From Jannaschia sp. Os4 (GTDB lineage: Bacteria > Pseudomonadota > Alphaproteobacteria > Rhodobacterales > Rhodobacteraceae): a stretch of 64,000 nt of DNA. Within the stretch, counting starts at the first letter, position 1. Each line of letters begins with the position of its first letter. The DNA is taken from NCBI RefSeq assembly GCF_016820245.1, contig NZ_JAFCAR010000004.1:682001-746000 (forward strand), given 5' to 3'. Made by a program: the position numbers and the translations under genes. Shown here one piece after another: positions 1 to 64,000 of the stretch. A model generated the notes under the pieces. The model made no database searches and was not told the origin of the DNA. It was given only the letters and a program-made list of their open reading frames with translations.

Positions 1-2
1 AG

Positions 3-482
3 TTCCCGACCGCGAAGTGGGACGCGATCCTCGCCATCAACCTCTCCTCGGCCTTCCACACGGCGGCGGTCGCGGTGCCCACGATGCGCGCGGCGGGCTG
101 GGGCCGGGTCATCAACGTGGCCTCCGCCCACGGGCTCACCGCCTCGCCCTACAAGTCCGCCTACGTCGCGGCGAAGCACGGGGTCGTGGGCCTGACCAAG
201 GTGATCGCGCTGGAGACGGCGGAGGAGCCGATCACCGCAAACGCGATCTGCCCCGGCTACGTCCTCACCCCGCTGGTCGAGTCGCAGATCCCCGACACCA
301 TGGAGAAGTACGGCATGGACCGCGAGACAGCCGTGCGCGAGGTGCTGCTGACCCGCCAGCCGTCCAAGGAGTTCGCCACCACCGAGCAGCTCGGCGGCAC
401 GGCGGTGTTCCTGTGCTCGGACCACGCCGCGCAGATCACCGGCACGACGATCAGCGTGGACGGCGGCTGGACCGCGCTGTGA
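3..482 (+). CDS. bdhA: 3-hydroxybutyrate dehydrogenase (SDR), 3' part
   Basis: This is the C-terminal ~159 residues of a short-chain dehydrogenase; the N-terminal NAD-binding glycine motif lies left of the window. Visible family marks are the active-site Tyr-x3-Lys (YVAAKHG), a preceding catalytic Ser in NVASAHG, the post-Lys [10 protein letters not shown] stretch and the C-terminal SVDGGW. The wording of these motifs fits D-3-hydroxybutyrate dehydrogenase, which interconverts 3-hydroxybutyrate and acetoacetate in ketone-body/polyhydroxybutyrate use in the cytoplasm. Another SDR of the same subgroup cannot be excluded. The stop codon overlaps the GTG start of the next gene, so the two are probably translationally coupled. 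Confidence 0.85.
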
Positions 483-1201
483 GCCCTTGGACCGACGCGG
501 ATCACGGGCTGGCGGGCTACCGCGCCGTCGACCCGGACGACCTCCGCGCGCCGATCCGGTCGAGCCACAGGCCGCGCATCCTGATCCTCTACGGCAGCCT
601 GCGGGAGCGCTCGTTCTCCCGCCTCGCCGCCGAGGAGGGCGCGCGGATGCTCGTGGGGCTCGGGGCGGAGGTGCGGTTCTACGACCCCCGCGGCCTGCCC
701 CAGCCCGACGGGGCCGAGGCCGACCATCCCAAGGTGGCGGAGCTGCGCGAGGCGGCGACGTGGTGCGAGGGCATGGTCTGGTCCTCGCCCGAGCGGCACG
801 GCGCGATGACCGGCATCATGAAGAGCCAGATCGACTGGATCCCGCTCTCGCTGGGCGGCGTGCGCCCGACGCAGGGCAAGACGCTGGCCGTGATGCAGGT
901 CTCCGGCGGGTCGCAGTCGTTCAACACCGTCAACCAGCTCCGCATCCTCGGGCGCTGGATGCGGCTGCTGACGATCCCCAACCAGTCCTCCCTGCCCCGC
1001 GCGTGGGACGAGTTCGACGAGGCCGGGCGACTGGCCGACGGCCCCCTCAAGCGCCGCATCGCGGACGTGATGGAGGAGCTGGTGCGCTTCACGTGGCTCA
1101 CCCGCGACCTGCACGGCGTGCTGCTGGACCGCTACTCCGAGCGCGAGGAGCCGCCCGAGGCGCTGTCGGCGCGCGTCAACCAGTCGAAGGCCGCCCCATG
1201 A
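479..1201 (+). CDS. arsH: ArsH-like NADPH-dependent FMN reductase
   Basis: A 240-residue flavodoxin-like protein. The start chosen is the GTG that overlaps the preceding stop (GTGA). The flavin phosphate loop appears as [13 protein letters not shown], followed by [23 protein letters not shown] and [17 protein letters not shown], all typical of ArsH. ArsH enzymes reduce FMN, quinones or organoarsenicals with NADPH. No other arsenic gene (arsR, arsB, arsC) is adjacent, so a general quinone/azo or organoarsenical reductase role is as likely as arsenic resistance. It ends in an ATGA overlap with the patatin gene. Confidence 0.85.
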
Positions 1202-2211
1202 CCAAGCGGATCAACCTCGCCCTGCAGGGAGGCGGCGCGCATGGCGCGTTCACGTGGGGGGCGCTCGACGCGATCCTCGACGACGAGCGGATCGAGGTCG
1301 CCGCCATCTCGGGCACCTCGGCGGGCGCGCTCAACGGGGCCGCGCTCAAGGCGGGGCTGGTGAAGGGCGGGCGGGACGGGGCGCGCGAGAACCTCGCATG
1401 GCTCTGGGACCAGGTCGGCGCGCAGGAGGACGGCCACTGGGACGGCTGGCTGGAGGCATGGTCCCCCCGCGCCGTGTCCAAGGCCATCGAGATGTCGCCG
1501 CCCTACATGATCTGGGACATGCTCTCGCGCGGGATCTCGCCCTACTCCACGCCGGAGTTCACGTCCCAGGCCCTGCGCCGCATCGTGGAGCGGTTCGACT
1601 TCGACGACGTCTGCACGCCGGAGGGGGGGCCGCGCCTCCATGTCTGCGCGACCTCCGTCCGCACCGGCAAGATCCGGGTGTTCGAGGACGGGGAGATCTC
1701 GTCCGACGCCATCCTCGCCTCGGCCTGCCTGCCCACGCTGTTCCCGGCGGTCGAGATCGACGGCGAGGCCTACTGGGACGGCGGCTACACCGGGAATCCG
1801 GCCCTCTTCCCCTTGTTCGTCAACGACTTGCCGCGCGACGTTCTCGTGGTGAACATCAACCCGCTCGAGCGTGCGGAGGTGCCGACGACCGCCGCCGACA
1901 TCCAGAACCGCATCAACGAGATCAGCTTCAACACCTCGCTCCTGCGGGAGCTGCGCGCGATCGACTTCGTCCAGCGCCTGATCCACGAGGGCACGATTCC
2001 GGAGGGCGCGATGAAGGACGTCCTCGTGCACATGGTGGCGGATGACGGCCTGATGCGGCAGCTCTCCGTCGCCACGAAGATCGTCCCCAACCCCGCCGTG
2101 ATCCACCAGCTCCGCGCCGCCGGGCGCGGGGCGGCGGAGCGGTTCCTGTCGGCGCATTTCGACGACCTCGGCGCGCGGTCCACGGTGGACCTGCGCGCGA
2201 TGTTCGCCTGA
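1198..2211 (+). CDS. Patatin-like phospholipase
   Basis: A 337-residue cytoplasmic patatin-family hydrolase. The oxyanion motif [13 protein letters not shown] is at the N-terminus, the nucleophile elbow is GTSAG (Ser near residue 42) and the catalytic Asp lies in [10 protein letters not shown], which together form the Ser-Asp dyad. The family releases fatty acids from phospholipids or other acyl esters. The Rhodobacterales versions often sit beside bdhA and polyhydroxybutyrate genes, as here, so a role in lipid or PHB turnover is a reasonable inference. The ATG start overlaps the arsH stop. Confidence 0.88.
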
Positions 2212-2220
2212 GGCGGAAGC

Positions 2221-3939
2221 ATGACGCCCCCGCCCGAGGCCTGCGACGTCCTGATCGTCGGGGCCGGCCCGGCCGGCCTCGTGCTCGCCGCGCAGCTCGC
2301 CGCCTTCCCCCGCCTGTCCGTCCGCCTCGCCGAGCGCGCGGACGGCCCCCTCGCGCTGGGACGCGCCGACGGCATCGCCTGCCGCAGCATGGAGATGCTG
2401 CGCGGCCTCGGGCTCGCGCACCGCGTCGCGCACGAGGCCTACCACGTCGAGGAGGTCTGCTTCTGGCGCCCCGCCCCCGGCGGCGGCATCGCCCGCGCCG
2501 AGCGGATGCCGGACGTGCCCGACGACCTGTCCGAGATGCCCCATGTCATCCTTGGCCAAGCCCGCCTTCAGGAGTTGCTGGCCGAGGCGGCCGCCCCGCG
2601 CGTGGTGCCGGACTACGGCTGGACCCTGACCGGGCTCGACCGCGCCGAGGACCACGTCGACGCCTTCTTCGACGCGCCGGACGGCCCGCGCGCCCTCCGG
2701 GCGAAGTACGTCGTCGGCTGCGACGGCGCGCGCTCCGCCGTGCGCGGCGCGATCGGGCGCACCCTCCACGGGCGCGCGGCCCGCCAGCTCTGGGGCGTGA
2801 TGGACGTGCTCGCCGAGACCGACTTCCCCGACATCCGCCGCAAGGCCGCCGTGCAGTCCGAGGCGGGCTCGGTCCTGATCATCCCGCGCGAGGGCGGGTT
2901 CATGACCCGCGTCTACGTCGACCTCGGGCCGCTGGCCGAGGGCGAGCGGGCCGCCGACCGGGGCGTCACCCCCGAGGCCATCGCCGCCCACGCCGCCCGC
3001 GTGCTCGACCCCCACGGGTTCGAGGTGCGCGAGGTCGTCTGGTGGTCCGCCTACGAGATCGGCCAGCGCCTCGCGGACGGGTTCGACGACGGCCGCGGCC
3101 ATCCGCGCGCGTTCATCGCGGGCGACGCCTGCCACACCCACTCGCCCAAGGCCGGCCAAGGGATGAACGTCTCGATGGCCGACGCCTTCAACCTCGGCTG
3201 GAAGCTCGCCCACGTGCTCGAGGGCCGCGCCCGCCCCGCCCTCCTGCGCAGCTACGAGGCCGAGCGCCGCGCGGTCGCCGCCGACCTCATCGCCTTCGAC
3301 GAGGAGATGGCGCGCCTCTTCTCCACCCCCGCCCGCACGGCGGAGGAGGCGGCCACCTTCGGCGCCTACTTCAAGCGCCACGTCCGCTACGCCGCCGGGG
3401 TCGAAACCCGCTACGCCCCCTCCGCGCTGACGGGGGACGGGGCGCATGCGGACCTCGCGCGCGGCTGGGTCGAGGGGATGCGCCTCCACTCCGCCCCCGT
3501 GATCCGCCTCGCCGACTCCCGCCCGATGTCCCTCGCGCACGGGTGGGGGGCGGACGGGCGCTGGCGCCTCCTGCTCGTGGCGCCCAACGCCGAGGCCCTC
3601 ACGGCCCCCTGCGCCGCGCTGTCCACGACGCCGGGCATCGACGTGCACGCGCTCCTCGCCGCGCCGGGGGACGACCCCGCGCTGCCCGCCCTGCTGCGCC
3701 CGCGGACCGGCCCCCACGGCCTCGCCGATCCGCACCGGGTCTACGCCGCCGATCCCGGCGACGACATCTTCGAGCGCCGGGGCCTCGCGCGGGTCGGCTG
3801 CGCGGTGCTGATCCGACCCGACGATCACGTCGCCCGCGTGCTGCCGCTCGACCGCGCGGCGGAGGCCCCCGCGATGGTCGCCGCCCTCGGAACCGCCCCC
3901 CCGCCGGGGCGTTCGATCCCCGAAGGAGACCGCGCATGA
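2221..3939 (+). CDS. FAD-dependent aromatic monooxygenase (phenol 2-monooxygenase type)
   Basis: A 572-residue group A flavoprotein hydroxylase. The N-terminal Rossmann motif is VGAGPAGLVLAAQLA, the middle motif is VGCDGARSAVRGAIG, and the FAD ribityl-binding motif GDACHTHSPKAGQGMN is near residue 301, with wording characteristic of phenol 2-monooxygenase and 3-hydroxybenzoate 4-monooxygenase. The C-terminal ~170 residues match the thioredoxin-like dimerisation domain in position. The family inserts one oxygen into a phenolic ring using NADPH and O2. It is somewhat shorter than the usual ~630 residues. No ring-cleavage genes are adjacent, so the substrate cannot be named. It begins 9 bases after the patatin gene and ends in an ATGA overlap. 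Confidence 0.85.
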   Translation: MTPPPEACDVLIVGAGPAGLVLAAQLAAFPRLSVRLAERADGPLALGRADGIACRSMEMLRGLGLAHRVAHEAYHVEEVCFWRPAPGGGIARAERMPDVPDDLSEMPHVILGQARLQELLAEAAAPRVVPDYGWTLTGLDRAEDHVDAFFDAPDGPRALRAKYVVGCDGARSAVRGAIGRTLHGRAARQLWGVMDVLAETDFPDIRRKAAVQSEAGSVLIIPREGGFMTRVYVDLGPLAEGERAADRGVTPEAIAAHAARVLDPHGFEVREVVWWSAYEIGQRLADGFDDGRGHPRAFIAGDACHTHSPKAGQGMNVSMADAFNLGWKLAHVLEGRARPALLRSYEAERRAVAADLIAFDEEMARLFSTPARTAEEAATFGAYFKRHVRYAAGVETRYAPSALTGDGAHADLARGWVEGMRLHSAPVIRLADSRPMSLAHGWGADGRWRLLLVAPNAEALTAPCAALSTTPGIDVHALLAAPGDDPALPALLRPRTGPHGLADPHRVYAADPGDDIFERRGLARVGCAVLIRPDDHVARVLPLDRAAEAPAMVAALGTAPPPGRSIPEGDRA

Positions 3940-4289
3940 CCCGACAGGACTTCAGCCAGAACTGGGTGCCCTACCGCGACCCGCTGATGGACCGCTTCCC
4001 CTCGCTCACGGATGGCGACCTCGAGGACGCGGACGGCTCGACCGCCGCGCTGGCCAAGCGCATCGCCGAGGGCGAGGGCACGACCCCCGCCGAGGCGCAG
4101 CAGACCCTGCACGAGTTCCTCGACGGCCCCCTGCCCGCCGACGCCTACGCCGAGCCGGTCAACGACAACGCGGCCGTGATGCAGTCCGAGCGCTACATCC
4201 CGGAGGGCGAGGACGCGCTTACCGACGACCGCCGCTTCGGGGACGACGACAAGATCGAGAACCCGATCGGGCGGGACCGCTCGTCGTGA
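3936..4289 (+). CDS. CsbD-like small hydrophilic protein
   Basis: A 117-residue, highly acidic protein with no signal peptide. Residues ~8-60 (NW near the start, PSLTDGDLEDADG, then ALAKRIAEGEG and AEAQ) follow the pattern of CsbD/YjbJ stress proteins, but it has an extra charged C-terminal tail. The match is by eye and weak. It is coupled by a 4-base overlap to the monooxygenase gene upstream and to the next small gene downstream, so the three are one transcription unit. Confidence 0.55.
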   Translation: MTRQDFSQNWVPYRDPLMDRFPSLTDGDLEDADGSTAALAKRIAEGEGTTPAEAQQTLHEFLDGPLPADAYAEPVNDNAAVMQSERYIPEGEDALTDDRRFGDDDKIENPIGRDRSS

Positions 4290-4639
4290 GGGGGCTCGCC
4301 GCCGCCGCCCTCGCCCTCGCGCTGCCCGTCGCGCCCGCCGCCGCCGACGTGCCGGTCCTCACCCACACGCCGCCGATCGCGCAGGTCACGCGCCCCTTCG
4401 ACGCGCCCCCGCCGGGCGAGGGTCGGGTGCGCATGGTCCGCCACGGGGGCGAGACGGCGCTGCTCTCCCTCGACCAGGCGTATCGCTACGAGCGCGCCTA
4501 CGACCGGGCGCTGACGCGCGCCGCCTTCCGGATGCCGGTCCACCGGGCCGAGGCCCACGCCCGGGCCGCCGCGTGGCACGCCGTGACCGCGGGCCGCCCG
4601 CGCGAGGCGAGCGGCCTCGTCGTCCTCAAGCGGCGCTGA
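4286..4639 (+). CDS. Small exported protein of unknown function
   Basis: A 117-residue protein starting at a GTG that overlaps the previous stop. Residues 1-21 form a signal peptide (hydrophobic Ala/Leu core, cleavage after PAAA). The mature part is about 96 residues, basic, with a repeated Tyr/Arg-rich stretch (YRYERAYDRAL). I do not recognise the family. It converges on the GMC oxidoreductase gene with 3 bases between stop codons. Confidence 0.6.
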   Translation: MRGLAAAALALALPVAPAAADVPVLTHTPPIAQVTRPFDAPPPGEGRVRMVRHGGETALLSLDQAYRYERAYDRALTRAAFRMPVHRAEAHARAAAWHAVTAGRPREASGLVVLKRR

Positions 4640-4642
4640 CGA

Positions 4643-6109
4643 TCAGCGGTCGCCGAGGCCCTCGGCGACCATCCCCGCGCCGCGGTAGCCGATCATCATC
4701 GACGGCGCGTTCGTGTTGGCCGAGGTGATGCGCGGCATCACGCTCGCGTCCGCGACCCAAAGCCGGTCGACCCCCCGCACCGCGAGGCGATCGTCGAGCG
4801 GCCCTTGCAGCGCGACGGTGCCGACCGGGTGGTAGGCCGTCCCGACCCGCGCATCGAGATGGGCGTCGAGGTCGGCCCCGGCCCCGGGGAACACCTCCGG
4901 CGCCCGCCGACGCCCGAACGGGGCCCCGTCCAGCATCCCCCGCAGCAGGCCCAGCGCCCGCTTGAGGTCGGCCCGGTCCCGCGCGTCGGCGAGCAGCCCG
5001 AAGTCGATCTCCGGCGCGTCGGACGCCCGCGGCCCCGACAGCGTCAGCCGCCCGCGCGACCGCGGCTGCATCAGGCACACGTCCGCGTAGTAGCCCGCGC
5101 CCCAGCCGATGGCGGCCTCATGGCCCAGCCGCGCGGGGATGAAGTGGATCTGCGCGAAGGGGCGATCGCCTTCCCCGAGGAAGGCCCCCGCCTCGACGGT
5201 GTTCGACGTCAGCCGCCCGCGGCCGAGGGCCAGCGCCAGCGGCGCCATCGCCCAGCCCGGCATCTGGCCCCATGTCAGCCCGTAGCCGGACCCCGGTCCC
5301 TCGTGATGCACCGCCACCGCCGGGTGGTCGTGCAGGTTCGCCCCGACGCCCTCCGCCTGCGCCGCCACGCCGATCCCGTGCCGCGCCAGCTGCGCCCGCG
5401 GCCCGACGCCCGAGCGCATCAGGATGGCGGGCGACCCGATCGCGCCGCCCGCGAGGACCACCCCCGCCCGCGCGCCCACCCGTCGTCCGTCCGACAGGAG
5501 GACGGCCCGCGCGCGCCCTTCGGCGATCTCGACGCGCTCGACCTCCGCCCCGGTCAGCACCCGCGCGCCGGAGCCGCGCAGGAAGGCCCGCACCGGCGAA
5601 TGCCGCCGTCCCCGCGCCATGTTGGTCCGTAACACGCCCGACGACACGCGCTCAGGATCGACGGGGCCGCCATGGACCCGCTCGAGCGCCTCCGACAGGG
5701 GGTGCGGGTCCGGCAGGCGGGCGGGGCGCAGGGCCGCCTCCACCGCCTCGAACGCGCCCTCCACGTCGGACCAGCCCCAGCCCGGCCCCCAATGGTCGAA
5801 GTCGTCGCGCCGCCCGCGGAACCAGACCATCGAGTTGATCGAGGCCGACCCGCCCAGCCCCTTGCCGCGCGGAACCTTGACCCGCCGCCCGCCGAGGCCC
5901 GCCTGCGGCACCGTGCGGTAGCGCCAGTCCCGCCGCGACCCCATCAGCCAGACGAGGCCGAACGGCACCGCCACCAGCGGGTGGCGGTCCGTCGGCCCGG
6001 CCTCCAGCACCAGCACGTCGAGGTCGGGGCGCAGCGCCCGGAGGCGCCCCGCCAGGACGGCCCCCGCCGCGCCCGCGCCGACCACCACCACGTCCGCGGT
6101 CACTTCCAT
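4643..6109 (-). CDS. GMC family oxidoreductase (choline dehydrogenase-like)
   Basis: A 488-residue FAD alcohol dehydrogenase. The N-terminal dinucleotide motif is VGAGAAGAVLAGRL, followed by the GMC signature GKGLGGSASINSMVWFRG (residues ~80-97). The C-terminal active site has the catalytic His in GTAYHPVGT and Asn in ITSANTNAPSMMIG. The family oxidises primary alcohols such as choline or long-chain alcohols and passes electrons to a membrane acceptor. At 488 residues it is shorter than BetA (~550), and no bet genes are near, so I do not call it betA. Confidence 0.87.
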   Translation of the reverse strand: MEVTADVVVVGAGAAGAVLAGRLRALRPDLDVLVLEAGPTDRHPLVAVPFGLVWLMGSRRDWRYRTVPQAGLGGRRVKVPRGKGLGGSASINSMVWFRGRRDDFDHWGPGWGWSDVEGAFEAVEAALRPARLPDPHPLSEALERVHGGPVDPERVSSGVLRTNMARGRRHSPVRAFLRGSGARVLTGAEVERVEIAEGRARAVLLSDGRRVGARAGVVLAGGAIGSPAILMRSGVGPRAQLARHGIGVAAQAEGVGANLHDHPAVAVHHEGPGSGYGLTWGQMPGWAMAPLALALGRGRLTSNTVEAGAFLGEGDRPFAQIHFIPARLGHEAAIGWGAGYYADVCLMQPRSRGRLTLSGPRASDAPEIDFGLLADARDRADLKRALGLLRGMLDGAPFGRRRAPEVFPGAGADLDAHLDARVGTAYHPVGTVALQGPLDDRLAVRGVDRLWVADASVMPRITSANTNAPSMMIGYRGAGMVAEGLGDR

Positions 6110-6156
6110 GCGTCCCCTCCCGCGACACCGCCGCCCCGACGGGCTACCCTGCCGCC

Positions 6157-6572
6157 ATGTCCGACCCGATCCAAGCCGCCTGCCACTGCGGCGCCGTCCG
6201 CTTCGTCGTCCGCCTGTCGGACGGGCTGAGGACCGCGCGCCGCTGCGACTGCTCCTTCTGCGCCGCGCGGGGGGCCGTCGCGGTCACCGCGCCGCTGGAC
6301 GGGGTCACCTTCGTCGAAGGCGAGGCGAACCTGACGGAGTATCGCTGGGGGACCGGGACGGCGCGGCACTACTTCTGCGCCACCTGCGGCATCTACACCC
6401 ATCACCGGCGCCGCTCGAACCCCCACGAGCTGGGCGTCAACCTCGCATGCCTCGAAGGGTGCTCGCCATTCGACCTCGACGCGGTGATCGTCAACGACGG
6501 GATCGACCATCCGTCGGACGGCGGCGGCGGAGAGGCGGGCGTGCTGCGCTATGAGCGGCGCGAGGCCCCGCC

Positions 6573-6576
<4 letters not shown>
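6157..6576 (+). CDS. GFA family zinc protein (Mss4-like)
   Basis: A 139-residue protein with the GFA fold signature: CHCGAVRF at the N-terminus, CDCSFC near residue 30 and CATCGIYTHH near residue 75, giving the zinc-binding cysteines. The family was named for glutathione-dependent formaldehyde-activating enzyme, but most members have no proven activity. It lies alone between two minus-strand genes. Its stop overlaps the stop of the ABC ATPase by 4 bases. Confidence 0.85.
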
Positions 6577-7706
<1,130 letters not shown>

Positions 7707-7779
7707 GGTCCCTCCCGGTCTCGGGGCACCCTAGACAGGGGCGGGTCGCAGCGGCAAGCGGGGGCGGGGAGGAAACGAC

Positions 7780-8808
7780 ATGGACCGCACAGACGAGGCC
7801 GCCGCCGCGAGCGACGGCCCTCCCGCCGTCACGGACGCCGCAGCCGCCAAGACCCTCCTCGAGCGACTGGCGCGCGGGGACCTCTCCGTCCTCGCGCCGG
7901 GCTACGCGGCCGAGGCCTCGGCCCCGTGGGGCACCCTGTCCGGGATGGGCGCGGCGGGCGTCTGGCACGGGCTGCGCCGCGCCCTGCCCGACGGCGAGCG
8001 CCGCGACGACATCCTGCTGGAAGGCGCGAACGCGCCCGACGCCCGCGTCGACGGCCCGCGCGCGCCCCGCGTGGTGGCCGCGCTCGGCCGCTACGTCGGC
8101 ACCTTCCGGGAGCCCTTGGCGGGGATCCCGCCCACCCGCGGCGTGGTCGAGCTGACCTATGGCGAGGCCCACGCCTTCGAGCGCGGGCGCCTCGTCCGCT
8201 CGTGGCTGGTGTGGGACGTGGCGGGCCTCATGCGGCAGGCCGGCTGCTGGCCCCTCGGGCCGTCCACGGGGACGCCGAGGATGTGGCCCGCGCCGTCCGG
8301 GGGGCGCGGCCTGCGCCTGCGCGCGAACCCCGAGGCCGGCGCGGCCAACCTCGCCCGCGTGCTCGAGATGCACGAGGCGTTCCACGCGTTCGACGGGACG
8401 CTGGAAAGCATCGACATGCGCCACTGGGCGCCGGACTTCATGTACTGGGCCGCCGGCAACATCGGCGCGAGCCGGGGCGTCGACGGGTTCCGCGCCCATC
8501 ACCAGATTCCCTTCCTGCGGGCCTTCCCCGACCGCGAGGGGCTGGGCCACTTCGTCCGCGCCGGCTGCGGCCCCTTCGCGGTGACCGGGGGCGACGTCGG
8601 GCTGACGCACACGGGGGCGGACTACATGGGCGTCGCGGCGACGGGGCGGCGGCTGCGGTTCCGGGTGATGGATTTCTACCGGTTCGAGAAGGGCCTAATC
8701 GCGGAGAACTGGCTGCCGAACGACACGGTCGGCCTGCTGGAGCAGATGGGCGTCGACGTGATGGCCCGGATGCGCCACCTGACGGGCGAGCCGCGCCGGA
8801 CGCTCTAG
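7780..8808 (+). CDS. SnoaL-like / NTF2-fold protein with two domains
   Basis: A 342-residue protein made of two SnoaL-type (NTF2-like) halves. Residues ~25-150 carry the first and residues ~190-330 the second, where MHEAFHAFDGTLESIDMRHWAPDFMYW and VMDFYRFEKGLIAENWLPND match ester cyclase/SnoaL wording. The family contains polyketide cyclases, dehydratases and many unknowns, so no reaction can be assigned. It stands alone. A REP-type inverted pair lies just downstream. Confidence 0.75.
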   Translation: MDRTDEAAAASDGPPAVTDAAAAKTLLERLARGDLSVLAPGYAAEASAPWGTLSGMGAAGVWHGLRRALPDGERRDDILLEGANAPDARVDGPRAPRVVAALGRYVGTFREPLAGIPPTRGVVELTYGEAHAFERGRLVRSWLVWDVAGLMRQAGCWPLGPSTGTPRMWPAPSGGRGLRLRANPEAGAANLARVLEMHEAFHAFDGTLESIDMRHWAPDFMYWAAGNIGASRGVDGFRAHHQIPFLRAFPDREGLGHFVRAGCGPFAVTGGDVGLTHTGADYMGVAATGRRLRFRVMDFYRFEKGLIAENWLPNDTVGLLEQMGVDVMARMRHLTGEPRRTL

Positions 8809-9283
8809 TCGCGCCTGTCGTCGGCCTTTCGCGCTCCGTCGCCTTCGGGCTCGGTCCAAGGACCTCCCTCGTAGGGTGGGCGAAAGCCCACGCGTCGCCC
8901 CTCGCCGGACGGCGTTGTGTCGGGGGAGACCCACAGGACGCGTGGGCTGTCGCCCACCCTACGTCATCCCTTCGCACGCCCCGTGGCGTTAACCCATTGT
9001 TAGCTGCTCGCCCCGATCACCCTTCCTGCGCGCACCGGGGGAGACCCTGGACAGGATCATGACGGACCCCGACGGGCTTCCACGGGAGTCGCCTCGTCGG
9101 CCGGCCTCGAAGACGACCAGGCCACCCCAGCGTGGCAGGGCAGCAAGGTTCGTCCGTCCCTCCCGGGGAAAACCCGACGGGACGCGGCGCCGATCTTCCT
9201 TCCCCCACGGGGGACCACCGCGAGAGCCCCACGGAACCCGCGAGTCCCTCCCCCGTTGTCCCACCGACGCCGGAGGGCCGCAC
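8809..9283. other. Gene-free interval with REP-like inverted pair
   Basis: This 475-base stretch has no convincing gene. It holds a pair of REP-like palindromes (8871-8962), then a G/C-rich stretch leading to the antiporter ribosome binding site (GGAGGG at 9271-9276). An open frame from 9059 runs in frame into the antiporter, but its translation is basic, low-complexity and unlike the family, so I treat it as leader sequence. Confidence 0.6.
8871..8962. repeat. REP-like pair, family B (head-to-head arms)
   Basis: Two 23-base arms, 8871-8893 and 8940-8962, are near-perfect inverted complements. Each arm starts (in its own direction) with GTAG, followed by a hairpin of GTGGGC, a GAAA loop (changed to GACA in the right arm) and GCCCAC. 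Related copies lie at 16714-16768 and 48083-48105. A GTAG head plus hairpin and inverted pairing is the classical layout of REP elements (BIMEs). Confidence 0.85.
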
Positions 9284-10624
9284 GTGACCGACCTGATCCC
9301 GACCCTCGACCCGAGGGACGCCTTCTACACCGTGATCGGGCTCGCCCTGTTCGGCCTCACGCTCCAGCCGGCGCTGGGGCGCTACAAGCTGTTCAACCTG
9401 CCCCTCATCTACGTGATCGTCGGCACCTTCTTCGGCGGCGTCGCCATGGCGGTGATCGATCCGCTGGACGGCGGCCTCCAGACCCTCGTGATCGAGCACG
9501 CCTCCGAACTCATCGTCATCATCAGCCTCGCGGGCGCGGGGCTGGCGATCGACACGGTCGGCAACTGGCGCAACTGGAACGCGGCGTGGCGACTGCTCGG
9601 GATCACCATGCCGCTCACCATGGTGGCCGTGTACCTGCTGGGCGACCACTGGCTCGGGCTGACGATCCCCGGCGCGCTCCTGCTCGCCGCCTGCCTCGCG
9701 CCGACGGACCCCGTGCTCGCCCGCTCGGTGCAGGTCTCGCCGCCGGGCGAGGCCGAGGAGCCGATGGAGGTGGCGCTCACCGCCGAGGCGGGCATGAACG
9801 ACGGCCTCGCCTTCCCCTTCGTCTACCTCGCCATCCACGCCGCCACCTACGGCGTCGCGCAGGCCACCGAGGGCGAGGCGTGGCTCTGGGGATGGCTCGG
9901 CTTCGACTTCGCCTACCGCATCGTCATGGGCATCGCCGTCGGCTGGGCGGTGGGCTGGCTCTTCTCGAAGATCGTTCTGTCCCCCTTGGGCGACGGCGGC
10001 CAAGGCGCGTGGAACGCCGTCGTCACCGTCCTCGCGGTCACCCTGCTGGCCTACGGCATCACGGAGGCGGTGGACGGCTACGGCTTCCTCGCGGCCTTCT
10101 TCGCCGCCCGCGCGGGACGGGCGCGGTCGCGCGGCAAGGCCGAGGACGATTACACCAAGTTCGTCCACCACGGCGCGGACCAGCTGGAGGCGATCCTGCT
10201 CGCGCTCCTGCTCCTCTGGCTCGGCACCTTCGTCGGCTCCGGGGCGCTGGCGGGCCTGCGCTGGCAGGAGGTGGCCTTCGCGTTCGCCATGATCCTCGTG
10301 CTCCGCCCGGTCGCCGGGATGATCGGGCTGTGGCGGCTGGACTGCACCGACATGAGCCGCCGGGCCGTCGCCTTCTTCGGCATCCGCGGGATGGGCTCGG
10401 TGTTCTACATCGCCTACGCGCAGAACCACGCCGAGTTCGCCGACATCGACGCGATCTGGCGCATCGCCGCCGTCACCATCGTCCTTTCGATCCTGATCCA
10501 CGGCTACGCGGCCAACTTCCTGCTCGGCGACGAGGACGACACGATCGGCGAGGTCCACCCGTCGCACGAGCACGAGGACGCGGTCGACGACGGGCACCGG
10601 GGCACGCCGCGGGCGGCGGAGTGA
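9284..10624 (+). CDS. Cation:proton antiporter (NhaP/CPA1 type)
   Basis: A 446-residue polytopic membrane protein with about 12 hydrophobic segments. The GTG at 9284 was chosen because GGAGGG lies 7 bases upstream and the translation begins at once with family-like sequence. The ion-binding region is seen in TAEAGMNDGLAFPFV (the conserved Asn-Asp pair), preceded by LAPTDPVLARSVQV, typical of CPA1 exchangers. It should exchange Na+ (or K+) for H+ across the inner membrane, aiding pH and salt homeostasis. The C-terminal tail is short, charged and His-rich. Confidence 0.87.
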   Translation: MTDLIPTLDPRDAFYTVIGLALFGLTLQPALGRYKLFNLPLIYVIVGTFFGGVAMAVIDPLDGGLQTLVIEHASELIVIISLAGAGLAIDTVGNWRNWNAAWRLLGITMPLTMVAVYLLGDHWLGLTIPGALLLAACLAPTDPVLARSVQVSPPGEAEEPMEVALTAEAGMNDGLAFPFVYLAIHAATYGVAQATEGEAWLWGWLGFDFAYRIVMGIAVGWAVGWLFSKIVLSPLGDGGQGAWNAVVTVLAVTLLAYGITEAVDGYGFLAAFFAARAGRARSRGKAEDDYTKFVHHGADQLEAILLALLLLWLGTFVGSGALAGLRWQEVAFAFAMILVLRPVAGMIGLWRLDCTDMSRRAVAFFGIRGMGSVFYIAYAQNHAEFADIDAIWRIAAVTIVLSILIHGYAANFLLGDEDDTIGEVHPSHEHEDAVDDGHRGTPRAAE

Positions 10625-10627
10625 CCG

Positions 10628-13084
10628 CTACTCGGCGGGCCGGAGCGTCGTGACGCCCACCGCGCCCGCGCGCGCGAGGTCCGGGTCCAGCGTCATCGGG
10701 ATGTACTCCCCGCGCCGCCAGAGCTCGCCCAGATCATCGTAGTGCCGCGAGAGCGGGTGCCCCGACTGGCCCGTCGAGATGATGAACACGCTGCTCTCCG
10801 GGTCCGCGAAGTCGTAGACGCCCCGATACCCGGCCGCGTGCACGTTGGCGTAGGGCGCGTCCCCCTCCCCGCTCGTGCGCGCGCGCTGCAGCGTGTGGTC
10901 CCCGCCGCTCGTGGACTGCCGGATATTCACGATCAGGCCGAGCCCCGGCTGGTCGCCGAGGACCGGGTGGTCGTGGCGCGCCTCGTGCGCGTCGCCCCAG
11001 CGCCACGAGCGCGGGTCGCCGCCGTAGGCGTCCTCCAGTTCCTGCAGGGCGTCGTCCAGCGCCAGCCGCGCGATGTCGGTGCAGGTCTCCACCCGCGACG
11101 ACTGCACCACGTCGCACCACGCCCCGGCCCCTTCGATGTCGCGGAACACCCGTTCGAGGAAGAGCGGCTCGGGGCGCGGGTACTCGTCCGCGAGCGGCCC
11201 GAGGTCGTCGCGGATCAGGCGGTCCTGCAGCGCCCGCATCCACGCCGCGTAGATCAGCGGCTCGGGCAGGTGCTCGGACATGTCGCCGTTCCACTCGCCG
11301 AGGATGCGCAGCGCGTCCTGCCGCCGCCGCTCCGGCGTCCCCGCCGCCGCCGCCTCGCCGGTGAACCACAGGTCCGCGCCCACCAGCGGCAGCAGCGCGC
11401 GCGCCGTGACGGAGACGCTGTCCTGCTGCATCTCGATCAGGCTGTCGCGGGTGTGCACGGCGCGCGCCTCCATCATCGCCTGCATCCGCTGGACCCGCTG
11501 GCTGTCGCCCCAGTGGTGGGACAGATGGTCCGGGAAGGGCGCGTCGAGCAGCTTGTTGTTGGTGTTGCCCAGCATGTCCTCGCCCTCGGACCACGTCGGG
11601 TTGGCGTCGTAGGGCTTCGTCCCCCGCCAGCGGTTCGCCGCCTCCCAGCCGAGCGCGGGGATGCGGCCCTCGGTGGCATGGGCCGCGTCGCGGTCGGGAA
11701 TCGCCCCGATCAGCTGCATCGAGACGCCCTCGGCATCGGCGAGCATGAGGTTCTGCGACGGCGCCACGAAGTGCTCGCCCGCCGCGCGCGCCTCCTCCAG
11801 CGTGGTGGCCCGCATCAGGTCGAGCCCCGTCCGCAGCGAGGTGTCCTCGCGCGACAGCCCCGTCCACGAGAGCGCTGCGACGTGGCGCGGGGGCGTCACG
11901 GCGCCGACGTCGAACTGCGAGCCCGACAGGACCGGCCCGTTGACCGTCCGCCGCAGGGTCAGCGTCACCGGGTCGCGGTCCTTCACGAGGAGGATGGACC
12001 GCTCGGTCTCGAACTCGGCCCACCCGTCGGGCGTGCGATAGCGGGTCGGATCCTCGGGGTTCAGCTCCTCCATCAGGATGTCCTGGTCGTCGAGGTAGCT
12101 CGACGTCAGGCCCCAGCCGACATGCTCGTTCCGCCCCACGAGCAGGATCGGCATCCCCGGAATGGTCCCCCCGATCGCGCCCCCGGTCGAGAGCTGCAGC
12201 CGCGCGAGGTACCAGATCGAGGGCGCCGTCAGCGACAGGTGCGGGTCGTTGGCGAGGATCGCGCCGCCCATCGCCGACCGCTCGGCGGCCACCGCGAAGG
12301 AGTTCGACGCCCCCGCGAGGCCGGCGGGCCGGATCGGCCAGAGCATCGGGTCCGGCTCCGCCCGGGCGAACCGCGTCGGCGCGTCGGCCAGATGCGCGGC
12401 CATCTCCACCACACCGTCGCCGGGGATGTCGGGGTGCAGGTCCTGCAGCCGCGTGTCCGCGTCCTCGCCCAGCGCGATCGCGGCGCGCGCGCGCCGCACC
12501 TCCTCGGAGGCGTGGCCCGACAGCTGCAGCGCCATCAGCTTGACCACGGCGATCGAGTCGGCGGGCGTCCACGGCGCGATGGACGGCTCGAACAGGAAGA
12601 ACTCCGGCGCGCCGCGCCCCTCCGCGCCCTCGTTCACCACGCGCAGGCGGGCGTTCACCCCGTCGGCATAGGCGCGCAGCATCGCCATCGTCTGCGGATC
12701 CTGCGCCGCCACGCTGGCCTGCGCCGCGCGGTAGAGGCCCAGCCGCCGGAGCAGCTCGTCGGTGCGGATGGTGGCGTCGCCGAACACCTCCGACAGCCGC
12801 CCCTGCGCCGTGCGGCGCAGCAGCGTCATCTGCCACAGCCGGTCCTGCGCGTGGGCGTAGCCGAGGCCGAAGAACACGTCCGCCTCCGACTCGCCGAAGA
12901 TGTGGGGCACGTCGTGGGTGTTGCGCACGATCTCGACCGGCGCGGCAATCCCGCCCACCTCGACGGACGCGTCGTAGTCCGGCAGGGACCGCGTCGCGAG
13001 CCACAGCGCGGCCACGCCGGCGAGGGCCGCCAGCGACAGCACCGCGACGACGATCCGGAAGCTCCAGCGGAACAGCGCAGCCAT
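10628..13084 (-). CDS. Penicillin acylase family amidase
   Basis: An 818-residue N-terminal nucleophile hydrolase precursor. Residues ~8-30 are a hydrophobic export/anchor segment. The autoproteolysis site is GASNSFAV, giving Ser260 as the mature beta-chain nucleophile. Upstream, HDVPHIFGESEADVFFGLGYAHAQDRLWQM is the alpha-chain signature; downstream, ILANDPHLSLTAPSIWY and GWGLTSSYLDDQD match the family. Members cleave penicillins, acyl-homoserine lactones or other amides in the periplasm. The strain carries an AHL synthase (37872-38471), so an AHL-acylase role is worth testing, but the sequence does not decide it. Confidence 0.9.
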   Translation of the reverse strand: MAALFRWSFRIVVAVLSLAALAGVAALWLATRSLPDYDASVEVGGIAAPVEIVRNTHDVPHIFGESEADVFFGLGYAHAQDRLWQMTLLRRTAQGRLSEVFGDATIRTDELLRRLGLYRAAQASVAAQDPQTMAMLRAYADGVNARLRVVNEGAEGRGAPEFFLFEPSIAPWTPADSIAVVKLMALQLSGHASEEVRRARAAIALGEDADTRLQDLHPDIPGDGVVEMAAHLADAPTRFARAEPDPMLWPIRPAGLAGASNSFAVAAERSAMGGAILANDPHLSLTAPSIWYLARLQLSTGGAIGGTIPGMPILLVGRNEHVGWGLTSSYLDDQDILMEELNPEDPTRYRTPDGWAEFETERSILLVKDRDPVTLTLRRTVNGPVLSGSQFDVGAVTPPRHVAALSWTGLSREDTSLRTGLDLMRATTLEEARAAGEHFVAPSQNLMLADAEGVSMQLIGAIPDRDAAHATEGRIPALGWEAANRWRGTKPYDANPTWSEGEDMLGNTNNKLLDAPFPDHLSHHWGDSQRVQRMQAMMEARAVHTRDSLIEMQQDSVSVTARALLPLVGADLWFTGEAAAAGTPERRRQDALRILGEWNGDMSEHLPEPLIYAAWMRALQDRLIRDDLGPLADEYPRPEPLFLERVFRDIEGAGAWCDVVQSSRVETCTDIARLALDDALQELEDAYGGDPRSWRWGDAHEARHDHPVLGDQPGLGLIVNIRQSTSGGDHTLQRARTSGEGDAPYANVHAAGYRGVYDFADPESSVFIISTGQSGHPLSRHYDDLGELWRRGEYIPMTLDPDLARAGAVGVTTLRPAE

Positions 13085-13159
13085 CGGCGCCCCTTCGGTT
13101 GACCCCTACCCCGGCGGGGGGTCTAACCCCGCAGGGCAGCAGAATGAAGGGAGGCCGTC

Positions 13160-14035
13160 ATGGCGAGAGTTGCGTTCCTCGGGCTCGGGGTGATGGGCTA
13201 CCCGATGGCGGGCCACCTCGCGGCCAAGGGCCACGACGTGACGGTGTTCAACCGCACCGAGGCGAAGGCGAAGGCGTGGTGCGACGCGCATGGCGGCACC
13301 CACGGCGACACGCCCAAGACGGCGGCCAAGGGCAACGAGATCGTGTTCGCCTGCGTCGGCAACGACGACGACCTGCGCTCGGTCTGCCTCGGCGAGCATG
13401 GCGCCTTCGCGGGGATGGAGGCGGGCACGCTCTTCGTCGACCACACGACCGTCTCGGCGCAGGTGACGAAGGAGCTGGCCGAGGCCGCGGCCGAGCGTGG
13501 CATCGCCTATGTCGACGCGCCGGTCTCCGGCGGGCAGGCGGGGGCCGAGAACGGCCAGCTCGTCGTGATGTGCGGGGGCGCGCAGGCCGACTACGACCGC
13601 GCCGAAGGGGTCATCGCGGCCTACGCCAAGGCCTGCCGCCGCATGGGCGAGGTGGGCGCCGGCCAGCTGACCAAGATGGTGAACCAGATCTGCATCGCGG
13701 GACTGCTGCAGGGCCTCTCCGAGGGCCTCACCCTCGCCGAGAAGGCGGGCCTCGACGGCGAGGCCGTGATCGACGTGATCCAAGGCGGCGCCGCCGGGTC
13801 GTGGCAGATGGTCAACCGCCACAAGACGATGCTGGCGGGCGAGTACGAGCACGGCTTCGCGGTCGACTGGATGCGCAAGGACCTCGCCATCTGCCTCGCC
13901 GCCGGCGAGGACCTCGGCGCGCCGCTGCCCGCGACCGCGCTGATCGACCAATTCTACAAGGACGTGCAGGCGATGGGCGGCGGGCGCTGGGACACGTCGT
14001 CGCTGATGGCGCGGCTGGGCAAGCTCGCCGGCTGA
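13160..14035 (+). CDS. NAD(P)-dependent beta-hydroxyacid dehydrogenase
   Basis: A 291-residue 3-hydroxyisobutyrate dehydrogenase-family enzyme. The N-terminal Rossmann motif is FLGLGVMGYPMAGHLA, followed by the substrate motif DAPVSGGQAGAENGQL and the catalytic Lys in GAGQLTKMVNQ (near residue 171). The family reduces or oxidises small beta-hydroxyacids such as 3-hydroxyisobutyrate, tartronate semialdehyde or glyoxylate. Without pathway neighbours the substrate is open. Its stop overlaps the start of the DUF4336 gene (ATGA-type overlap at 14033-14037). Confidence 0.88.
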   Translation: MARVAFLGLGVMGYPMAGHLAAKGHDVTVFNRTEAKAKAWCDAHGGTHGDTPKTAAKGNEIVFACVGNDDDLRSVCLGEHGAFAGMEAGTLFVDHTTVSAQVTKELAEAAAERGIAYVDAPVSGGQAGAENGQLVVMCGGAQADYDRAEGVIAAYAKACRRMGEVGAGQLTKMVNQICIAGLLQGLSEGLTLAEKAGLDGEAVIDVIQGGAAGSWQMVNRHKTMLAGEYEHGFAVDWMRKDLAICLAAGEDLGAPLPATALIDQFYKDVQAMGGGRWDTSSLMARLGKLAG

Positions 14036-14703
14036 TGCGGCGGCTGGCCGAGGGGGTCTGGCTCCACGAGGGGCCGACCGTCCGCGCGGCGGCGGGGTTC
14101 CCCTACCCGACCCGCATGGCCGTGCTGCGCGCGGCGGGCGGGCTGGTCGTCTGGTCCCCCACCGACCCGACCCCCGCCGTCGAGGAGGCGCTCGACGGGA
14201 TGGTCGCGGCCGAGGGGCCGGTGGTCGGGCTGATCGCGCCCACCCGCCTGCACGACACGTGGCTCGCCGACTGGCAGCGCCTCTTCCCCCGCGCCCGCCT
14301 CTGGGCCGCGCCGGGGGTGGGGGGCGACGGGGTGCGGGTGGACGACGGCGTCACCGCCCTGCCCGAAGCCTTCGGGGTCGCCCTCTGGCCTACCCTCATC
14401 GCCCGCGAGGCCGTGGTGCTGCACCGCCGTTCCGGCACGGTGCTCGTGGCCGACCTGATCCAGCAGCTCTCGCCCCGCTGGTTCGAGGGCTGGCGCCGCT
14501 GGGTCGCCCGCGCCGACCTGATGACCGCCCCGCGCCCCGAGGTGCCGCGCAAGTTCCGCGTGGCGACCCGCGACCGCGTGGCCGCCAAGGCCGCGCGCGA
14601 CCGCATCCTCGGCTGGGAGGCCGAGCGCCTCGTGCTGGCCCACGGCCCGGTGCTGGAGACCGGCGCGCGCGACGCCCTGCGCCACGCGTTGCGCTGGCTC
14701 TAG
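14035..14703 (+). CDS. DUF4336 family protein
   Basis: A 222-residue soluble protein that resembles DUF4336 (MRRLAEGVWLHEGPTVRAAAGFPYPTR near the N-terminus, then LIAPTRLHDTWLADW and LVADLIQQLSPRWFEGW). The family looks like a metallo-beta-lactamase-fold relative that lacks the full HxHxDH metal motif; here only LIAPTRLHD remains in its place. The function is unknown. It overlaps the dehydrogenase gene upstream and converges on the peptide transporter operon. Confidence 0.75.
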   Translation: MRRLAEGVWLHEGPTVRAAAGFPYPTRMAVLRAAGGLVVWSPTDPTPAVEEALDGMVAAEGPVVGLIAPTRLHDTWLADWQRLFPRARLWAAPGVGGDGVRVDDGVTALPEAFGVALWPTLIAREAVVLHRRSGTVLVADLIQQLSPRWFEGWRRWVARADLMTAPRPEVPRKFRVATRDRVAAKAARDRILGWEAERLVLAHGPVLETGARDALRHALRWL

Positions 14704-14704
14704 C

Positions 14705-15691
14705 TCAGCGCCCGCGGATCCGCGGGTCCAGCGCGTCGCGCAGCCCGTCGCCCACGTAGTTGATCGACAGCACCACGAGGCTGATGAACAGGCCCGGCCA
14801 GACGGCCAGCCCCGGGTTCCGCTCGAGCAGCGGCACGCCGTCGAACAGCAGGCGGCCCCACGTGGGAAAGTCGGGCGGGAAGCCGAGGCCCAGGAAGGAC
14901 AGCGTCGATTCGGTGATGATCGCCGTGGCGATTCCCAGCGTGGCCGACACCATCACGGGCGACAGCACGTTGGGCAGGATGTGGCGCGCGATGATGCGGC
15001 CCGACGGCGTGCCGATGGAGCGCGCGGCCAGCACGAACTCCCGCTCCTTGAGCGTCAGCACGTCGCCCCGCACGATCCGCGCGGTCTGCATCCACGACGT
15101 CACCCCGATGGCCGAGACCACGAGGATGAAGATGCCCGTCTCGATCCCGAACCGCGCGGCCAGCGGCTCCCGGAACAGGATGACCATCACCAGCAGCAGC
15201 GGCAGCAGCGGCAGCGCGAGGAACAGGTCGGTGAACCGCATCAGCGGCCCGTCGAGCCGCTTGAAGTAGCCCGCCATCATTCCGATCAGCGTACCCAGCA
15301 CGAGGCTAAGCAGCATCGCCGTCATGCCCACGCCGAGCGAGATGCGCCCCCCCGCCATCACGCGCGCGAAGGTGTCGCGGCCCAGCCGGTCCGTGCCCAT
15401 CGGATGCGCCCACGAGATCGGCTCGTATCGGGCGCGCATGTTCGTCGCTGTCGGGTCGAGCGGCCAGAGCATGGGGCCGACGATCACCATCAGGCAGATG
15501 CCGAGGAACACGGCCGCCCCGAACAGCGCCCCCTTGTGGGTGCGGAACTGGTCCCAGACGTCCCACCACTGGCTGCGCGCGGCGACGGGGACGGCCATGG
15601 CCTCGGTCGAGCCGACGGCGCCGGGGCCGGTGACGACGGCCGCGCCGGTGCCCTGCGGCGTGAGGGGCTCGGTGGCGTGGGGATCAGTCAT
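14705..15691 (-). CDS. dppC: Peptide ABC transporter permease (DppC type)
   Basis: A 328-residue inner-membrane permease with an N-terminal OppC-type anchor (first TM near residues 55-75) and about six transmembrane segments. The ATPase-docking EAA loop appears as REFVLAARSIGTPSGRIIARHILPNVLSP. With the preceding permease it forms the translocation channel of a dipeptide/oligopeptide importer. Its start overlaps the end of dppB by 8 bases. It is the last gene of the operon that starts at 20627. Substrate naming (dipeptide, nickel, oligopeptide) cannot be settled from the permease. Confidence 0.88.
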   Translation of the reverse strand: MTDPHATEPLTPQGTGAAVVTGPGAVGSTEAMAVPVAARSQWWDVWDQFRTHKGALFGAAVFLGICLMVIVGPMLWPLDPTATNMRARYEPISWAHPMGTDRLGRDTFARVMAGGRISLGVGMTAMLLSLVLGTLIGMMAGYFKRLDGPLMRFTDLFLALPLLPLLLVMVILFREPLAARFGIETGIFILVVSAIGVTSWMQTARIVRGDVLTLKEREFVLAARSIGTPSGRIIARHILPNVLSPVMVSATLGIATAIITESTLSFLGLGFPPDFPTWGRLLFDGVPLLERNPGLAVWPGLFISLVVLSINYVGDGLRDALDPRIRGR

Positions 15692-16691
15692 AGCGGATCC
15701 TCGGGTCCAGGATGCCGTAGGCGAGGTCGGCGAGCAGGTTGAACACCACGATGAGCACGGCGAAGATGAAGGTCAGCGTCTGCACCATCGGCAAGTCGTT
15801 GGCCTGCAGCGCGGTGATCAGCAGCTGCCCGATCCCGTTCACCTTGAAGATCTGCTCTGTGATGATCGCGCCCGAGAAGATGGCGGGCACGTAGAGCGCG
15901 ATGACCGTCACCACCGGCAGGAGCGAGTTGCGCAGCACGTGGACGAGGATCACCCGCTTCTCCGGCAGGCCCACGGCGCGGGCCGTCCGCACGTAGTCCT
16001 GCCCGAGGTTGTCGAGGACCGAGGCGCGCTGGAAGCGCGACAGCTGCGAGGTGATCTGCAGCGCCAGCACCATGACCGGCAGGAACATCTGCTTGAGCTG
16101 CATCACGAAGGCGTCCCACGAGTTCACCACCAGCGTGGTGTCGTAGATCGAGGGGAACCACCTCAGCTGCACCGCGAAGATGAGGATCACGAGCACGCCC
16201 GAGAAGAAGGGCGGCACCGAGAAGCCGATCATCGTGACGAACGTGCCCGCTTGGTCGAACATCGAGTATTGCCGGTAGGCCGAGTAGATGCCGATCGGGA
16301 TCGCGATGGCGATCGCCACGAGGTAGGAGGTGCCGACCACCCAGAGCGTCTGGGGGATGCGCTCGGCGATGGTGATGAAGACCGGCGAGCGGTTCTGCCA
16401 CGAGATGATGCGCAGCTCGCCCTCGGCGAAGGAGGTGCCGACCAGCGCGTCGACGACGTTGAGCGGCTCGATCCAGAAGAACTGCCGCAGCCAGAGCACG
16501 AAGCGGATGGGCGCGGGCTCGCCGAGGCCGAGGGCTTGGCGCATCTGCTCCTTCACCTCGGACGGCACCGTCAGCGGCACGTTCGCCATCGGGTCGCCGG
16601 GGGCGAGCTCCAGCAGGAAGAAGATGATCGCGGCGATGATCAGCAGCGTCGGCACCGCGAAGATCAGGCGTCGGATGGTGTAGGTGAGCAT
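15684..16691 (-). CDS. dppB: Peptide ABC transporter permease (DppB type)
   Basis: A 335-residue permease with six TM segments, starting with the DppB/OppB-type YTIRRLIFAVPTLL. The EAA loop is QDYVRTARAVGLPEKRVILVHVLRNSLLPV, and the C-terminus ends in YGILDPRIRYD, as usual in this family. It contains a longer than usual periplasmic loop between TM1 and TM2 (about residues 40-130), which in this subgroup can contact the binding protein. It is coupled to dppC by an 8-base overlap. A REP-type pair separates it from the binding-protein gene. Confidence 0.88.
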   Translation of the reverse strand: MLTYTIRRLIFAVPTLLIIAAIIFFLLELAPGDPMANVPLTVPSEVKEQMRQALGLGEPAPIRFVLWLRQFFWIEPLNVVDALVGTSFAEGELRIISWQNRSPVFITIAERIPQTLWVVGTSYLVAIAIAIPIGIYSAYRQYSMFDQAGTFVTMIGFSVPPFFSGVLVILIFAVQLRWFPSIYDTTLVVNSWDAFVMQLKQMFLPVMVLALQITSQLSRFQRASVLDNLGQDYVRTARAVGLPEKRVILVHVLRNSLLPVVTVIALYVPAIFSGAIITEQIFKVNGIGQLLITALQANDLPMVQTLTFIFAVLIVVFNLLADLAYGILDPRIRYD

Positions 16692-16713
16692 GGTCCACGC
16701 GTCCCGTTGGGAG

Positions 16714-16768
16714 GCGTGGGCTTTCGCCTACCCTACGCCCCGTCCGTAGGGTGGGCGAAAGCCCACGC
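16714..16768. repeat. REP-like pair, family B (close inverted arms)
   Basis: Arms 16714-16736 and 16746-16768 are inverted complements with one mismatch, separated by 9 bases, so the whole can fold into a long hairpin. Each arm also has its own GTGGGC-GAAA-GCCCAC (or CTAC variant) mini-hairpin and a GTAG end. It lies between the binding-protein gene and dppB inside the operon, where it could stabilise the upstream message or reduce downstream expression. Confidence 0.88.
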
Positions 16769-16810
16769 GGAGGTAGGGCGGCCCCGCGAAGGGGCCGCCC
16801 GGGGGTCAGG

Positions 16811-18523
16811 TCACTCGCCGATCCGGTACCAGTCGGCGATGTTCCACAGCTCGGAGTCCCAGACGTTCAGCTTCACGCCGCCCAGCGAGTTGGCGTGGGC
16901 CGAGAGGCGACCGCGGTGCACCAGCGGGATCATGGCGCCGTTCATCACCGCCATGTCGTTGAGCTCCTTGGCGATGCGCTGGCGCTCGGAGAGGTCCGCC
17001 GTCTCGGACAGGGTCTGCCAGAGCGCGTCGTACTCCTCCATGCAGAAGCGCGAGATGTTCTCGCCCTGCCACTGGGTCGCGGGCGTCGGCGCCTTGTCGC
17101 ACAGCGCGTTGCCCAGGTAGGCCTGCGGGTCGGTCCCGTTGAAGGTGTTCGCGTACATCTCCACGTCCGCGTAGAACTTCTGGAACGTGTCGGGGCTCCC
17201 CGCGTCCCCGCCGAAGAACACCGACGAGTTCACGTTGCGCAGCTCGGTCGCGATGCCGATCTCCTCGAACCACTCCTTGATCAGCGCCTGGAAGTCCTGG
17301 CGGACGGCGTTGGTCGAGGTCTGGTAGAGGATGCGCAGCTCCACGCCGTCCTTCTCGCGCACGCCGTCGCCGTTCGAGTCGACCCAGCCGGCCTCCTCGA
17401 GCATGGCCTTGGCGCCCTCGAGGTCCTGCGTGTCGCAGTCCATGGAGGTCGACGAGAACGCCTCGGGCGCGGGCACCCAGTTGCAGGTCACGCGGCCCGC
17501 CTGCCCGTAGCCGATCTCGACCAGCAGCGGCCGGTCGATGGCCATGGACATGGCCTGGTAGACGGCCGGATCCTGCAGGAACGGGTGCGGGCGCACGACG
17601 GAGCGCTCGTCCGGCCCGAGCGACGGGTCGGGGTTGGTCCAGTTGAGCATGATGCGCTCGACGAGGGGGCCGAAGCCCGCCACGGGCGTGCCGAGGCCGC
17701 CGGCCTCCATCTGCTCGATGACCTCGGGGGCCAGCTGCAGGTTCCACGCGTAGTCGAACTCGCCGGTCTGCATGACCGCGCGGCCCGCCGCCTCGGCGTC
17801 GCCGCCGCCCTTGAAGTTCACGGTCTGGAAGGCGGGCTTGCCCTCCTCGCGGTAGTTCGGGTTCGCCGAAAGCGTGATGACGTCGTTGGTGCGGAACTCG
17901 TCCACCACGAACGGGCCGGTGCCGATGGGGCCGAAGTTCTCCTCGGTGCAGGTCGAGGCCGCCGCGCCCACGCAGTTCTCGAACTGCGCCTTCTGCAGGA
18001 TCGGGGACTCGCCGCCGACGAAGGCGGTGTAGGGATAGGGCACCGCCGTGTCGAAGTTCACGACCACGGTGAAGTCGTCCGGCGTCTCGACCGACTCGAT
18101 GTTCTCGAACTTGGTCGCCTGCGCGCAGCCGCCCTCGGGGTCGGTGCAGTACTCGTAGGTGAACGCGACGTCGGCGGAGGTGAAGGGCGTGCCGTCAGAC
18201 CAAACGACGTCGTCGCGCAGCTTCCACGTCACCTGCGTCAGGTCCTCGGAGATGCCGCCGTTGTCCACGGTCGGGATCTCGGCGGCCAGCCACGGCTGGA
18301 TCGTGCCGGTCTCGTCGAAGCGGGCCAGCGGCTCGACAATCAGCGAGGCCGATTCCACGTCCTTGGTGCCGCCCGACAGGAACGGGTTCAGCGTCGAGGG
18401 CGCCTGCCAGTAGATGATGTTGACCTGCCCGTCGCGCCCGCGCTCGCCCTCGTGGCCGTCGGCCATCGCGGAAAGCGGCAGGACGGCGGCGGCGGTCGCC
18501 ATGAGTGCCGTCGTGAGTTTCAT
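16811..18523 (-). CDS. dppA: Peptide ABC transporter substrate-binding protein
   Basis: A 570-residue periplasmic SBP_bac_5 protein. The start at 18523 was chosen because it opens a good signal peptide (MKLTTALMATAAAVLPLSAMA) and has GGGAGAG 10 bases upstream; the frame extends further but reads as G/C-rich noise. Family motifs are TWKLRDDVVWSDGTPFTSADVAFTYEY and DRPLLVEIGYGQAG. It captures peptides or similar ligands for DppBC. The mature protein begins with an acidic Glu/Gly linker. It lies third in the operon, after two ATPase genes. Confidence 0.9.
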   Translation of the reverse strand: MKLTTALMATAAAVLPLSAMADGHEGERGRDGQVNIIYWQAPSTLNPFLSGGTKDVESASLIVEPLARFDETGTIQPWLAAEIPTVDNGGISEDLTQVTWKLRDDVVWSDGTPFTSADVAFTYEYCTDPEGGCAQATKFENIESVETPDDFTVVVNFDTAVPYPYTAFVGGESPILQKAQFENCVGAAASTCTEENFGPIGTGPFVVDEFRTNDVITLSANPNYREEGKPAFQTVNFKGGGDAEAAGRAVMQTGEFDYAWNLQLAPEVIEQMEAGGLGTPVAGFGPLVERIMLNWTNPDPSLGPDERSVVRPHPFLQDPAVYQAMSMAIDRPLLVEIGYGQAGRVTCNWVPAPEAFSSTSMDCDTQDLEGAKAMLEEAGWVDSNGDGVREKDGVELRILYQTSTNAVRQDFQALIKEWFEEIGIATELRNVNSSVFFGGDAGSPDTFQKFYADVEMYANTFNGTDPQAYLGNALCDKAPTPATQWQGENISRFCMEEYDALWQTLSETADLSERQRIAKELNDMAVMNGAMIPLVHRGRLSAHANSLGGVKLNVWDSELWNIADWYRIGE

Positions 18524-18609
18524 GATGTGGTCTCTCCCAGTTGGTCGCTCGTTGAGCCTCGTGACGCGGCCTCTGGCGGGCCGCTTGGTCCCCCCTCCCG
18601 AGGGGCGTC

Positions 18610-19611
18610 TCATGGCGCGCCCGCGGGCGCGTGTTCGGGGTCGTGCAGGTGGCAGGCCACCCACTGCTCGGGCGCCACCTCGCGGAAGGCGGGGTCGACG
18701 CGGCGGCAAACGTCCATCACCTTGGGGCAGCGGGTGCAGAAGTTGCAGCCCTCGGGCGGGTTCGCGGGGCTCGGCACGTCGCCCTGCAGGACGATCCGGC
18801 TCCCCTGCCGCTCGGCCTGCGCGGGGTCGGGCTCGGGCACCGCGGAGAGCAGCGCCTCGGTGTAGGGGTGCTGCGGACGGGCGTAGAGATCGTCGCGCGA
18901 GGCCAGCTCCACCACCTTGCCGAGATACATCACCGCCACCCGGTCGGCGATGTGCCGCACCATCGACAGGTCGTGGGAGATGAACAGGTAGGTCAGCCCC
19001 AGCTCGTCCTGCAGCTCCTCCAGCAGGTTCACCACCTGCGCTTGGATCGACACGTCGAGGGCCGCGATCGGCTCGTCGCAGACGATGAACTTGGGGTTCA
19101 GCGCCAAGGCGCGGGCGATGCCGATCCGCTGCCGCTGCCCGCCCGAGAACTCGTGCGGGTAGCGGTTGGCGAAGCGCCGGTTCAGCCCGACCTTGTCCAT
19201 CAGGTCGTAGACCCGCTCACGCTTCTCGGCGCGGGACATGGACGTGTGCTCGTCGAGCGGCTCCGAGATGATCGAGGCCACCGTCATGCGCGGGTTCAGC
19301 GACGCCTGCGGGTCTTGGAACACCATCTGCATGGTGGGCCGGACCTTGCGGAGTGACGCCTGCGTCACGCTCCCGATCTCGCGCCCGTCGATGACGATCT
19401 CGCCCTCGGTGATGTCGTAGAGGCGCAGGATCGCGCGGCCCGCCGTGGACTTGCCGCAGCCCGATTCGCCCACCAGCCCGAGCGTCTCGCCCTCCCGGAT
19501 GTCGAAGGAGATGCCGTCCACCGCCTTCACCGCGCCGGTCTGGCGGCGCAGCAGCCCCGTGTGGATCGGGAAGTGCATCTTGAGGTCGCGGACCTCCACG
19601 AGAGCGGTCAT
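18610..19611 (-). CDS. dppF: Peptide ABC transporter ATPase (DppF type)
   Basis: A 333-residue ATPase with Walker [10 protein letters not shown], signature [15 protein letters not shown] and Walker [15 protein letters not shown]. The C-terminal oligopeptide/dipeptide transporter extension has cysteines in [15 protein letters not shown], typical of the OppF/DppF group (some carry an iron-sulphur cluster there). The start at 19611 overlaps the stop of dppD (ATGA). It pairs with DppD to energise DppBC. Confidence 0.9.
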
Positions 19612-20627
19612 GCCGCCACCTCCGCGCCGATCTTGGACGGGTCGTGGGCGGACGGGTGGAAGCAGGCCACGTCGTGGCGCGGCGCCACGACCTCCCGCGC
19701 CGGGTTCTCGCGGTGGCACCGGTCGAAGGCCAGCGGGCAGCGGTCGCGGAACGGGCAGGCCGAGGGCGCGGCGCCGAGGATCGGGGGCTGCCCCTCGATC
19801 GTCTCCAGCTTGGGCTGACGCGCGCCCGTCACCGACGGGATCGTCTTGAGCAGGGCGCGGGTGTAGGGATGGCGCGGATCGTTGAAGAGCGGCTTGACCG
19901 GCGCCTTCTCGACCACCTGCCCGCCATACATCACCAGCACCCGGTCCGCGATCTGCGCGATCACCCCGAGGTCGTGGGTGATCCACACGATCGACATGCC
20001 CAGCCGGTCGCGCAGGTCGTGCACCAGCTCGAGGATCTGCGCTTGGATCGTCACGTCCAGCGCGGTCGTCGGCTCGTCCGCGATCAGCAGCTTCGGCTCG
20101 CAGGCGAGCGCGATGGCGATCATCACCCGCTGGCGCATGCCCCCCGAGAACTGGTGCGGATAGTCGTCCAGCCGCCCCCGCGCGCCGGGTATGCCGACCA
20201 GCTCCAAGAGCTCCACGCTGCGCTCGCGCGCCTGCGCCTTGGTCATCCCCATGTGCCGCCGGAGCGGCTCGGCGATCTGGAAGCCTACCGGGAAGACGGG
20301 GTTCAGCGACGTCATCGGGTCTTGGAACACGAAGCCCACTTCGCCGCCGCGAACCTCGCGCAGCCGCTTGGGCGAGACCTTCAGCAGGTCCTCCCCGTCG
20401 AGCAGCACCTCGCCCGAGCGGATCTCGGCGGGCGGCATCGGCAGCAGGCCGATCAGCGACATCATCGTCACCGACTTGCCCGAGCCGGACTCCCCCACCA
20501 CGCCCAGCAACTCGCCCCGCTCCACGTCGAAGCTCACGGAGTTGACGGCGTGCACCTCGCCGCCACGGGTCCTGAAAACCGTGTTGAGGTCGCGGACCTC
20601 CAACACGCTGCGGTCGCCTTCGGGCAT
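19608..20627 (-). CDS. dppD: Peptide ABC transporter ATPase (DppD type), operon start
   Basis: A 339-residue ATPase with Walker [10 protein letters not shown], signature [15 protein letters not shown], Walker [15 protein letters not shown] and the C-terminal domain with [14 protein letters not shown]. It is the first gene of a five-gene peptide importer operon running to 14705. The unusual order, ATPases before the binding protein, makes the two ATPase genes the leading cistrons. It is divergent from the M20 deacylase gene at 20801, whose product could act on imported N-acyl peptides or amino acids. Confidence 0.9.
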
Positions 20628-20800
20628 TCCCGCTCCCTGTCCTTAGGCCCCGATGTCCCCCCGGGGCTCACCGCGTCACGCTATCCGATGGGGGGCATGG
20701 CGCAAGGGGTCTGCCCAATTCGACGGCACGTCATGCCGGATGCCCGGAATTGAGGCGACCGGGCTTGACCCCCGCCCGGCGGACGGGCCACGCGAGGAGC

Positions 20801-21970
20801 ATGCTGGACCGATCCGACCTCTCCGCCCGCGCCATCCTCGACCGCCTCGTGGCGTTCCCGACGGTCAGCCGCGACTCGAACCTCGACCTGATCGACTGGG
20901 TCGAGGGCTACCTCGCGGACCATGGCGTGACGGCCCGCCGGGTCTACGACGCCACGGGCACCAAGGCCGCGCTCTATGCCAATGTCGGCCCCGAGGTGGA
21001 GGGCGGCCTCGTCCTGTCGGGCCACACCGACGTGGTGCCCGTCGACGGGCAGGACTGGTCCACCGACCCGTGGACCGTGACCGAGAAGGACGGCAAGCTC
21101 TTCGGGCGCGGCTGCGTCGACATGAAGGGCTTCGACGCGCTGGCCCTCGCCATGGTGCCCCACGCGCTCGCGCTCGACCTCAAGCGCCCGCTCCAGATCG
21201 CCCTGTCCTACGACGAGGAGGTGGGCTGCGTCGGCGCGCCCCCGATGATCGACGACATGGTGGCCCACCTGCCCCGCGCCGCCGCCGCCGTGATCGGCGA
21301 GCCGACCGGCCTGCGCGCCGTCACCGGCCACAACGCCTCCGTCATGGTCGACATCCACGTGAAGGGCTACGAGGTCCACTCCTCCAAGCTGCCCGAGGGC
21401 GTCTCGGCTGTCCACGAGGCGGGGCGCATCCTGCAATGGGTCAACGACCGCAACGACCTTATCCGGTCCGAGACGCCCGACGCCGTCTCCGCCCTCTTCG
21501 ACCCGCCCCATGCGACGGTCCACGTGGGCCAGATCCACGGCGGCACCGCCCACAACATCACCGCCAAGGACTGCCGCCTCGCCGTGGGCGTCCGCGCCCC
21601 CGCCGGCGACGACCCCGACCGCCACGCCGCGCCGCTGGAGGCGTTCCTCGCCGAGCTCGACGCCGCCATGAAGGCCCGCCACCCGAACGCCGGTATCACA
21701 TGGTCCCGCTCCTTCGGCGTCCCCGGCCTCAAGCCCGAGACGGACGGCGCGGCCGAGGCCCTCGTCCGCCGCCTGACCGGCGACAACGGCACCCACGTCG
21801 TCACCTACGGCACCGAGGCGGGCCAGTTCCAAGAGCGCGGCTACTCGGCGGTCGTCTGCGGCCCCGGCGACATCGCGCAGGCCCACCAGCCCGACGAGTG
21901 GATCAGCGTGGCCCAGTTCGAGGCGGGCGAGGCGCTGCTCCGTCGCATGGTCGCCACGCTCGCCGAGTAG
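20801..21970 (+). CDS. argE: Acetylornithine deacetylase-type M20 peptidase
   Basis: A 389-residue zinc amidohydrolase. The ATG at 20801 was chosen for the GAGGAG ribosome binding site just before it. Metal-binding motifs are SGHTDVVPVDGQDW (His, Asp), GRGCVDMKGFDALAL, SYDEEVGCVGAP (the general-base Glu pair) and a late His in IAQAHQPDEW. The wording fits ArgE, which removes the acetyl group from N-acetylornithine in arginine synthesis. Rhodobacterales often carry several ArgE paralogues, so a catabolic N-acyl amino-acid deacylase is possible, especially next to a divergent peptide importer. Confidence 0.85.
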   Translation: MLDRSDLSARAILDRLVAFPTVSRDSNLDLIDWVEGYLADHGVTARRVYDATGTKAALYANVGPEVEGGLVLSGHTDVVPVDGQDWSTDPWTVTEKDGKLFGRGCVDMKGFDALALAMVPHALALDLKRPLQIALSYDEEVGCVGAPPMIDDMVAHLPRAAAAVIGEPTGLRAVTGHNASVMVDIHVKGYEVHSSKLPEGVSAVHEAGRILQWVNDRNDLIRSETPDAVSALFDPPHATVHVGQIHGGTAHNITAKDCRLAVGVRAPAGDDPDRHAAPLEAFLAELDAAMKARHPNAGITWSRSFGVPGLKPETDGAAEALVRRLTGDNGTHVVTYGTEAGQFQERGYSAVVCGPGDIAQAHQPDEWISVAQFEAGEALLRRMVATLAE

Positions 21971-22020
21971 GGAACCCCGGCCCCCCTCCCCCGTTCTCGA
22001 CCGGAGACGCGGGGGACCGG

Positions 22021-22914
22021 ATGGACCAGGACGACGAAGCGGAGGGGATGGCGTCGGTCGACGCGGACCCTTCGCTGATCTTCGACAAGATCGACGCATG
22101 GGTGGACGGCTTTTTCCGCCTGCTGCCCAACCTCGCCGTCGCGGCGGTGGTGCTGCTGATCTTCCTCGCCATCGGCGCGGCGGTGGCGTGGTCGATCCGC
22201 CGCGGCGGCACGCGCGCCCATCGCGGCGACCTCGGCCAAGTGCTGGGGTCGGTGGCGAAGTGGGTGGTCTGGGCCATCGGCTTCCTGCTCGCGGCCACGA
22301 TCGTGATCCCGTCGCTCCAGCCGGGGAACCTCATCGCGGGGCTCGGCATCGGATCCGTCGCCATCGGCTTCGCCTTCAAGGACATCCTGCAGAACCTCTT
22401 GGCGGGCATCCTCATCCTGATCCGCCAGCCGTTCCAAGTGGGCGACCAGATCGTGGTGAACGGCCACGAGGGGACGGTCGAGCACATCGAGACCCGCGCC
22501 ACGCTGCTCAAGACCTACGACGGGCGCCGCGTGGTGATCCCGAACTCGGACGTCTACACCAACGCCGTGATCGTCAACACGGCCTTCGACCTGCGCCGCA
22601 GCGAGTACGACTTCGGCATCCACTACGACGCCGACACCAAGACCGCGATGCGCGTGGCCCTCGAGGCGGTGCGCGGGGTCGAGGGCGTGGCGACCGACCC
22701 CGCCCCCGACGCGCTGTCGCTGAACCTCGGCGACTTCTCGAAGGTGGTGCGCCTGCGCTGGTGGACCGACTCGACCCGCAAGGAGGTGATCCACCTGACC
22801 TCGGACGTGATGCTCGCCGTCGAGGACGCCTTCGCGGCCAACGGGATCGACATCCCCTTCCCGACCCAGACGCTGCACGTGGACGGGCGGCTCGGGGGGG
22901 ACCGCGACGGATAG
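22021..22914 (+). CDS. Small-conductance mechanosensitive channel (MscS family)
   Basis: A 297-residue inner-membrane protein. Three TM helices span residues ~35-120; the third, pore-lining one is GIGSVAIGFAFKDILQNLLAGILI, with the Gly/Ala pattern of MscS TM3. The beta domain follows as FQVGDQIVVNGHEGTVEHIETRATLLKTYDGRRVVIPNSDVY. It opens under membrane tension to release solutes on osmotic downshock. It begins 50 bases after argE. A weak hairpin at 22915-22932 follows. Confidence 0.9.
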   Translation: MDQDDEAEGMASVDADPSLIFDKIDAWVDGFFRLLPNLAVAAVVLLIFLAIGAAVAWSIRRGGTRAHRGDLGQVLGSVAKWVVWAIGFLLAATIVIPSLQPGNLIAGLGIGSVAIGFAFKDILQNLLAGILILIRQPFQVGDQIVVNGHEGTVEHIETRATLLKTYDGRRVVIPNSDVYTNAVIVNTAFDLRRSEYDFGIHYDADTKTAMRVALEAVRGVEGVATDPAPDALSLNLGDFSKVVRLRWWTDSTRKEVIHLTSDVMLAVEDAFAANGIDIPFPTQTLHVDGRLGGDRDG

Positions 22915-22932
22915 GCGCCCTCGCACGGGCGC
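22915..22932 (+). terminator. Weak hairpin after the MscS gene
   Basis: GCGCCC (22915-22920) and GGGCGC (22927-22932) form a 6-base stem with a 6-base loop directly after the stop. No T run follows, so termination here is uncertain. Confidence 0.35.
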
Positions 22933-22987
22933 GCCTTGCGGCGCGGGCACGGGGGCGTAGGCTCGGGGGCAAACAGGAGACGCCCCC

Positions 22988-24160
22988 ATGCCCACCCGCA
23001 ACCGCTTCGCCGAGATGCTGCCCGAGATCACCGCGTGGCGGCGCGACCTCCACGAGAACCCCGAGATCCTGTTCGAGACGCACCGCACCTCCAAGGTCGT
23101 GGCCGACAAGCTGCGCGCCTTCGGCTGCGACGAGGTGGTCGAGGGGATCGGGCGCACCGGCGTCGTCGGCGTCATCAAGGGCAAGGGCGACAACGGGCGC
23201 GTGATCGGCCTGCGCGCGGACATGGACGCGCTGCCGATCCCCGAGCAGACGGGCGTGCCCTACGCCTCCAAGACGCCCGGCGCGATGCACGCCTGCGGCC
23301 ATGACGGCCACACCGCGATGCTGCTCGGCGCGGCGAAGTACCTGACCGAGACGCGCAACTTCGACGGCACCGTGGTCGTCATCTTCCAGCCCGCCGAGGA
23401 GGGCGGCGGCGGCGGCAAGGAGATGTGCGACGACGGCATGATGGACCGCTGGGGCATCCAGGAGGTCTACGGCATGCACAACTGGCCGGGCCGCCGGACC
23501 GGCGAGTTCGCGATCCGCGCGGGCGCGTTCTTCGCGGCCACGGACCAGTTCGACATCCACCTCGAGGGCAAGGGCGGCCACGCCGCCAAGCCGCAGGAGG
23601 CCGTGGACACGACCCTGATGGGCGCGCAGCTCGTCACCGCCGTGCAGCAGATCGTCTCGCGCAACGCGGACCCGGTGAAGAACATCGTGGTCTCGATCAC
23701 CTCCTTCGAGACCTCGTCCAAGGCGTTCAACGTCATCCCGCAGCGGGTCCACATCAAGGGGACGGTCCGGACCATGGACGCCGCGCACCGCGACCTCGCC
23801 GAGACGCGCATCAAGGAGATCGCGCAGGGCATCGCGGCGGCCTTCGGCGGCACGGCGGAGGTCGACTACCGCCGCTCCTACCCCGTCATGGTGAACCACG
23901 ACGCCGAGACCGAGTTCGCCCGCGACGCCGCCCGCGCCGTGTCCGGCCAGTGCGAGGACGCGCCCCTCGTCATGGGCGGCGAGGACTTCGCCTTCATGCT
24001 GGAGGAGCGCCCCGGCGCCTACATCCTCGTGGGCAACGGCGACTCGGCGCCCGTCCACCACCCCGAATACGACTTCAACGACGACGCCATCCCGGCGGGC
24101 TGCTCGTGGTGGGTCGAGATCGCGGAGCGGCGGCTGGCGGCCGCGCCCGCGACCGGGTGA
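22988..24160 (+). CDS. M20 family amidohydrolase (hippurate hydrolase type)
   Basis: A 390-residue enzyme of the HipO/AbgA/IAA-amino-acid hydrolase group. Motifs are RRDLHENPEILFETHRT at the N-terminus, GLRADMDALPIPEQTG, HACGHDGHTAMLLGAA, the catalytic Glu in FQPAEEGGGGGKEM, and VMGGEDFAFMLEERPGAYILVGNG at the C-terminus, giving the usual His, Asp, Cys, His and Glu ligands. It cleaves N-acyl amino acids in the cytoplasm. It is followed by a GC-rich hairpin. Confidence 0.9.
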   Translation: MPTRNRFAEMLPEITAWRRDLHENPEILFETHRTSKVVADKLRAFGCDEVVEGIGRTGVVGVIKGKGDNGRVIGLRADMDALPIPEQTGVPYASKTPGAMHACGHDGHTAMLLGAAKYLTETRNFDGTVVVIFQPAEEGGGGGKEMCDDGMMDRWGIQEVYGMHNWPGRRTGEFAIRAGAFFAATDQFDIHLEGKGGHAAKPQEAVDTTLMGAQLVTAVQQIVSRNADPVKNIVVSITSFETSSKAFNVIPQRVHIKGTVRTMDAAHRDLAETRIKEIAQGIAAAFGGTAEVDYRRSYPVMVNHDAETEFARDAARAVSGQCEDAPLVMGGEDFAFMLEERPGAYILVGNGDSAPVHHPEYDFNDDAIPAGCSWWVEIAERRLAAAPATG

Positions 24161-24167
24161 GGAGAGG

Positions 24168-24185
24168 GGGGGGCCCTAGCCCCCC
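24168..24185 (+). terminator. G/C hairpin after the M20 amidohydrolase gene
   Basis: Six G (24168-24173), a loop CCCTAG and six C (24180-24185) form a short, strong stem 8 bases after the stop codon, followed by AAAGG rather than a T run. It probably helps end or stabilise the transcript. Confidence 0.4.
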
Positions 24186-24341
24186 AAAGGCTTCGACCGG
24201 GTCGCGGGGCGCGGACCCCGCGTCGACCGGCGCCCGGCGAGGCGGCCCTGCGGTCCGGTCGGAAAGCCCGCGACCGGAGGGCGGACGCCCGCGCATGGCA
24301 CGCGGGCGGAACGCGTCCCCTCCCGTCGAGGATCCCGCCCC

Positions 24342-25910
24342 CTAGCCCCGCAACGCCCTGCGCATCACCTTGCCCGTCGCGGTGGTCGGCAGGCTGTCGC
24401 GGAAGTGGACCGCCCTCGGCGCCATGTGCGGCGACAGCCGCGCGCGGACCCACTCGATCAGCTCGTCCGCCCCCACCGCCTCCGCGACCACGAAGGCCGT
24501 CACCGCCTCGCCCCGGCGTTCGTCCGGCAGGCCGACCACGGCGGCGGCGTGGACCGCCGGGTGCGCGCACAGGCAGGCCTCGATCTCCGACGGCCCGATC
24601 CGGTAGCCGGACGAGTTGATGACGTCGTCGTCGCGCGCGTGGAAGCGGATCGCGGGGCTGCCCGGCGGGCCGCCGAGCCGCTCGCCGAGGTCGCCCGTCA
24701 TCAGCCAGCCGCCGCGCCACTTACCCGCCGTCTCCTCCGGCTTGCCCCAGTAGCGCAGGAAGGCCGCCGGCGAGCCGCGCACCGCGATCTCGCCCACCGC
24801 GCCGTCGGCCACGGGGCCGTCCGGCCCCATCACCTCGACCTCCACCCCCGGCACCGCGCGGCCCAGCGTGCCGGGCGCCCGGTCCTGCGTGCCGTCGCAG
24901 GCGGCGAGGACGAGGTTGGCCTCGGTCTGGCCGTAGATCTCGTTGAGCGGCACCCCCAGCGACCCGCGCGCCCAGTGGAGCAGGTCCGCCCCCAACGCCT
25001 CGCCCCCGGAGATGACCGCGCGCAGCGCCAAGCCGTCCGGCACGTCCACCCGCCGCATCGCGCGCAGCGCGGCGGGCGGCACGAAGGCGCAGGTCACCCG
25101 CTCTCGCGCCATCAGCGCCCATGCCGCGCCCGCGTCGAACTTCGCCATCCGGTGCGCGACCACCGGGACGCCGTGGAACAGGCAGGGCAGCGCGAGGTCC
25201 ATCAGCCCGCCGATCCACGCCCAGTCGGCCGGGGTCCAGCCGACGTCGCCGGGCCGGGGGAAGCCGTCGTAGGCGGTCTCGATGCAGGGCAGGTGGCCCC
25301 ACAGGAAGCGGTGCGCATGCAGGACGCCCTTCGGGTCGCCGGTCGTCCCCGAGGTGTAGATCATCATCGCCGGATCCTCGGCGGCGGTGTCCGCGACGGG
25401 GCGCGGGTCGCCCTCAGGCAGGCCGCCGTCCACGTCCACCGCGACGCGCAGGTCCGGCAGGTCCAGCCCGTCGAGCTTGGAGAGCCCCTCCGCCTCGCCG
25501 ATCACCGCGACCGCGCCCGCGTCCCGCAGCCGGTAGGCCAGCGCGTCCGGGCCGAACAGCGCGAAGAGCGGCAGCGACACGGCGCCGAGGCGGTGGATCG
25601 CGGCATGCGCCACGATCACCTCGGCGCGCTGCGGCATGAGGAGGGCGACCCGGTCGCCCCGCCCGACCCCCCGCCCCGCGAGCCACCCGGCGAGGCGGGC
25701 GCTCGCCCGCTCCAGGTCGGCGAAGGTCCAGACGCGGCGGGCGCCGCGCAGGTCGATCACGGCGGGCGCGTCCGGCGTGGCCTCGGCCCAGTCTGTGACG
25801 CAGGCGCGGGCGAGGTTGAAGCGGTCCGGGATCGTCCAGCGGTGCCGATCCCGCATCGCGTCCCAGCCCGACGGGCCGGGGACGGGCGGGCCGACCACCG
25901 CGCGCCGCAT
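24342..25910 (-). CDS. AMP-binding acyl-CoA synthetase
   Basis: A 522-residue ANL-superfamily ligase. The ATP loop is MIYTSGTTGDPKGVLHAH, the A5 motif is NEIYGQTEANLVLA, the A7 motif is GGWLMTGDLGER, and the C-terminal Lys is in LPTTATGKVMRRAL. It resembles medium-chain or acetyl-CoA synthetases (the FDP of ARFNLARACVTDWAE-type N-terminus), which activate an acid to its CoA thioester. The start at 25910 gives an 18-residue extra N-terminus; the ATG at 25856 (MRDRHRW) fits relatives slightly better. The substrate is unknown. Confidence 0.86.
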   Translation of the reverse strand: MRRAVVGPPVPGPSGWDAMRDRHRWTIPDRFNLARACVTDWAEATPDAPAVIDLRGARRVWTFADLERASARLAGWLAGRGVGRGDRVALLMPQRAEVIVAHAAIHRLGAVSLPLFALFGPDALAYRLRDAGAVAVIGEAEGLSKLDGLDLPDLRVAVDVDGGLPEGDPRPVADTAAEDPAMMIYTSGTTGDPKGVLHAHRFLWGHLPCIETAYDGFPRPGDVGWTPADWAWIGGLMDLALPCLFHGVPVVAHRMAKFDAGAAWALMARERVTCAFVPPAALRAMRRVDVPDGLALRAVISGGEALGADLLHWARGSLGVPLNEIYGQTEANLVLAACDGTQDRAPGTLGRAVPGVEVEVMGPDGPVADGAVGEIAVRGSPAAFLRYWGKPEETAGKWRGGWLMTGDLGERLGGPPGSPAIRFHARDDDVINSSGYRIGPSEIEACLCAHPAVHAAAVVGLPDERRGEAVTAFVVAEAVGADELIEWVRARLSPHMAPRAVHFRDSLPTTATGKVMRRALRG

Positions 25911-25923
25911 CAGGGCCGGTCCA

Positions 25924-26475
25924 TCAGCGGCGGGCCAGCGTCACCGGGTGGAGGCCGACCAGCGGCAGGCCCAGCGTCTGAAGGGCCGACAGGCTGATCT
26001 GCGCGCCCCCCGCCCCGTCGAGCGGACGCAGCGTGATCGCCGCGGACTTGCCGCCCGAGGTGGTCACGGTGCCCGGCGTGTCGGACGTCACGAGCGAGGT
26101 CTTCACCCACAGCCCCGCATCCGCCGGATCGCCGAGCGACACGACGGTCTCGCCCAAGGGGCCGCCCGCGGCGGGCGCCGCGGCGGCGGCCACGGCCTCC
26201 TGCTTCTCCTCCTCGGACACGGTGTCGAGCGCGGCGGCGCTGGCCGTCACCGAGGACGGCGGGGCCGCGACGTTGGGCGCGGCGTCCGGCGTCGGCAGCG
26301 TCACGGTCTCGACGGCGCCCTCGGGCAGCGGCAGCGGCGCGTTCGGGTCGGCCCCGGGGGCGACCGCGACCGGCTCCTCCTGCTGGCCCGCGCGCAGGCC
26401 CGAGAGCCGGTCCTGCACTTGCGCGCAGCCCGAAAGGAGCAGCGCCGTCACGGTGGCGGTGGTGGCAAGGCGCAT
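25924..26475 (-). CDS. Putative lipoprotein, Ala/Pro-rich
   Basis: A 183-residue exported protein. The signal peptide ends in a lipobox (LLLSGC, Cys17), so it should be a membrane-anchored lipoprotein. A low-complexity Ala/Pro/Val linker spans residues ~30-105. The C-terminal ~75 residues (GETVVSLGDPADAGLWVKTSLV ... ISLSALQTLGLPLVGL) form the only ordered part, with a pattern I know from other Rhodobacterales proteins of unknown function. It lies 14 bases upstream of the acyl-CoA synthetase gene and divergent from moaA. Confidence 0.7.
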   Translation of the reverse strand: MRLATTATVTALLLSGCAQVQDRLSGLRAGQQEEPVAVAPGADPNAPLPLPEGAVETVTLPTPDAAPNVAAPPSSVTASAAALDTVSEEEKQEAVAAAAAPAAGGPLGETVVSLGDPADAGLWVKTSLVTSDTPGTVTTSGGKSAAITLRPLDGAGGAQISLSALQTLGLPLVGLHPVTLARR

Positions 26476-26575
26476 GTCGGTCCCCCCTCGGTCGCGCGCC
26501 CCACCGTTAGCGCGGCCCGCGACCCGCTGTCAGCCCCGGTTGTGACGCCCGCGCCGGGGGCGTAGCGTCCCGCGC

Positions 26576-27601
26576 ATGACCCCGCCCCTCATCGACCCCT
26601 TCGCGCGCGCCATCGAGTACCTGCGCGTCTCGGTCACGGACCGCTGCGACTTCCGCTGCGCCTACTGCATGTCCGAGAACATGACGTTCCTGCCGAAGAA
26701 GCAGCTGCTGACCTTGGAGGAGCTGGACCGGCTCTGCACCGCCTTCGTGCGCCTCGGGGTCCGCAAGCTGCGCATCACCGGCGGCGAGCCGCTGGTCCGG
26801 CGCGGGATCATGGGGTTCTTCGAGGGGATGTCGCGGCATCTGGGACAGGGCCTGCACGAGATCACGCTGACCACGAACGGCTCGCAGCTCGACCGCTTCG
26901 CCCGGTCCCTGTGGGACGCGGGCGTGCGCCGGGTGAACGTCTCGCTCGACACGCTGGACCCGGACAAGTTCAAGGCGATCACCCGCTGGGGCAGCTTGGA
27001 GAAGGTCCGCCGCGGCATCGACGCGGCGCAGGCGGCGGGGCTGCGGGTCAAGATCAACGCGGTGGCGCTCAAGGGCTTCAACGAGGACGAGCTGTTCGAC
27101 CTCGTGGAGTGGTGCGCGCGGGGCGACATGGACCTCACCTTCATCGAGGTCATGCCGATGGGGGACATGGGGGACGCGGGGGCGGACGGCGCGGACGGCA
27201 CGCTCCGCCTCGACCAGTACTGGCCGCTGGAGGACCTGCGCGCCCGGCTGGCCGAGCGGTTCACGCTGACGGACCTGCCGCTCAAGACCGGCGGCCCGGC
27301 CCGCTACGTCCGGCTGGAGGAGACCGGCCAGCAGGTGGGCTTCATCACGCCGCTCACGCACAACTTCTGCGAATCGTGCAACCGCGTCCGCCTGACCTGC
27401 ACGGGCGAACTGTTCATGTGCCTCGGGCAGGAGGACAACGCGGACCTCCGCGCCGTGCTGCGCGGCTCGCAGGACGACGACGTGCTGGAGCGGGCCATCC
27501 GCGACGCCATCGCGCGCAAGCCCAAGGGCCACGACTTCGACTACTCGCGGAGCCGCGCGGACGGCCAGATGTCGCGCCACATGAGCCATACGGGTGGCTG
27601 A
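26576..27601 (+). CDS. moaA: GTP 3',8-cyclase (molybdopterin synthesis)
   Basis: A 341-residue radical SAM enzyme. The N-terminal cluster motif is CDFRCAYC (Cys-x3-Cys-x2-Cys, residues ~24-31), with GGEPLVRRG after it, and the second [4Fe-4S] site is [18 protein letters not shown]. The protein ends in Gly-Gly, which MoaA needs for catalysis. It converts GTP to 3',8-cyclo-GTP in the first step of molybdenum cofactor synthesis. No other moa gene is adjacent. The stop overlaps the following ferredoxin-like gene by 8 bases. Confidence 0.95.
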
Positions 27602-28238
27602 CGCGGCGGTCGGCGCGACCTACGACGACCTCGCCGCCCATGCGCCCGGCCTCGGGCTCACCGTGCTCGGCGCGCTCCACGAGGACGGCACGGTCGTCCT
27701 CCTCGGCCCCGACCCGGACCGCTTCTGGCCGATCCTAACCGCCGCCCCCGAATGGGGCGCGCCGGACCCGGTCGATCGCTGGTCGGCCCGCGTGATCGGG
27801 GCGTGGGCGACCGAGATCGGCGCCACCGCCCGCTTCCCCTTCGGCGGCCCGCCGTGGGAGCCGTTCCTCCGCTGGGCCACCGCCTCGGGCCGCTGCCACC
27901 CCTCGCCGGTCGGCCCGCTGGTCCACGACGCGCTGGGGCTGATGGTCAGCTTCCGGGGCGCGCTCCACCTGCCCCGCCGGATCGCGATCCCGGCCCCGTC
28001 GCCCTCGCCCTGCCGCGGCTGCACGGCGCCTTGCACGACCGCCTGCCCGGTCGGCGCGCTCTCGGACGCGCATCCCTACGACGTCCCCGCCTGCCACGCC
28101 TTCCTCGACACGCCCGCGGGCGAGGCCTGCCTCTCCGGCGGCTGCCTCGTCCGCCGCGCCTGCCCCGCCTCCCCGGCGCGGCCCGCCGCGCAGTCGGCGC
28201 ACCACATGGCCCACTTCCACCAGGTCGAACGACAATGA
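27594..28238 (+). CDS. Ferredoxin-like protein (QueG-related cluster domain)
   Basis: A 214-residue protein starting at a GTG inside the end of moaA. The C-terminal half has a cysteine cluster [17 protein letters not shown], then [19 protein letters not shown], arranged like a [4Fe-4S] ferredoxin domain. The N-terminal half ([22 protein letters not shown] ... [22 protein letters not shown]) resembles the start of epoxyqueuosine-reductase-like proteins. A partner role in electron supply to MoaA is suggested by the overlap, but this is inference. Confidence 0.75.
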
Positions 28239-28702
28239 GGGCGATCCTCCTGCGTCACGCCAAGTCCGCGTGGGACGACCCCCTCGCCGGCGACCACGCC
28301 CGCGTCCTCACCGCGCGCGGGCGGCGGGCCGCCGCGGCCATGGGCCAGTGGATCGCCCCCTTCGGCCCCCTCGACCGCATCTTCGTCAGCGATGCCGCGC
28401 GGACCGTCGAGACGTGGGAGCGGACGGGCCTGCCGGGCGCGCCCGACCTGCGACCGGACCTCTACCACGCCAGCGCGGACACGATCCTCGCCGCGCTGCC
28501 GCCCGGGGGGACCGCCCTGCTCGTCGGGCACAACGGCGGGATCGGGGACGCGGCCGCGCGGCTCGCCGCCGAGGCGCCGGACCATCCCGACTTCCACCGC
28601 TTCCCGACCTGCGCCTGCGCCGTCCTCGACTTCGACGGGCCGCCCGCATGGGGCGCGGGCCGCGTCGCCGCCTTCGCCGTCCCCCGCGACCTGACGGACT
28701 GA
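28235..28702 (+). CDS. sixA: Histidine phosphatase (SixA type)
   Basis: A 155-residue member of the histidine phosphatase superfamily. The phosphorylated His is in LLRHAKSAWDDP (RHG-like motif), and the second catalytic His is in LLVGHNGGIGDAA. SixA proteins remove phosphate from phosphohistidine, for example on histidine phosphotransfer proteins. It overlaps the ferredoxin-like gene by 4 bases, so moaA, the ferredoxin gene and this gene form one unit. A hairpin at 28748-28770 follows. Confidence 0.85.
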   Translation: MRAILLRHAKSAWDDPLAGDHARVLTARGRRAAAAMGQWIAPFGPLDRIFVSDAARTVETWERTGLPGAPDLRPDLYHASADTILAALPPGGTALLVGHNGGIGDAAARLAAEAPDHPDFHRFPTCACAVLDFDGPPAWGAGRVAAFAVPRDLTD

Positions 28703-28710
28703 CCGGCCTC

Positions 28711-28770
28711 TCACCTTGCTGGAAATACCTCGGGGGAGCCGACCGCAGGGGGGCAGGGGCGGAGCCCCCC
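28711..28770 (+). terminator. Hairpin with Rhodobacterales-type intergenic sequence
   Basis: The segment GCTGGAAATACCTCGGGGG (from 28719) followed by a G6C/GC6 hairpin (28748-28754 with 28764-28770) looks like the common 'TTGCTGGAAATACCTCGGGG...' sequence seen after many Rhodobacterales genes. I know this pattern from memory only. It probably ends the moaA-sixA transcript. Confidence 0.5.
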
Positions 28771-28889
28771 GACCCGCGCGGTCACCCCGCGAGACGTCGC
28801 CCCCGGACGCGATCACCCCCCCGCATGCACGGGAGGCGACCGGGTGGGGCGCGGAACGGGGTTGACGGAGGAGCCTCTCGGCCCCCGCG

Positions 28890-29681
28890 TCAGTGCCCGA
28901 GGATCTGGCTCAGGAAGAGCTTGGTCCGGTCGTTCTGCGGGTTGTTGAAGAACGCCTCGGGCTCGTTCTGCTCCACGATCTGCCCGGCATCCATGAAGAT
29001 CACGCGGTTCGCCACCTGACGGGCGAAGCCCATCTCGTGGGTCACGCAGAGCATCGTCATCCCCTCCTCGGCGAGCTGGATCATCGTATCCAGCACCTCC
29101 TTGATCATCTCGGGGTCGAGCGCCGAGGTCGGCTCGTCGAAGAGCATGATGCGCGGGCGCATCGTCAGCGAGCGCGCGATCGCGACGCGCTGCTGCTGCC
29201 CGCCGGACAGCTGGCCGGGATACTTGTCCGCCTGCTCGGGGATCTTCACCTTCTCGAGGAAGTGCATCGCCCGCTCCTCCGCCTCGCGGCGCGGCTCCTT
29301 GCGGACCCAGATCGGCGCGAGGGTGCAGTTCTCGAGGATGGTCAGGTGCGGGAACAGGTTGAAGTGCTGGAAGCACATCCCGACCTCGGAGCGGATCTTG
29401 TCGATGTTCTTGAGGTCCGAGGACAGCGGCGTGCCGTCCACGACGATCGACCCCTCCTGATGCTCCTCCAGCGCGTTGATGCAGCGGATCAGCGTCGACT
29501 TGCCGGAGCCCGAGGGCCCGCAGATCACGATCCGCTCGCCGCGGTTCACCGTCAGGTCGATGTCGCGCAGAACGTGGAACGAGCCGTACCACTTGTTCAT
29601 CTTGCGGATCTCGATGGCGACCTCGTCGCTCACCGTCATCGCGGTCCGGTCGGGCCCGGTGTTCGTGTCCAGAGCAGCCAT
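28890..29681 (-). CDS. aapP: General amino-acid ABC transporter ATPase
   Basis: A 263-residue polar amino-acid transporter ATPase with Walker [12 protein letters not shown]-loop [13 protein letters not shown], signature [15 protein letters not shown], Walker [16 protein letters not shown] and switch [11 protein letters not shown]. It is the last gene of a four-gene importer (binding protein, two permeases, ATPase) in the exact order aapJQMP/bztABCD. It starts 10 bases after the preceding permease. Confidence 0.92.
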
Positions 29682-29691
29682 AGGTTCCCCC

Positions 29692-30990
29692 TCAGCGGTG
29701 GTCGGTCGCGAGCTGGCGTTCCAGCCACTGCGAGTATTGCGAGATGCCGTAGCAGACGACGAAGAACAGGACGCAGGCGAAGGCCCACAGCTCCCAGTAG
29801 ACGCCCGCCCAGTCGGTCGAGGACAGGATCGGCCCCCGGATCATGCCGACGAGGTCGAACATGGAGATGACCGACACCAGCGTCGTGTCCTTGAAGAGAC
29901 CCACCGCCACGTTGACGATGCCGGGGATCGATATCTTCAGCGCCTGCGGCAGGATGATGAGCCGCATCGCCTGCGCGTAGTCCAGCCCGAGGGAGTCGGC
30001 CGCCTCGTACTGCCCCCGCGGCAGCGCGGCGAGGCCGCCGCGGATCACCTCGGCGATGTAGGCCGCAGAGAACATCGTGATCATGATCACCACGCGGACG
30101 ATCAGGTCGAGGTTGGACTCGGGCGGCAGGAAGAAGGCCAGCACCACGTTCGCCACGAAGAGCAGCGTGATCAGCGGCACGCCGCGGACGAACTCGATGA
30201 AGATCACGCAGGCGTACTTGATGAACGGCAGGCGCGACTGCCGTCCGAGCGCCAGAACGATCCCGAGGGGCAGCGAGAGCGACACGCAGACCACGCCGAG
30301 GATCATGTTGAGCATGAACCCCCCGAGGTTGCGGCTCTCGACCGCCTCCAGCCGCAGGACGCGCGGGAACTCCCCCGCGACGGTGCCAAGCAGCCACCAC
30401 GCGATGGCCGCCGCCACCACGCCGACGGCGAGGGCGAGCACGAAGCCGCGCTTCTCGACCACCTTGTAGGCCGCGTAGCCCAGCGCCACGCCGGCCAAGG
30501 CCACGAGCGGCTTCAGGATCGAGCCGCCCCAGATCAGCCAGAAGGCCACGAACGGGTAAAGCCCCGTCAGCGCCAGCGACCAGCGCGGCAGGTACATCGG
30601 GAACAGCGCGGGCGGCACGGCGACGAACAGGAGCAGGAACGCCACCGTCGGGCGCCACCGCAGGTCCGCCGGATACTCGAAGCCGAACAGGAGCTGCGGC
30701 CACCGCTCGGCGATCACGGCGAAGCAGCCGCCGCCGTTGCCCATCAGGATGGCGCGGCATTCGCGGATGTCCCCGCCCTCCCACGTGCCGTTCACGATCC
30801 ACGGGATCACGCCGGACAGCAGGTAGACGACCACGATCAGGGCCAGCACGGTCATGATCGTGTTGAAGACGCCGGAGAACAGGTTCTCCCGCATCCATTT
30901 CACGGCCCCCGTCTCGCGCGCGGGCGGCGGCGCGGGGGGGATCTCGCTCTCGCGGACGAAGGCGACGGAGTGGGCGTGCGCGTCGGACAT
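29692..30990 (-). CDS. aapM: General amino-acid ABC transporter permease (AapM/BztC)
   Basis: A 432-residue permease, much longer than typical HisM-type permeases, as expected for AapM. The N-terminal half has extra TM segments; the canonical permease half starts near residue 215 ([30 protein letters not shown]). The EAA loop is [30 protein letters not shown]. It forms a heteromeric channel with AapQ. It lies 4 bases after aapQ. A periplasmic Cys pair ([12 protein letters not shown]) is visible near residue 77. Confidence 0.92.
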
Positions 30991-30994
30991 GGGA

Positions 30995-32230
30995 TCAGCG
31001 CTCCTTCAACGCGACGCTGCGGTTGTAGACGTTCATGATGGCGGAGATCGCCAGCGAGAAGCTCAGGTAGAAGGCCATGAGCAGCAGGATGCACTCCAGC
31101 GCCCGGCCCGTCTGGTTGAGCGTGATGCCCCCCAGCGTCCCGGTCAGGTCCATGTAGCCCACCGCGATGGCGAGCGACGTGTTCTTGGTGATGTTGAGGT
31201 ACTGCGAGATCAGCGGCGGGATGATCACCCGCAGCGCCTGCGGCAGCACCACCAGCGACATGATCCGGCCCGGTCGCAGGCCGAGGGCGGCGGCCGCCTC
31301 GGTCTGGCCCTTGGAGACGGCGAGGATGCCCGCGCGCACGTTCTCGGCGATGAAGGCGCCGGTGTAGATCGACAGCGCGAACCACAGCGCGATCAGCGAG
31401 GGCCGCAGCAGGAACCCGCCGTCGAAGCGGAAGCGCCCCATCTCCGGGTTCTCGAGCCCGACGGGCTGGCCCAGCGCGAACTGCGCGACGATGACCGGGA
31501 CGAAGAGGATCAGCAGCGAGGGCCACCACACCGGCACCTCGCGCCCCTTTGAGTAGAGCTCGTTGCGGGCGTAGCGGCGCCAGCCGAACACCCCGAGGAC
31601 GGAGGCCGCGAAGATCGCGAGGAACAGCCAGCCCTGCCCGTCGAAGGTCAGACGCGGGATGAACACGCCTTGGTTGGTGAAGGCGAACATGCCCAGCACC
31701 GGCGTGCGCGTCGGGTCCGAGCCGTCGCGCGGGATGCGGAAGTCGGCCATCGCCGGGAAGACGTTGGCCGCGACCGTGAAGATGATGAGGATCCAGATCA
31801 GCACCGGGATGTTGCGGAACATCTCGACGTAGACGGCCATCAGCTTGGAGACGATCCAGTTCTTCGACAGGCGCAGCACGCCCGCGATCACCCCGAAGAC
31901 CGTCGCCGTCACGCAGGCGAGGAACGCCACGATCAGCGTGTTGATCGCCCCGATGACCGTCGCGCGCAGGTGGGTGTCCTGCGAGGTGTAGGGGATCGGC
32001 TGCTGGTTGATGTCGTAGCCGGCCGGCGCGCCGAGGAACTCGAAGCTGATGCCCGCCTCCTGCAGCACCGGGTTGTTGAAGGCGTTGTTGATGAGCCAAG
32101 CGAAGGCGAGGATCAGCAGGACCAGCGCGATGAGCTGGAACGTGTAGCTGCGGTATCTCGTGTCGTACCAGAGCTGCGACAGGCGGAAGCCGCCCCCCGC
32201 GTCCGGTGCCTGTTCGGTCGTGGTCGCCAT
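30995..32230 (-). CDS. aapQ: General amino-acid ABC transporter permease (AapQ/BztB)
   Basis: A 411-residue permease; the start at 32230 (MATTTEQAP) removes 8 residues of upstream frame. Motifs typical of AapQ are AGYDINQQPIPY in the first periplasmic loop, NWIVSKLMAVYVEMFRNIPVLIWI, and the EAA loop QTEAAAALGLRPGRIMSLVVLPQALRVIIP. Together with AapM it makes the channel for a broad-range L-amino-acid importer. A very stable hairpin separates it from aapJ. Confidence 0.92.
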   Translation of the reverse strand: MATTTEQAPDAGGGFRLSQLWYDTRYRSYTFQLIALVLLILAFAWLINNAFNNPVLQEAGISFEFLGAPAGYDINQQPIPYTSQDTHLRATVIGAINTLIVAFLACVTATVFGVIAGVLRLSKNWIVSKLMAVYVEMFRNIPVLIWILIIFTVAANVFPAMADFRIPRDGSDPTRTPVLGMFAFTNQGVFIPRLTFDGQGWLFLAIFAASVLGVFGWRRYARNELYSKGREVPVWWPSLLILFVPVIVAQFALGQPVGLENPEMGRFRFDGGFLLRPSLIALWFALSIYTGAFIAENVRAGILAVSKGQTEAAAALGLRPGRIMSLVVLPQALRVIIPPLISQYLNITKNTSLAIAVGYMDLTGTLGGITLNQTGRALECILLLMAFYLSFSLAISAIMNVYNRSVALKER

Positions 32231-32374
32231 CGGCGTCGCCCCCCGTATCCCCATCGGGCCGCTCCACGGGGACCCTGCCCCGGAGCGCGCGTTCGTCGAC
32301 GTTCGTCGCCGATCCCCCGCCAGTCTGCCAAGGGGCCTGGCCCGCGATTGGGTCGTTTCGGTCGTCTAGATGCA

Positions 32375-32402
32375 GGAAGGGCGCGGTTTCCCGCGCCCTT
32401 CC
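32375..32402 (-). promoter_or_regulatory. 12-bp hairpin between aapJ and aapQ
   Basis: A perfect 12-base stem (32375-32386 with 32391-32402, GGAAGGGCGCGG) closed by a TTTC/GAAA tetraloop lies 12 bases after the aapJ stop. On the minus strand no T run follows. Such a structure usually protects the binding-protein message and lowers read-through to the permease genes, which matches the need for excess binding protein. Confidence 0.75.
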
Positions 32403-32413
32403 CGGTGGTGTGC

Positions 32414-33448
32414 TTACCGGAACGGCGGCGAGTAGATCAGGCCGCCATCGGTGTACTGGGCGTTGAGCCCGCGCGCGAGGCCGATGGCCGTCGACTCACC
32501 GATGTTCGTGTCGAACACCTCGCCGTAGTTGCCCACGGCGGCGATGGCGTTCTTGAACGCGTCCGCCTCGAGGCCGACCATGGCCGCGAGGTCGCCCTCG
32601 GTGCCGAGGATGCGGTTGATCTCCGGGTTGTCGCCCGCCGACGCCGCCATCTCCTCGACGTTGCCTTGGGTGATGCCCAGCTCCTCGGCCGAGATCAGCG
32701 CGTTCAGCGTCCAGCGGACGATGTCGCCCCACTCGTTGTCGCCGTGGCGCACGAGCGGGCCGAGCGGCTCCTTGGAGACCACTTCCGGCAGGATGACCGA
32801 CGCGTCGGGATCCTCGAAGCCGGCGCGCTGGGCGGCGAGCGCCGAGCGGTCGGTCGTGTACACGTCGCAGGCGCCCGCGAGGTACTGCTGCACGGCCTCG
32901 GCGCCGGTCTCGATCGGCACGGGCTCGTAGGACATGCCGTTCACGCGGAAGAAGTCCGCGAGGTTCAGCTCGGTCGTGGTGCCGGTCTGGATGCAGACCG
33001 TCGCGCCGTCCAGCTCGGTGGCCGAGGACACGCCGAGGTCGGCGGGGACCATGAAGCCTTGGCCGTCGTAGTAGTTCACGCCGACGAAGTCGAACGACAG
33101 GTCGGTGTCGCGCGAGAAGGTCCAGGTCGTGTTCCGCGCCAGCATGTCGATCTCGCCGGAGGCCAGCGCGGTGAAGCGCGTCTTGCCCGTGGTGGGAACG
33201 AAGGTCACGGCGTTCGGGTCGCCGAGGACGGCGGCGGCGACGGCACGGCACACGGCCACGTCGAAGCCCTGCCAGACGCCGTCGGCGTCGGGCTCGGCGA
33301 AGCCGGGAACGCCGGTGGTCACGCCGCAGTTCAGGGAGCCGCGCTCCTGAACCTGGGCCAGCGTGGAGCCTTCGTGGGCGTCGGCGAGCGCGAAGCCCGC
33401 CGTGCCGACCGCCGCGGCGAGGGTGCCGAGGAATACGGTCTTTTGCAT
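32414..33448 (-). CDS. aapJ: General amino-acid ABC transporter binding protein
   Basis: A 344-residue periplasmic protein. The start at 33448 was chosen for its signal peptide (MQKTVFLGTLAAAVGTAGFALA) and the GGAAGAGG site 7 bases upstream. AapJ marks are LNCGVTTGVPGFAEPDADGVWQGFDVAVCRAVAAAVLGD, NTTWTFSRDTDLSFDFVGVNYYDGQGFMV and VYTTDRSALAAQRA. It binds many L-amino acids and delivers them to AapQM. It is the first gene of the operon, and the mature protein has Cys pairs that may form disulphides (for example in SLNCGV and AVCRAV). Confidence 0.93.
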   Translation of the reverse strand: MQKTVFLGTLAAAVGTAGFALADAHEGSTLAQVQERGSLNCGVTTGVPGFAEPDADGVWQGFDVAVCRAVAAAVLGDPNAVTFVPTTGKTRFTALASGEIDMLARNTTWTFSRDTDLSFDFVGVNYYDGQGFMVPADLGVSSATELDGATVCIQTGTTTELNLADFFRVNGMSYEPVPIETGAEAVQQYLAGACDVYTTDRSALAAQRAGFEDPDASVILPEVVSKEPLGPLVRHGDNEWGDIVRWTLNALISAEELGITQGNVEEMAASAGDNPEINRILGTEGDLAAMVGLEADAFKNAIAAVGNYGEVFDTNIGESTAIGLARGLNAQYTDGGLIYSPPFR

Positions 33449-33674
33449 GGATTTACCTCTTCCTGTTCGTTCACCGCGCGGCTTGCCCACGCGATGACGG
33501 TCCGCCCGAGGGCGGCCCGAGTTGGTTCGTGTGGGAGTGTCCCCCCCCTCACTGCCCAGGAAGAGGGCAGATGGGCGGCGGGAGGTCAAGGGCGCGAAAC
33601 GGACCCATCCGCCGTCAACCCCTGAAAATCAGGGCATTCCGCGAGGGCATCGGACAAACGCCGGAGGTGCCCGT

Positions 33675-34412
33675 CTAATGGGCGGCGCGCGAATCCGGGC
33701 CGCCCCCGGACCGGACCAGCCCGAGCCACGTCCACGCCTGCAGGAACTCCGCCCGCTTGCGCGCGACGCGGGCCGCCTCCTCCTCGTCCTCGCCCCACTG
33801 CTCGGCCTGCCACGTCTCGTCGAGGCGGCTCGCCTCCCACGCCGCCTCGGGGGCGAGGCGACCGTGCAGGACGGCGAGGCCCAGCGCGAGGCTGCCGGAC
33901 AGGGTCACGAACTCGTGCAGCGCGGTCAGCGTCCAAGGGTCGACCGCGTCCACCTCCGCGCGCATCGCGGCGAGCGTGGCCGCGGGCTGGGCGACCGGCA
34001 TCACGCCTTCCGCCAAGGCCATCGGCATCCCGCGCCCGGCCATCCACTCGACCACCGGATCCCACGTCCCCGTCTGCCGCGCGACCAGCCCGGCGGGCGC
34101 GGCCGCGCGGTAGGAGACGAGGTCCGAGCCGCCATACTCCGCCAGCATCGCGGCCACCTCGGCGCGCTGCGGGACGACCTTGTCGAGCGTGGCGTTCGCA
34201 GCGCGGGTGAGCGGCATCGAGAGCGGGTCGATCCGCTCCTCCTGCGCCCGCCACTCGGCGGCCATGCCCTCGGCCAACGCGCGGGTGGGCACGACCACCT
34301 CGGTCTTGAGCGGGGTGCGCACGGGGCGCCCGTCGAGGCGCACGGCCCAGCCCCCCGGCACCGCCTCGACGGTGGCGTCGGTCCAGAACCGCTTCGGAGC
34401 CCAGTCGCTCAC
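33675..34412 (-). CDS. ATP12-family chaperone
   Basis: A 245-residue alphaproteobacterial/mitochondrial ATP12 protein. The start is a GTG overlapping the HAD gene stop. Family wording includes KRFWTDATVEAVPGGWAVRLDGRPVRTPLK, the MPLTRAANATLDKV segment and SDLVSYRA; the acidic-to-aromatic centre with WDPVVEW follows. In mitochondria ATP12 chaperones the alpha subunit of F1-ATPase; the bacterial protein is thought to do the same. It is the last gene of a run beginning at crcB. Confidence 0.9.
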   Translation of the reverse strand: MSDWAPKRFWTDATVEAVPGGWAVRLDGRPVRTPLKTEVVVPTRALAEGMAAEWRAQEERIDPLSMPLTRAANATLDKVVPQRAEVAAMLAEYGGSDLVSYRAAAPAGLVARQTGTWDPVVEWMAGRGMPMALAEGVMPVAQPAATLAAMRAEVDAVDPWTLTALHEFVTLSGSLALGLAVLHGRLAPEAAWEASRLDETWQAEQWGEDEEEAARVARKRAEFLQAWTWLGLVRSGGGPDSRAAH

Positions 34413-35065
34413 GCGAGGCGCTCCAAGACGGCGTCCACCGCCCCGAGGAAGCTGTCGGCCACCGCGTCGGCGCCCGCGCGGCGCAGAGTCTCGGCGTCGT
34501 GGTAGCCGTAGGAGACGCCGATCGCCCCCACCCCGGCGGCGCGCGCCATCTCCATGTCGAATGCCGTGTCCCCGACCATGACGCAGCGCGCGGCGGGGGC
34601 GTCGGCCTCCGCGAGGGCGTTCCGGATCATGGAGGGGTGGGGCTTGGAGGGGTTGAGGTCGGCGTGCTGCGCCGTGGCGAAGCGGCGCTCCCATCCTTGG
34701 TCCGCGAGGAAGGCGCGGACGCCCCGCCCCGACTTGCCCGTCGCCAGCCCGAGCGCGAGGCCCGCCGCCTCCATCCGGTCCAGCCCCTCGGCCACCCCCG
34801 CGAAGAGCGGCGGCTGGGCCTCGGCGACCGACTTGGCGAAGGCGAGCCGGTAGGACGCCACCAGCGCGGTCATGCGCTCGTCGCTGGCGCCGGGGGCCAA
34901 GGCCTCGATCATGCGGGGCAGCGACAGGCCCACGGTGCGCAGGATCGTCTCGCGCAGGGGCGGGGTCATGTCGCTCTCGGCGAAGGCGACGCGGACGGTC
35001 TCGACGATGACGGCTTGGCTGTCCTGCAGGGTGCCGTCGACGTCGAGGAGGACGAGCGCGGTCAT
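34409..35065 (-). CDS. HAD-family phosphatase
   Basis: A 218-residue haloacid-dehalogenase hydrolase of the phosphoglycolate-phosphatase-like group. Motif I is LLDVDGTLQDS (nucleophile Asp8), motif II is LGLATGKSGRG (Thr), motif III is NPSKPHPSM (Lys) and motif IV is VGDTAFDMEMA. A cap domain lies between motifs I and II. It probably hydrolyses a small phosphomonoester. The start overlaps the end of the pseudouridine synthase gene; the stop overlaps the ATP12 start. Confidence 0.9.
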   Translation of the reverse strand: MTALVLLDVDGTLQDSQAVIVETVRVAFAESDMTPPLRETILRTVGLSLPRMIEALAPGASDERMTALVASYRLAFAKSVAEAQPPLFAGVAEGLDRMEAAGLALGLATGKSGRGVRAFLADQGWERRFATAQHADLNPSKPHPSMIRNALAEADAPAARCVMVGDTAFDMEMARAAGVGAIGVSYGYHDAETLRRAGADAVADSFLGAVDAVLERLA

Positions 35066-36087
35066 GGATCCATCTCCTCGAACGGGTCGGCGGGGACGTC
35101 CTCGGGGCGCCAGCCCAACAGGTCCCACGTCGCCTGCATGTGCTCCGGAAGCGGCGCGGTGATGGTCACACGTCGCCCAGTGACGGGGTGATCGAAGGAC
35201 AATGACCGCGCGTGGAGGTGCATCTTCCGGCTGACGGCGCCGCCCAGCATCGCGCCCCAGCCGTCGCCGAGGTTCTCCTGCCCCCGCCCGCCGTAGCGCC
35301 CGTCGCCCACGATGGGATGGCCCAGCGCCGCCATGTGCGCGCGCAGCTGGTGCGTCCGCCCCGTGACCGGCACCAGCGCCGCCCACGAGACCCGCCCGCC
35401 CGCGTCGTCGAGCACGGCGTAGTCGCTCAGGGCGCGCTTCGCGCCCGGCGTGGCCTCGACCTGCTGCGGGTGCACGGTCTCCATCCGCTCGCCCTGCCCC
35501 TTCACCAGCCCGTACTTGATCGTCCCCATGCGGGGCGTGGGCGTGCCCGCGACGGCGGCCCAGTAGATCTTGCGCGTCTCGCGCGCCCGGAAGGCCGCCG
35601 TGGCGGCGGCGGCGGCCGAGCGGGTGCGCGCCATCAGCAGCACCCCCGAGGTCTCGCGGTCCAGCCGGTGCACGAGCCGCGGGGGCGCGTCGGCGTCGAA
35701 GCGCAAAGCCTCGGCCATGCCGTCGACATGCCGGTCCTGCCCCGAGCCGCCCTGCACCGCGAGGCCCGCGGGCTTGTCGAGCGCGAGCAGGTGGTCGTCG
35801 CGCCAGAGCACGCGGGACCGGAGCATCTCGGCGTCGGCGCCGGAGACCTCGGGCCGCGCCTTCGGGGCGGCGGGGGCCGCATCGGGGATCGGCGGCACGC
35901 GCACGGTCTGGCCGACCTCCACGCGGGTCGCGGGCTTCACCCGGCCCCCGTCGACGCGCAGTTCCCCCTTGCGGCACATCTTCTCGATGCGGCCCTGCCC
36001 CAGTTGCGGGAACCGCCGCCGCAGCCAGCGGTCGATGCGCTGGTCGCCCTCGTCGGGGCCAACCTCGATCTGGCGGACTCCGCTCAC
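35062..36087 (-). CDS. RluC-type 23S rRNA pseudouridine synthase
   Basis: A 341-residue RluA-family enzyme starting at a GTG that overlaps the crcB stop. An N-terminal S4 RNA-binding domain spans residues ~15-65 (QRIDRWLRRRFPQLGQGRIEKMCRKGELRVDG). The catalytic Asp is in HRLDRETSGVLL, and the late motif is PVTGRTHQLRAHMAALGHPIVGD. It isomerises specific uridines in 23S rRNA. RluC is the best guess because of the S4 domain and the length, but RluD cannot be excluded. Confidence 0.88.
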   Translation of the reverse strand: MSGVRQIEVGPDEGDQRIDRWLRRRFPQLGQGRIEKMCRKGELRVDGGRVKPATRVEVGQTVRVPPIPDAAPAAPKARPEVSGADAEMLRSRVLWRDDHLLALDKPAGLAVQGGSGQDRHVDGMAEALRFDADAPPRLVHRLDRETSGVLLMARTRSAAAAATAAFRARETRKIYWAAVAGTPTPRMGTIKYGLVKGQGERMETVHPQQVEATPGAKRALSDYAVLDDAGGRVSWAALVPVTGRTHQLRAHMAALGHPIVGDGRYGGRGQENLGDGWGAMLGGAVSRKMHLHARSLSFDHPVTGRRVTITAPLPEHMQATWDLLGWRPEDVPADPFEEMDP

Positions 36088-36449
36088 GAGGCGGCCCGCA
36101 TCAGGGCGACGCCCATCGCCAAGGCCGCGACCGACAGGCCCACGGAGGCGCAGACGTAGAGCGCGGCCTGCGCCACGGCGCCCCGCTCGATCAGCGTGAC
36201 CGTCTCCAGCGAGAAGGCCGAGAAGGTCGTGAACCCGCCCAGCACGCCCGTCAGCAGGAAGGGCGTCCACCGGTCGAGGCCGCGCTGGCCGAGCCAGACG
36301 ACGGCGAGCCCCATCAGGAGGCTGCCGAGCACGTTGCAGGCGAGGATCGCCACCGGGAATCCCGGACGAAGCAGGGCGGCGCCCAGCGCGAAGCGCGCGG
36401 CGGCCCCGATCGCGCCGCCGAGGGCGACTTGGATTGTGGCGGTCCACAT
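36084..36449 (-). CDS. crcB: Fluoride channel CrcB
   Basis: A 121-residue protein with four TM helices and the Fluc signature GGFTTFSAFSLE near residue 70, preceded by GAAARFALG and NVLGSLLMG. Dimers of CrcB export fluoride from the cytoplasm. It begins the crcB-rluC-HAD-ATP12 chain of overlapping genes. No fluoride riboswitch was recognised upstream, in the short gap to rarA. Confidence 0.92.
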   Translation of the reverse strand: MWTATIQVALGGAIGAAARFALGAALLRPGFPVAILACNVLGSLLMGLAVVWLGQRGLDRWTPFLLTGVLGGFTTFSAFSLETVTLIERGAVAQAALYVCASVGLSVAALAMGVALMRAAS

Positions 36450-36522
36450 CGCGGCGGGCGTTAGGCGGAGGCGGCGGGGCCTGTCAACGCGGAGCGCGCG
36501 TCACCGCCCGATCGACCGCGCG

Positions 36523-37830
36523 TCAGGACCGCCCCCGCTTGGCCCGCTGCTCCACGAACCAGTCGAGGCGGCGGCCCAGCTCGCGCTCGAAGCCGCGATC
36601 CACGGGGATGTAGAAGACGGGCCGCTTCATCCCCTCCGGGAAGTAGTTCTGCCCCGAGAAGCCCTCGGCCGCGTCGTGGTCGTAGGCGTAGCCCGCGCCG
36701 TAGCCCTGCTCCTTCATCAGCTTGGTCGGCGCATTGAGGATGTGCTTGGGCGGCGGCTCGGACCCGGTCGTGCCCGCGGACTTCATCGCCGCCTTGTAGG
36801 CCGCGTAGCCCGCGTTCGACTTCGGCGCGAGCGCGAGGTAGACGACGGCGTTGGCGATGGCCTGCTCCCCCTCGGGGCTGCCCAGCCGCTCGTAGGTGTT
36901 CCACGCCTCCAAGCAGATTCCCTGCGCCTGCGGGTCGGCCAGCCCGATGTCCTCGACGGCCATGCGCGTCACGCGCCGCGCGAGGTAGCGCGGGTCCTCG
37001 CCCGCGCGCAGCATCCGCGCCAGCCAGTAGAGCGCCGCGTCCGGGTCGGAGCCGCGCACCGACTTGTGCAGTGCGGAGATCAGGTTGAAGTGCCCGTCGC
37101 CGGACTTGTCGTGCTGCGGTGCGCGACGTTGCAGGCGGGCGGCCAGCGCGTCGCGGTCCACCACGTCCTTGGGCGCCCACGCCGCCACCTGCTCCACGAG
37201 GTTCAGCAGCGCGCGCCCGTCTCCGTCGGCCATCTCCAGCATCGCCTCGCGCGCCGGCCCGTCGAGCGGCAGCTTGCGGCCAAGCGCCTTCTCCGCCCGC
37301 TGGGTCATCAACTCGAGGTCGCGCAGCGTCAGGCGCTGGAGCACCAGCACCTGCGCGCGGCTCATCAGCGCGGCGTTCAGCTCGAAGGACGGGTTCTCCG
37401 TCGTGGCCCCCACGAGGGTCACGGTCCCGTCCTCCATGTGCGGCAGGAAGCCGTCCTGCTGCGCCTTGTTGAAGCGGTGGATCTCGTCGACGAAGAGCAG
37501 CGTCCCCTGCCCCTGCGCGCGGTGCATCGCGGCCTCGGCGAAGACCTTCTTGAGGTCGGCCACCCCCGTGAAGATCGCGCTGATCTGCACGAAGCGCAGC
37601 CCCGTCCGCCGCGCCAGCAGCCGCGCGATCGTCGTCTTGCCCACGCCGGGCGGCCCCCAGAGGATCAGCGAAGGCAGGTGCCCGCGCAGCATCACCGTCA
37701 GCGCGCCCTCGGGGCCGAGCAGTTGGCTCTGCCCGATCACCTCCTCCAGCGTGGCGGGGCGCAGGCGCTCGGCCAAGGGCGCGTCCGCGGGGACGGTCTC
37801 GGCGGGGGATGCGTCGAAGAGGTCGGCCAT
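36523..37830 (-). CDS. rarA: Replication-associated recombination protein A
   Basis: A 435-residue AAA+ ATPase of the RarA/MgsA/WRNIP1 family. Walker A is GPPGVGKTT, followed by LFVDEIHRFNKAQQDGFLPHMEDG (Walker B) and the sensor region IGATTENPSFELN-like VGATTENPSFELNAAL. The C-terminal tetramerisation domain ends in PEGMKRPVFYIPVDRGFERELGRRLDWF. It acts at stalled replication forks. The start at 37830 was chosen; an in-frame ATG at 37851 would add 7 residues. An 8-base hairpin spans the start codon. Confidence 0.93.
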   Translation of the reverse strand: MADLFDASPAETVPADAPLAERLRPATLEEVIGQSQLLGPEGALTVMLRGHLPSLILWGPPGVGKTTIARLLARRTGLRFVQISAIFTGVADLKKVFAEAAMHRAQGQGTLLFVDEIHRFNKAQQDGFLPHMEDGTVTLVGATTENPSFELNAALMSRAQVLVLQRLTLRDLELMTQRAEKALGRKLPLDGPAREAMLEMADGDGRALLNLVEQVAAWAPKDVVDRDALAARLQRRAPQHDKSGDGHFNLISALHKSVRGSDPDAALYWLARMLRAGEDPRYLARRVTRMAVEDIGLADPQAQGICLEAWNTYERLGSPEGEQAIANAVVYLALAPKSNAGYAAYKAAMKSAGTTGSEPPPKHILNAPTKLMKEQGYGAGYAYDHDAAEGFSGQNYFPEGMKRPVFYIPVDRGFERELGRRLDWFVEQRAKRGRS

Positions 37831-37851
37831 GCCCCTGCATATAAGGGGCAT
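37829..37851 (-). promoter_or_regulatory. Hairpin covering the rarA start codon
   Basis: A perfect 8-base inverted repeat (37829-37836 ATGCCCCT with 37844-37851 AGGGGCAT) with a 7-base loop begins at the rarA ATG and also covers the alternative ATG. On the rarA mRNA it would pair AUGCCCCU with AGGGGCAU and hide both the start and the AGGGG that could serve as ribosome binding site. Confidence 0.55.
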
Positions 37852-37871
37852 GGCCGGGGTCGGGTAGGCGA

Positions 37872-38471
37872 TCAGTGCAGCTTGTTCACCATGTCGATGA
37901 CGACTGCGACGGACTGGAAGTCGCCGAAGTCGACCACCCGCCCGGCGGGCCGGACGTCGAGGCCGTAGCGGCGGCAGAGGCGCAGCGAATGCTCGGGGAT
38001 CATGCCGATGATCGAGGTGGCCCCGACCTCGCGGGCGGACTTGATCATCTCCTCGTTGAGCTGACGGTGCACGCGCATCCGCTCCCGCGCCGAGCAGTCG
38101 TCGCAGACGAACACGCGGGACGATTCCCAGATCGTCTCGGCCACGGGGGCCTCCTCGAACAGGAGATCCTGCGGGATCGTGTCGAGCAGGCCCAGCTGCG
38201 CGTCGCGGATCATGTAGGTGTAGATGCCGCAGCGGTGCGTCGTGGGCGTGAGGCGCACGCCCGCGCGGACGCGCCCGTTCTCGTGGACGACGACCCAGCG
38301 GCTGGCGGGGGTGTCGTACTGGTCGAACTCCATCCCGTCCGCGGAGGGCAGGTCCCAGCCGGCGCGCTCCACGAAGGTGCGGTGACGGGCGCGCAGCAGG
38401 TCCGCCATGAGCGGCCCGTGGGCGTGGAGGTTGGAGAACGACAGCGTCGTGGCTTTGATATCGGCTTGCAT
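37872..38471 (-). CDS. luxI: Acyl-homoserine-lactone synthase (LuxI family)
   Basis: A 199-residue autoinducer synthase. Invariant LuxI residues are visible: Arg and Phe in RHRTFVERAGW, the Trp after them, Glu/Asp/Asp in EFDQYD, Arg in VRAGVRLTPT and the Glu-Ser-Ser-Arg of WESSRVFV. It makes N-acyl homoserine lactones from S-adenosylmethionine and acyl-ACP. The ATG at 38471 was chosen; a TTG three codons upstream is closer to the AGAGGGA site. It follows a luxR-type gene on the same strand, 80 bases downstream, as in many Rhodobacterales luxRI pairs. Confidence 0.93.
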   Translation of the reverse strand: MQADIKATTLSFSNLHAHGPLMADLLRARHRTFVERAGWDLPSADGMEFDQYDTPASRWVVVHENGRVRAGVRLTPTTHRCGIYTYMIRDAQLGLLDTIPQDLLFEEAPVAETIWESSRVFVCDDCSARERMRVHRQLNEEMIKSAREVGATSIIGMIPEHSLRLCRRYGLDVRPAGRVVDFGDFQSVAVVIDMVNKLH

Positions 38472-38551
38472 GGCAGACAAGGTCCCTCTGTCCGGTGGCG
38501 AAACGTGGCCCCGGCCGGTTGTTGGTTCTCGCGATGTCGGGGGAGCGCCGC

Positions 38552-39166
38552 CTAGATCAGGCGGTGGTAGCGTGCCATCCGGATCGCCTCGGCCGTGGTT
38601 CGGGTGCCCAGGATGTCCCGGGCGTCCCCCAGCCGGCCCTCATGCCCGGCGGGGAGATCTTCGGGTCCCGGAGCCTCCGCCGCCCCGTCCCGCCGCCGCG
38701 CCTCGAGGCGCAGGGCCTCCAGCACGTCGGGGGGGAGGTCGGACAACGGCTCGCCCAGCTCGTGGAGCGCGTGCGTCAGGCGCTCCAGTTCGGCCATCTC
38801 GTCAGTCGTGAACTCGCGGTCCCCGCGCGCCACGCCTGCCATGCTGCGGGACGTGATGTGGCCGCAGGAGGCGACGGCGCCGTAGCGGAGGCCGTGCTTC
38901 GCGGCCTCCTCCAAGACGCCGAACGGGTCGGGGACGCCGATCTCGCTCCACCGGGAGACGCCCTTGTTGGCGACGCCCCACAGGACGAGCGGATCGCGCA
39001 TCCCGTAGGCCCGGTCGAGATAGGTGTCCTTCCACTCCTGCGGATAGGTGCTGCGGACGAAGGCCGGAGCCGCGAACCTGATGTGGAGGCCGACGATGGA
39101 GCCTTCCGGCCCCAAGGCGTCGAGCTCTCGGCAATACTGAACCATCAGGCGGCGTCTCTCGCTCAT
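38552..39166 (-). CDS. luxR: LuxR-type receptor with diverged DNA-binding domain
   Basis: A 204-residue protein whose position and first ~135 residues (PQEWKDTYLDRAYGMRDPLVLWGVANKGVSRWSEIG, then RYGAVASCGHITSRSMAGVARGDREF) match an AHL-binding LuxR domain. Trp, Tyr, Asp and the second Trp of the pocket are in place. The C-terminal part begins like a GerE helix-turn-helix (LPPDVLEALRLEA) and ends like one (ILGTRTTAEAIRMARYHRLI), but the scanning/recognition helices are replaced by a Gly/Pro/Ala-rich stretch. DNA binding may be weak or lost. A GTG at 39184 is an alternative start. Confidence 0.78.
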   Translation of the reverse strand: MSERRRLMVQYCRELDALGPEGSIVGLHIRFAAPAFVRSTYPQEWKDTYLDRAYGMRDPLVLWGVANKGVSRWSEIGVPDPFGVLEEAAKHGLRYGAVASCGHITSRSMAGVARGDREFTTDEMAELERLTHALHELGEPLSDLPPDVLEALRLEARRRDGAAEAPGPEDLPAGHEGRLGDARDILGTRTTAEAIRMARYHRLI

Positions 39167-39304
39167 GGACCGGACCGTGGGCACCCGCCCCGGCTCCGGT
39201 CAATCCCCACTCCACGCGGCCATTGAATGGCCACAATGGTTAACAGGACGTGAACGAACGGGCCTGCCTGCGAAATATCACAAACCCGCGCTCCCGGAAA
39301 CGAA

Positions 39305-39339
39305 AGGCCCCGCCCCCGGACGCGCCGGGAGCGGGGCCT
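39305..39339 (-). terminator. Terminator of the alpha operon (after rplQ)
   Basis: A 9-base stem (AGGCCCCGC at 39305-39313 with GCGGGGCCT at 39331-39339) lies 23 bases after the rplQ stop on the minus strand. It is followed by TTTCGTTTCC in that direction, so it fits a rho-independent terminator for rpsM-rpsK-rpoA-rplQ. Confidence 0.8.
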
Positions 39340-39361
39340 GCCATGTCGTCGCGACCGCGGC

Positions 39362-39784
39362 TCAGGCGTCGAGCGCGGCGTCCTCGGCCTCGAGCCGGGC
39401 GCGGTCGGCGGCGCCCTTGGCGTCCACGTCCCGGTCGACCAGCTCGATGATCGCCATGGGGGCCATGTCGCCGGTGCGGAAGCCTGCCTTCAGGACGCGG
39501 ACGTAGCCGCCTTGCCGGTCCTTGTAGCGCTCGGCCAGCACGTCCATCAGCTTGGCGACGGCGGCGTCGTCGTGCAGCCGCGAGGCCAGCAGGCGGCGCG
39601 CGTGCAGGTCGCCGCGGCGGGCGAGCGTGATCATCTTCTCGACGATCGGGCGCAGTTCCTTGGCCTTGGGCAGGGTCGTCTTGATCTGCTCGTGCACGAT
39701 GAGCGAGCCAGCCATGTTCTTGAACATCGACTTGCGATGCTCGTGGGTCCGGTTGAGGCGGCGGTATCCGCGGGCGTGGCGCAT
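39362..39784 (-). CDS. rplQ: Ribosomal protein L17
   Basis: A 140-residue 50S protein: [29 protein letters not shown] is the standard L17 N-terminus, and the acidic C-terminal tail ([10 protein letters not shown]) is typical of alphaproteobacteria. It is the last gene of the alpha operon. Between it and rpoA lies a REP-like inverted pair. Confidence 0.97.
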
Positions 39785-39937
39785 GGTGTTACTCCGGTTT
39801 TATGCTTTGTCCGGGGACCGGTGCGTGCCGATCCCTCTCCTATTGGGGCGGGATTGCCCAAGTGCCCCCGTCCGGGGGCGCGTTGCCCGGCAGGTGGGTT
39901 CCGGGCGAAGCCCGGGTTCCACCGAGAGGGCGGCGGC

Positions 39938-39991
39938 GATGGGGTAGAACCCCATCCTACAGGTGCGCGTAGGATGGGGTTTCACCCCATC
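39938..39991. repeat. REP-like pair, family A, between rpoA and rplQ
   Basis: Arms 39938-39960 and 39969-39991 are inverted complements with two mismatches and an 8-base centre. Each arm, read from its outer GTAG... orientation, is GTAG followed by a GATGGGGT-ACCCCATC hairpin. The pair begins 3 bases after the rpoA stop. A second copy is at 49001-49055, also inside the ribosomal cluster. Confidence 0.88.
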
Positions 39992-39993
39992 GA

Positions 39994-41010
39994 TCAGAAG
40001 TCGCTGTCGAACTTCTTGGACAGCTCCTCGATGTTCTCCGGCGGCCAGTCGACGATGTCCATCCCGAGGTGCAGGCCCATGCCCGAGAGCACCTCCTTGA
40101 TCTCGTTGAGGGACTTCCGCCCGAAGTTGGGCGTCCGCAGCATCTCGGCCTCGGTCTTCTGGATGAGGTCGCCGATGTAGACGATATTGTCGTTCTTCAG
40201 GCAGTTGGCCGACCGCACCGACAGCTCCAGCTCGTCCACCTTCTTCAGCAGCAGCGGGTTGAACTCGAGGTCGTCGGCGTCCGAGCCGGACCCGGCGCTC
40301 TCGGGCTCCTCGAAGTTGACGAAGATCTGCAGCTGGTCCTGCAGGATGCGGGCCGCGTAGGCGACCGCGTCGTCGGGGGCGAGGCTGCCGTCCGTCTCCA
40401 GCTTCAGCGTCAGCTTGTCGTAGTCCAGCACCTGCCCCTCGCGGGTCGGCTGCACCTCGTAGGAGACCTTCTTGACCGGCGAGTAGATCGCGTCGATCGG
40501 GATCAGGCCGATGGGCGCGTCCTCGGGCTTGTTGCGGTCGGCGGGGACGTAGCCCTTACCGGTGTTGACCGTCAGCTCCATGTAGAGGTCCGCCCCGTCG
40601 TCGAGGTGGCAGATCACGTGGTCGCGGTTGAGCACCTCGATGCCCGCCGACTCCGAGATGTCGCCGGCGGTGACGACCATCGGCCCCTTGGCGGAGATGG
40701 TCAGGCGCTTGGGCCCCTCCACTTCCATCCGCAGGGACACGCCCTTCAGGTTCAGCACGATGTCGGTCACGTCCTCGCGGACGCCGGACACCGAGGAGAA
40801 CTCGTGCAGGACGTTGTCGATCTGGACGCTGGTGATCGCGGCGCCTTGGAGCGACGAGAGCAGCACGCGGCGCAGCGCGTTGCCGAGCGTCAGGCCGAAG
40901 CCCCGCTCCAGCGGCTCGGCCACGACGGTGGCCTGACGGGCGGGGTTGGTCCCCGGGCGGGTCTCAAGCTGTCCCGGCTTGATCAGTTCCTGCCAGTTCT
41001 TGTGGATCAT
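39994..41010 (-). CDS. rpoA: RNA polymerase alpha subunit
   Basis: A 338-residue alpha subunit. The N-terminal assembly domain shows [36 protein letters not shown]; the C-terminal DNA- and activator-binding domain begins near residue 255 ([45 protein letters not shown]), joined by an acidic linker. It sits in the standard place between rpsK and rplQ. Confidence 0.98.
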
Positions 41011-41137
41011 GCCCTATCCCTCCATCCTTGTGCGTCCCGGGGCGGCGTGGGCGCACGCTCGAGGTTTATCGTTGGCGGTCGTCTCAATGCGGAGGGGGGC
41101 CGCGATCGGCCCCCGTCCGGAATTCCCTGCGAGCGGG

Positions 41138-41533
41138 TCAGACCCGACGGCGCTTCGGCGGGCGGGTGCCGTTGTGCGCGATCGGCGTCACGTCGCGGAT
41201 CGAGGTGATCTGCAGGCCCAGCGCGGCGAGCGCGCGCAGCGCGGACTCGCGGCCCGAGCCGGGACCCTGCACCTCGACCTCGAGAGACTTCATCCCGTGC
41301 TCCTGCGCCTTCTTGCCCGCGTCGTCGGCGGCCATCTGGGCGGCGTAGGGCGTCGACTTGCGCGAGCCCTTGAAGCCCATCGTGCCAGCGGACGACCACG
41401 AGATCGCGTTGCCCTGCACGTCGGAGATCAGGATCTTGGTGTTGTTGAACGACGAGTTCACATGCGCGACGCCGGTCGCGATGTTCTTGCGTTCCTTGCG
41501 CTTGCCAGCGCCACGGCGGGTATCGCGTGCCAT
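41138..41533 (-). CDS. rpsK: Ribosomal protein S11
   Basis: A 131-residue 30S protein; [25 protein letters not shown] and the C-terminal [18 protein letters not shown] are standard S11. It lies 11 bases after rpsM and upstream of rpoA, separated from rpoA by 127 bases. Confidence 0.98.
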
Positions 41534-41544
41534 CTATCCTGCCC

Positions 41545-41913
41545 TCACTTCTTCTTGCCGGCGATAGGCTTCGCGGGGCCCTTGCGCGTGCGTGCGTTGG
41601 TGTGGGTGCGCTGGCCGCGCACCGGCAGGTTGCGGCGATGACGCAGGCCGCGGTAGCAGCCGAGGTCCATCAAGCGCTTCACGTTCATCTGCGTGTCGCG
41701 GCGCAGGTCGCCCTCGACGGTGAAGTTGGCGTCGATGTGCTCGCGGATCTGCAGCACCTCGGCGTCCGACAGCTCGTTGACGCGGCGGGTCGGGTCGATG
41801 CCCACGGCCTCGACGATCTGGTCGGCGGAGGAGCGGCCGATGCCCGTGATGTAGGTCAGGGCGATCGGAACCCGCTTGGCGGTGGGGATGTTGACCCCGG
41901 CGATACGTGCCAA
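41545..41913 (-). CDS. rpsM: Ribosomal protein S13
   Basis: A 122-residue 30S protein with the [27 protein letters not shown]-terminus and [15 protein letters not shown] near the end. First gene of the alpha operon, 180 bases downstream of adk. A T-rich patch (41955-41962) and a terminator for adk lie in that gap, so a separate promoter is likely there. Confidence 0.98.
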
Positions 41914-42014
41914 ATGACGTTCCTTCGTTCGGTTGCGGACCCGTAGCGCCAGGTCCTTTTTTCACAACGCGGGCCGGTCCATCCAAGCTCGGGCGGAACA
42001 GGCGCAAAGCGAAA

Positions 42015-42036
42015 CCGGGAACCCGAAGATTCCCGG
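42015..42036 (-). terminator. Terminator after adk
   Basis: Stem CCGGGAA (42015-42021) with TTCCCGG (42030-42036) and an 8-base loop, followed on the minus strand by TTTCGCTTTG. It would end the secY-adk transcript before rpsM. A second G/C hairpin (CCCGCGC/GCGCGGG near 42065-42083) lies just upstream. Confidence 0.65.
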
Positions 42037-42093
42037 CGAGGGCTGCCACCTATGATGGGCCTTCCCGCGCGTCAAGCGCGGGCGCGCGTCCTG

Positions 42094-42702
42094 TCAAGCA
42101 TTTTCTCGCGCGGGCGTCCGGACGCCGTCCAGCACCGCCGCGATCTCGTCCTCGACCGCGTCCATCGGGCCCAGCCCGTCCACCTTCGTGAGCGCGCCCT
42201 TCGCATGGTAGTACCCGATCAGCGGCGAGGTCTTCTTGTAGTACTCCAGCAGCCGGACCTTCAGGCTCTCGGCGTTGTCGTCGGCGCGCACGGGCTGGCC
42301 CGCCGCCGCCGCCTCGGCCGCCCGGCCCACGATCCGGTCCACGAGCACGTCGTCCACGACCTCCAGCTCGATCACCGCGTCCAGCGCCTGCCCCTTGCGC
42401 GCCAGCAGCTCGCCCAAGGCGTCGGCCTGCGCCAGCGTCCGCGGGAAGCCGTCGAAGATGAAGCCGCCATGCCCCGTGCGGGTGTCGAGCTGCTCCTCGA
42501 TCAGCCCGATGACGATCTCGTCGGTCACGAGCTGGCCCGCGTCCATCACGGCCGCGACCCGGTTGCCCATCTCCGTCCCGGAGGTCCGCGCGGCGCGCAG
42601 CATGTCCCCGGTCGAGAGCTGGACCATGCCGCGCGTCTCGACGAGGCGGCCCGCCTGCGTCCCCTTGCCCGCGCCCGGCGGCCCCAACAGGATGATGTTC
42701 AT
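42094..42702 (-). CDS. adk: Adenylate kinase
   Basis: A 202-residue nucleotide kinase: P-loop [16 protein letters not shown]-binding [21 protein letters not shown] and DRIVGRA. The lid is the short form without the zinc-binding cysteines ([21 protein letters not shown] in its place). It interconverts ATP + AMP and 2 ADP. The start at 42702 was chosen at MNIILLG. It is in its usual place after secY. Confidence 0.97.
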
Positions 42703-42749
42703 GGCGGTCCCTCCCCGACCCTTCGACCCGACCGTGCGGGCGCGCCGCC

Positions 42750-44120
<1,371 letters not shown>

Positions 44121-44144
44121 GATGTGCTTCCCTCTACGCACGAA

Positions 44145-44171
44145 CGCCGCCCCGTAGGGTGCGGGGCGGCG
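44145..44171 (-). promoter_or_regulatory. G/C hairpin between rplO and secY
   Basis: A 9-base perfect stem (CGCCGCCCC 44145-44153 with GGGGCGGCG 44163-44171), loop 9. It sits 48 bases after rplO and 25 bases before secY. The following minus-strand sequence has few T residues, so it is more likely a processing or attenuating structure than a full terminator. Confidence 0.55.
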
Positions 44172-44218
44172 TCGCTGTCGTCAGGTGATGTAGGCGGCGC
44201 CGTCGGGCGCCACAACCG

Positions 44219-44701
44219 TCAGGCGGACGCCGCGTCTTCCGACTTGGGCGTCTGGGTCACGGTCAGCGAGCCGCCGGCCTTCTCGACCGCCTCGACCGCG
44301 CCCTTGGACGCGCCGGTGACGGTGAGCGTGACCTTCGAGGTGATCTCGCCCTTGCCCAGCACGCGGACGCCGTCGAGCCTGCGGCGCACGAGGCCCGAGT
44401 CGACCAGCTCCGTCTCGGTGATCTCGGTGCCCAGCTTGCCCGCGTCGATGAACTTCTGGATCAGGCCGAGGTTCACGACGGCGTAGGACTTGCGGTTCGG
44501 CTTGGTGAAGCCGCGCTTGGGCAGACGCTGGTAGATCGGCATCTGGCCGCCCTCGTAGCCCTTGATGGCCACGCCCGAGCGGGACTTCTGCCCCTTGATG
44601 CCGCGCCCGCCGGTCTTGCCGAGGCCGGAGCCGGGGCCGCGGCCCACGCGCTTGGGCTTGTGGGTGGCGCCGGGGTTGTCCCGGAGTTCGTTGAGTTTCA
44701 T
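44219..44701 (-). CDS. rplO: Ribosomal protein L15
   Basis: A 160-residue 50S protein: [43 protein letters not shown] is standard L15. Start chosen at 44701; the upstream frame is non-coding. In the usual operon it directly follows rpmD, but here 3.4 kb of plus-strand genes separate them, so it needs its own promoter, presumably in 44702-44855. Confidence 0.97.
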
Positions 44702-44855
44702 GTCGCTTCTCCTTTCCGGACGCGGCCCCCGAAGCGAGGTGGGGCCGGACGCGGTTTCGTGGGTGTCCGATGCGGACCGGCGGGCGATAGCGCCCCGCCG
44801 CGGGGGGTTCAAGGGCGCACTCGCCGGATCGCCGCGCCCGCGCTACCCTCCACCC

Positions 44856-45542
44856 ATGCTCCGCGCCGCCCTCGCCCTCTCGCTCGGCCTCGCCGCCCCG
44901 GCGCAGGCGTGCCTGCACGACGCGATGGTGGTGATGGACGCCTCCGCCTCGATGGAGCGGCTGGTCTACGGCACCGACGTCACCCGGATGGAGGACGGGC
45001 GCGCCGCGATGCGCCGCGCCCTGCCCCGCCTGACCGAGACGCGCCGCATCGGCCTCGTGACCTACGGCCCCGGCGGCAGCCAGTCCTGCGACAGCGTCGC
45101 GCTGCGCGTCCCGCCCACCACGGACCCGGCCCCCCTCCTCGCCGTGATCGCCGAGACGGAGCCCGGTGGCTCCACCCCGCTCGTCTCCGCGGTCCAGCAC
45201 GCGGCCGAGGCGCTGCGCTACCGGACCGAGGCCGCGACGATCGTGCTGGTGACGGACGGCAACGACACCTGCGGCGGCACGCCCTGCGCGGCGGGGACGC
45301 GGCTCGCGGCGGAGGGGGCGGACCTGACGGTGCACGTGATCGGCTTCCACTACGCGCGCCACCTGTCCTTCATCGACCGCTCCAGCAACGGCATCTCCTA
45401 CGACAGCGTCGCGCGCTGCCTCGCGGTGCGGACCGGCGGGCAGTACGTCACCGCGCGGGACGCGGACGGGCTTGTGGACGCGCTGTCGCGGACGTTGGGC
45501 TGCGTCCTCGGCGGACGGGCCCGGACGGGGCCGGTCGGGTGA
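44856..45542 (+). CDS. Exported von Willebrand factor A domain protein (copy 1)
   Basis: A 228-residue protein. Signal peptide at residues 1-18 (cleavage after AQA, leaving Cys at the mature N-terminus). One vWA domain fills the rest: MIDAS motif MDASASM (Asp-x-Ser-x-Ser), the middle Thr in GGSTPLVSA and Asp in VLVTDGNDTCGGTPC. Six or more cysteines (for example SCDS, TCGGTPC, RCLAV, LGCV) suggest disulphides in the periplasm. vWA domains bind metal and protein partners; no target is known. Its stop overlaps the start of copy 2. Confidence 0.85.
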   Translation: MLRAALALSLGLAAPAQACLHDAMVVMDASASMERLVYGTDVTRMEDGRAAMRRALPRLTETRRIGLVTYGPGGSQSCDSVALRVPPTTDPAPLLAVIAETEPGGSTPLVSAVQHAAEALRYRTEAATIVLVTDGNDTCGGTPCAAGTRLAAEGADLTVHVIGFHYARHLSFIDRSSNGISYDSVARCLAVRTGGQYVTARDADGLVDALSRTLGCVLGGRARTGPVG

Positions 45543-46231
45543 GGGCCGCGCTGCTGGCCCTGCTGGCCACCCCCGCGATGCCCTGCACCCACGACGCGAT
45601 GCTCGTGCTGGACGGATCGGGCAGCATGGCGGAGATCGGCTACGACACCGGCGCGGCCACGCGGATCGAGGACGCCCGCGCCGCGCTCCGCCGCGCCATG
45701 CCGCAGGTCGAGCCGTTCCGCCGCATCGGCCTCATCGCCTACGGGCCGGGCGGCGCGGGGTCGTGCGACGGCATCACGCTGCACTTCCCGCCGGTGGAGG
45801 CCAGCGCCGCCCCGGCCATCGCCGCCGCCGAGGGGCTGGACCCCGGCGGCCTCACGCCCCTCTCGCGCTCCGTCGAGCGCGCCGCAGCGCTGCTCTCCCA
45901 CCGGACCGAGCCCGCCACGGTCGTCCTCGTCACCGATGGCAACGAGACCTGCGGCGGCACGCCCTGCGCCCTCGGCGCCCGGCTGGCCGCCGAGGCGGCG
46001 GACCTGACGATTCACGTGATCGGCTTCAAGGCCACGCGCGACTTCTTCTCGTGGGACAACCCCGACCAGCAGATTTACGCGGGCGACACCGTCGCCAAGT
46101 GTCTGAGCGACCGCACCGGCGGCCTCTTCGTCGACGCCGACACGGTGGACGAGCTAGTGGCCGCGCTCAACGCGACGCTGGGCTGCGTCATCGGGGCCAT
46201 CCCGCTTCCCCTCGGGCGCGGGATGGGGTGA
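45539..46231 (+). CDS. Exported von Willebrand factor A domain protein (copy 2)
   Basis: A 230-residue paralogue of the preceding protein, starting at a GTG in a 4-base overlap. The signal peptide is short (about 15 residues, ending ATPAMPC). MIDAS motif is LDGSGSM; GGLTPLSRS and VLVTDGNETCGGTPC follow as in copy 1, and both end in a TLGCVxG segment. The two are clearly a tandem duplication (same length, same cysteine spacing), placed inside the interrupted ribosomal cluster. Start codon GTG at 45539 was chosen for the overlap; no good alternative exists. Confidence 0.85.
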   Translation: MRAALLALLATPAMPCTHDAMLVLDGSGSMAEIGYDTGAATRIEDARAALRRAMPQVEPFRRIGLIAYGPGGAGSCDGITLHFPPVEASAAPAIAAAEGLDPGGLTPLSRSVERAAALLSHRTEPATVVLVTDGNETCGGTPCALGARLAAEAADLTIHVIGFKATRDFFSWDNPDQQIYAGDTVAKCLSDRTGGLFVDADTVDELVAALNATLGCVIGAIPLPLGRGMG

Positions 46232-46240
46232 AACGGCGCC

Positions 46241-47182
46241 ATGTCGATCCTCACCGTCACCGTGAACCCCGCGCTGGACCTCTCGACCGAGGCGCCCGCC
46301 GTCGTCCCCGACCGCAAGCTGCGCTGCTCGGAGCCCTTGGTCCATCCGGGCGGGGGCGGCGTGAACGTCTCCCGCGCGATCCACAACCTCGGCGGACGCT
46401 CCCGCGCGCTGCTCGCCTTCGGCGGTCCGACGGGCCAAGCGCTGGTCGACCTGATCCGCGCCGAGGGCCTCACCCCCGAGCCCTTGGGCGTCGCCCATCC
46501 CACGCGCCAGTCCGTCTCCGTGCGCGACGCCGCGACGGGGCTGCAATACCGCTTCATGCTGCCCGGCCCGCCGTGGTCCGACCTCGACGCCGACGCCGCG
46601 CGGGCGGCGCTGCTGGCGGCGGTGAAGCCCGGCGCATTGGTGATCCCCTCGGGCTCGTTGCCGCCGGGGCTGGGGGTGGAGTTCTTCCTCGACCTCGTCC
46701 CGCTCATCGCCGCCAAGGGCGGGCGCATGATCCTCGACACCTCTGGCGACGCGCTGATCCAGGCCGCCCGGGCCAAGGCCGGGCTGCACGTCCTGCGGAT
46801 GGACACGGTGGAGGCCGAGGAGCTCTGCGGGCGCCACCTCACGAGCGTCGAGGAGATCGCCGAGGTGACGAGCGACATCCGGAACGCGGGCGCGGCCGAG
46901 ATCGTGATGGTCGCCGCCGGCGCCGACGGCAACGTCATCGATACGGGCGATTGGCGCGGCCTCTGCCGCCCGCCGGTGGTGGTGGCGCATTCTAAGATCG
47001 GCGCGGGCGACTCGTTCGTCGGCGCCTTCGCGATGGCCCTGGCCCGCGGCGACGATCCGGTCACGGCCTGCGCGTGGGGCACGGCGGCGGCGGCGAGCGC
47101 GGTGCGCGAGGTGGGGACGCGGCTTTGTCAGAAGGCGGACACGGAGCGGTTCTTCGGGCAGGTGACGCGGACGGCGTTGTAG
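46241..47182 (+). CDS. PfkB-family sugar kinase (1-phosphofructokinase type)
   Basis: A 313-residue ribokinase-fold enzyme: VTVNPALDLS at the N-terminus, VHPGGGGVNVSRAIHNLGG (substrate binding), and the ATP/anion-hole motif AHSKIGAGDSFVGAFA near residue 250 with the catalytic Asp. The wording fits the 1-phosphofructokinase/tagatose-6-phosphate kinase/Pfk-2 group, which phosphorylates hexose phosphates. No PTS genes lie nearby, so a Pfk-2-like glycolytic role or another hexose phosphate is possible. It begins 9 bases after the vWA pair. Confidence 0.88.
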   Translation: MSILTVTVNPALDLSTEAPAVVPDRKLRCSEPLVHPGGGGVNVSRAIHNLGGRSRALLAFGGPTGQALVDLIRAEGLTPEPLGVAHPTRQSVSVRDAATGLQYRFMLPGPPWSDLDADAARAALLAAVKPGALVIPSGSLPPGLGVEFFLDLVPLIAAKGGRMILDTSGDALIQAARAKAGLHVLRMDTVEAEELCGRHLTSVEEIAEVTSDIRNAGAAEIVMVAAGADGNVIDTGDWRGLCRPPVVVAHSKIGAGDSFVGAFAMALARGDDPVTACAWGTAAAASAVREVGTRLCQKADTERFFGQVTRTAL

Positions 47183-47226
47183 GAACATCGCCACCCGGCG
47201 CCGGTTGGCTCGTATAGGAGGAGCCA

Positions 47227-48036
47227 ATGATCAGATCCATCGCCTTGGCCACGCTCGCGGCCGCCCCCGCGTTCGCGGACGTCGCGGCCGACCGTGCGGG
47301 CACCACCGACTTCCACGACCCGTCGATAGCTCACGATCCCGCCGACGGCGTCGTGCGCCTCTACGGCGCGGGTGGGCCGCACACCGCGTTCCGAAAGGTC
47401 GCGGACGTCTGGACCGAGCGGACGGGCACGGAGGTCGAGGTCGTCGCCGGCCCCGAAAGCGACTGGACCGGCGAAGCGCAGGCGCAGGCCGACATCCTGT
47501 GGGGCACGTCCGAGCAGTCCATGACCGCCTTCCTGCTGACCTACACGGCCTTCGACCCGGCGGAGGTCGAGCCGATCTACCTGCGCCCCACCGTGATCGC
47601 GGTCGCCGCCGGGAACCCGCTGGGCATCGAAGGCTTCGACGACCTCCTCGCGGACGGCGTGCGCGTCGTCGTCACCGAGGGCGCCGGCGTCTACAACACC
47701 TCCGGCACCGGCACGTGGGAGGACGTGGCCGGCCGCCTCGGGCGGCTCGACGATGTGGCAGGCCTGCGCGCGAACATCGTGGCCTACGCGCTCGGGTCCG
47801 GCGCGTCCTACGGCGTGATCTCGGGCGGGGACGCGGATGCGTGGATCACGTGGCCGAACTGGCCGCTCACGAAGGACGACATCGAGATGGTCGAACTGGC
47901 CCCCGACCGGGTGATCCACCGCGACGTCAACGTCGTCCTGTCGCCCGAGGCCGACGCGGAGGCCCAGACGTTCCTCGACTTCCTCGTCACCGACGAGGCG
48001 CACGCGATCATGGCGACGGAGGGCTGGGTGCGCTGA
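47227..48036 (+). CDS. AcfC-like periplasmic binding protein
   Basis: A 269-residue exported protein with a short signal peptide (cleavage after AFA) and a strong ribosome binding site (AGGAGGAG) 6 bases before the ATG. LYGAGGPHTAFRKVADVW, ADILWGTSEQSMTAFLLTY, GAGVYNTSGTGTWEDVAGRLG and ITWPNWPL match the accessory colonization factor AcfC group, a type-2 binding-protein fold related to sulphate/molybdate binding proteins. No ABC permease is adjacent. The ligand is unknown. A hairpin at 48044-48071 follows. Confidence 0.82.
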   Translation: MIRSIALATLAAAPAFADVAADRAGTTDFHDPSIAHDPADGVVRLYGAGGPHTAFRKVADVWTERTGTEVEVVAGPESDWTGEAQAQADILWGTSEQSMTAFLLTYTAFDPAEVEPIYLRPTVIAVAAGNPLGIEGFDDLLADGVRVVVTEGAGVYNTSGTGTWEDVAGRLGRLDDVAGLRANIVAYALGSGASYGVISGGDADAWITWPNWPLTKDDIEMVELAPDRVIHRDVNVVLSPEADAEAQTFLDFLVTDEAHAIMATEGWVR

Positions 48037-48043
48037 ACGACTA

Positions 48044-48071
48044 ACGCCCCGACCGCTTCCGGCCGGGGCGT
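48044..48071. terminator. Hairpin between acfC-like gene and rpmD
   Basis: ACGCCCCG (48044-48051) pairs with CGGGGCGT (48064-48071). It lies between two converging genes and could serve both strands. Neither side has a long T run, so its efficiency is uncertain. Confidence 0.55.
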
Positions 48072-48082
48072 CTCGAGAACCC

Positions 48083-48105
48083 GTAGGGTGGGCGAGAGCC
48101 CACGC
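48083..48105. repeat. Single REP-like unit, family B
   Basis: One 23-base unit identical to the arms at 8871 and 16746 except for one base (GAGA loop in place of GAAA): GTAG head, then GTGGGC-GAGA-GCCCAC. It lies 8 bases after the rpmD stop (in the direction of that gene). Confidence 0.8.
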
Positions 48106-48112
48106 GGAGCCG

Positions 48113-48298
48113 TCAGCCCCGCTCCTCCACGATCTCCACCAGATGCGGGATCTTGTTGATCATGCCGCGCACGGAGGGGGTGTCCTCCAGCTCGCGGGTC
48201 TTGTGCATCTTGTTCAGGCCCAGCCCGATCAGCGTGGCGCGCTGCTCGGCGGGGCGGCGGATGGGCGAGCCCACCTGCTTGACGACGATCGTAGCCAT
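48113..48298 (-). CDS. rpmD: Ribosomal protein L30
   Basis: A 61-residue 50S protein ([31 protein letters not shown]). It lies 3 bases after rpsE. Its usual neighbour rplO is displaced 3.4 kb downstream. Confidence 0.97.
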
Positions 48299-48301
48299 GG
48301 A

Positions 48302-48895
48302 TCAGGCCTCCTCGGCGACGGGCGCCTGCTCGCCGTCCACCATCGGGGCGTCGGGCTCGCGGCGCAGGATGTCAGCCACCTTCTTGCCGCGGCGGGCCGC
48401 GACGTTGCGGGGCGACTGCTGCTTGCTCAGGCCGTCCATGGTGGCGCGGATCATGTTGTAGGGGTTCTGGGAGCCCAGCGACTTGGCGACGACGTCGCCC
48501 ACGCCCAGCATCTCGAACACAGCGCGCATCGGACCACCGGCGATGATTCCGGTGCCCTCGGGGGCGGTCCGCATGACGACGCGGCCGGCACCGTGGCGCC
48601 CGTCGATGTCGTGGTGCAGCGTGCGCCCGTCCTTCAGGGCGACGCGGATCATCTGGCGGCGGGCCTGCTCGGTGGCCTTGCGGATGGCCTCGGGGACCTC
48701 CTTGGCCTTGCCCTTGCCGAAGCCCACGCGGCCCTTCTGGTCGCCCACGACCACAAGCGCCGCGAAGCCGAAGCGCTTGCCGCCCTTCACCGTCTTGGAG
48801 ACGCGGTTGATGGCGACCAAGCGGTCGGCGAATTCCGGGTTCTCGTCCCGGTCCCGTCCGCGGCCGCGGCCGCGGTTGTCGTCACGTCCTGCCAT
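48302..48895 (-). CDS. rpsE: Ribosomal protein S5
   Basis: A 197-residue 30S protein. The N-terminus is Arg/Asp-rich (residues 1-18), then [27 protein letters not shown] and [25 protein letters not shown], as in S5. Start chosen at MAGRDD with GAGG just before it. A family A REP-like pair separates it from rplR upstream. Confidence 0.97.
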
Positions 48896-49000
48896 GAGGA
48901 CCTCCGTGATTGGCGGGCGCTGCGGCCCGGTGGTGTCGATCCAAGTGGCCGGCATGGCCCCGGATCATCGGGAGGGCCGCGTGGCCCCCCTCAGGCGCAT

Positions 49001-49055
49001 GATGGGGTGGAACCACATCCTACGGCTGCGGGGTAGGATGGGGTTGTACCCCATC
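49001..49055. repeat. REP-like pair, family A, between rplR and rpsE
   Basis: Arms 49001-49023 and 49033-49055 are inverted complements with a few mismatches and a 9-base centre. The right arm is GTAG plus a GATGGGGT-ACCCCATC hairpin, identical to the 39969 arm except for two loop bases. It begins 8 bases after the rplR stop. Confidence 0.87.
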
Positions 49056-49062
49056 TTCCCGG

Positions 49063-49422
49063 TCAGAACGTCAGGCCACCCTCGCGGGCGGCGTCGGCGA
49101 GCGCCTTGACCTTCCCGTGGTAGATGAACCCGCCCCGGTCAAACGTCACCTCGGTGACGCCGGCCGACTTGGCCCGCTCGGCGATCGCGGCGCCCACCTT
49201 GGCGGCGGCCTCCACGTTGTTCTTGCCGACGATCCCCAGATCCTTCTCGAGCGACGAGGCCGAGGCGATGGTCCGCCCCTGCGCGTCGTCGATCAGCTGG
49301 ACCGAGATGTTCTTGTTCGAGCGGTGCACCGACAGGCGGGGCTTGCCGCCGCCCAAGGCCCGCAGGCGGTTGCGGGTGCGCGAGCGCCGCCGCAGGAAGA
49401 GCTGTCGCTTGGTCAGGGCCAT
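49063..49422 (-). CDS. rplR: Ribosomal protein L18
   Basis: A 119-residue 50S protein that binds 5S rRNA; ending [26 protein letters not shown] is standard. Its start shares one base with the rplF stop region. Confidence 0.97.
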
Positions 49423-49955
49423 TACTTCTTCTTACCCTCCTTGCGGAAGATGTACTCGCCTTTGTAGCGGATGCCCTTGCCCTTGTAGGGCTCCGGCGGC
49501 CGCCACTCGCGGATGTTGGCGGCCACTTGGCCGACCTGCTGCGCATCGTTGCCCTCGACCACGATCTCCGTGGGCTTGGGCGCGGTCACGGTGACGCCTT
49601 GGGGCACCTCGAAGTTCACGTCGTGGCTGTAGCCGAGCGACAGCTTCAGGACGTTGCCCTGCATCTGCGCGCGGTAGCCGACGCCCGTGATCTCCAGCTC
49701 CTTCTTGAAGCCTTGGGTCACGCCCTGCACGAGGTTCGCCACCACTGTGCGGGACATCCCCCACTGCTGGCGGGCGCGCTTGGACTTGCCGCGCGGCTCG
49801 ACGGTGACGGTCTGGCCGTCCACGTTGAGCGTCACGTCGTCCGTCGCCGTGAACGAGAGGGTGCCCTTCGGCCCCTTCACGTTGATGGTCTGGCCCGAGA
49901 GGGACGCCTCCACGCCGGAGGGCAGCTCCACGGGCTTCTTGCCGATACGAGACAT
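49422..49955 (-). CDS. rplF: Ribosomal protein L6
   Basis: A 177-residue 50S protein: [31 protein letters not shown] at the start and [18 protein letters not shown] at the end. Start chosen at 49955. Located 10 bases after rpsH. Confidence 0.97.
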
Positions 49956-49965
49956 TTCCCTCTCC

Positions 49966-50358
49966 TCAGAAGACGGTGCAGAGGACCTCGCCGCCGACGT
50001 TCTGGGAACGCGCGGTGGCATCGGTCATGACACCCTTGGGGGTGGAGACGATCGAGACGCCGAGGCCCTGACGGACCGACGGCAGGTCGGAGGCGCCCAC
50101 GTACACCCGGCGGCCGGGCTTGGAGACGCGCTTGAGTTCCCGGATCACCGGGGCGCCCTCGTAGTACTTGAGCGAGATCTCGATCTCGGGGTGGCCACGC
50201 TCGTCCGTGCCGGACTCGTAGCCGCGGATGTAGCCCTCGTCCGCCATCACGTCGAGCACCCACGCCCGCAGCTTGGAGGCCGGGGTGCGGACGGTCGACT
50301 TGCCCCGCATGGAGGCGTTGCGGATGCGGGTCAGCATATCGCCGATGGGATCGTTCAT
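49966..50358 (-). CDS. rpsH: Ribosomal protein S8
   Basis: A 130-residue 30S protein ([23 protein letters not shown] ... [22 protein letters not shown]). S8 is the translational repressor of the spc operon in E. coli. Confidence 0.97.
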
Positions 50359-50371
50359 TCTTGGATCCTCC

Positions 50372-50677
50372 TCACCAGCTCGACTTGACCATCCCGGGGA
50401 TCTTACCCTCGGAGGCCAACTCGCGCAGCATGATGCGGGACAGCTTCAGCTTGCGGTAGTAGCCACGGGGGCGACCGGTCAGCTGGCAGCGGTTGTTGAG
50501 ACGGGTCGCGGACGAGTTGCGGGGCAGCTCGGCCAGCTTCAGGCGCGCCTTGAAGCGCTCCTCCATCGGCTTGGACTCGTCGTTCGCGATCTCCTTCAGG
50601 GAGGCGCGCTTGTCGGCATACTTCGCCACCAGACGTTCGCGCTTCTTCTGACGCTGGATCATGGATTCTTTCGCCAT
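50372..50677 (-). CDS. rpsN: Ribosomal protein S14
   Basis: A 101-residue 30S protein of the zinc-free long type: [39 protein letters not shown]. The ordinary zinc CxxC pairs are absent, as normal for alphaproteobacteria. Confidence 0.97.
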
Positions 50678-50688
50678 CTCTCAGCTCC

Positions 50689-51252
50689 TCAGGCAGCGAA
50701 CGGAAGGTTGAAGTGCTTGAGCAGCGACTTCGCCTCGGCATCGGTCGAGGCCGTGGTCACGAACGCGATGTCCATGCCCCAGTTCTCGTCGATCTGGTCG
50801 AAGTTGATCTCGGGGAACACGAGGTGCTCCTTGAGGCCCATGTTGTAGTTCCCGCGCCCGTCAAAGCCGTTGGCCGAGACGCCGCGGAAGTCGCGGACGC
50901 GCGGCAGGGCGATCGTCACCAGACGGTCGAGGAACTCGTACATGCGGTCGCCGCGCAGCGTGACCTTGGCACCCAGCGGCATCCCCTCGCGGACCCGGAA
51001 GCCGGCGATCGACTTCTTGGCCTTCGTCACGACGGCGCGCTGGCCCGCGATGGCGGTCAGGTCGTCCTGCGCCGACTTGGCCTTCTTGCTGTCGCGCACG
51101 GCCTCGGTGCCCGCGCCGATGTTCAGCACGATCTTGGTCAGCTTGGGCGCCTGCATGGCGTTCTTGTAGCCAAACTCCTCCATGAGGGCCGGCTTGATCG
51201 TCTCGGCGTACTGCGCCTTGAGACGGGGCGTGTAGTCAGCCTGATCGAGCAT
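50689..51252 (-). CDS. rplE: Ribosomal protein L5
   Basis: A 187-residue 50S protein that binds 5S r[28 protein letters not shown] and [30 protein letters not shown] are standard. Start at 51252 coincides with the end of rplX. Confidence 0.98.
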
Positions 51253-51557
51253 CAGATCGCGTCCCCCGTGGTCTTGGCGAAGCGCACCTTCTTGCCGTCC
51301 TCCATGCGGAAGCCGACGCGGGTGGCCTTGCCGTTGGCGTCCTGGACGGCGAGGTTCGACAGGTCGATCGGCATCGCCTTGGGGATGCGGCCCCCTTGGC
51401 TGGCCTGCGACTGCCGGGTGTGCCGGATCGCCATGTTGATCCCGTCGACCACGGCCTTGCCGGCCTTCGGGTCGACGGAGGTGATCTCGCCGGTCTTGCC
51501 CTTGTCCTTGCCGGACAGGACCACGACCGTGTCACCCTTGCGGAGCTTGGCGGCCAT
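51252..51557 (-). CDS. rplX: Ribosomal protein L24
   Basis: A 101-residue 50S protein: [22 protein letters not shown]. The ATG at 51557 overlaps the rplN stop (ATGA); a GTG one codon upstream is the alternative. Confidence 0.97.
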
Positions 51558-51925
51558 CACAGCACCTCCGGCGCGAGCGAGATGATCTTCATGAAGTTCT
51601 TGCCACGAAGCTCACGCACCACCGGCCCGAAGATGCGGGTGCCGATGGGCTCGTTGTTGTTGTTGAGGATCACGGCGGCGTTGCGGTCGAAGCGGATGGC
51701 GGTGCCATCGTCGCGGCGCACTTCCTTCGCCGTGCGGACGACGACCGCCTTGCGGACGTCCCCCTTCTTCACGCGGCCACGCGGGATGGCCTCCTTGACC
51801 GACACCACGATGATGTCGCCCACGGAGGCGTACTTCCGCTTGGATCCGCCCAGAACCTTGATGCACTGCACCCGGCGCGCGCCGGAGTTGTCAGCGACAT
51901 CCAGATTCGTCTGCATCTGGATCAT
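51557..51925 (-). CDS. rplN: Ribosomal protein L14
   Basis: A 122-residue 50S protein: [48 protein letters not shown]. It lies 100 bases after rpsQ. Confidence 0.98.
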
Positions 51926-52025
51926 TGGTTTCTCCCGACCTTCGGGGCGGGTGCAGACCCGTCGTCCCCGTGGTTTCTCATGTCGAAGGACGGCCCATGA
52001 AGGGCCGACCCCGGTTCGTCAAGCC

Positions 52026-52274
52026 TTACTCGGCGGCCGCGGCCTCGGAGGTCAGGATCTCCCAGCGCTTGGTCTTGGACTTCGGCGCGCATTCCTGGAT
52101 GCGGACCTTGTCGCCGACCTTGAACTGGTCCTGCTCGTCGTGGGCGCGGTACTTCTTGGTGCGGCGCACGGTCTTCTGGAGCAGCGGGTGCTTGAAGCGG
52201 CGCTCCACCAGCACGGTCACGGTCTGGCTGTTCTGGTCCGACACCACGGTGCCGTTGAGGATACGCTTGGGCAT
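52026..52274 (-). CDS. rpsQ: Ribosomal protein S17
   Basis: An 82-residue 30S protein: [42 protein letters not shown]. It starts 1 base after the rpmC stop. Confidence 0.97.
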
Positions 52275-52275
52275 C

Positions 52276-52488
52276 TCAGGCCTCCGGCTGCGAGGCCGCG
52301 TCGCGGGCCTTCTCGTTCAGGATCGTCATCACGCGCGCCACGTCCCGCTTCACGGTCCGCATCCGGGCGGTGTTCTCCAACTGGTTCGTGGCCTGCTGGA
52401 AGCGGAGGTTGAACGCCTCCTTCTTCAGGTCGTTGAGCTGCGTGCGCAGCTCGTCGGGGGTCTTGCCCCGCAGTTCGGTGGCGTTCAT
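52276..52488 (-). CDS. rpmC: Ribosomal protein L29
   Basis: A 70-residue 50S protein: [56 protein letters not shown]. Start chosen at 52488 (preceded by GGAGAG). Normally it directly follows rplP; here 4.5 kb separate them, so 52489-52633 probably holds a promoter. Confidence 0.97.
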
Positions 52489-52633
52489 GCGCCCTCTCCT
52501 GTGCAACATCACCGGCCGGCCCCCCAGAGGGGTCACCGCTGCGCCGATGGAGTGGTGAGGCGCGCCCTATCGCGCAGGTCGGAAGCGGGCGCAAGGGGGT
52601 CGGGACGGGGGGGCCTTCCGGCACGACGCGCCG

Positions 52634-53029
52634 TCACCTCCCCTGCGGCGCACCCCCCTGCCCCCGCAGCCAGTCCGCGAACGCGTCCTCCCCGACGGAC
52701 CCGTCCGCCAACCCCTCCATCATCCGCACGATCTCCGCCTGGTCGAAGGTTCGCTCCGTTCCGTTGATCCGCAGGAAGGTTGCGGCGGTCACGAACGCGG
52801 AGCGCTTGTTGCCGTCCACGAAGGCGTGCGCCTTCGCGATCCCGAACGCGTAGGCCGCGGCGAGCACCGGGAGGTCGGCCTCGCCGTAGGCATGACGGTT
52901 CATCGGTCGTGCCACGCCCGCCTCCAGAAGCGTCTGGTCGCGCATCCCCGGCGTTCCGCCGTGGCGGGCGATCTGACGGTCGTGGATGGCGACGATGGCG
53001 CGAAGCGGGATCCAGCGCGGCCCGGTCAC
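52634..53029 (-). CDS. doc: Doc-type toxin (Fic fold)
   Basis: A 131-residue protein of the Doc/death-on-curing family. The active-site loop is HAFVDGNKRSAFVTAATF (Fic motif HxFxDGNKR). The N-terminus IHDRQIARHGGTPGMRDQTLLEAGVARP is also Doc-like. Doc phosphorylates elongation factor Tu and stops translation. The GTG start overlaps the antitoxin stop by 4 bases (GTGA). Its partner is an AbrB-type protein rather than the classical Phd. It lies inside the break between rplP and rpmC, on the same strand as the ribosomal genes. Confidence 0.88.
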   Translation of the reverse strand: MTGPRWIPLRAIVAIHDRQIARHGGTPGMRDQTLLEAGVARPMNRHAYGEADLPVLAAAYAFGIAKAHAFVDGNKRSAFVTAATFLRINGTERTFDQAEIVRMMEGLADGSVGEDAFADWLRGQGGAPQGR

Positions 53030-53253
53030 GCCAGCGCCTGAAGCGCGTCCCGGTTCTCATCCATCACGATCTCGGCGGCGGCCATGGCCTCCGCGAACTC
53101 CGGGTCGTGGGCCATCAGCCTGAGCGACCCGTCGTCGCCCCGCACAACGTGCAGCGTGTCGCCTTCCTTGGCGTCGAGGAGCGCCAGCATCTCGGAGGTC
53201 AGCGTCATGACGGCCGAGTTGCCGACCTTCCTGATCTTCGCGCGCATGGACAT
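53026..53253 (-). CDS. AbrB/MazE-type antitoxin
   Basis: A 75-residue protein with an N-terminal SpoVT-AbrB swapped-hairpin domain (MSMRAKIRKVGNSAVMTLTSEMLALLDAKEGDTLHVV) and an acidic C-terminal tail that would wrap and block the toxin. It should neutralise Doc and repress its own promoter. A palindrome at 53282-53304, about 30 bases upstream of the start, is a candidate operator. An ATG at 53247 is an alternative start. Confidence 0.87.
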   Translation of the reverse strand: MSMRAKIRKVGNSAVMTLTSEMLALLDAKEGDTLHVVRGDDGSLRLMAHDPEFAEAMAAAEIVMDENRDALQALA

Positions 53254-53281
53254 GGGATCGCTCCGCCGTTGCAGGTCGCAA

Positions 53282-53304
53282 GGGGATATACGTCCGTATG
53301 CCCC
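53282..53304 (-). promoter_or_regulatory. Candidate operator of the AbrB-Doc pair
   Basis: GGGG-ATATACG-TC-CGTATG-CCCC reads as an imperfect inverted repeat with a perfect ATACG-TC-CGTAT core (53288-53299). It fills the gap between the upstream gene's stop (53305) and the antitoxin's leader. The T/A-rich centre stands out from the G/C-rich surroundings. Confidence 0.55.
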
Positions 53305-53907
53305 TCACGTCCAACGATAGTTGAAGCTCACCGAGACCCGCTCCTCCTCGGCCATGTTCATCGGCACCTCGTGGCGCAGCCACGACTCCCACAGGAGCAC
53401 GTCCCCCACCGCCGGGGTCACGTAGGCGAACGGCTTGCCCTCCCGGCGGGGGGGCGCGGCCATCATCATGGGCAGGCGCGGGTCCTCGAAGCGGATGGGG
53501 GAGGCGCCCTCCGGCAGGGCCACGTAGATGGTACCGGAGACGACCGAGTGCGGGTGGATGTGCCCCGAATGCGAGCCGCCCTCGGGGAGGACGTTGATCC
53601 AGATGTCCTCCAGGATCAGGGGCTTGTCCTCAAGCTCGAAGGTCAGCGCCTCGGCGAACCGGGCGACGTGGGCATCGAGCCGCTCCACCAGCGTGGCGAA
53701 GATCGGCATCCGCCACGGCAGGTCCGTCAGCGAGGCGTAGGAGGTGTAGCCGGGGTAGCCGTTGGCCTCGGACCATTCGTGGCCCGCCTCGTCGTCCTCC
53801 ATGACGGAAAGGCAGGTGGCGAGCAGTTCGGCGAGGTCGAGATCGCCCACCGGGCGGCGGTAGAGGCGGGTGGCGAAGAGGTCGAGGAGGTCGGGCGCGG
53901 GTGACAT
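53305..53907 (-). CDS. TIGR02466 family protein (2OG-Fe(II) oxygenase-like)
   Basis: A 200-residue cytoplasmic protein. The metal-binding pattern of the cupin-like oxygenase fold is seen as HSGHIHPHSVVSGTIYVALPEG, and later WESWLRHEVPMN and RVSVSFNYRW with the distal His and Arg. The family has no proven substrate. It is on the same strand as, and just upstream of, the AbrB-Doc pair. Confidence 0.82.
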   Translation of the reverse strand: MSPAPDLLDLFATRLYRRPVGDLDLAELLATCLSVMEDDEAGHEWSEANGYPGYTSYASLTDLPWRMPIFATLVERLDAHVARFAEALTFELEDKPLILEDIWINVLPEGGSHSGHIHPHSVVSGTIYVALPEGASPIRFEDPRLPMMMAAPPRREGKPFAYVTPAVGDVLLWESWLRHEVPMNMAEEERVSVSFNYRWT

Positions 53908-54355
53908 GGGGGGCCTCTAGGCGAGGGGCGGCGGGGGACGCAATCCGCCGGAGGGCAGCGAAAGGTTAACGCGGGGCGGGCGGAGGGCGGAATCCGACCT
54001 CCGGTCAGGGGGTTGGGCCGACTCGGGCCGGGGGGCGGGTGAGGTGCGCCCCCCGTGCATCCCCTGTACACCCCCCGTACATACGCGCGTACATACGGGG
54101 GCGGCGTTAACCACCGTTTCGGGGGATCACGGGAGGCGGAGCGGAGGGCGGATCAACCCGGTTCGAGATGCACCCGTGGCGGTCGGGTTCGGACCCGGCC
54201 TCGCCCGTGTTCCGCATGACTGGATCGCACCTGATCGAGACGCCCGTCGCGCCGTCTCGAAACGTGTCGGACGACCGCACCCATTCGAACCCTCGTGGTC
54301 CACGACAATCGACTTACGTTCCTGATGGACGCTGCCACACGGATGGACTGCAAAG
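53908..54355. other. Gene-free interval with GTACATACG repeats
   Basis: 448 bases with no supported gene. It contains two identical 10-base direct repeats CGTACATACG (54076-54085 and 54088-54097) preceded by two related TGTACA/CGTAC units (54065-54080), then a stretch (54150-54350) with clearly more A and T than the surroundings, leading into a broken lysE gene. The repeats may be a regulator site; nothing identifies the regulator. Confidence 0.5.
54076..54097. repeat. Tandem CGTACATACG repeats
   Basis: Two exact 10-base copies separated by CG, part of a run that also includes CCTGTACACCC just before. The spacing of 12 bases places both copies on nearly one face of the helix. Confidence 0.65.
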
Positions 54356-54963
54356 ATGGACCTCAGCCTTCTAATCGCTTTCTCGCTGATCTTCACCATC
54401 GACTCAGTCACGCCCGGCCCGGCGACCGCCGCCGTGGTGGCGAAGGGGGCGACGACGGTTTCTGGCGGACGATGCCGTTCATCGGAGGGCTCGTGTTGGG
54501 CGACCTGATCCTGTTCGCGCTCGCCGTCGCGGGCCTCGCGGCGCTTGCTGCCGCTCTCGGACCGCTCTTCGGGCTCATCAAATGGGTGGGCGTCGGCTAT
54601 CTGCTGTTCCTCGCCTGGCGCATGTGGATGGCGGAACCTGTCGCCATGTCGAGGACAGCCCCGGACGGCGAAGGACTACGGCTCATCGGCCTCGGCACGC
54701 TCCTTCCACTCGGCAATCCGAAGGCCATCGGTTTCTACGTGGCGATCCTGCCCACGGTGATGGACGTCTCTACCCTCTCGGCGACCGCCGTGCTGACGAT
54801 CGGGGCGATCATCGCTATGGTCTGGACGGCGACGTTGGCGGGCTACGCGGCCCTCGCAGACCGGGCGAGCCGGGTAATCCAGACGCCGCGCGCGCAGCGG
54901 TGGCTAAATCGCGGGTCAGCGACGGCGATGGTCGGAGCGGCAGGGACAATCGCCGCACGCTAG
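54356..54963 (+). pseudogene. Frameshifted LysE/RhtB-type amino-acid exporter
   Basis: The first 33 codons from the ATG at 54356 read as a normal LysE N-terminus (MDLSLLIAFSLIFTIDSVTPGPATA) in frame 2. From about 54445-54458 the match moves to frame 1 and continues as FWRTMPFIGGLVLGDLILFALAVAGL ... to the stop at 54963. The total length (608) is one base short of a whole number of codons, so a single-base deletion is the simplest reading, near the G5 run at 54445-54449. Either a real pseudogene or a sequencing error. The intact protein would have about 202 residues and six TM helices and export an amino acid. Confidence 0.8.
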
Positions 54964-55256
54964 GGTCGCCGCGCAGGACGTCCTCTGAGGTATACCCATC
55001 CCTGACACGAAAGCCGCCCGCCGGCCCGCGATCGCGCCTGCGGCGTCGACCACCCGCCGCGTCCCGTCCCGGCGCGCCGGGCGCCCGCCCCCGGCCCCGG
55101 GCGCGACATCGCGACCCGCGCGGGCGGCGGGCTGCGCCCTTTCCAACCCGCGCGGGGCCGTTACTGTGGACCTGGGTCTCATCGCAGCGAGCCTTGCGAG
55201 ACACCGGATGGCACGGCCCGCCCCTCCCCCAGATCCAGACCGATAGGAGCTGCCCC
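54964..55256. other. Leader region before the peptide-binding protein gene
   Basis: 293 bases without a supported gene. The G/C-rich middle (55020-55150) codes for nothing convincing on either strand. AGGAGCTG lies 8 bases before the next ATG and is the ribosome binding site. Confidence 0.5.
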
Positions 55257-56900
55257 ATGCGCACGCCCTCGATCCCCCCCCACGCCACGCAACTCGCCGC
55301 GGAGCATCTGGCGGGCAAGCTGTCCCGGCGCGAGTTCCTGACGCGCAGCACCTCGCTCGGCCTGACGGCGGCGGCGGCCTACGGCCTGATCGGCGCGGCG
55401 GTCCCGACGGCGGCCCATGCCCAAGCCCAAGAGGGCGGCACCATTCGCATCCAGTCGGACGTGCGCCCGCTGAAGGACCCGCGCACCTACGACTGGCCGC
55501 AGATGTCCAACTACTCGCGCGGCTGGCTGGAATACCTCGTGGAGTATCAGCGCGACGGCTCCTTCGCGCCGATGCTGCTGGAGTCGTGGGAGATCAACGA
55601 GGACGCCACCGCCTACACGCTGAACGTCCGGCCCGGCGTGACGTGGTCCGACGGAGAGCCCTTCACCGCCGAGGACGTGGCCCACAACATCCGCCGCTGG
55701 TGCGAGGGCGGGGTCGAGGGCAACTCCATGGCCGCGCGCATGGCCGCGCTGATCGACGAGGGCACGAACGAGGCGCGCGAGGGCGCGATCACGGTCGTGG
55801 ACGACACCACGGTGGCGCTGGCCTTGGGCAACCCGGACATCACGCTGATCGCGGGCTTCTCGGACTACCCGGCGGCGATCGTGCCGCAGGACTTCTCGGG
55901 CGACCCGATGACGTCCAAGGGCACCGGCCCCTACGTGCCCGAGGCGCTGGAGGTCGGCGTCGAGGCGTCCATGGTCCGCGGCGACCACGCGTGGTGGGGC
56001 ACGGAGGTCTTCGGCGGCCCCTATGCCGACCGCATCGTCTACGTCGACTACGGGACCGACCAGTCCGCCCACTTCGCGGCCGCCGAGTCCGAGGAGGTCG
56101 ACATGACCTACGAGTCCTTGGGCGAGTTCGTGGAGCTGTTCGACACGATCGGCTGGGAGCGCTCGGAGGTGGTCACGGCCAACACCATCTGCATCCGCCC
56201 CAATCAACAGGCCGAGGTGGACGGCATGCGCCCCTACGCGGACGCGCGCGTGCGCCGGGCGCTGGCGCTCGCGGTGTCGAACGACGTGCTTCTGGAGCTG
56301 GGCTACGCGGGCCTCGGCACGGTGGCGGAGAACCACCACGTCTGCCCGATCCATCCCGAATACGCCGAACTGCCCGCGCCGGTGTACGACCCCGCCCGCG
56401 CCCTCGCGCTGCTGGAAGAGGCGGGCTTGAGCGACTTCGAGCACGACCTAATCTCGATCGAGGATAACTGGCGTCGCGACACCTGCGACGCGGCGGCCGC
56501 GCAGCTGCGCGACGCGGGGATCGCGGTGCGCCGCACGGTGCTGCCGGGCTCCACGTTCTGGAACGACTGGGCGAAGTACCCGTTCTCGGCCACCGACTGG
56601 GCGCAGCGGCCCTTGGGCGTGCAGGTGCTGGCCTTGGCGTACCGCTCGGGCGAGGCGTGGAACGAGAGCGGGTTCGCCAACGCGGAGTTCGACCAGACGC
56701 TGCAGGAGGCGCTGTCGATCGCGGACGCCGACGCGCGGCGGGACCTGTCGGCGCGGCTGCAGGCGATCATGCAGGAGGAGGGGGTGGTCATCCAGCCCTA
56801 CTGGCGCTCGACCTTCCGGCACTTCCGCCCCGGGCTGGTGGGCGCGGAGCAGCACCCGACCTTCGAGATCCACGTCTACAAGCTGGGCCTCGCGGCCTGA
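55257..56900 (+). CDS. Tat-exported peptide-binding protein (SBP_bac_5), orphan
   Basis: A 547-residue substrate-binding protein. The start chosen (ATG 55257) precedes a twin-arginine signal SRREFLTRSTSLGLTAAAAYGLIGAA, so it is exported folded. The mature part carries EINEDATAYTLNVRPGVTWSDGEPFTAEDVAHNIRRW, the SBP_bac_5 signature, and DNDVLL-like VSNDVLLELGYAG. It should bind a peptide or similar ligand. No permease or ATPase genes are adjacent; it stands alone, on the strand opposite to the ribosomal genes, and may feed a transporter encoded elsewhere (for example the operon at 14705-20627). Confidence 0.88.
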   Translation: MRTPSIPPHATQLAAEHLAGKLSRREFLTRSTSLGLTAAAAYGLIGAAVPTAAHAQAQEGGTIRIQSDVRPLKDPRTYDWPQMSNYSRGWLEYLVEYQRDGSFAPMLLESWEINEDATAYTLNVRPGVTWSDGEPFTAEDVAHNIRRWCEGGVEGNSMAARMAALIDEGTNEAREGAITVVDDTTVALALGNPDITLIAGFSDYPAAIVPQDFSGDPMTSKGTGPYVPEALEVGVEASMVRGDHAWWGTEVFGGPYADRIVYVDYGTDQSAHFAAAESEEVDMTYESLGEFVELFDTIGWERSEVVTANTICIRPNQQAEVDGMRPYADARVRRALALAVSNDVLLELGYAGLGTVAENHHVCPIHPEYAELPAPVYDPARALALLEEAGLSDFEHDLISIEDNWRRDTCDAAAAQLRDAGIAVRRTVLPGSTFWNDWAKYPFSATDWAQRPLGVQVLALAYRSGEAWNESGFANAEFDQTLQEALSIADADARRDLSARLQAIMQEEGVVIQPYWRSTFRHFRPGLVGAEQHPTFEIHVYKLGLAA

Positions 56901-56946
56901 CGCCGGGACGGAGGGCGGCACGTCCGCCCTCCGTCCGTAAAGGAAA

Positions 56947-56966
56947 GGGGCGCCCGAAGGCGCCCC
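56947..56966 (-). terminator. Terminator after rplP
   Basis: A perfect 8-base stem (GGGGCGCC 56947-56954 with GGCGCCCC 56959-56966) and CGAA/TTCG tetraloop. On the minus strand it is followed by TTTCCTTTAC, so it is a good rho-independent terminator for rplB-rplP. It also lies 46 bases after the stop of the plus-strand binding-protein gene and may serve both. Confidence 0.82.
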
Positions 56967-57042
56967 GATCCATCCGGAGCGCGGCCCGGACGATCCCTGC
57001 GGGATCGCCTCCACCGCGCCGGTCGCGCCAAAGGCCGCGACC

Positions 57043-57468
57043 TTACTGGGTGACGTGCCAGTCCTCGCGCATGACGGTGCGGGTCTTCACCGGCAGCTTC
57101 ATGGCGGCGAGGCGCAGCGCCTCGCGGGCGACGGCGTCGGAGACGCCGTCGATCTCGAACATCACGCGGCCCGGCTTCACCTTGCAGGCCCAGTAGTCGA
57201 CCGAGCCCTTGCCTTTACCCATCCGCACCTCGGTGGGCTTGGACGTGACCGGCAGGTCCGGGAAGATCCGGATCCAGACCCGGCCCTGACGCTTCATATG
57301 GCGCGTCATGGCCCGGCGGGCGGCCTCGATCTGGCGCGCGGTAACGCGCTCCGGCTCCGTGGCCTTGAGGCCGTAGGTGCCGAAGTTCAGCGTCTCGCCG
57401 CCCTTGGCGTTGCCGTGGATGCGGCCCTTGTGGGCCTTGCGGTACTTGGTGCGCTTCGGTTGCAGCAT
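57043..57468 (-). CDS. rplP: Ribosomal protein L16
   Basis: A 141-residue 50S protein: [36 protein letters not shown] and [12 protein letters not shown]-like [33 protein letters not shown]. Last gene of the rplB-rplP segment, 13 bases after rpsC. Confidence 0.98.
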
Positions 57469-57481
57469 CTAACGATCCTCC

Positions 57482-58203
<722 letters not shown>

Positions 58204-58204
<1 letters not shown>

Positions 58205-58584
58205 CAGGCCGCTCCTTCCTGCTGACGCACGACGATCGTGATCTCGGCGAACGGCTTGATGATCCGCCCGAACCGGCCACGGGCCCGGGGACGCCCGCGC
58301 TTCATGGTGAGGTTCTTGCCGACCCACGCCTCGGCCACGACGAGCTCGTCGACGTCCAGGTTGTGGTTGTTCTCCGCGTTGGCGATCGCCGACTGGAGGC
58401 ACTTCTTGACGTCCAGCGAGACCTTCTTCTTGGAGAAGGTGAGATCGGCGAGCGCCTTCTCGACGGACTTGCCGCGGATCATGCCGGCCACGAGGTTCAG
58501 CTTCTGCGGGCTCGTCTTGAGCATCCGCAGCTTGGCCATCGCCTCGTTGTCGGCGACGCGGCGGGGGTTCTTGTCCTTGCTCAT
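58204..58584 (-). CDS. rplV: Ribosomal protein L22
   Basis: A 126-residue 50S protein: [40 protein letters not shown] and [15 protein letters not shown]. Overlaps rpsS by 4 bases. Confidence 0.98.
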
Positions 58585-58859
58585 TTGCGCTTCGCCTTCT
58601 TGTCGGCGGCGTGACCGTAGTAGGTCCGCGTCGGCGAGTACTCACCGAACTTCTGGCCGATCATCTCTTCCGAGACCTGCACGGGGACGTGCTTGCGGCC
58701 GTTGTACACGCCGAAGGTGAGACCTACGAACTGGGGCAGGATGGTCGAGCGGCGCGACCAGATCTTGATCACGTCCGAGCGCCCGGACTCGCGGGCCTTC
58801 TCAGCCTTGCGGAGCACGTGGGCGTCGACGAACGGACCCTTCCAAACGGAGCGGCTCAT
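58581..58859 (-). CDS. rpsS: Ribosomal protein S19
   Basis: A 92-residue 30S protein: [60 protein letters not shown]. It lies 1 base after rplB. Confidence 0.98.
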
Positions 58860-58860
58860 G

Positions 58861-59703
58861 TCAGCGGCCCTTCTTCTTGGCGTGGCGCGACCGGATGATC
58901 AGTCGGCTGGACGCCTTGTTCTTGTTGCGGGTGCGCGCGCCCTTGGTGGGCTTGCCCCACGGCGTCACCGGGTGACGGCCGCCCGAGGTGCGGCCCTCGC
59001 CGCCGCCGTGCGGGTGGTCGATTGGGTTCATGACCACGCCGCGGACCGACGGGCGCTTGCCCATGTGGCGGACGCGGCCGGCCTTGCCGAGGTTCTGGTT
59101 CGAGTTGTCGGGGTTCGAGACCGCGCCCACCGTCGCCATGCACTCCTGCCGCACGAGGCGGAGCTCGCCCGACGACAGGCGCAACTGGGCGTAGCCGCCG
59201 TCCCGGCCCACGAACTGGGCGTAGGTGCCCGCCGCGCGCGCGATCTGGCCGCCCTTGCCGGGCTTGAGCTCGACGTTGTGGACGATCGTGCCGATCGGCA
59301 TGCCTTGGAACGGCATGGCGTTGCCCGGCTTGATGTCCGCGCGGTCCGACGCGACCACCTGGTCGCCCACCGCGAGGCGCTGGGGCGCGAGGATGTAGGT
59401 CCGCTCGCCGTCCTCGTAGCGCACGAGGGCGATGAAGGCCGTGCGGTTGGGATCGTACTCGATCCGCTCCACGACCGCCGTCTGGTCGCGCTTGGTGCGC
59501 TTGAAGTCCACGATCCGGTAGAGGCGCTTCGCCCCCCCACCACGACGACGCATGGTGATCCGTCCGGTGTTGTTCCGGCCCGCCTTCTTCGTGAGACCCT
59601 CGACGAGGGCCTTCACGGGGCGTCCCTTCCACAGCTCCGAACGGTCGATCAGCACCAGCCCACGCTGGCCCGGCGTCGTCGGCTTGTACGACTTGAGTGC
59701 CAT
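58861..59703 (-). CDS. rplB: Ribosomal protein L2
   Basis: A 280-residue 50S protein: [28 protein letters not shown], and the highly conserved [34 protein letters not shown] with the peptidyl-transferase-proximal His. Start chosen at 59703. In the usual order it follows rplW directly; here 1.3 kb intervene, so 59704-59800 probably carries a promoter. Confidence 0.98.
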
Positions 59704-59802
59704 TTGACTGTCTTCCGTTGTCTGTGACGACGCAGATGGCGCCGCCGGTGTGTAGGCCCCCGTAGGTGCCCGGTCGTCCCGCCCCGCCGCACATGACGAC
59801 GA

Positions 59803-59823
59803 AGCCCCGGCAGGGCCGGGGCT
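59803..59823 (-). terminator. G/C hairpin upstream of rplB
   Basis: AGCCCCGGC (59803-59811) and GCCGGGGCT (59815-59823) form a 9-base stem with a 3-base loop between the phyH remnant and rplB. On the minus strand the sequence after it is TCGTCGTCA, without a long T run. It may end the toxin-antitoxin transcript before rplB. Confidence 0.55.
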
Positions 59824-59938
59824 GGGCGGATGGGGGCGCCTACGCGGGTGGCGGGATGGGGTCAAGGGGCCGTGCCGCCGGATCGCTTGCCCGGCGGGCG
59901 GGATCGGCGCAGGCTCGCCGCGGCCCACGGACCGGAGG

Positions 59939-60289
59939 ATGCCGATGCCCCTCGGCCACGTCAGCGGCGCCGACCGCGCCGCCTTCCGCCGCGACGGCGC
60001 GGTGGCGCTGCGCGGGGCCTTCGACCCCCACTGGCTGGCCCTGCTGCGCTGGGACCTCGACGTCGGGGACTGCATCTTCTTCGACATGGCGACGCTGCAC
60101 GGCGGGCTGGCGGCGACGACGCCGACCGAGACCGTGCGCCGGTTCACGTTGCGGATGACCGGCCCGGCCGGGATGATCCGCTATCGCGGCGACTGGGCGG
60201 CGGGCGAGCGGGCGCATTTCGAGGCGGCGGACTACGGCGAGGGGGACCGGATCGATGGGGCGTTCTTCCCGCGGCTCTGGCCGCGCTAG
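59939..60289 (+). pseudogene. Internally deleted phytanoyl-CoA dioxygenase remnant
   Basis: A 116-codon open frame whose first ~30 residues ([25 protein letters not shown]) are the start of a PhyH-family dioxygenase and whose next residues ([22 protein letters not shown], then RRFTLRMTG) are its C-terminal third. The central ~140 residues, with the HxD iron ligands, are missing at an in-frame junction near residue 36. The product cannot have the normal active site. It lies in the break between rplW and rplB, on the opposite strand. Confidence 0.75.
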
Positions 60290-60669
60290 TCCCAGATGCG
60301 GGTGAGCGGGAGGACGTCGAAGGCGCGGTCGGCGGAGACGAGGGGGACGCCGAGGACGAGGGCTTGTGCCGCGATCATGCGGTCGAAGGGGTCGCGGTGG
60401 GGCCAGTCCATCAGGGATGCTTTGGTCATCACCCCCGCGCCGAGGTCGAGCGAGACGAACCCGTCCCGCGTCACCCGGTCCGCTATGTCAGCAGCATAGG
60501 GAGCCATCGCGTCCCATTTGCGCTGCCGAACCTTCTGGCCAATCTCGTAGAACGAGGCGACGGAGACGTATGCGGTCGCGGCGGATGCAATGGCCTCCGC
60601 TGCGCGCGACGAGAGACGGGAATCGTCTAGCAGAACATAGGCGAGGGCGTTCGTGTCGACGAGGACCAC
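60286..60669 (-). CDS. vapC: PIN-domain toxin (VapC type)
   Basis: A 127-residue PIN-fold ribonuclease. Acidic active-site residues are in LVDTNALAYVLLDD (Asp), SVASFYEIGQKVR (Glu), and DPFDRMIAAQALVLGVPLVSADRAF (two Asp). The start GTG at 60669 is 2 bases after the antitoxin stop and has GGAGGG upstream; a GTG at 60687 would add 6 residues. VapC toxins cleave initiator tRNA or rRNA. It pairs with the Phd-type antitoxin before it. Codon use has more A and T than the ribosomal genes. Confidence 0.87.
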   Translation of the reverse strand: MVLVDTNALAYVLLDDSRLSSRAAEAIASAATAYVSVASFYEIGQKVRQRKWDAMAPYAADIADRVTRDGFVSLDLGAGVMTKASLMDWPHRDPFDRMIAAQALVLGVPLVSADRAFDVLPLTRIWD

Positions 60670-60671
60670 GG

Positions 60672-60905
60672 TCAGTCGCCCTCCCACTCCTTCAATTCCT
60701 CCTCGGACAGGGGGTCGAAGAACCCCTCGGGCGGCTCGCCCACCAAGCCCTTGAGGCTGCCGAACACGACTTTCCGACGCGTCTGAGGCGGTACGAGTTC
60801 CGCCGCAGGCCGGCCATGCCGCGTGATAATCACGCGCTCGCCCGCCTCCACAGCCTTCAGGAGTTTGGACAGGTTGGTCTTCGCTTCGTGAACCGAGGCT
60901 TCCAT
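60672..60905 (-). CDS. Phd/YefM-type antitoxin
   Basis: A 77-residue protein: MEASVHEAKTNLSKLLKAVEAGERVIITRHGRPAAELVP is the Phd/YefM DNA-binding fold, followed by an acidic toxin-binding tail (DPLSEEELKEWEGD). The start at 60905 was chosen for the GGAGGG 8 bases before it; an ATG at 60932 is possible but lies within the candidate operator. It should repress its own promoter with the PIN toxin. Confidence 0.87.
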   Translation of the reverse strand: MEASVHEAKTNLSKLLKAVEAGERVIITRHGRPAAELVPPQTRRKVVFGSLKGLVGEPPEGFFDPLSEEELKEWEGD

Positions 60906-60918
60906 CGCACCCTCCGGG

Positions 60919-60939
60919 TATGGCTTAGCCATAGCTAAG
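60919..60939 (-). promoter_or_regulatory. Nested palindromes before the Phd-type antitoxin
   Basis: Two overlapping perfect palindromes: TATGGC-TTA-GCCATA (60919-60933) and CTTAGC-CATA-GCTAAG (60924-60939). They lie 14 bases before the antitoxin start, the usual place for Phd-family autoregulation, and are T/A-rich in a G/C-rich setting, so they may also overlap a -10 element. Confidence 0.75.
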
Positions 60940-60972
60940 TCCGATCCGGCGACGCGGCAACCCGGAACGCGA

Positions 60973-60998
60973 AAGGCCCCCGCGCTGGCGGGGGCCTT
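60973..60998 (-). terminator. Terminator after rplW
   Basis: A perfect 11-base stem (AAGGCCCCCGC 60973-60983 with GCGGGGGCCTT 60988-60998) and 4-base loop, 26 bases after the rplW stop, followed on the minus strand by TTTCGCG. It is a strong candidate for ending the rpsJ-rplC-rplD-rplW transcript. Confidence 0.85.
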
Positions 60999-61023
60999 CC
61001 GGATGCCTTGGAGGCGACTGGCC

Positions 61024-61308
61024 TCAGAGCCCGGTCGACACGTCGATCGTGTTGCCCTCGACGAGGGTCACGTAGGCCTTCTTGGTGTCGGCGCGGCGGC
61101 CCTTCTGGCCGCGGAAGCGCTTGACCTTGCCCTTGGCGACGGAGGTGTTCACCGCCTTGACCTTCACGCCGAACAGCTCCTCGACGGCGGCCTTGATCTG
61201 CGGCTTGGCCGCATCCATCGCCACCTCGAAGACCACCGCGTTCTGCTCGGAGGCGAGCGTCGCCTTCTCGGTGATGATCGGCTTCCGGATCACGTCGTAG
61301 GTGTTCAT
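61024..61308 (-). CDS. rplW: Ribosomal protein L23
   Basis: A 94-residue 50S protein at the exit tunnel: [52 protein letters not shown]. Overlaps rplD by 4 bases. The usual next gene, rplB, is displaced 1.3 kb downstream. Confidence 0.98.
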
Positions 61309-61922
61309 TTCAGACGCTCCTGCAGGGCTTCGACACCGGCGCGGGTCAGCACGAGCGTGTCCCGCTTGAGGATGTCGTAGACGTTGGCGCCCATCGTCGG
61401 CAGCACGTCGACGCCGTCGAGGTTCCGCGCGGCCTGCGCGAAGTTCTCGTCGACCGACGCGCCGTCGATGACCAGCGCGCGCTTCCAGCCGAGATCCTTG
61501 ACCTGCTTGGCCAGACCGGCGGTCTTGCCCTCGGCCGAGGCGGTCTCGATCACCACGAGGTTGCCCGACGACGCCTTGTCGCTGAGCGCCATGCGCAGGC
61601 CCAGCTTGCGGACCTTCTTGGGCAGGTCGTGGGCGTGGCTCCGCGGGGTCGGGCCCTTGTAGACGCCGCCCTTGCGGAAGATCGGCGCCTTGCGCGAGCC
61701 GTGGCGGGCGCCGCCCGACCCCTTCTGGCGGACGATCTTCTTGGTCGAGTAGCTGACCTCGGAGCGCGTCTTGACCTTGTGCGTGCCCTGCTGCGCCTTG
61801 TTGCGCTGCCAGCGCACGACGCGGTGCAGGATGTCGGCCCGCGGCTCGACGCCGAAGGTCTCGTCCGCGAGGTCGATCTCGCCCGCGGCAGAGCCGTCGA
61901 GATTGATGACGTTCAGTTTCAT
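61305..61922 (-). CDS. rplD: Ribosomal protein L4
   Basis: A 205-residue 50S protein: [49 protein letters not shown] is the conserved tunnel loop. In E. coli L4 represses the S10 operon. ATGA overlaps with rplC before it and with rplW after it. Confidence 0.98.
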
Positions 61923-62791
61923 TGATCCCCCTCCGGCTTGGCGTCGGAGTTGTCGGTGGTCGCGGATTCCTCGGCGATGGACGCCTCGGCTTCCTTGAGC
62001 GCGGCTTCCTCGGCGGCGGCCTGCTCGGCGGCGAGCGCCTCCTCGGCGGCCTTGGCCTCGGCTTCCGCTTGGGCCGCGGCCTCGGCGGCGGCGCGCTCGG
62101 CCTCGCGGCGCGCGGACATCAGCGCGGCGGGCAGGATGGCGTTCTCGGGGAACGGCTTCTTGACCGCGTCCTTCATCGTCACCCAGCCGCCCTTGGAGCC
62201 CGGCACCGAGCCCTTGACCATGATCAGGCCGCGGTCGGTGTCGGTCTTGACGACCTGCAGGTTCTGCGTCGTCACGCGGGCGGCGCCCATGTGGCCGGCC
62301 ATCTTCTTGCCCTTGAACACGCGGCCCGGGTCTTGGCACTGGCCTGTCGAGCCGTGCGAGCGGTGCGAGATCGACACGCCGTGCGAGGCGCGCAGGCCGC
62401 CGAAGTTGTGCCGCTTCATGGCACCGGCGAAGCCCTTGCCGATCGAGGTGCCCGTCACGTCGACGAACTGGCCCTCGAAGTAGTGGTCGGCGATGATCTC
62501 CTCGCCCACGGGGATCAGGGCGTCCGCGTCGACGCGGAACTCCACGATCTTGCGCTTGGGCTCGACCCCGGCGGCGGAGAAGACGCCGCGCATGGCCTTG
62601 GACGTGCGCTTGGCCTTGGCCGTGCCCGCGCCCAACTGGACGGAGGTGTAGCCGTGCTTGTCGTCCGTGCGCTGGCCGACGACCTGGAGGGCGTCGAGCT
62701 GCAGCACGGTGACGGGCACCTGGCGGCCGTCCTCTTGGAAGAGGCGGGTCATGCCCACCTTCTTGGCGATGACTCCCGAACGGAGCGTCAT
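61919..62791 (-). CDS. rplC: Ribosomal protein L3 with Ala/Glu-rich tail
   Basis: A 290-residue 50S protein. The L3 core ([18 protein letters not shown] ... [27 protein letters not shown] ... GSKGGWVTM) ends near residue 225. A C-terminal extension of about 60 residues ([28 protein letters not shown] and following) has the composition of a long charged helix. Such tails occur in some alphaproteobacterial L3 proteins. L3 usually has ~210 residues. Confidence 0.97.
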
Positions 62792-62805
62792 GGCGAACCC
62801 TCCCC

Positions 62806-63114
62806 TCAGACCTTGATCTCGACGTCCACGCCGGCCGCGAGGTCGAGCTTCATCAGCGCGTCCACGGTCTGCGGGGTCGGATCGACGATGTCGAGCATGC
62901 GCTTGTGCGTGCGGATCTCCCACTGGTCGCGTGACTTCTTGTCGACGTGGGGGCCGCGCAGCACGGTGAAGCGCTCGATCTTGTTCGGCAGCGGGATCGG
63001 GCCGCGCACCTGCGCGCCGGTCCGCTTGGCGGTGTTCACGATCTCCTGCGTGCTGGCGTCCAGCACTCGGTAGTCGAACGCCTTGAGCCGGATTCGGATG
63101 TTCTGGCTTTTCAT
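62806..63114 (-). CDS. rpsJ: Ribosomal protein S10
   Basis: A 102-residue 30S protein: [72 protein letters not shown]. Start chosen at 63114 by family length. It is the first gene of the S10 operon; upstream there is a plus-strand gene rather than tuf. Confidence 0.98.
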
Positions 63115-63494
63115 TGGCTCGTCCAATGAGGCGCGGGGTCACCACGGCGGGGACCCCGAGCGTTCGAGTCGAGAGGAGGACGGCGGCTCATCCGGCGCCC
63201 TCGTCGGACCCATGACGCAAGCGGCCCCGCAGGGGGGCCGTTCGTCGGATGCGCGCGCCTAGCCCACGCCCCGCGACCGCGCAACCCCATCCCGCGCCGG
63301 GCGGCATGTTTCAGCGGGCGCGCCGCGGCATGAAACATTCGGGCGGCGATCAACCGGTTGGCCGCCCGGCCCGTCACGCGCCTTCACGCGGGCGTGCGGT
63401 CACGCGCCCGTGCGTCGACCGTGACCGGACCGGCGCGCCACACGGTCCCCAGCCGCACCGGACGTCCCGGCGGCGCCGACCAAGGAAGACCATC
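63115..63494. other. Divergent regulatory region before rpsJ
   Basis: 380 bases between the rpsJ start and a divergent small gene. It must hold the S10 operon promoter, though I cannot fix a -35/-10 pair. A G/C hairpin (CGGCCCC 63222-63228 with GGGGCCG 63234-63240) and a perfect long-spaced inverted repeat (63306-63338) are visible. Confidence 0.55.
63306..63338. promoter_or_regulatory. ATGTTTCA inverted repeat between rpsJ and the exported protein gene
   Basis: ATGTTTCA (63306-63313) and TGAAACAT (63331-63338) are perfect inverted copies, with a 17-base centre containing the palindrome GGCGCGCC. The A/T-rich arms stand out in this G/C-rich stretch and look like a dimeric regulator site. Confidence 0.55.
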
Positions 63495-63746
63495 ATGAAC
63501 CGCATCGCCACCCTCGCCACCGTCGCCATGCTCGCCCTGCCGGGCGCGGCCTCCGCCCAGTCCATGGGCCAAGGCTTCGACATGCTCACCTCGGCGCTGG
63601 TGAACGACTTCACCCGGATGGGCATCTCGCTGGGCCTGCTCGACGACGTCACGCTCGGAGAGCTGGCCGCCGTCCGCAACGTCCTGAACTCGTCCGAGAG
63701 CGACAACCAGAAGAAGGGCCAGATCGAGGCGATCCTCGCCGACTGA
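63495..63746 (+). CDS. Small exported protein of unknown function
   Basis: An 83-residue protein with a clear signal peptide (MNRIATLATVAMLALPGAASA, cleavage after ASA) and AAGGAAG 8 bases before the ATG. The mature ~61 residues look like two amphipathic helices (QSMGQGFDMLTSALVNDFTRMGI, then LGELAAVRNVLNSSESDNQKKGQIEAIL), with no cysteine. I do not recognise the family. A good terminator follows. Confidence 0.7.
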   Translation: MNRIATLATVAMLALPGAASAQSMGQGFDMLTSALVNDFTRMGISLGLLDDVTLGELAAVRNVLNSSESDNQKKGQIEAILAD

Positions 63747-63772
63747 CCCCCGGGGCCGCCGGCCCCCGACCG

Positions 63773-63800
63773 GCAGGGCCGACGGCGACGTCGGCCTTGC
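63773..63800 (+). terminator. Terminator after the small exported protein gene
   Basis: An 11-base stem with one G-T pair (GCAGGGCCGAC 63773-63783 with GTCGGCCTTGC 63790-63800), 27 bases after the stop, followed by CTTGCG. Confidence 0.6.
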
Positions 63801-63832
63801 CTTGCGCGCGCCGAGGTGGCTCTAGGGCCGGC

Positions 63833-64000
63833 ATGCGCGCGCCCCTGCCGAAATCCCTCCGCCGCTACCTCAAGCGCAACGCGCCTGGCCTGCGCGACGG
63901 CGTGGTCGAAGGGTTCGCGCGCGCCGCCTCGGCCCTCGCGGCGCGGCCCATGTCGAGGATCGAGTGGTCCGAGGAGGGGCGCGGCGGGCTCGACGCGGCC
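63833..64000 (+). CDS. Start of an unidentified gene (cut by the window end)
   Basis: The first 56 codons of an open frame from the ATG at 63833 (MRAPLPKSLRRYLKRNAPGLRDGVVE, then FARAASALAARPMSRIEWSEEG). There is no signal peptide; the N-terminus is basic. Its family cannot be told from this part. Confidence 0.5.
   Translation, partial: MRAPLPKSLRRYLKRNAPGLRDGVVEGFARAASALAARPMSRIEWSEEGRGGLDAA

What the first reader, a model, noticed from the sequence alone, without database searches (positions are those of the whole stretch)
39362..63114. S10-spc-alpha ribosomal supercluster opened at three places
All genes from rpsJ to rplQ are present in the canonical order, yet unrelated genes separate rplW from rplB (1.3 kb), rplP from rpmC (4.5 kb) and rpmD from rplO (3.4 kb). 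Most inserted genes lie on the opposite strand. Hairpins resembling terminators follow rplW (60973-60998) and rplP (56947-56966), so the cluster is probably transcribed as several units, each needing its own promoter. The usual tuf/fusA genes are also missing upstream of rpsJ.
Basis: partly seen in the sequence, partly recalled or inferred. Interest (0 to 1): 0.75.

Follow-up and report, generated by a model that had tools for sequence, protein, structure and literature searches.

The report
Ribosomal gene cluster with four autonomous units
In one family of bacteria the usually unbroken cluster of ribosome genes looks built of four self-contained units, each with likely start and stop signals and a folded RNA at its front, and foreign genes have repeatedly settled at the seams between the units.

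Summary
The three gaps are real: 1,320, 4,554 and 3,411 bp. 'tuf/fusA missing' is wrong: they lie just past the window end, 1,480 bp upstream of rpsJ. In a family sample the same three junctions exceed 300 bp in 41/91, 61/91 and 42/69 loci; no other r-protein junction there does, except secY-rpsM, which holds adk. Contents turn over at two of the seams, and the open/closed state changes at least 15-19 times per seam on the tree. The seams look like transcription-unit borders. Strong terminator-like hairpins follow rplW, rplP, rpmD and rplQ far more often than other genes. A CTTGAC-N17-TATA-type promoter precedes rplB, rpmC and rplO mainly when the seam is open. Structured leaders head the units: Rfam's L2 leader at rplB, and covariation-supported leaders without Rfam match at rpsJ, rpmC and rplO. 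In one single-contig genome exactly rplB-rplP sits 206 kb away with its leader. Function is inferred from sequence; no transcript or binding data were seen.

The parts
61024..63114 (-). Unit 1: rpsJ-rplC-rplD-rplW
   Evidence: Pfam S10, L3, L4, L23; coordinates
57043..59703 (-). Unit 2: rplB-rpsS-rplV-rpsC-rplP
   Evidence: Pfam L2, S19, L22, S3, L16; coordinates
48113..52488 (-). Unit 3: rpmC-rpsQ-rplN-rplX-rplE-rpsN-rpsH-rplF-rplR-rpsE-rpmD
   Evidence: Pfam
39362..44701 (-). Unit 4: rplO-secY-adk-rpsM-rpsK-rpoA-rplQ
   Evidence: Pfam; adk 42094-42702 by translation, named by eye
63159..63229 (-). Candidate rpsJ leader RNA (model R3)
   Evidence: 70.1 bits, window sequence is in the model's training set; covariation score 0/500 shuffles
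63256..63287 (-). Promoter-like site upstream of rpsJ
   Evidence: score 7.5 with the model trained at rpmC; place printed
60975..60996 (-). Terminator-like hairpin after rplW (GC stem followed by TTTC)
60672..60932 (-). Island A: Phd/YefM-type antitoxin
   Evidence: Pfam PF02604, NCBIfam TIGR01552
60286..60687 (-). Island A: PIN-domain toxin (VapC-like)
   Evidence: Pfam PF01850; no NCBIfam match
59939..60289 (+). Island A: probable remnant of a PhyH-type oxygenase gene
   Evidence: sub-threshold Pfam PF05721, 17.6 bits
59837..59868 (-). Promoter-like site upstream of rplB: CCCTTGACC then GCGTAGGCG
   Evidence: score 6.9 with the rpmC-trained and 8.4 with the rplO-trained model
59803..59823 (-). 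Hairpin between promoter-like site and L2 leader; similar hairpins in many open loci
   Evidence: read by eye and the listing; no test made
59705..59771 (-). L2-Alphaproteobacteria ribosomal protein leader (RF03142)
   Evidence: 50.1 bits, gathering score 37.8
56947..56966 (-). Terminator-like hairpin after rplP
55257..56900 (+). Island B: solute-binding protein SBP_bac_5
   Evidence: Pfam PF00496
54295..54963 (+). Island B: LysE-type exporter, N-terminus possibly damaged
   Evidence: Pfam PF01810 from profile position 21
53305..53907 (-). Island B: 2OG-Fe(II) oxygenase family TIGR02466, long-term resident of this seam
   Evidence: 240.8 bits; in 92 of 102 rplP-rpmC islands
53026..53253 (-). 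Island B: MazE-like antitoxin (doc_partner)
   Evidence: TIGR02609 over cut-off; Pfam MazE just below cut-off
52634..53029 (-). Island B: Doc (Fic-fold) toxin
   Evidence: TIGR01550, Pfam Fic
52566..52597 (-). Promoter-like site upstream of rpmC: CCCTTGCGC then GCGATAGG
   Evidence: score 7.4 with the rplO-trained model (threshold 5.3); 4.4 with the rplB-trained one (threshold 6.5, not passed)
52486..52571 (-). Candidate rpmC leader RNA (model R2; window sequence is in its training set)
   Evidence: 57.5 bits; covariation score 0/500
48045..48070 (-). Terminator-like hairpin after rpmD
47227..48036 (+). Island C: solute-binding protein SBP_bac_11
   Evidence: Pfam PF13531
46241..47182 (+). Island C: hexose kinase of the 1-PFK family
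   Evidence: TIGR03168 over cut-off
44850..46231 (+). Island C: two adjacent, tandemly duplicated VWA-domain proteins
   Evidence: Pfam PF13519; repeats D1, D3, D4
44784..44815 (-). Promoter-like site upstream of rplO: CCCTTGAAC then GCTATCGC
   Evidence: score 7.9 with the rplB-trained model (threshold 5.2); 0.4 with the rpmC-trained one (threshold 4.5, not passed)
44699..44767 (-). Candidate rplO leader RNA with pseudoknot at the ribosome-binding site (model R1; window sequence is in its training set)
   Evidence: 63.2 bits; covariation score 0/500; pseudoknot test

Best explanation
In this family (Rhodobacteraceae, judged by the named relatives) the S10-spc-alpha supercluster is four autonomous modules: rpsJ-rplW, rplB-rplP, rpmC-rpmD and rplO-rplQ. 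When a seam is open, the module upstream usually ends in an intrinsic terminator and the module downstream usually has its own CTTGAC-type promoter (comparative evidence shown here). Each module opens with its own structured mRNA leader, which most likely lets one of its ribosomal proteins repress translation of that module (leaders shown; binding and repression inferred). Because the modules no longer need to be transcribed together, the DNA between terminator and next promoter is neutral ground. Accessory genes enter and leave there, and whole modules can relocate. The inserts of this window (two toxin-antitoxin pairs, a 2OG oxygenase, transport proteins, a sugar kinase, VWA proteins) are tenants, not parts of the ribosomal system.
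For: Seam specificity: >300 bp in 41/91, 61/91, 42/69 loci of a family sample against 0 at the other r-protein junctions except secY-rpsM, which holds adk. Strong terminator-like hairpins: 70/109, 91/130, 75/105 after rplW, rplP, rpmD and 31/39 after the last gene rplQ; none at 15 of the 22 other genes tabulated, and at most 14/60 at the rest. Promoters: motifs trained separately at three seams agree. With the better of two models from other seams they are found in 41/78, 87/103 and 53/65 open versus 4/41, 0/20 and 0/23 closed. Leaders: RF03142 at rplB; covariation scores 0.448 v 0.135, 0.387 v 0.170 and 0.380 v 0.186 shuffled, 0/500 each. Held-out loci: R1 in 15/18, R2 in 30/34; no held-out hit is identical to a training row. 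Relocation of exactly rplB-rplP in G059 with its leader. Turnover of contents and 19, 15 and 15 state changes on the tree.
Against: No transcript data. With the less favourable cross-model the open counts fall to 40/78, 61/103 and 29/65. In closed loci the tested stretch is mostly coding DNA of the gene before, so a lack of promoters there is partly a matter of room. The promoter-open link survives tree correction at rpmC and rplO (median p 0.031, 0.016) but not at rplB (0.25). In G059 and G134, rpmC has no promoter-like site above threshold. Strong hairpins also occur in closed loci (16/26 after rplW at 60-140 bp) and after tuf (36/83), so some may be attenuators that are read through. The rpsJ leader pattern was matched in only 70 of 136 loci. 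Ligands of the leaders are unknown.
Confidence: 0.82

Rival explanations
1. The supercluster is still one long transcript; the hairpins are leaky attenuators and the islands are carried along by read-through.
For: Strong hairpins also exist in closed loci. Toxin-antitoxin pairs and the 2OG gene in this window run with the operon.
Against: Six inserted genes in the window oppose the operon. Promoter-like sites are common when seams are open. Whole modules sit elsewhere in some genomes.
Confidence: 0.07
2. The islands are selected for: toxin-antitoxin pairs or the 2OG oxygenase gain from, or help, the ribosomal genes (addiction to an essential locus, or modification of a ribosomal protein), and that is why the seams open.
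For: The TIGR02466 oxygenase sits in 92/102 rplP-rpmC islands. It stays beside rpmC in G059 and near rplP in G134.
Against: At rplW-rplB only 3/105 genus pairs share any insert, and the window's island A shares sequence with no other island compared. The 2OG gene lies in both orientations (35 with, 18 against the operon).
Confidence: 0.1
3. The leaders are real structured RNAs but answer to something other than ribosomal proteins, for example temperature or initiation control by the pseudoknot alone.
For: No ligand tested; the rplO pseudoknot touches the ribosome-binding site, which suffices for other kinds of control.
Against: Each lies directly before r-protein genes, like known r-protein leaders; the rplB one is curated as such in Rfam.
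Confidence: 0.18

Closest known systems
L2-Alphaproteobacteria ribosomal leader, RF03142 (Eckert and Weinberg 2020, PMC7247131; passages and part of Table 1 seen)
   Same: Present at rplB over gathering score. Table 1 lists regulated genes rplB, rpsS, rplV, rpsC, four of the five genes of unit 2.
   Different: The table rates the motif '?'; the passages seen do not tie it to a split operon. The leaders at rpsJ, rpmC and rplO gave no Rfam match at E<=1 in the window and three relatives. A word search of that paper's main text found no L29, rplO or Rhodobacter.
rpsJ motif of Peptostreptococcaceae (PMC11109978, passages) and S10 leaders of Firmicutes/Clostridia (passage of PMC7247131)
   Same: A structured element in the 5' UTR of rpsJ.
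   Different: Other phylum; the structures were not compared here beyond the Rfam scan.
[quoted passage not shown] passages seen)
   Same: A small number of genes enters between operons, later the operons disconnect.
   Different: The insertion events described in the passages seen lie between rpoBC and str, between str and S10, or between rplL and rsmC. Here two seams lie inside classical S10 and one inside classical spc; they recur across a family and coincide with promoter-like sites and leaders.
Classical E. coli S10, spc and alpha operons (L4 and S8 control as summarised in a passage of PMC2704228; S4 control of alpha recalled)
   Same: Gene content and order.
   Different: Unit borders are shifted: two breaks within S10, one within spc, none at the S10/spc border (rpsQ-rplN 0/92 over 300 bp).

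Membership tests
RF03142 L2 leader | Score over Rfam gathering threshold directly upstream of rplB | tested here: met
   50.1 v 37.8 bits at 59705-59771; in 92 of 120 family genomes at E<=0.001, 70 over cut-off
Ribosomal protein leaders (rpsJ, rpmC, rplO candidates) | Conserved secondary structure with covariation | tested here: met
   Covariation score and cells paired: 0/500 shuffles reach them in each, and all slid versions are lower. The weaker measure 'pairs with a change on both sides' is reached by 9, 4 and 67 of 500 shuffles (rplO, rpmC, rpsJ), and two slid versions equal it for rplO
Ribosomal protein leaders (rpsJ, rpmC, rplO candidates) | Located in the 5' UTR next to an r-protein gene, and only there | tested here: met
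   One strong hit per genome in 18/18 (rplO), 18/18 (rpmC), 17/18 (rpsJ) genus genomes; all other hits have E above 0.005, 0.02 and 0.004; at most 150 first-look candidates per genome were scored
Ribosomal protein leaders (rpsJ, rpmC, rplO candidates) | Structure touches ribosome-binding site or a terminator | tested here: inconclusive
   Met for rplO (pseudoknot up to the start codon: mean 6.51 Watson-Crick pairs v 5.66 with swapped partners, highest of 200 swaps 5.89); not examined for rpsJ and rpmC
Ribosomal protein leaders (rpsJ, rpmC, rplO candidates) | Binds an r-protein encoded in the unit and represses it | not testable with these tools
   needs binding and reporter assays
Classical contiguous S10/spc/alpha operons | Contiguous genes without unrelated inserts | tested here: not met
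   three gaps of 1.3-4.6 kb
Integrase-type genomic island | Integrase or transposase gene, tRNA site or flanking direct repeats | tested here: not met
   No integrase or transposase among the inserted proteins scanned; no direct repeat of 16 bp or more flanks the islands; no tRNA in L009, which covers window 58001-64000 and the 12 kb beyond, so islands B and C were not scanned for tRNAs

The most novel reading that the evidence does not exclude
A whole bacterial family has rewired its main ribosomal supercluster into four feedback circuits, each with its own leader RNA. Three of these (before rpsJ, rpmC and rplO, the last a pseudoknot over the start site) are undescribed r-protein leader classes. 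This uncoupling is what made one of the most conserved gene clusters in bacteria open to gene insertion and to relocation of whole modules.
Probability: 0.6. Interest if true: 0.72.

Novelty: new variant of a known kind. Interest (0 to 1): 0.62.

Why it matters
The S10-spc-alpha cluster is a textbook case of conserved gene order (recalled). A lineage in which it is opened repeatedly at fixed seams makes a standing question testable: whether co-transcription and shared autoregulation hold ribosomal genes together. It also yields three candidate regulatory RNAs and natural experiments (relocated modules) with which to test them.

Tried and rejected
Missing tuf/fusA: rejected. Assembly artefact: rejected by recurrence in many assemblies. 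Mobile-element islands: no integrase or transposase among scanned inserts, no flanking direct repeats. Seams as merely the longest ancestral spacers: rejected; in the 36 loci L055-L090, mostly other alphaproteobacteria, they have median 20, 3 and 18 bp, shorter than rpsQ-rplN (60) or rplO-secY (144), which stay closed in the family sample. A first promoter search on 200 bp upstream of rplO found the leader instead of a promoter, which is how the leader was noticed. A loose terminator score flagged rpsJ (74/105) and rplO (46/83) too; with the strict score (16 or more) rpsJ drops to 0/105 and rplO to 13/83. A first pattern for the rpsJ leader matched only 6 loci and was loosened (70 of 136). Paper searches naming r-protein leaders with Rhodobacteraceae, Rhodobacterales or rplO gave nothing relevant; by the tool's note the library lacks most subscription journals.

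Selections to know of: leader sequences were picked by short patterns. A1 took 70 of 94 distinct loci, then L176 was dropped (rplO inverted). A2 took 70 of 122, then L181 was dropped (gap 25 bp). A3 took 44 of 70, then five (L092, L156, L176, L179, L199) were left out by hand without a test. The A1 pattern fixed part of helix 1, the A3 pattern the 3' side of one helix, the A2 pattern the inner loop and, loosely, the 3' side of helix 1; helix 2 of A1, which covaries most, was not part of its pattern. One search was given 69 of 80 named loci and the window. Two named loci are the same sequences as unnamed ones (L021 = L195, L053 = L161) and are counted twice in the pooled counts. Loci whose flanking genes lie on different strands (1, 2 and 1 at the three seams) are outside the gap counts.
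Full report
What is there. The window is bases 682,001-746,000 of contig 4 of a 3.54 Mb genome. On its minus strand lie rpsJ-rplC-rplD-rplW | rplB-rpsS-rplV-rpsC-rplP | rpmC-rpsQ-rplN-rplX-rplE-rpsN-rpsH-rplF-rplR-rpsE-rpmD | rplO-secY-adk-rpsM-rpsK-rpoA-rplQ (Pfam; adk by eye). The bars are gaps of 1,320, 4,554 and 3,411 bp. rpsG, fusA and tuf follow just beyond the window, with a 1,480 bp gap before rpsJ and a 184-residue open frame without a Pfam match between fusA and tuf.

Contents. Island A: a Phd-type antitoxin with a PIN toxin, plus a probable PhyH remnant. Island B: SBP_bac_5, LysE, a TIGR02466 2OG oxygenase, and a MazE-like antitoxin with Doc. Island C: SBP_bac_11, a 1-PFK-type kinase and two VWA proteins. 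Six of these eleven genes, remnant aside, oppose the ribosomal strand.

Not a local quirk. I drew 120 genomes of the family; 111 had an L16 match, and I fetched the stretch around it in the 110 besides the window, plus the 19 other genomes of the genus. Gaps over 300 bp occur at rplW-rplB in 41 of 91 loci, rplP-rpmC 61 of 91, rpmD-rplO 42 of 69 and tuf-rpsJ 12 of 78; at fusA-tuf 2 of 50. No other r-protein junction exceeds 300 bp in that sample, apart from secY-rpsM, which holds adk (59/59 over 300 bp, 6/59 over 1,000). In the genus one rplR-rpsE gap is 306 bp. In the 44 named loci L011-L054 the seams are open in 23/36, 24/34 and 10/18, and one rplO-secY gap exceeds 300 bp (L052, labelled Robiginitomaculum, 459 bp). 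In the 36 loci L055-L090, mostly other alphaproteobacteria with a few labelled Rhodobacteraceae, the three seams are closed except one 1,071 bp rplW-rplB gap (L056, labelled Rhodobacteraceae); that set shows rare other breaks (rpsJ-rplC 1, rplO-secY 3, tuf-rpsJ 2). On a FastTree tree of 133 loci the open/closed state changes at least 19, 15, 15 and 10 times for the three seams and tuf-rpsJ. Counts cannot tell gain from loss.

Turnover. Among islands over 600 bp, with the 2OG gene excluded, 3 of 105 genus pairs share insert sequence at rplW-rplB, 11 of 171 at rplP-rpmC and 67 of 91 at rpmD-rplO. The last seam is thus stable in the genus: VWA relatives were found at it in 14 loci besides the window among the loci. 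The 2OG oxygenase is in 92 of 102 rplP-rpmC islands, in both orientations (35 with, 18 against, among the 111 loci; 7 more lie downstream of rplP where rpmC is not on the stretch, 2 elsewhere, 49 have none in the stretch). Its solved relatives 2rg4 and 3bvc are listed as uncharacterised.

Terminators. I scored GC-rich stems followed by T runs in the 120 nt after each stop codon in 130 loci (genus and family). Strong ones follow rplW in 70/109, rplP 91/130, rpmD 75/105 and the terminal gene rplQ 31/39. Of the 22 other genes tabulated 15 have none; the rest are rpsK 14/60, rplO 13/83, rplR 10/107, rpoA 4/42, rpsQ 2/110, rplD 1/107 and rpsE 1/106. tuf, at the str/S10 border, has 36/83. By state, strong hairpins follow rplW in 44/55 open (>300 bp) and 16/26 closed (60-140 bp) loci, rplP 59/79 and 4/12, rpmD 47/55 and 4/16.

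Promoters. Bipartite motifs learned separately from open loci upstream of rplB (72), rpmC (102) and rplO (64) came out alike: CTTGAC- or CTTGCC-type, about 17 nt, cTAtAcg-type. Each seam was then tested with models from the other two seams, thresholds set at the 95th percentile of shuffles. With the better model, at fixed thresholds: rplB 41/78 open v 4/41 closed (<140 bp); rpmC 87/103 v 0/20; rplO 53/65 v 0/23. With the other model: rplB 40/78 v 1/41, rpmC 61/103 v 0/20, rplO 29/65 v 0/23. Reverse-strand controls gave 0 to 11 hits per test of 65 to 103 loci. In closed loci the tested stretch is mostly coding DNA, so part of the contrast is a matter of room. At gaps of 140-300 bp, without room for most genes, promoters are already present at rpmC (16/20 and 9/20 with the two models) and rplO (7/13 and 4/13) but rarely at rplB (2/24 with either). 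This suggests that promoters can precede insertion. On independent pairs of the tree the link is significant at rpmC (median p 0.031) and rplO (0.016), not at rplB (0.25). In the genus, sites pass in 13/18, 17/19 and 8/15 loci; the window's own rplO site fails with the rpmC-trained model and passes with the rplB-trained one, and its rpmC site passes with the rplO-trained and fails with the rplB-trained one. The rpsJ seam follows the same rule: 17/20 when tuf-rpsJ exceeds 300 bp, 8/42 at 100-300, 1/28 under 100, 24/27 where the gap is not measurable.

Leaders. Rfam finds its L2-Alphaproteobacteria leader at 59705-59771 before rplB. It occurs in 92 of 120 family genomes at E<=0.001 (70 over cut-off) and in 2 of 57 genomes drawn from the class, both of this family. 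Three further conserved elements lie before rplO, rpmC and rpsJ. None was matched by Rfam at E<=1 in the window or in L141, L188 and L091. rplO: 69 sequences, 9 pairs, 96.6% of cells paired, covariation score 0.448 v 0.135 in shuffles. In addition the hairpin loop pairs with the sequence just before the start codon: 92 of 102 loci could be parsed, 91 of these with 5-8 Watson-Crick pairs, on average 6.51 v 5.66 with swapped partners, more than in any of 200 swaps (highest 5.89). This is a pseudoknot over the initiation site. rpmC: 69 sequences, 11 pairs, 95.8%, 0.387 v 0.170. rpsJ: 39 sequences, 16 pairs, 82.4%, 0.380 v 0.186; one inner pair is A-U in 25 and U-A in 14. The covariation score is reached by 0/500 shuffles in each, and slid versions score lower; the count of pairs changed on both sides is weaker evidence (9, 4 and 67 of 500). 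Related sequences can exceed shuffles without structure, so the held-out tests matter more. The rpsJ element is not universal: its pattern was matched in 70 of 136 loci.

Held-out tests. Models R1 (rplO) and R2 (rpmC) were searched in 80 named loci; no hit is identical to a training row, and one each (L020) is over 90% alike. R1 hit 15 of the 18 L011-L054 loci that hold rplO, R2 30 of 34 that hold rpmC. All but one (L036, 45 nt off) end within 5 nt of the inferred start codon, and the misses are closed loci with gaps of 14-85 bp. None of L055-L090 was hit at E<=0.1; R1 had two further weak hits (E 0.08). R3 (rpsJ) hit 23 of 37 given L011-L054 loci, two of them weakly (L040 in part, L018), and none of 32 given from L055-L090. 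In whole genomes each model gives one strong hit per genus genome: 18/18, 18/18, 17/18; 7, 7 and 4 of these 18 genomes were in the training sets. Other hits have E above 0.005 (R1), 0.02 (R2) and 0.004 (R3).

Natural experiments. In 18 of the 173 loci L011-L054 and L091-L219, rpmC is absent from at least 7 kb downstream of rplP; in 11 more there is too little room to tell. In G059, a single-contig genome, tuf-rpsJ-rplC-rplD-rplW is followed by the 2OG gene and then rpmC, while rplB-rpsS-rplV-rpsC-rplP lies 206 kb away with the L2 leader about 2.3 kb before rplP: exactly unit 2 has left the cluster. In G134, rpmC to rplQ lies 249 kb from rplP on one contig. In G027 and G048 rpmC is inverted relative to rplP. 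In G098 about 20 kb separate rplP from rpmC. G011 and G064 have the parts in the interior of different contigs; G074 and G094 may be contig breaks. All seven rpmC copies fetched from such genomes keep the R2 leader, one weakly (L224, 32.7 bits); five of seven have a promoter-like site (one, L222, only just), G059 and G134 do not.

Reading. The simplest account is modular: each module has promoter, leader, genes and terminator, and the DNA between modules is free to receive genes. What is shown: seam specificity, signals and their association with open seams, covariation, relocation. What is inferred: promoter and terminator activity, repression by r-proteins, neutrality of inserts. Prior work describes insertion followed by disconnection of operons of this cluster in Gammaproteobacteria and Bacilli (PMC8046335, passages), the L2 leader (PMC7247131, passages) and an rpsJ motif in another phylum (PMC11109978, passages). 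I saw nothing on the rpmC and rplO leaders, on an rpsJ leader in this family, or on the seams, within the searches.

Noticed in passing
L111, L112, L115, L116, L117, L150, L166, L201, L037 upstream of rpmC: Most of these closed loci carry a different conserved element before rpmC: GGAAAAGCG, a hairpin, then ACUUCUGAUG-like sequence. It may be a second rpmC leader type; not tested.
   Followed up: no
53305-53907: TIGR02466 2OG oxygenase is tied to the rplP-rpmC seam across the family; ribosomal oxygenases are known elsewhere (recalled), so a ribosomal substrate is worth testing.
   Followed up: partly
65795-66349 (window-extended coordinates, L009:7795-8349): A 184-residue lipoprotein-like frame (by eye) between fusA and tuf, without Pfam match or relative among the 139 other loci held.
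   Followed up: partly
G000:C4:776204-776770: Second EF-Tu-like match, same score as the first, about 29 kb upstream of it.
   Followed up: no
52634-53253 and 60286-60932: Two unrelated, apparently intact toxin-antitoxin pairs (MazE-like with Doc, Phd with PIN) sit in two seams of an essential cluster, in the same direction as it.
   Followed up: partly
44121-44218 between rplO and secY: By eye a terminator-like hairpin lies between rplO and secY; loosely scored ones occur in 46 of 83 loci, yet this spacer is never over 300 bp in the family sample (0/69).
   Followed up: no
59803-59823: A GC hairpin between the rplB promoter-like site and the L2 leader, similar in many open loci (by eye); possible attenuator.
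   Followed up: no
L188:733-824: Sub-threshold Rfam match to Alpha_RBS (24.5 v 38 bits), the S4-regulated alpha-operon element, near the alpha genes of a relative.
   Followed up: no
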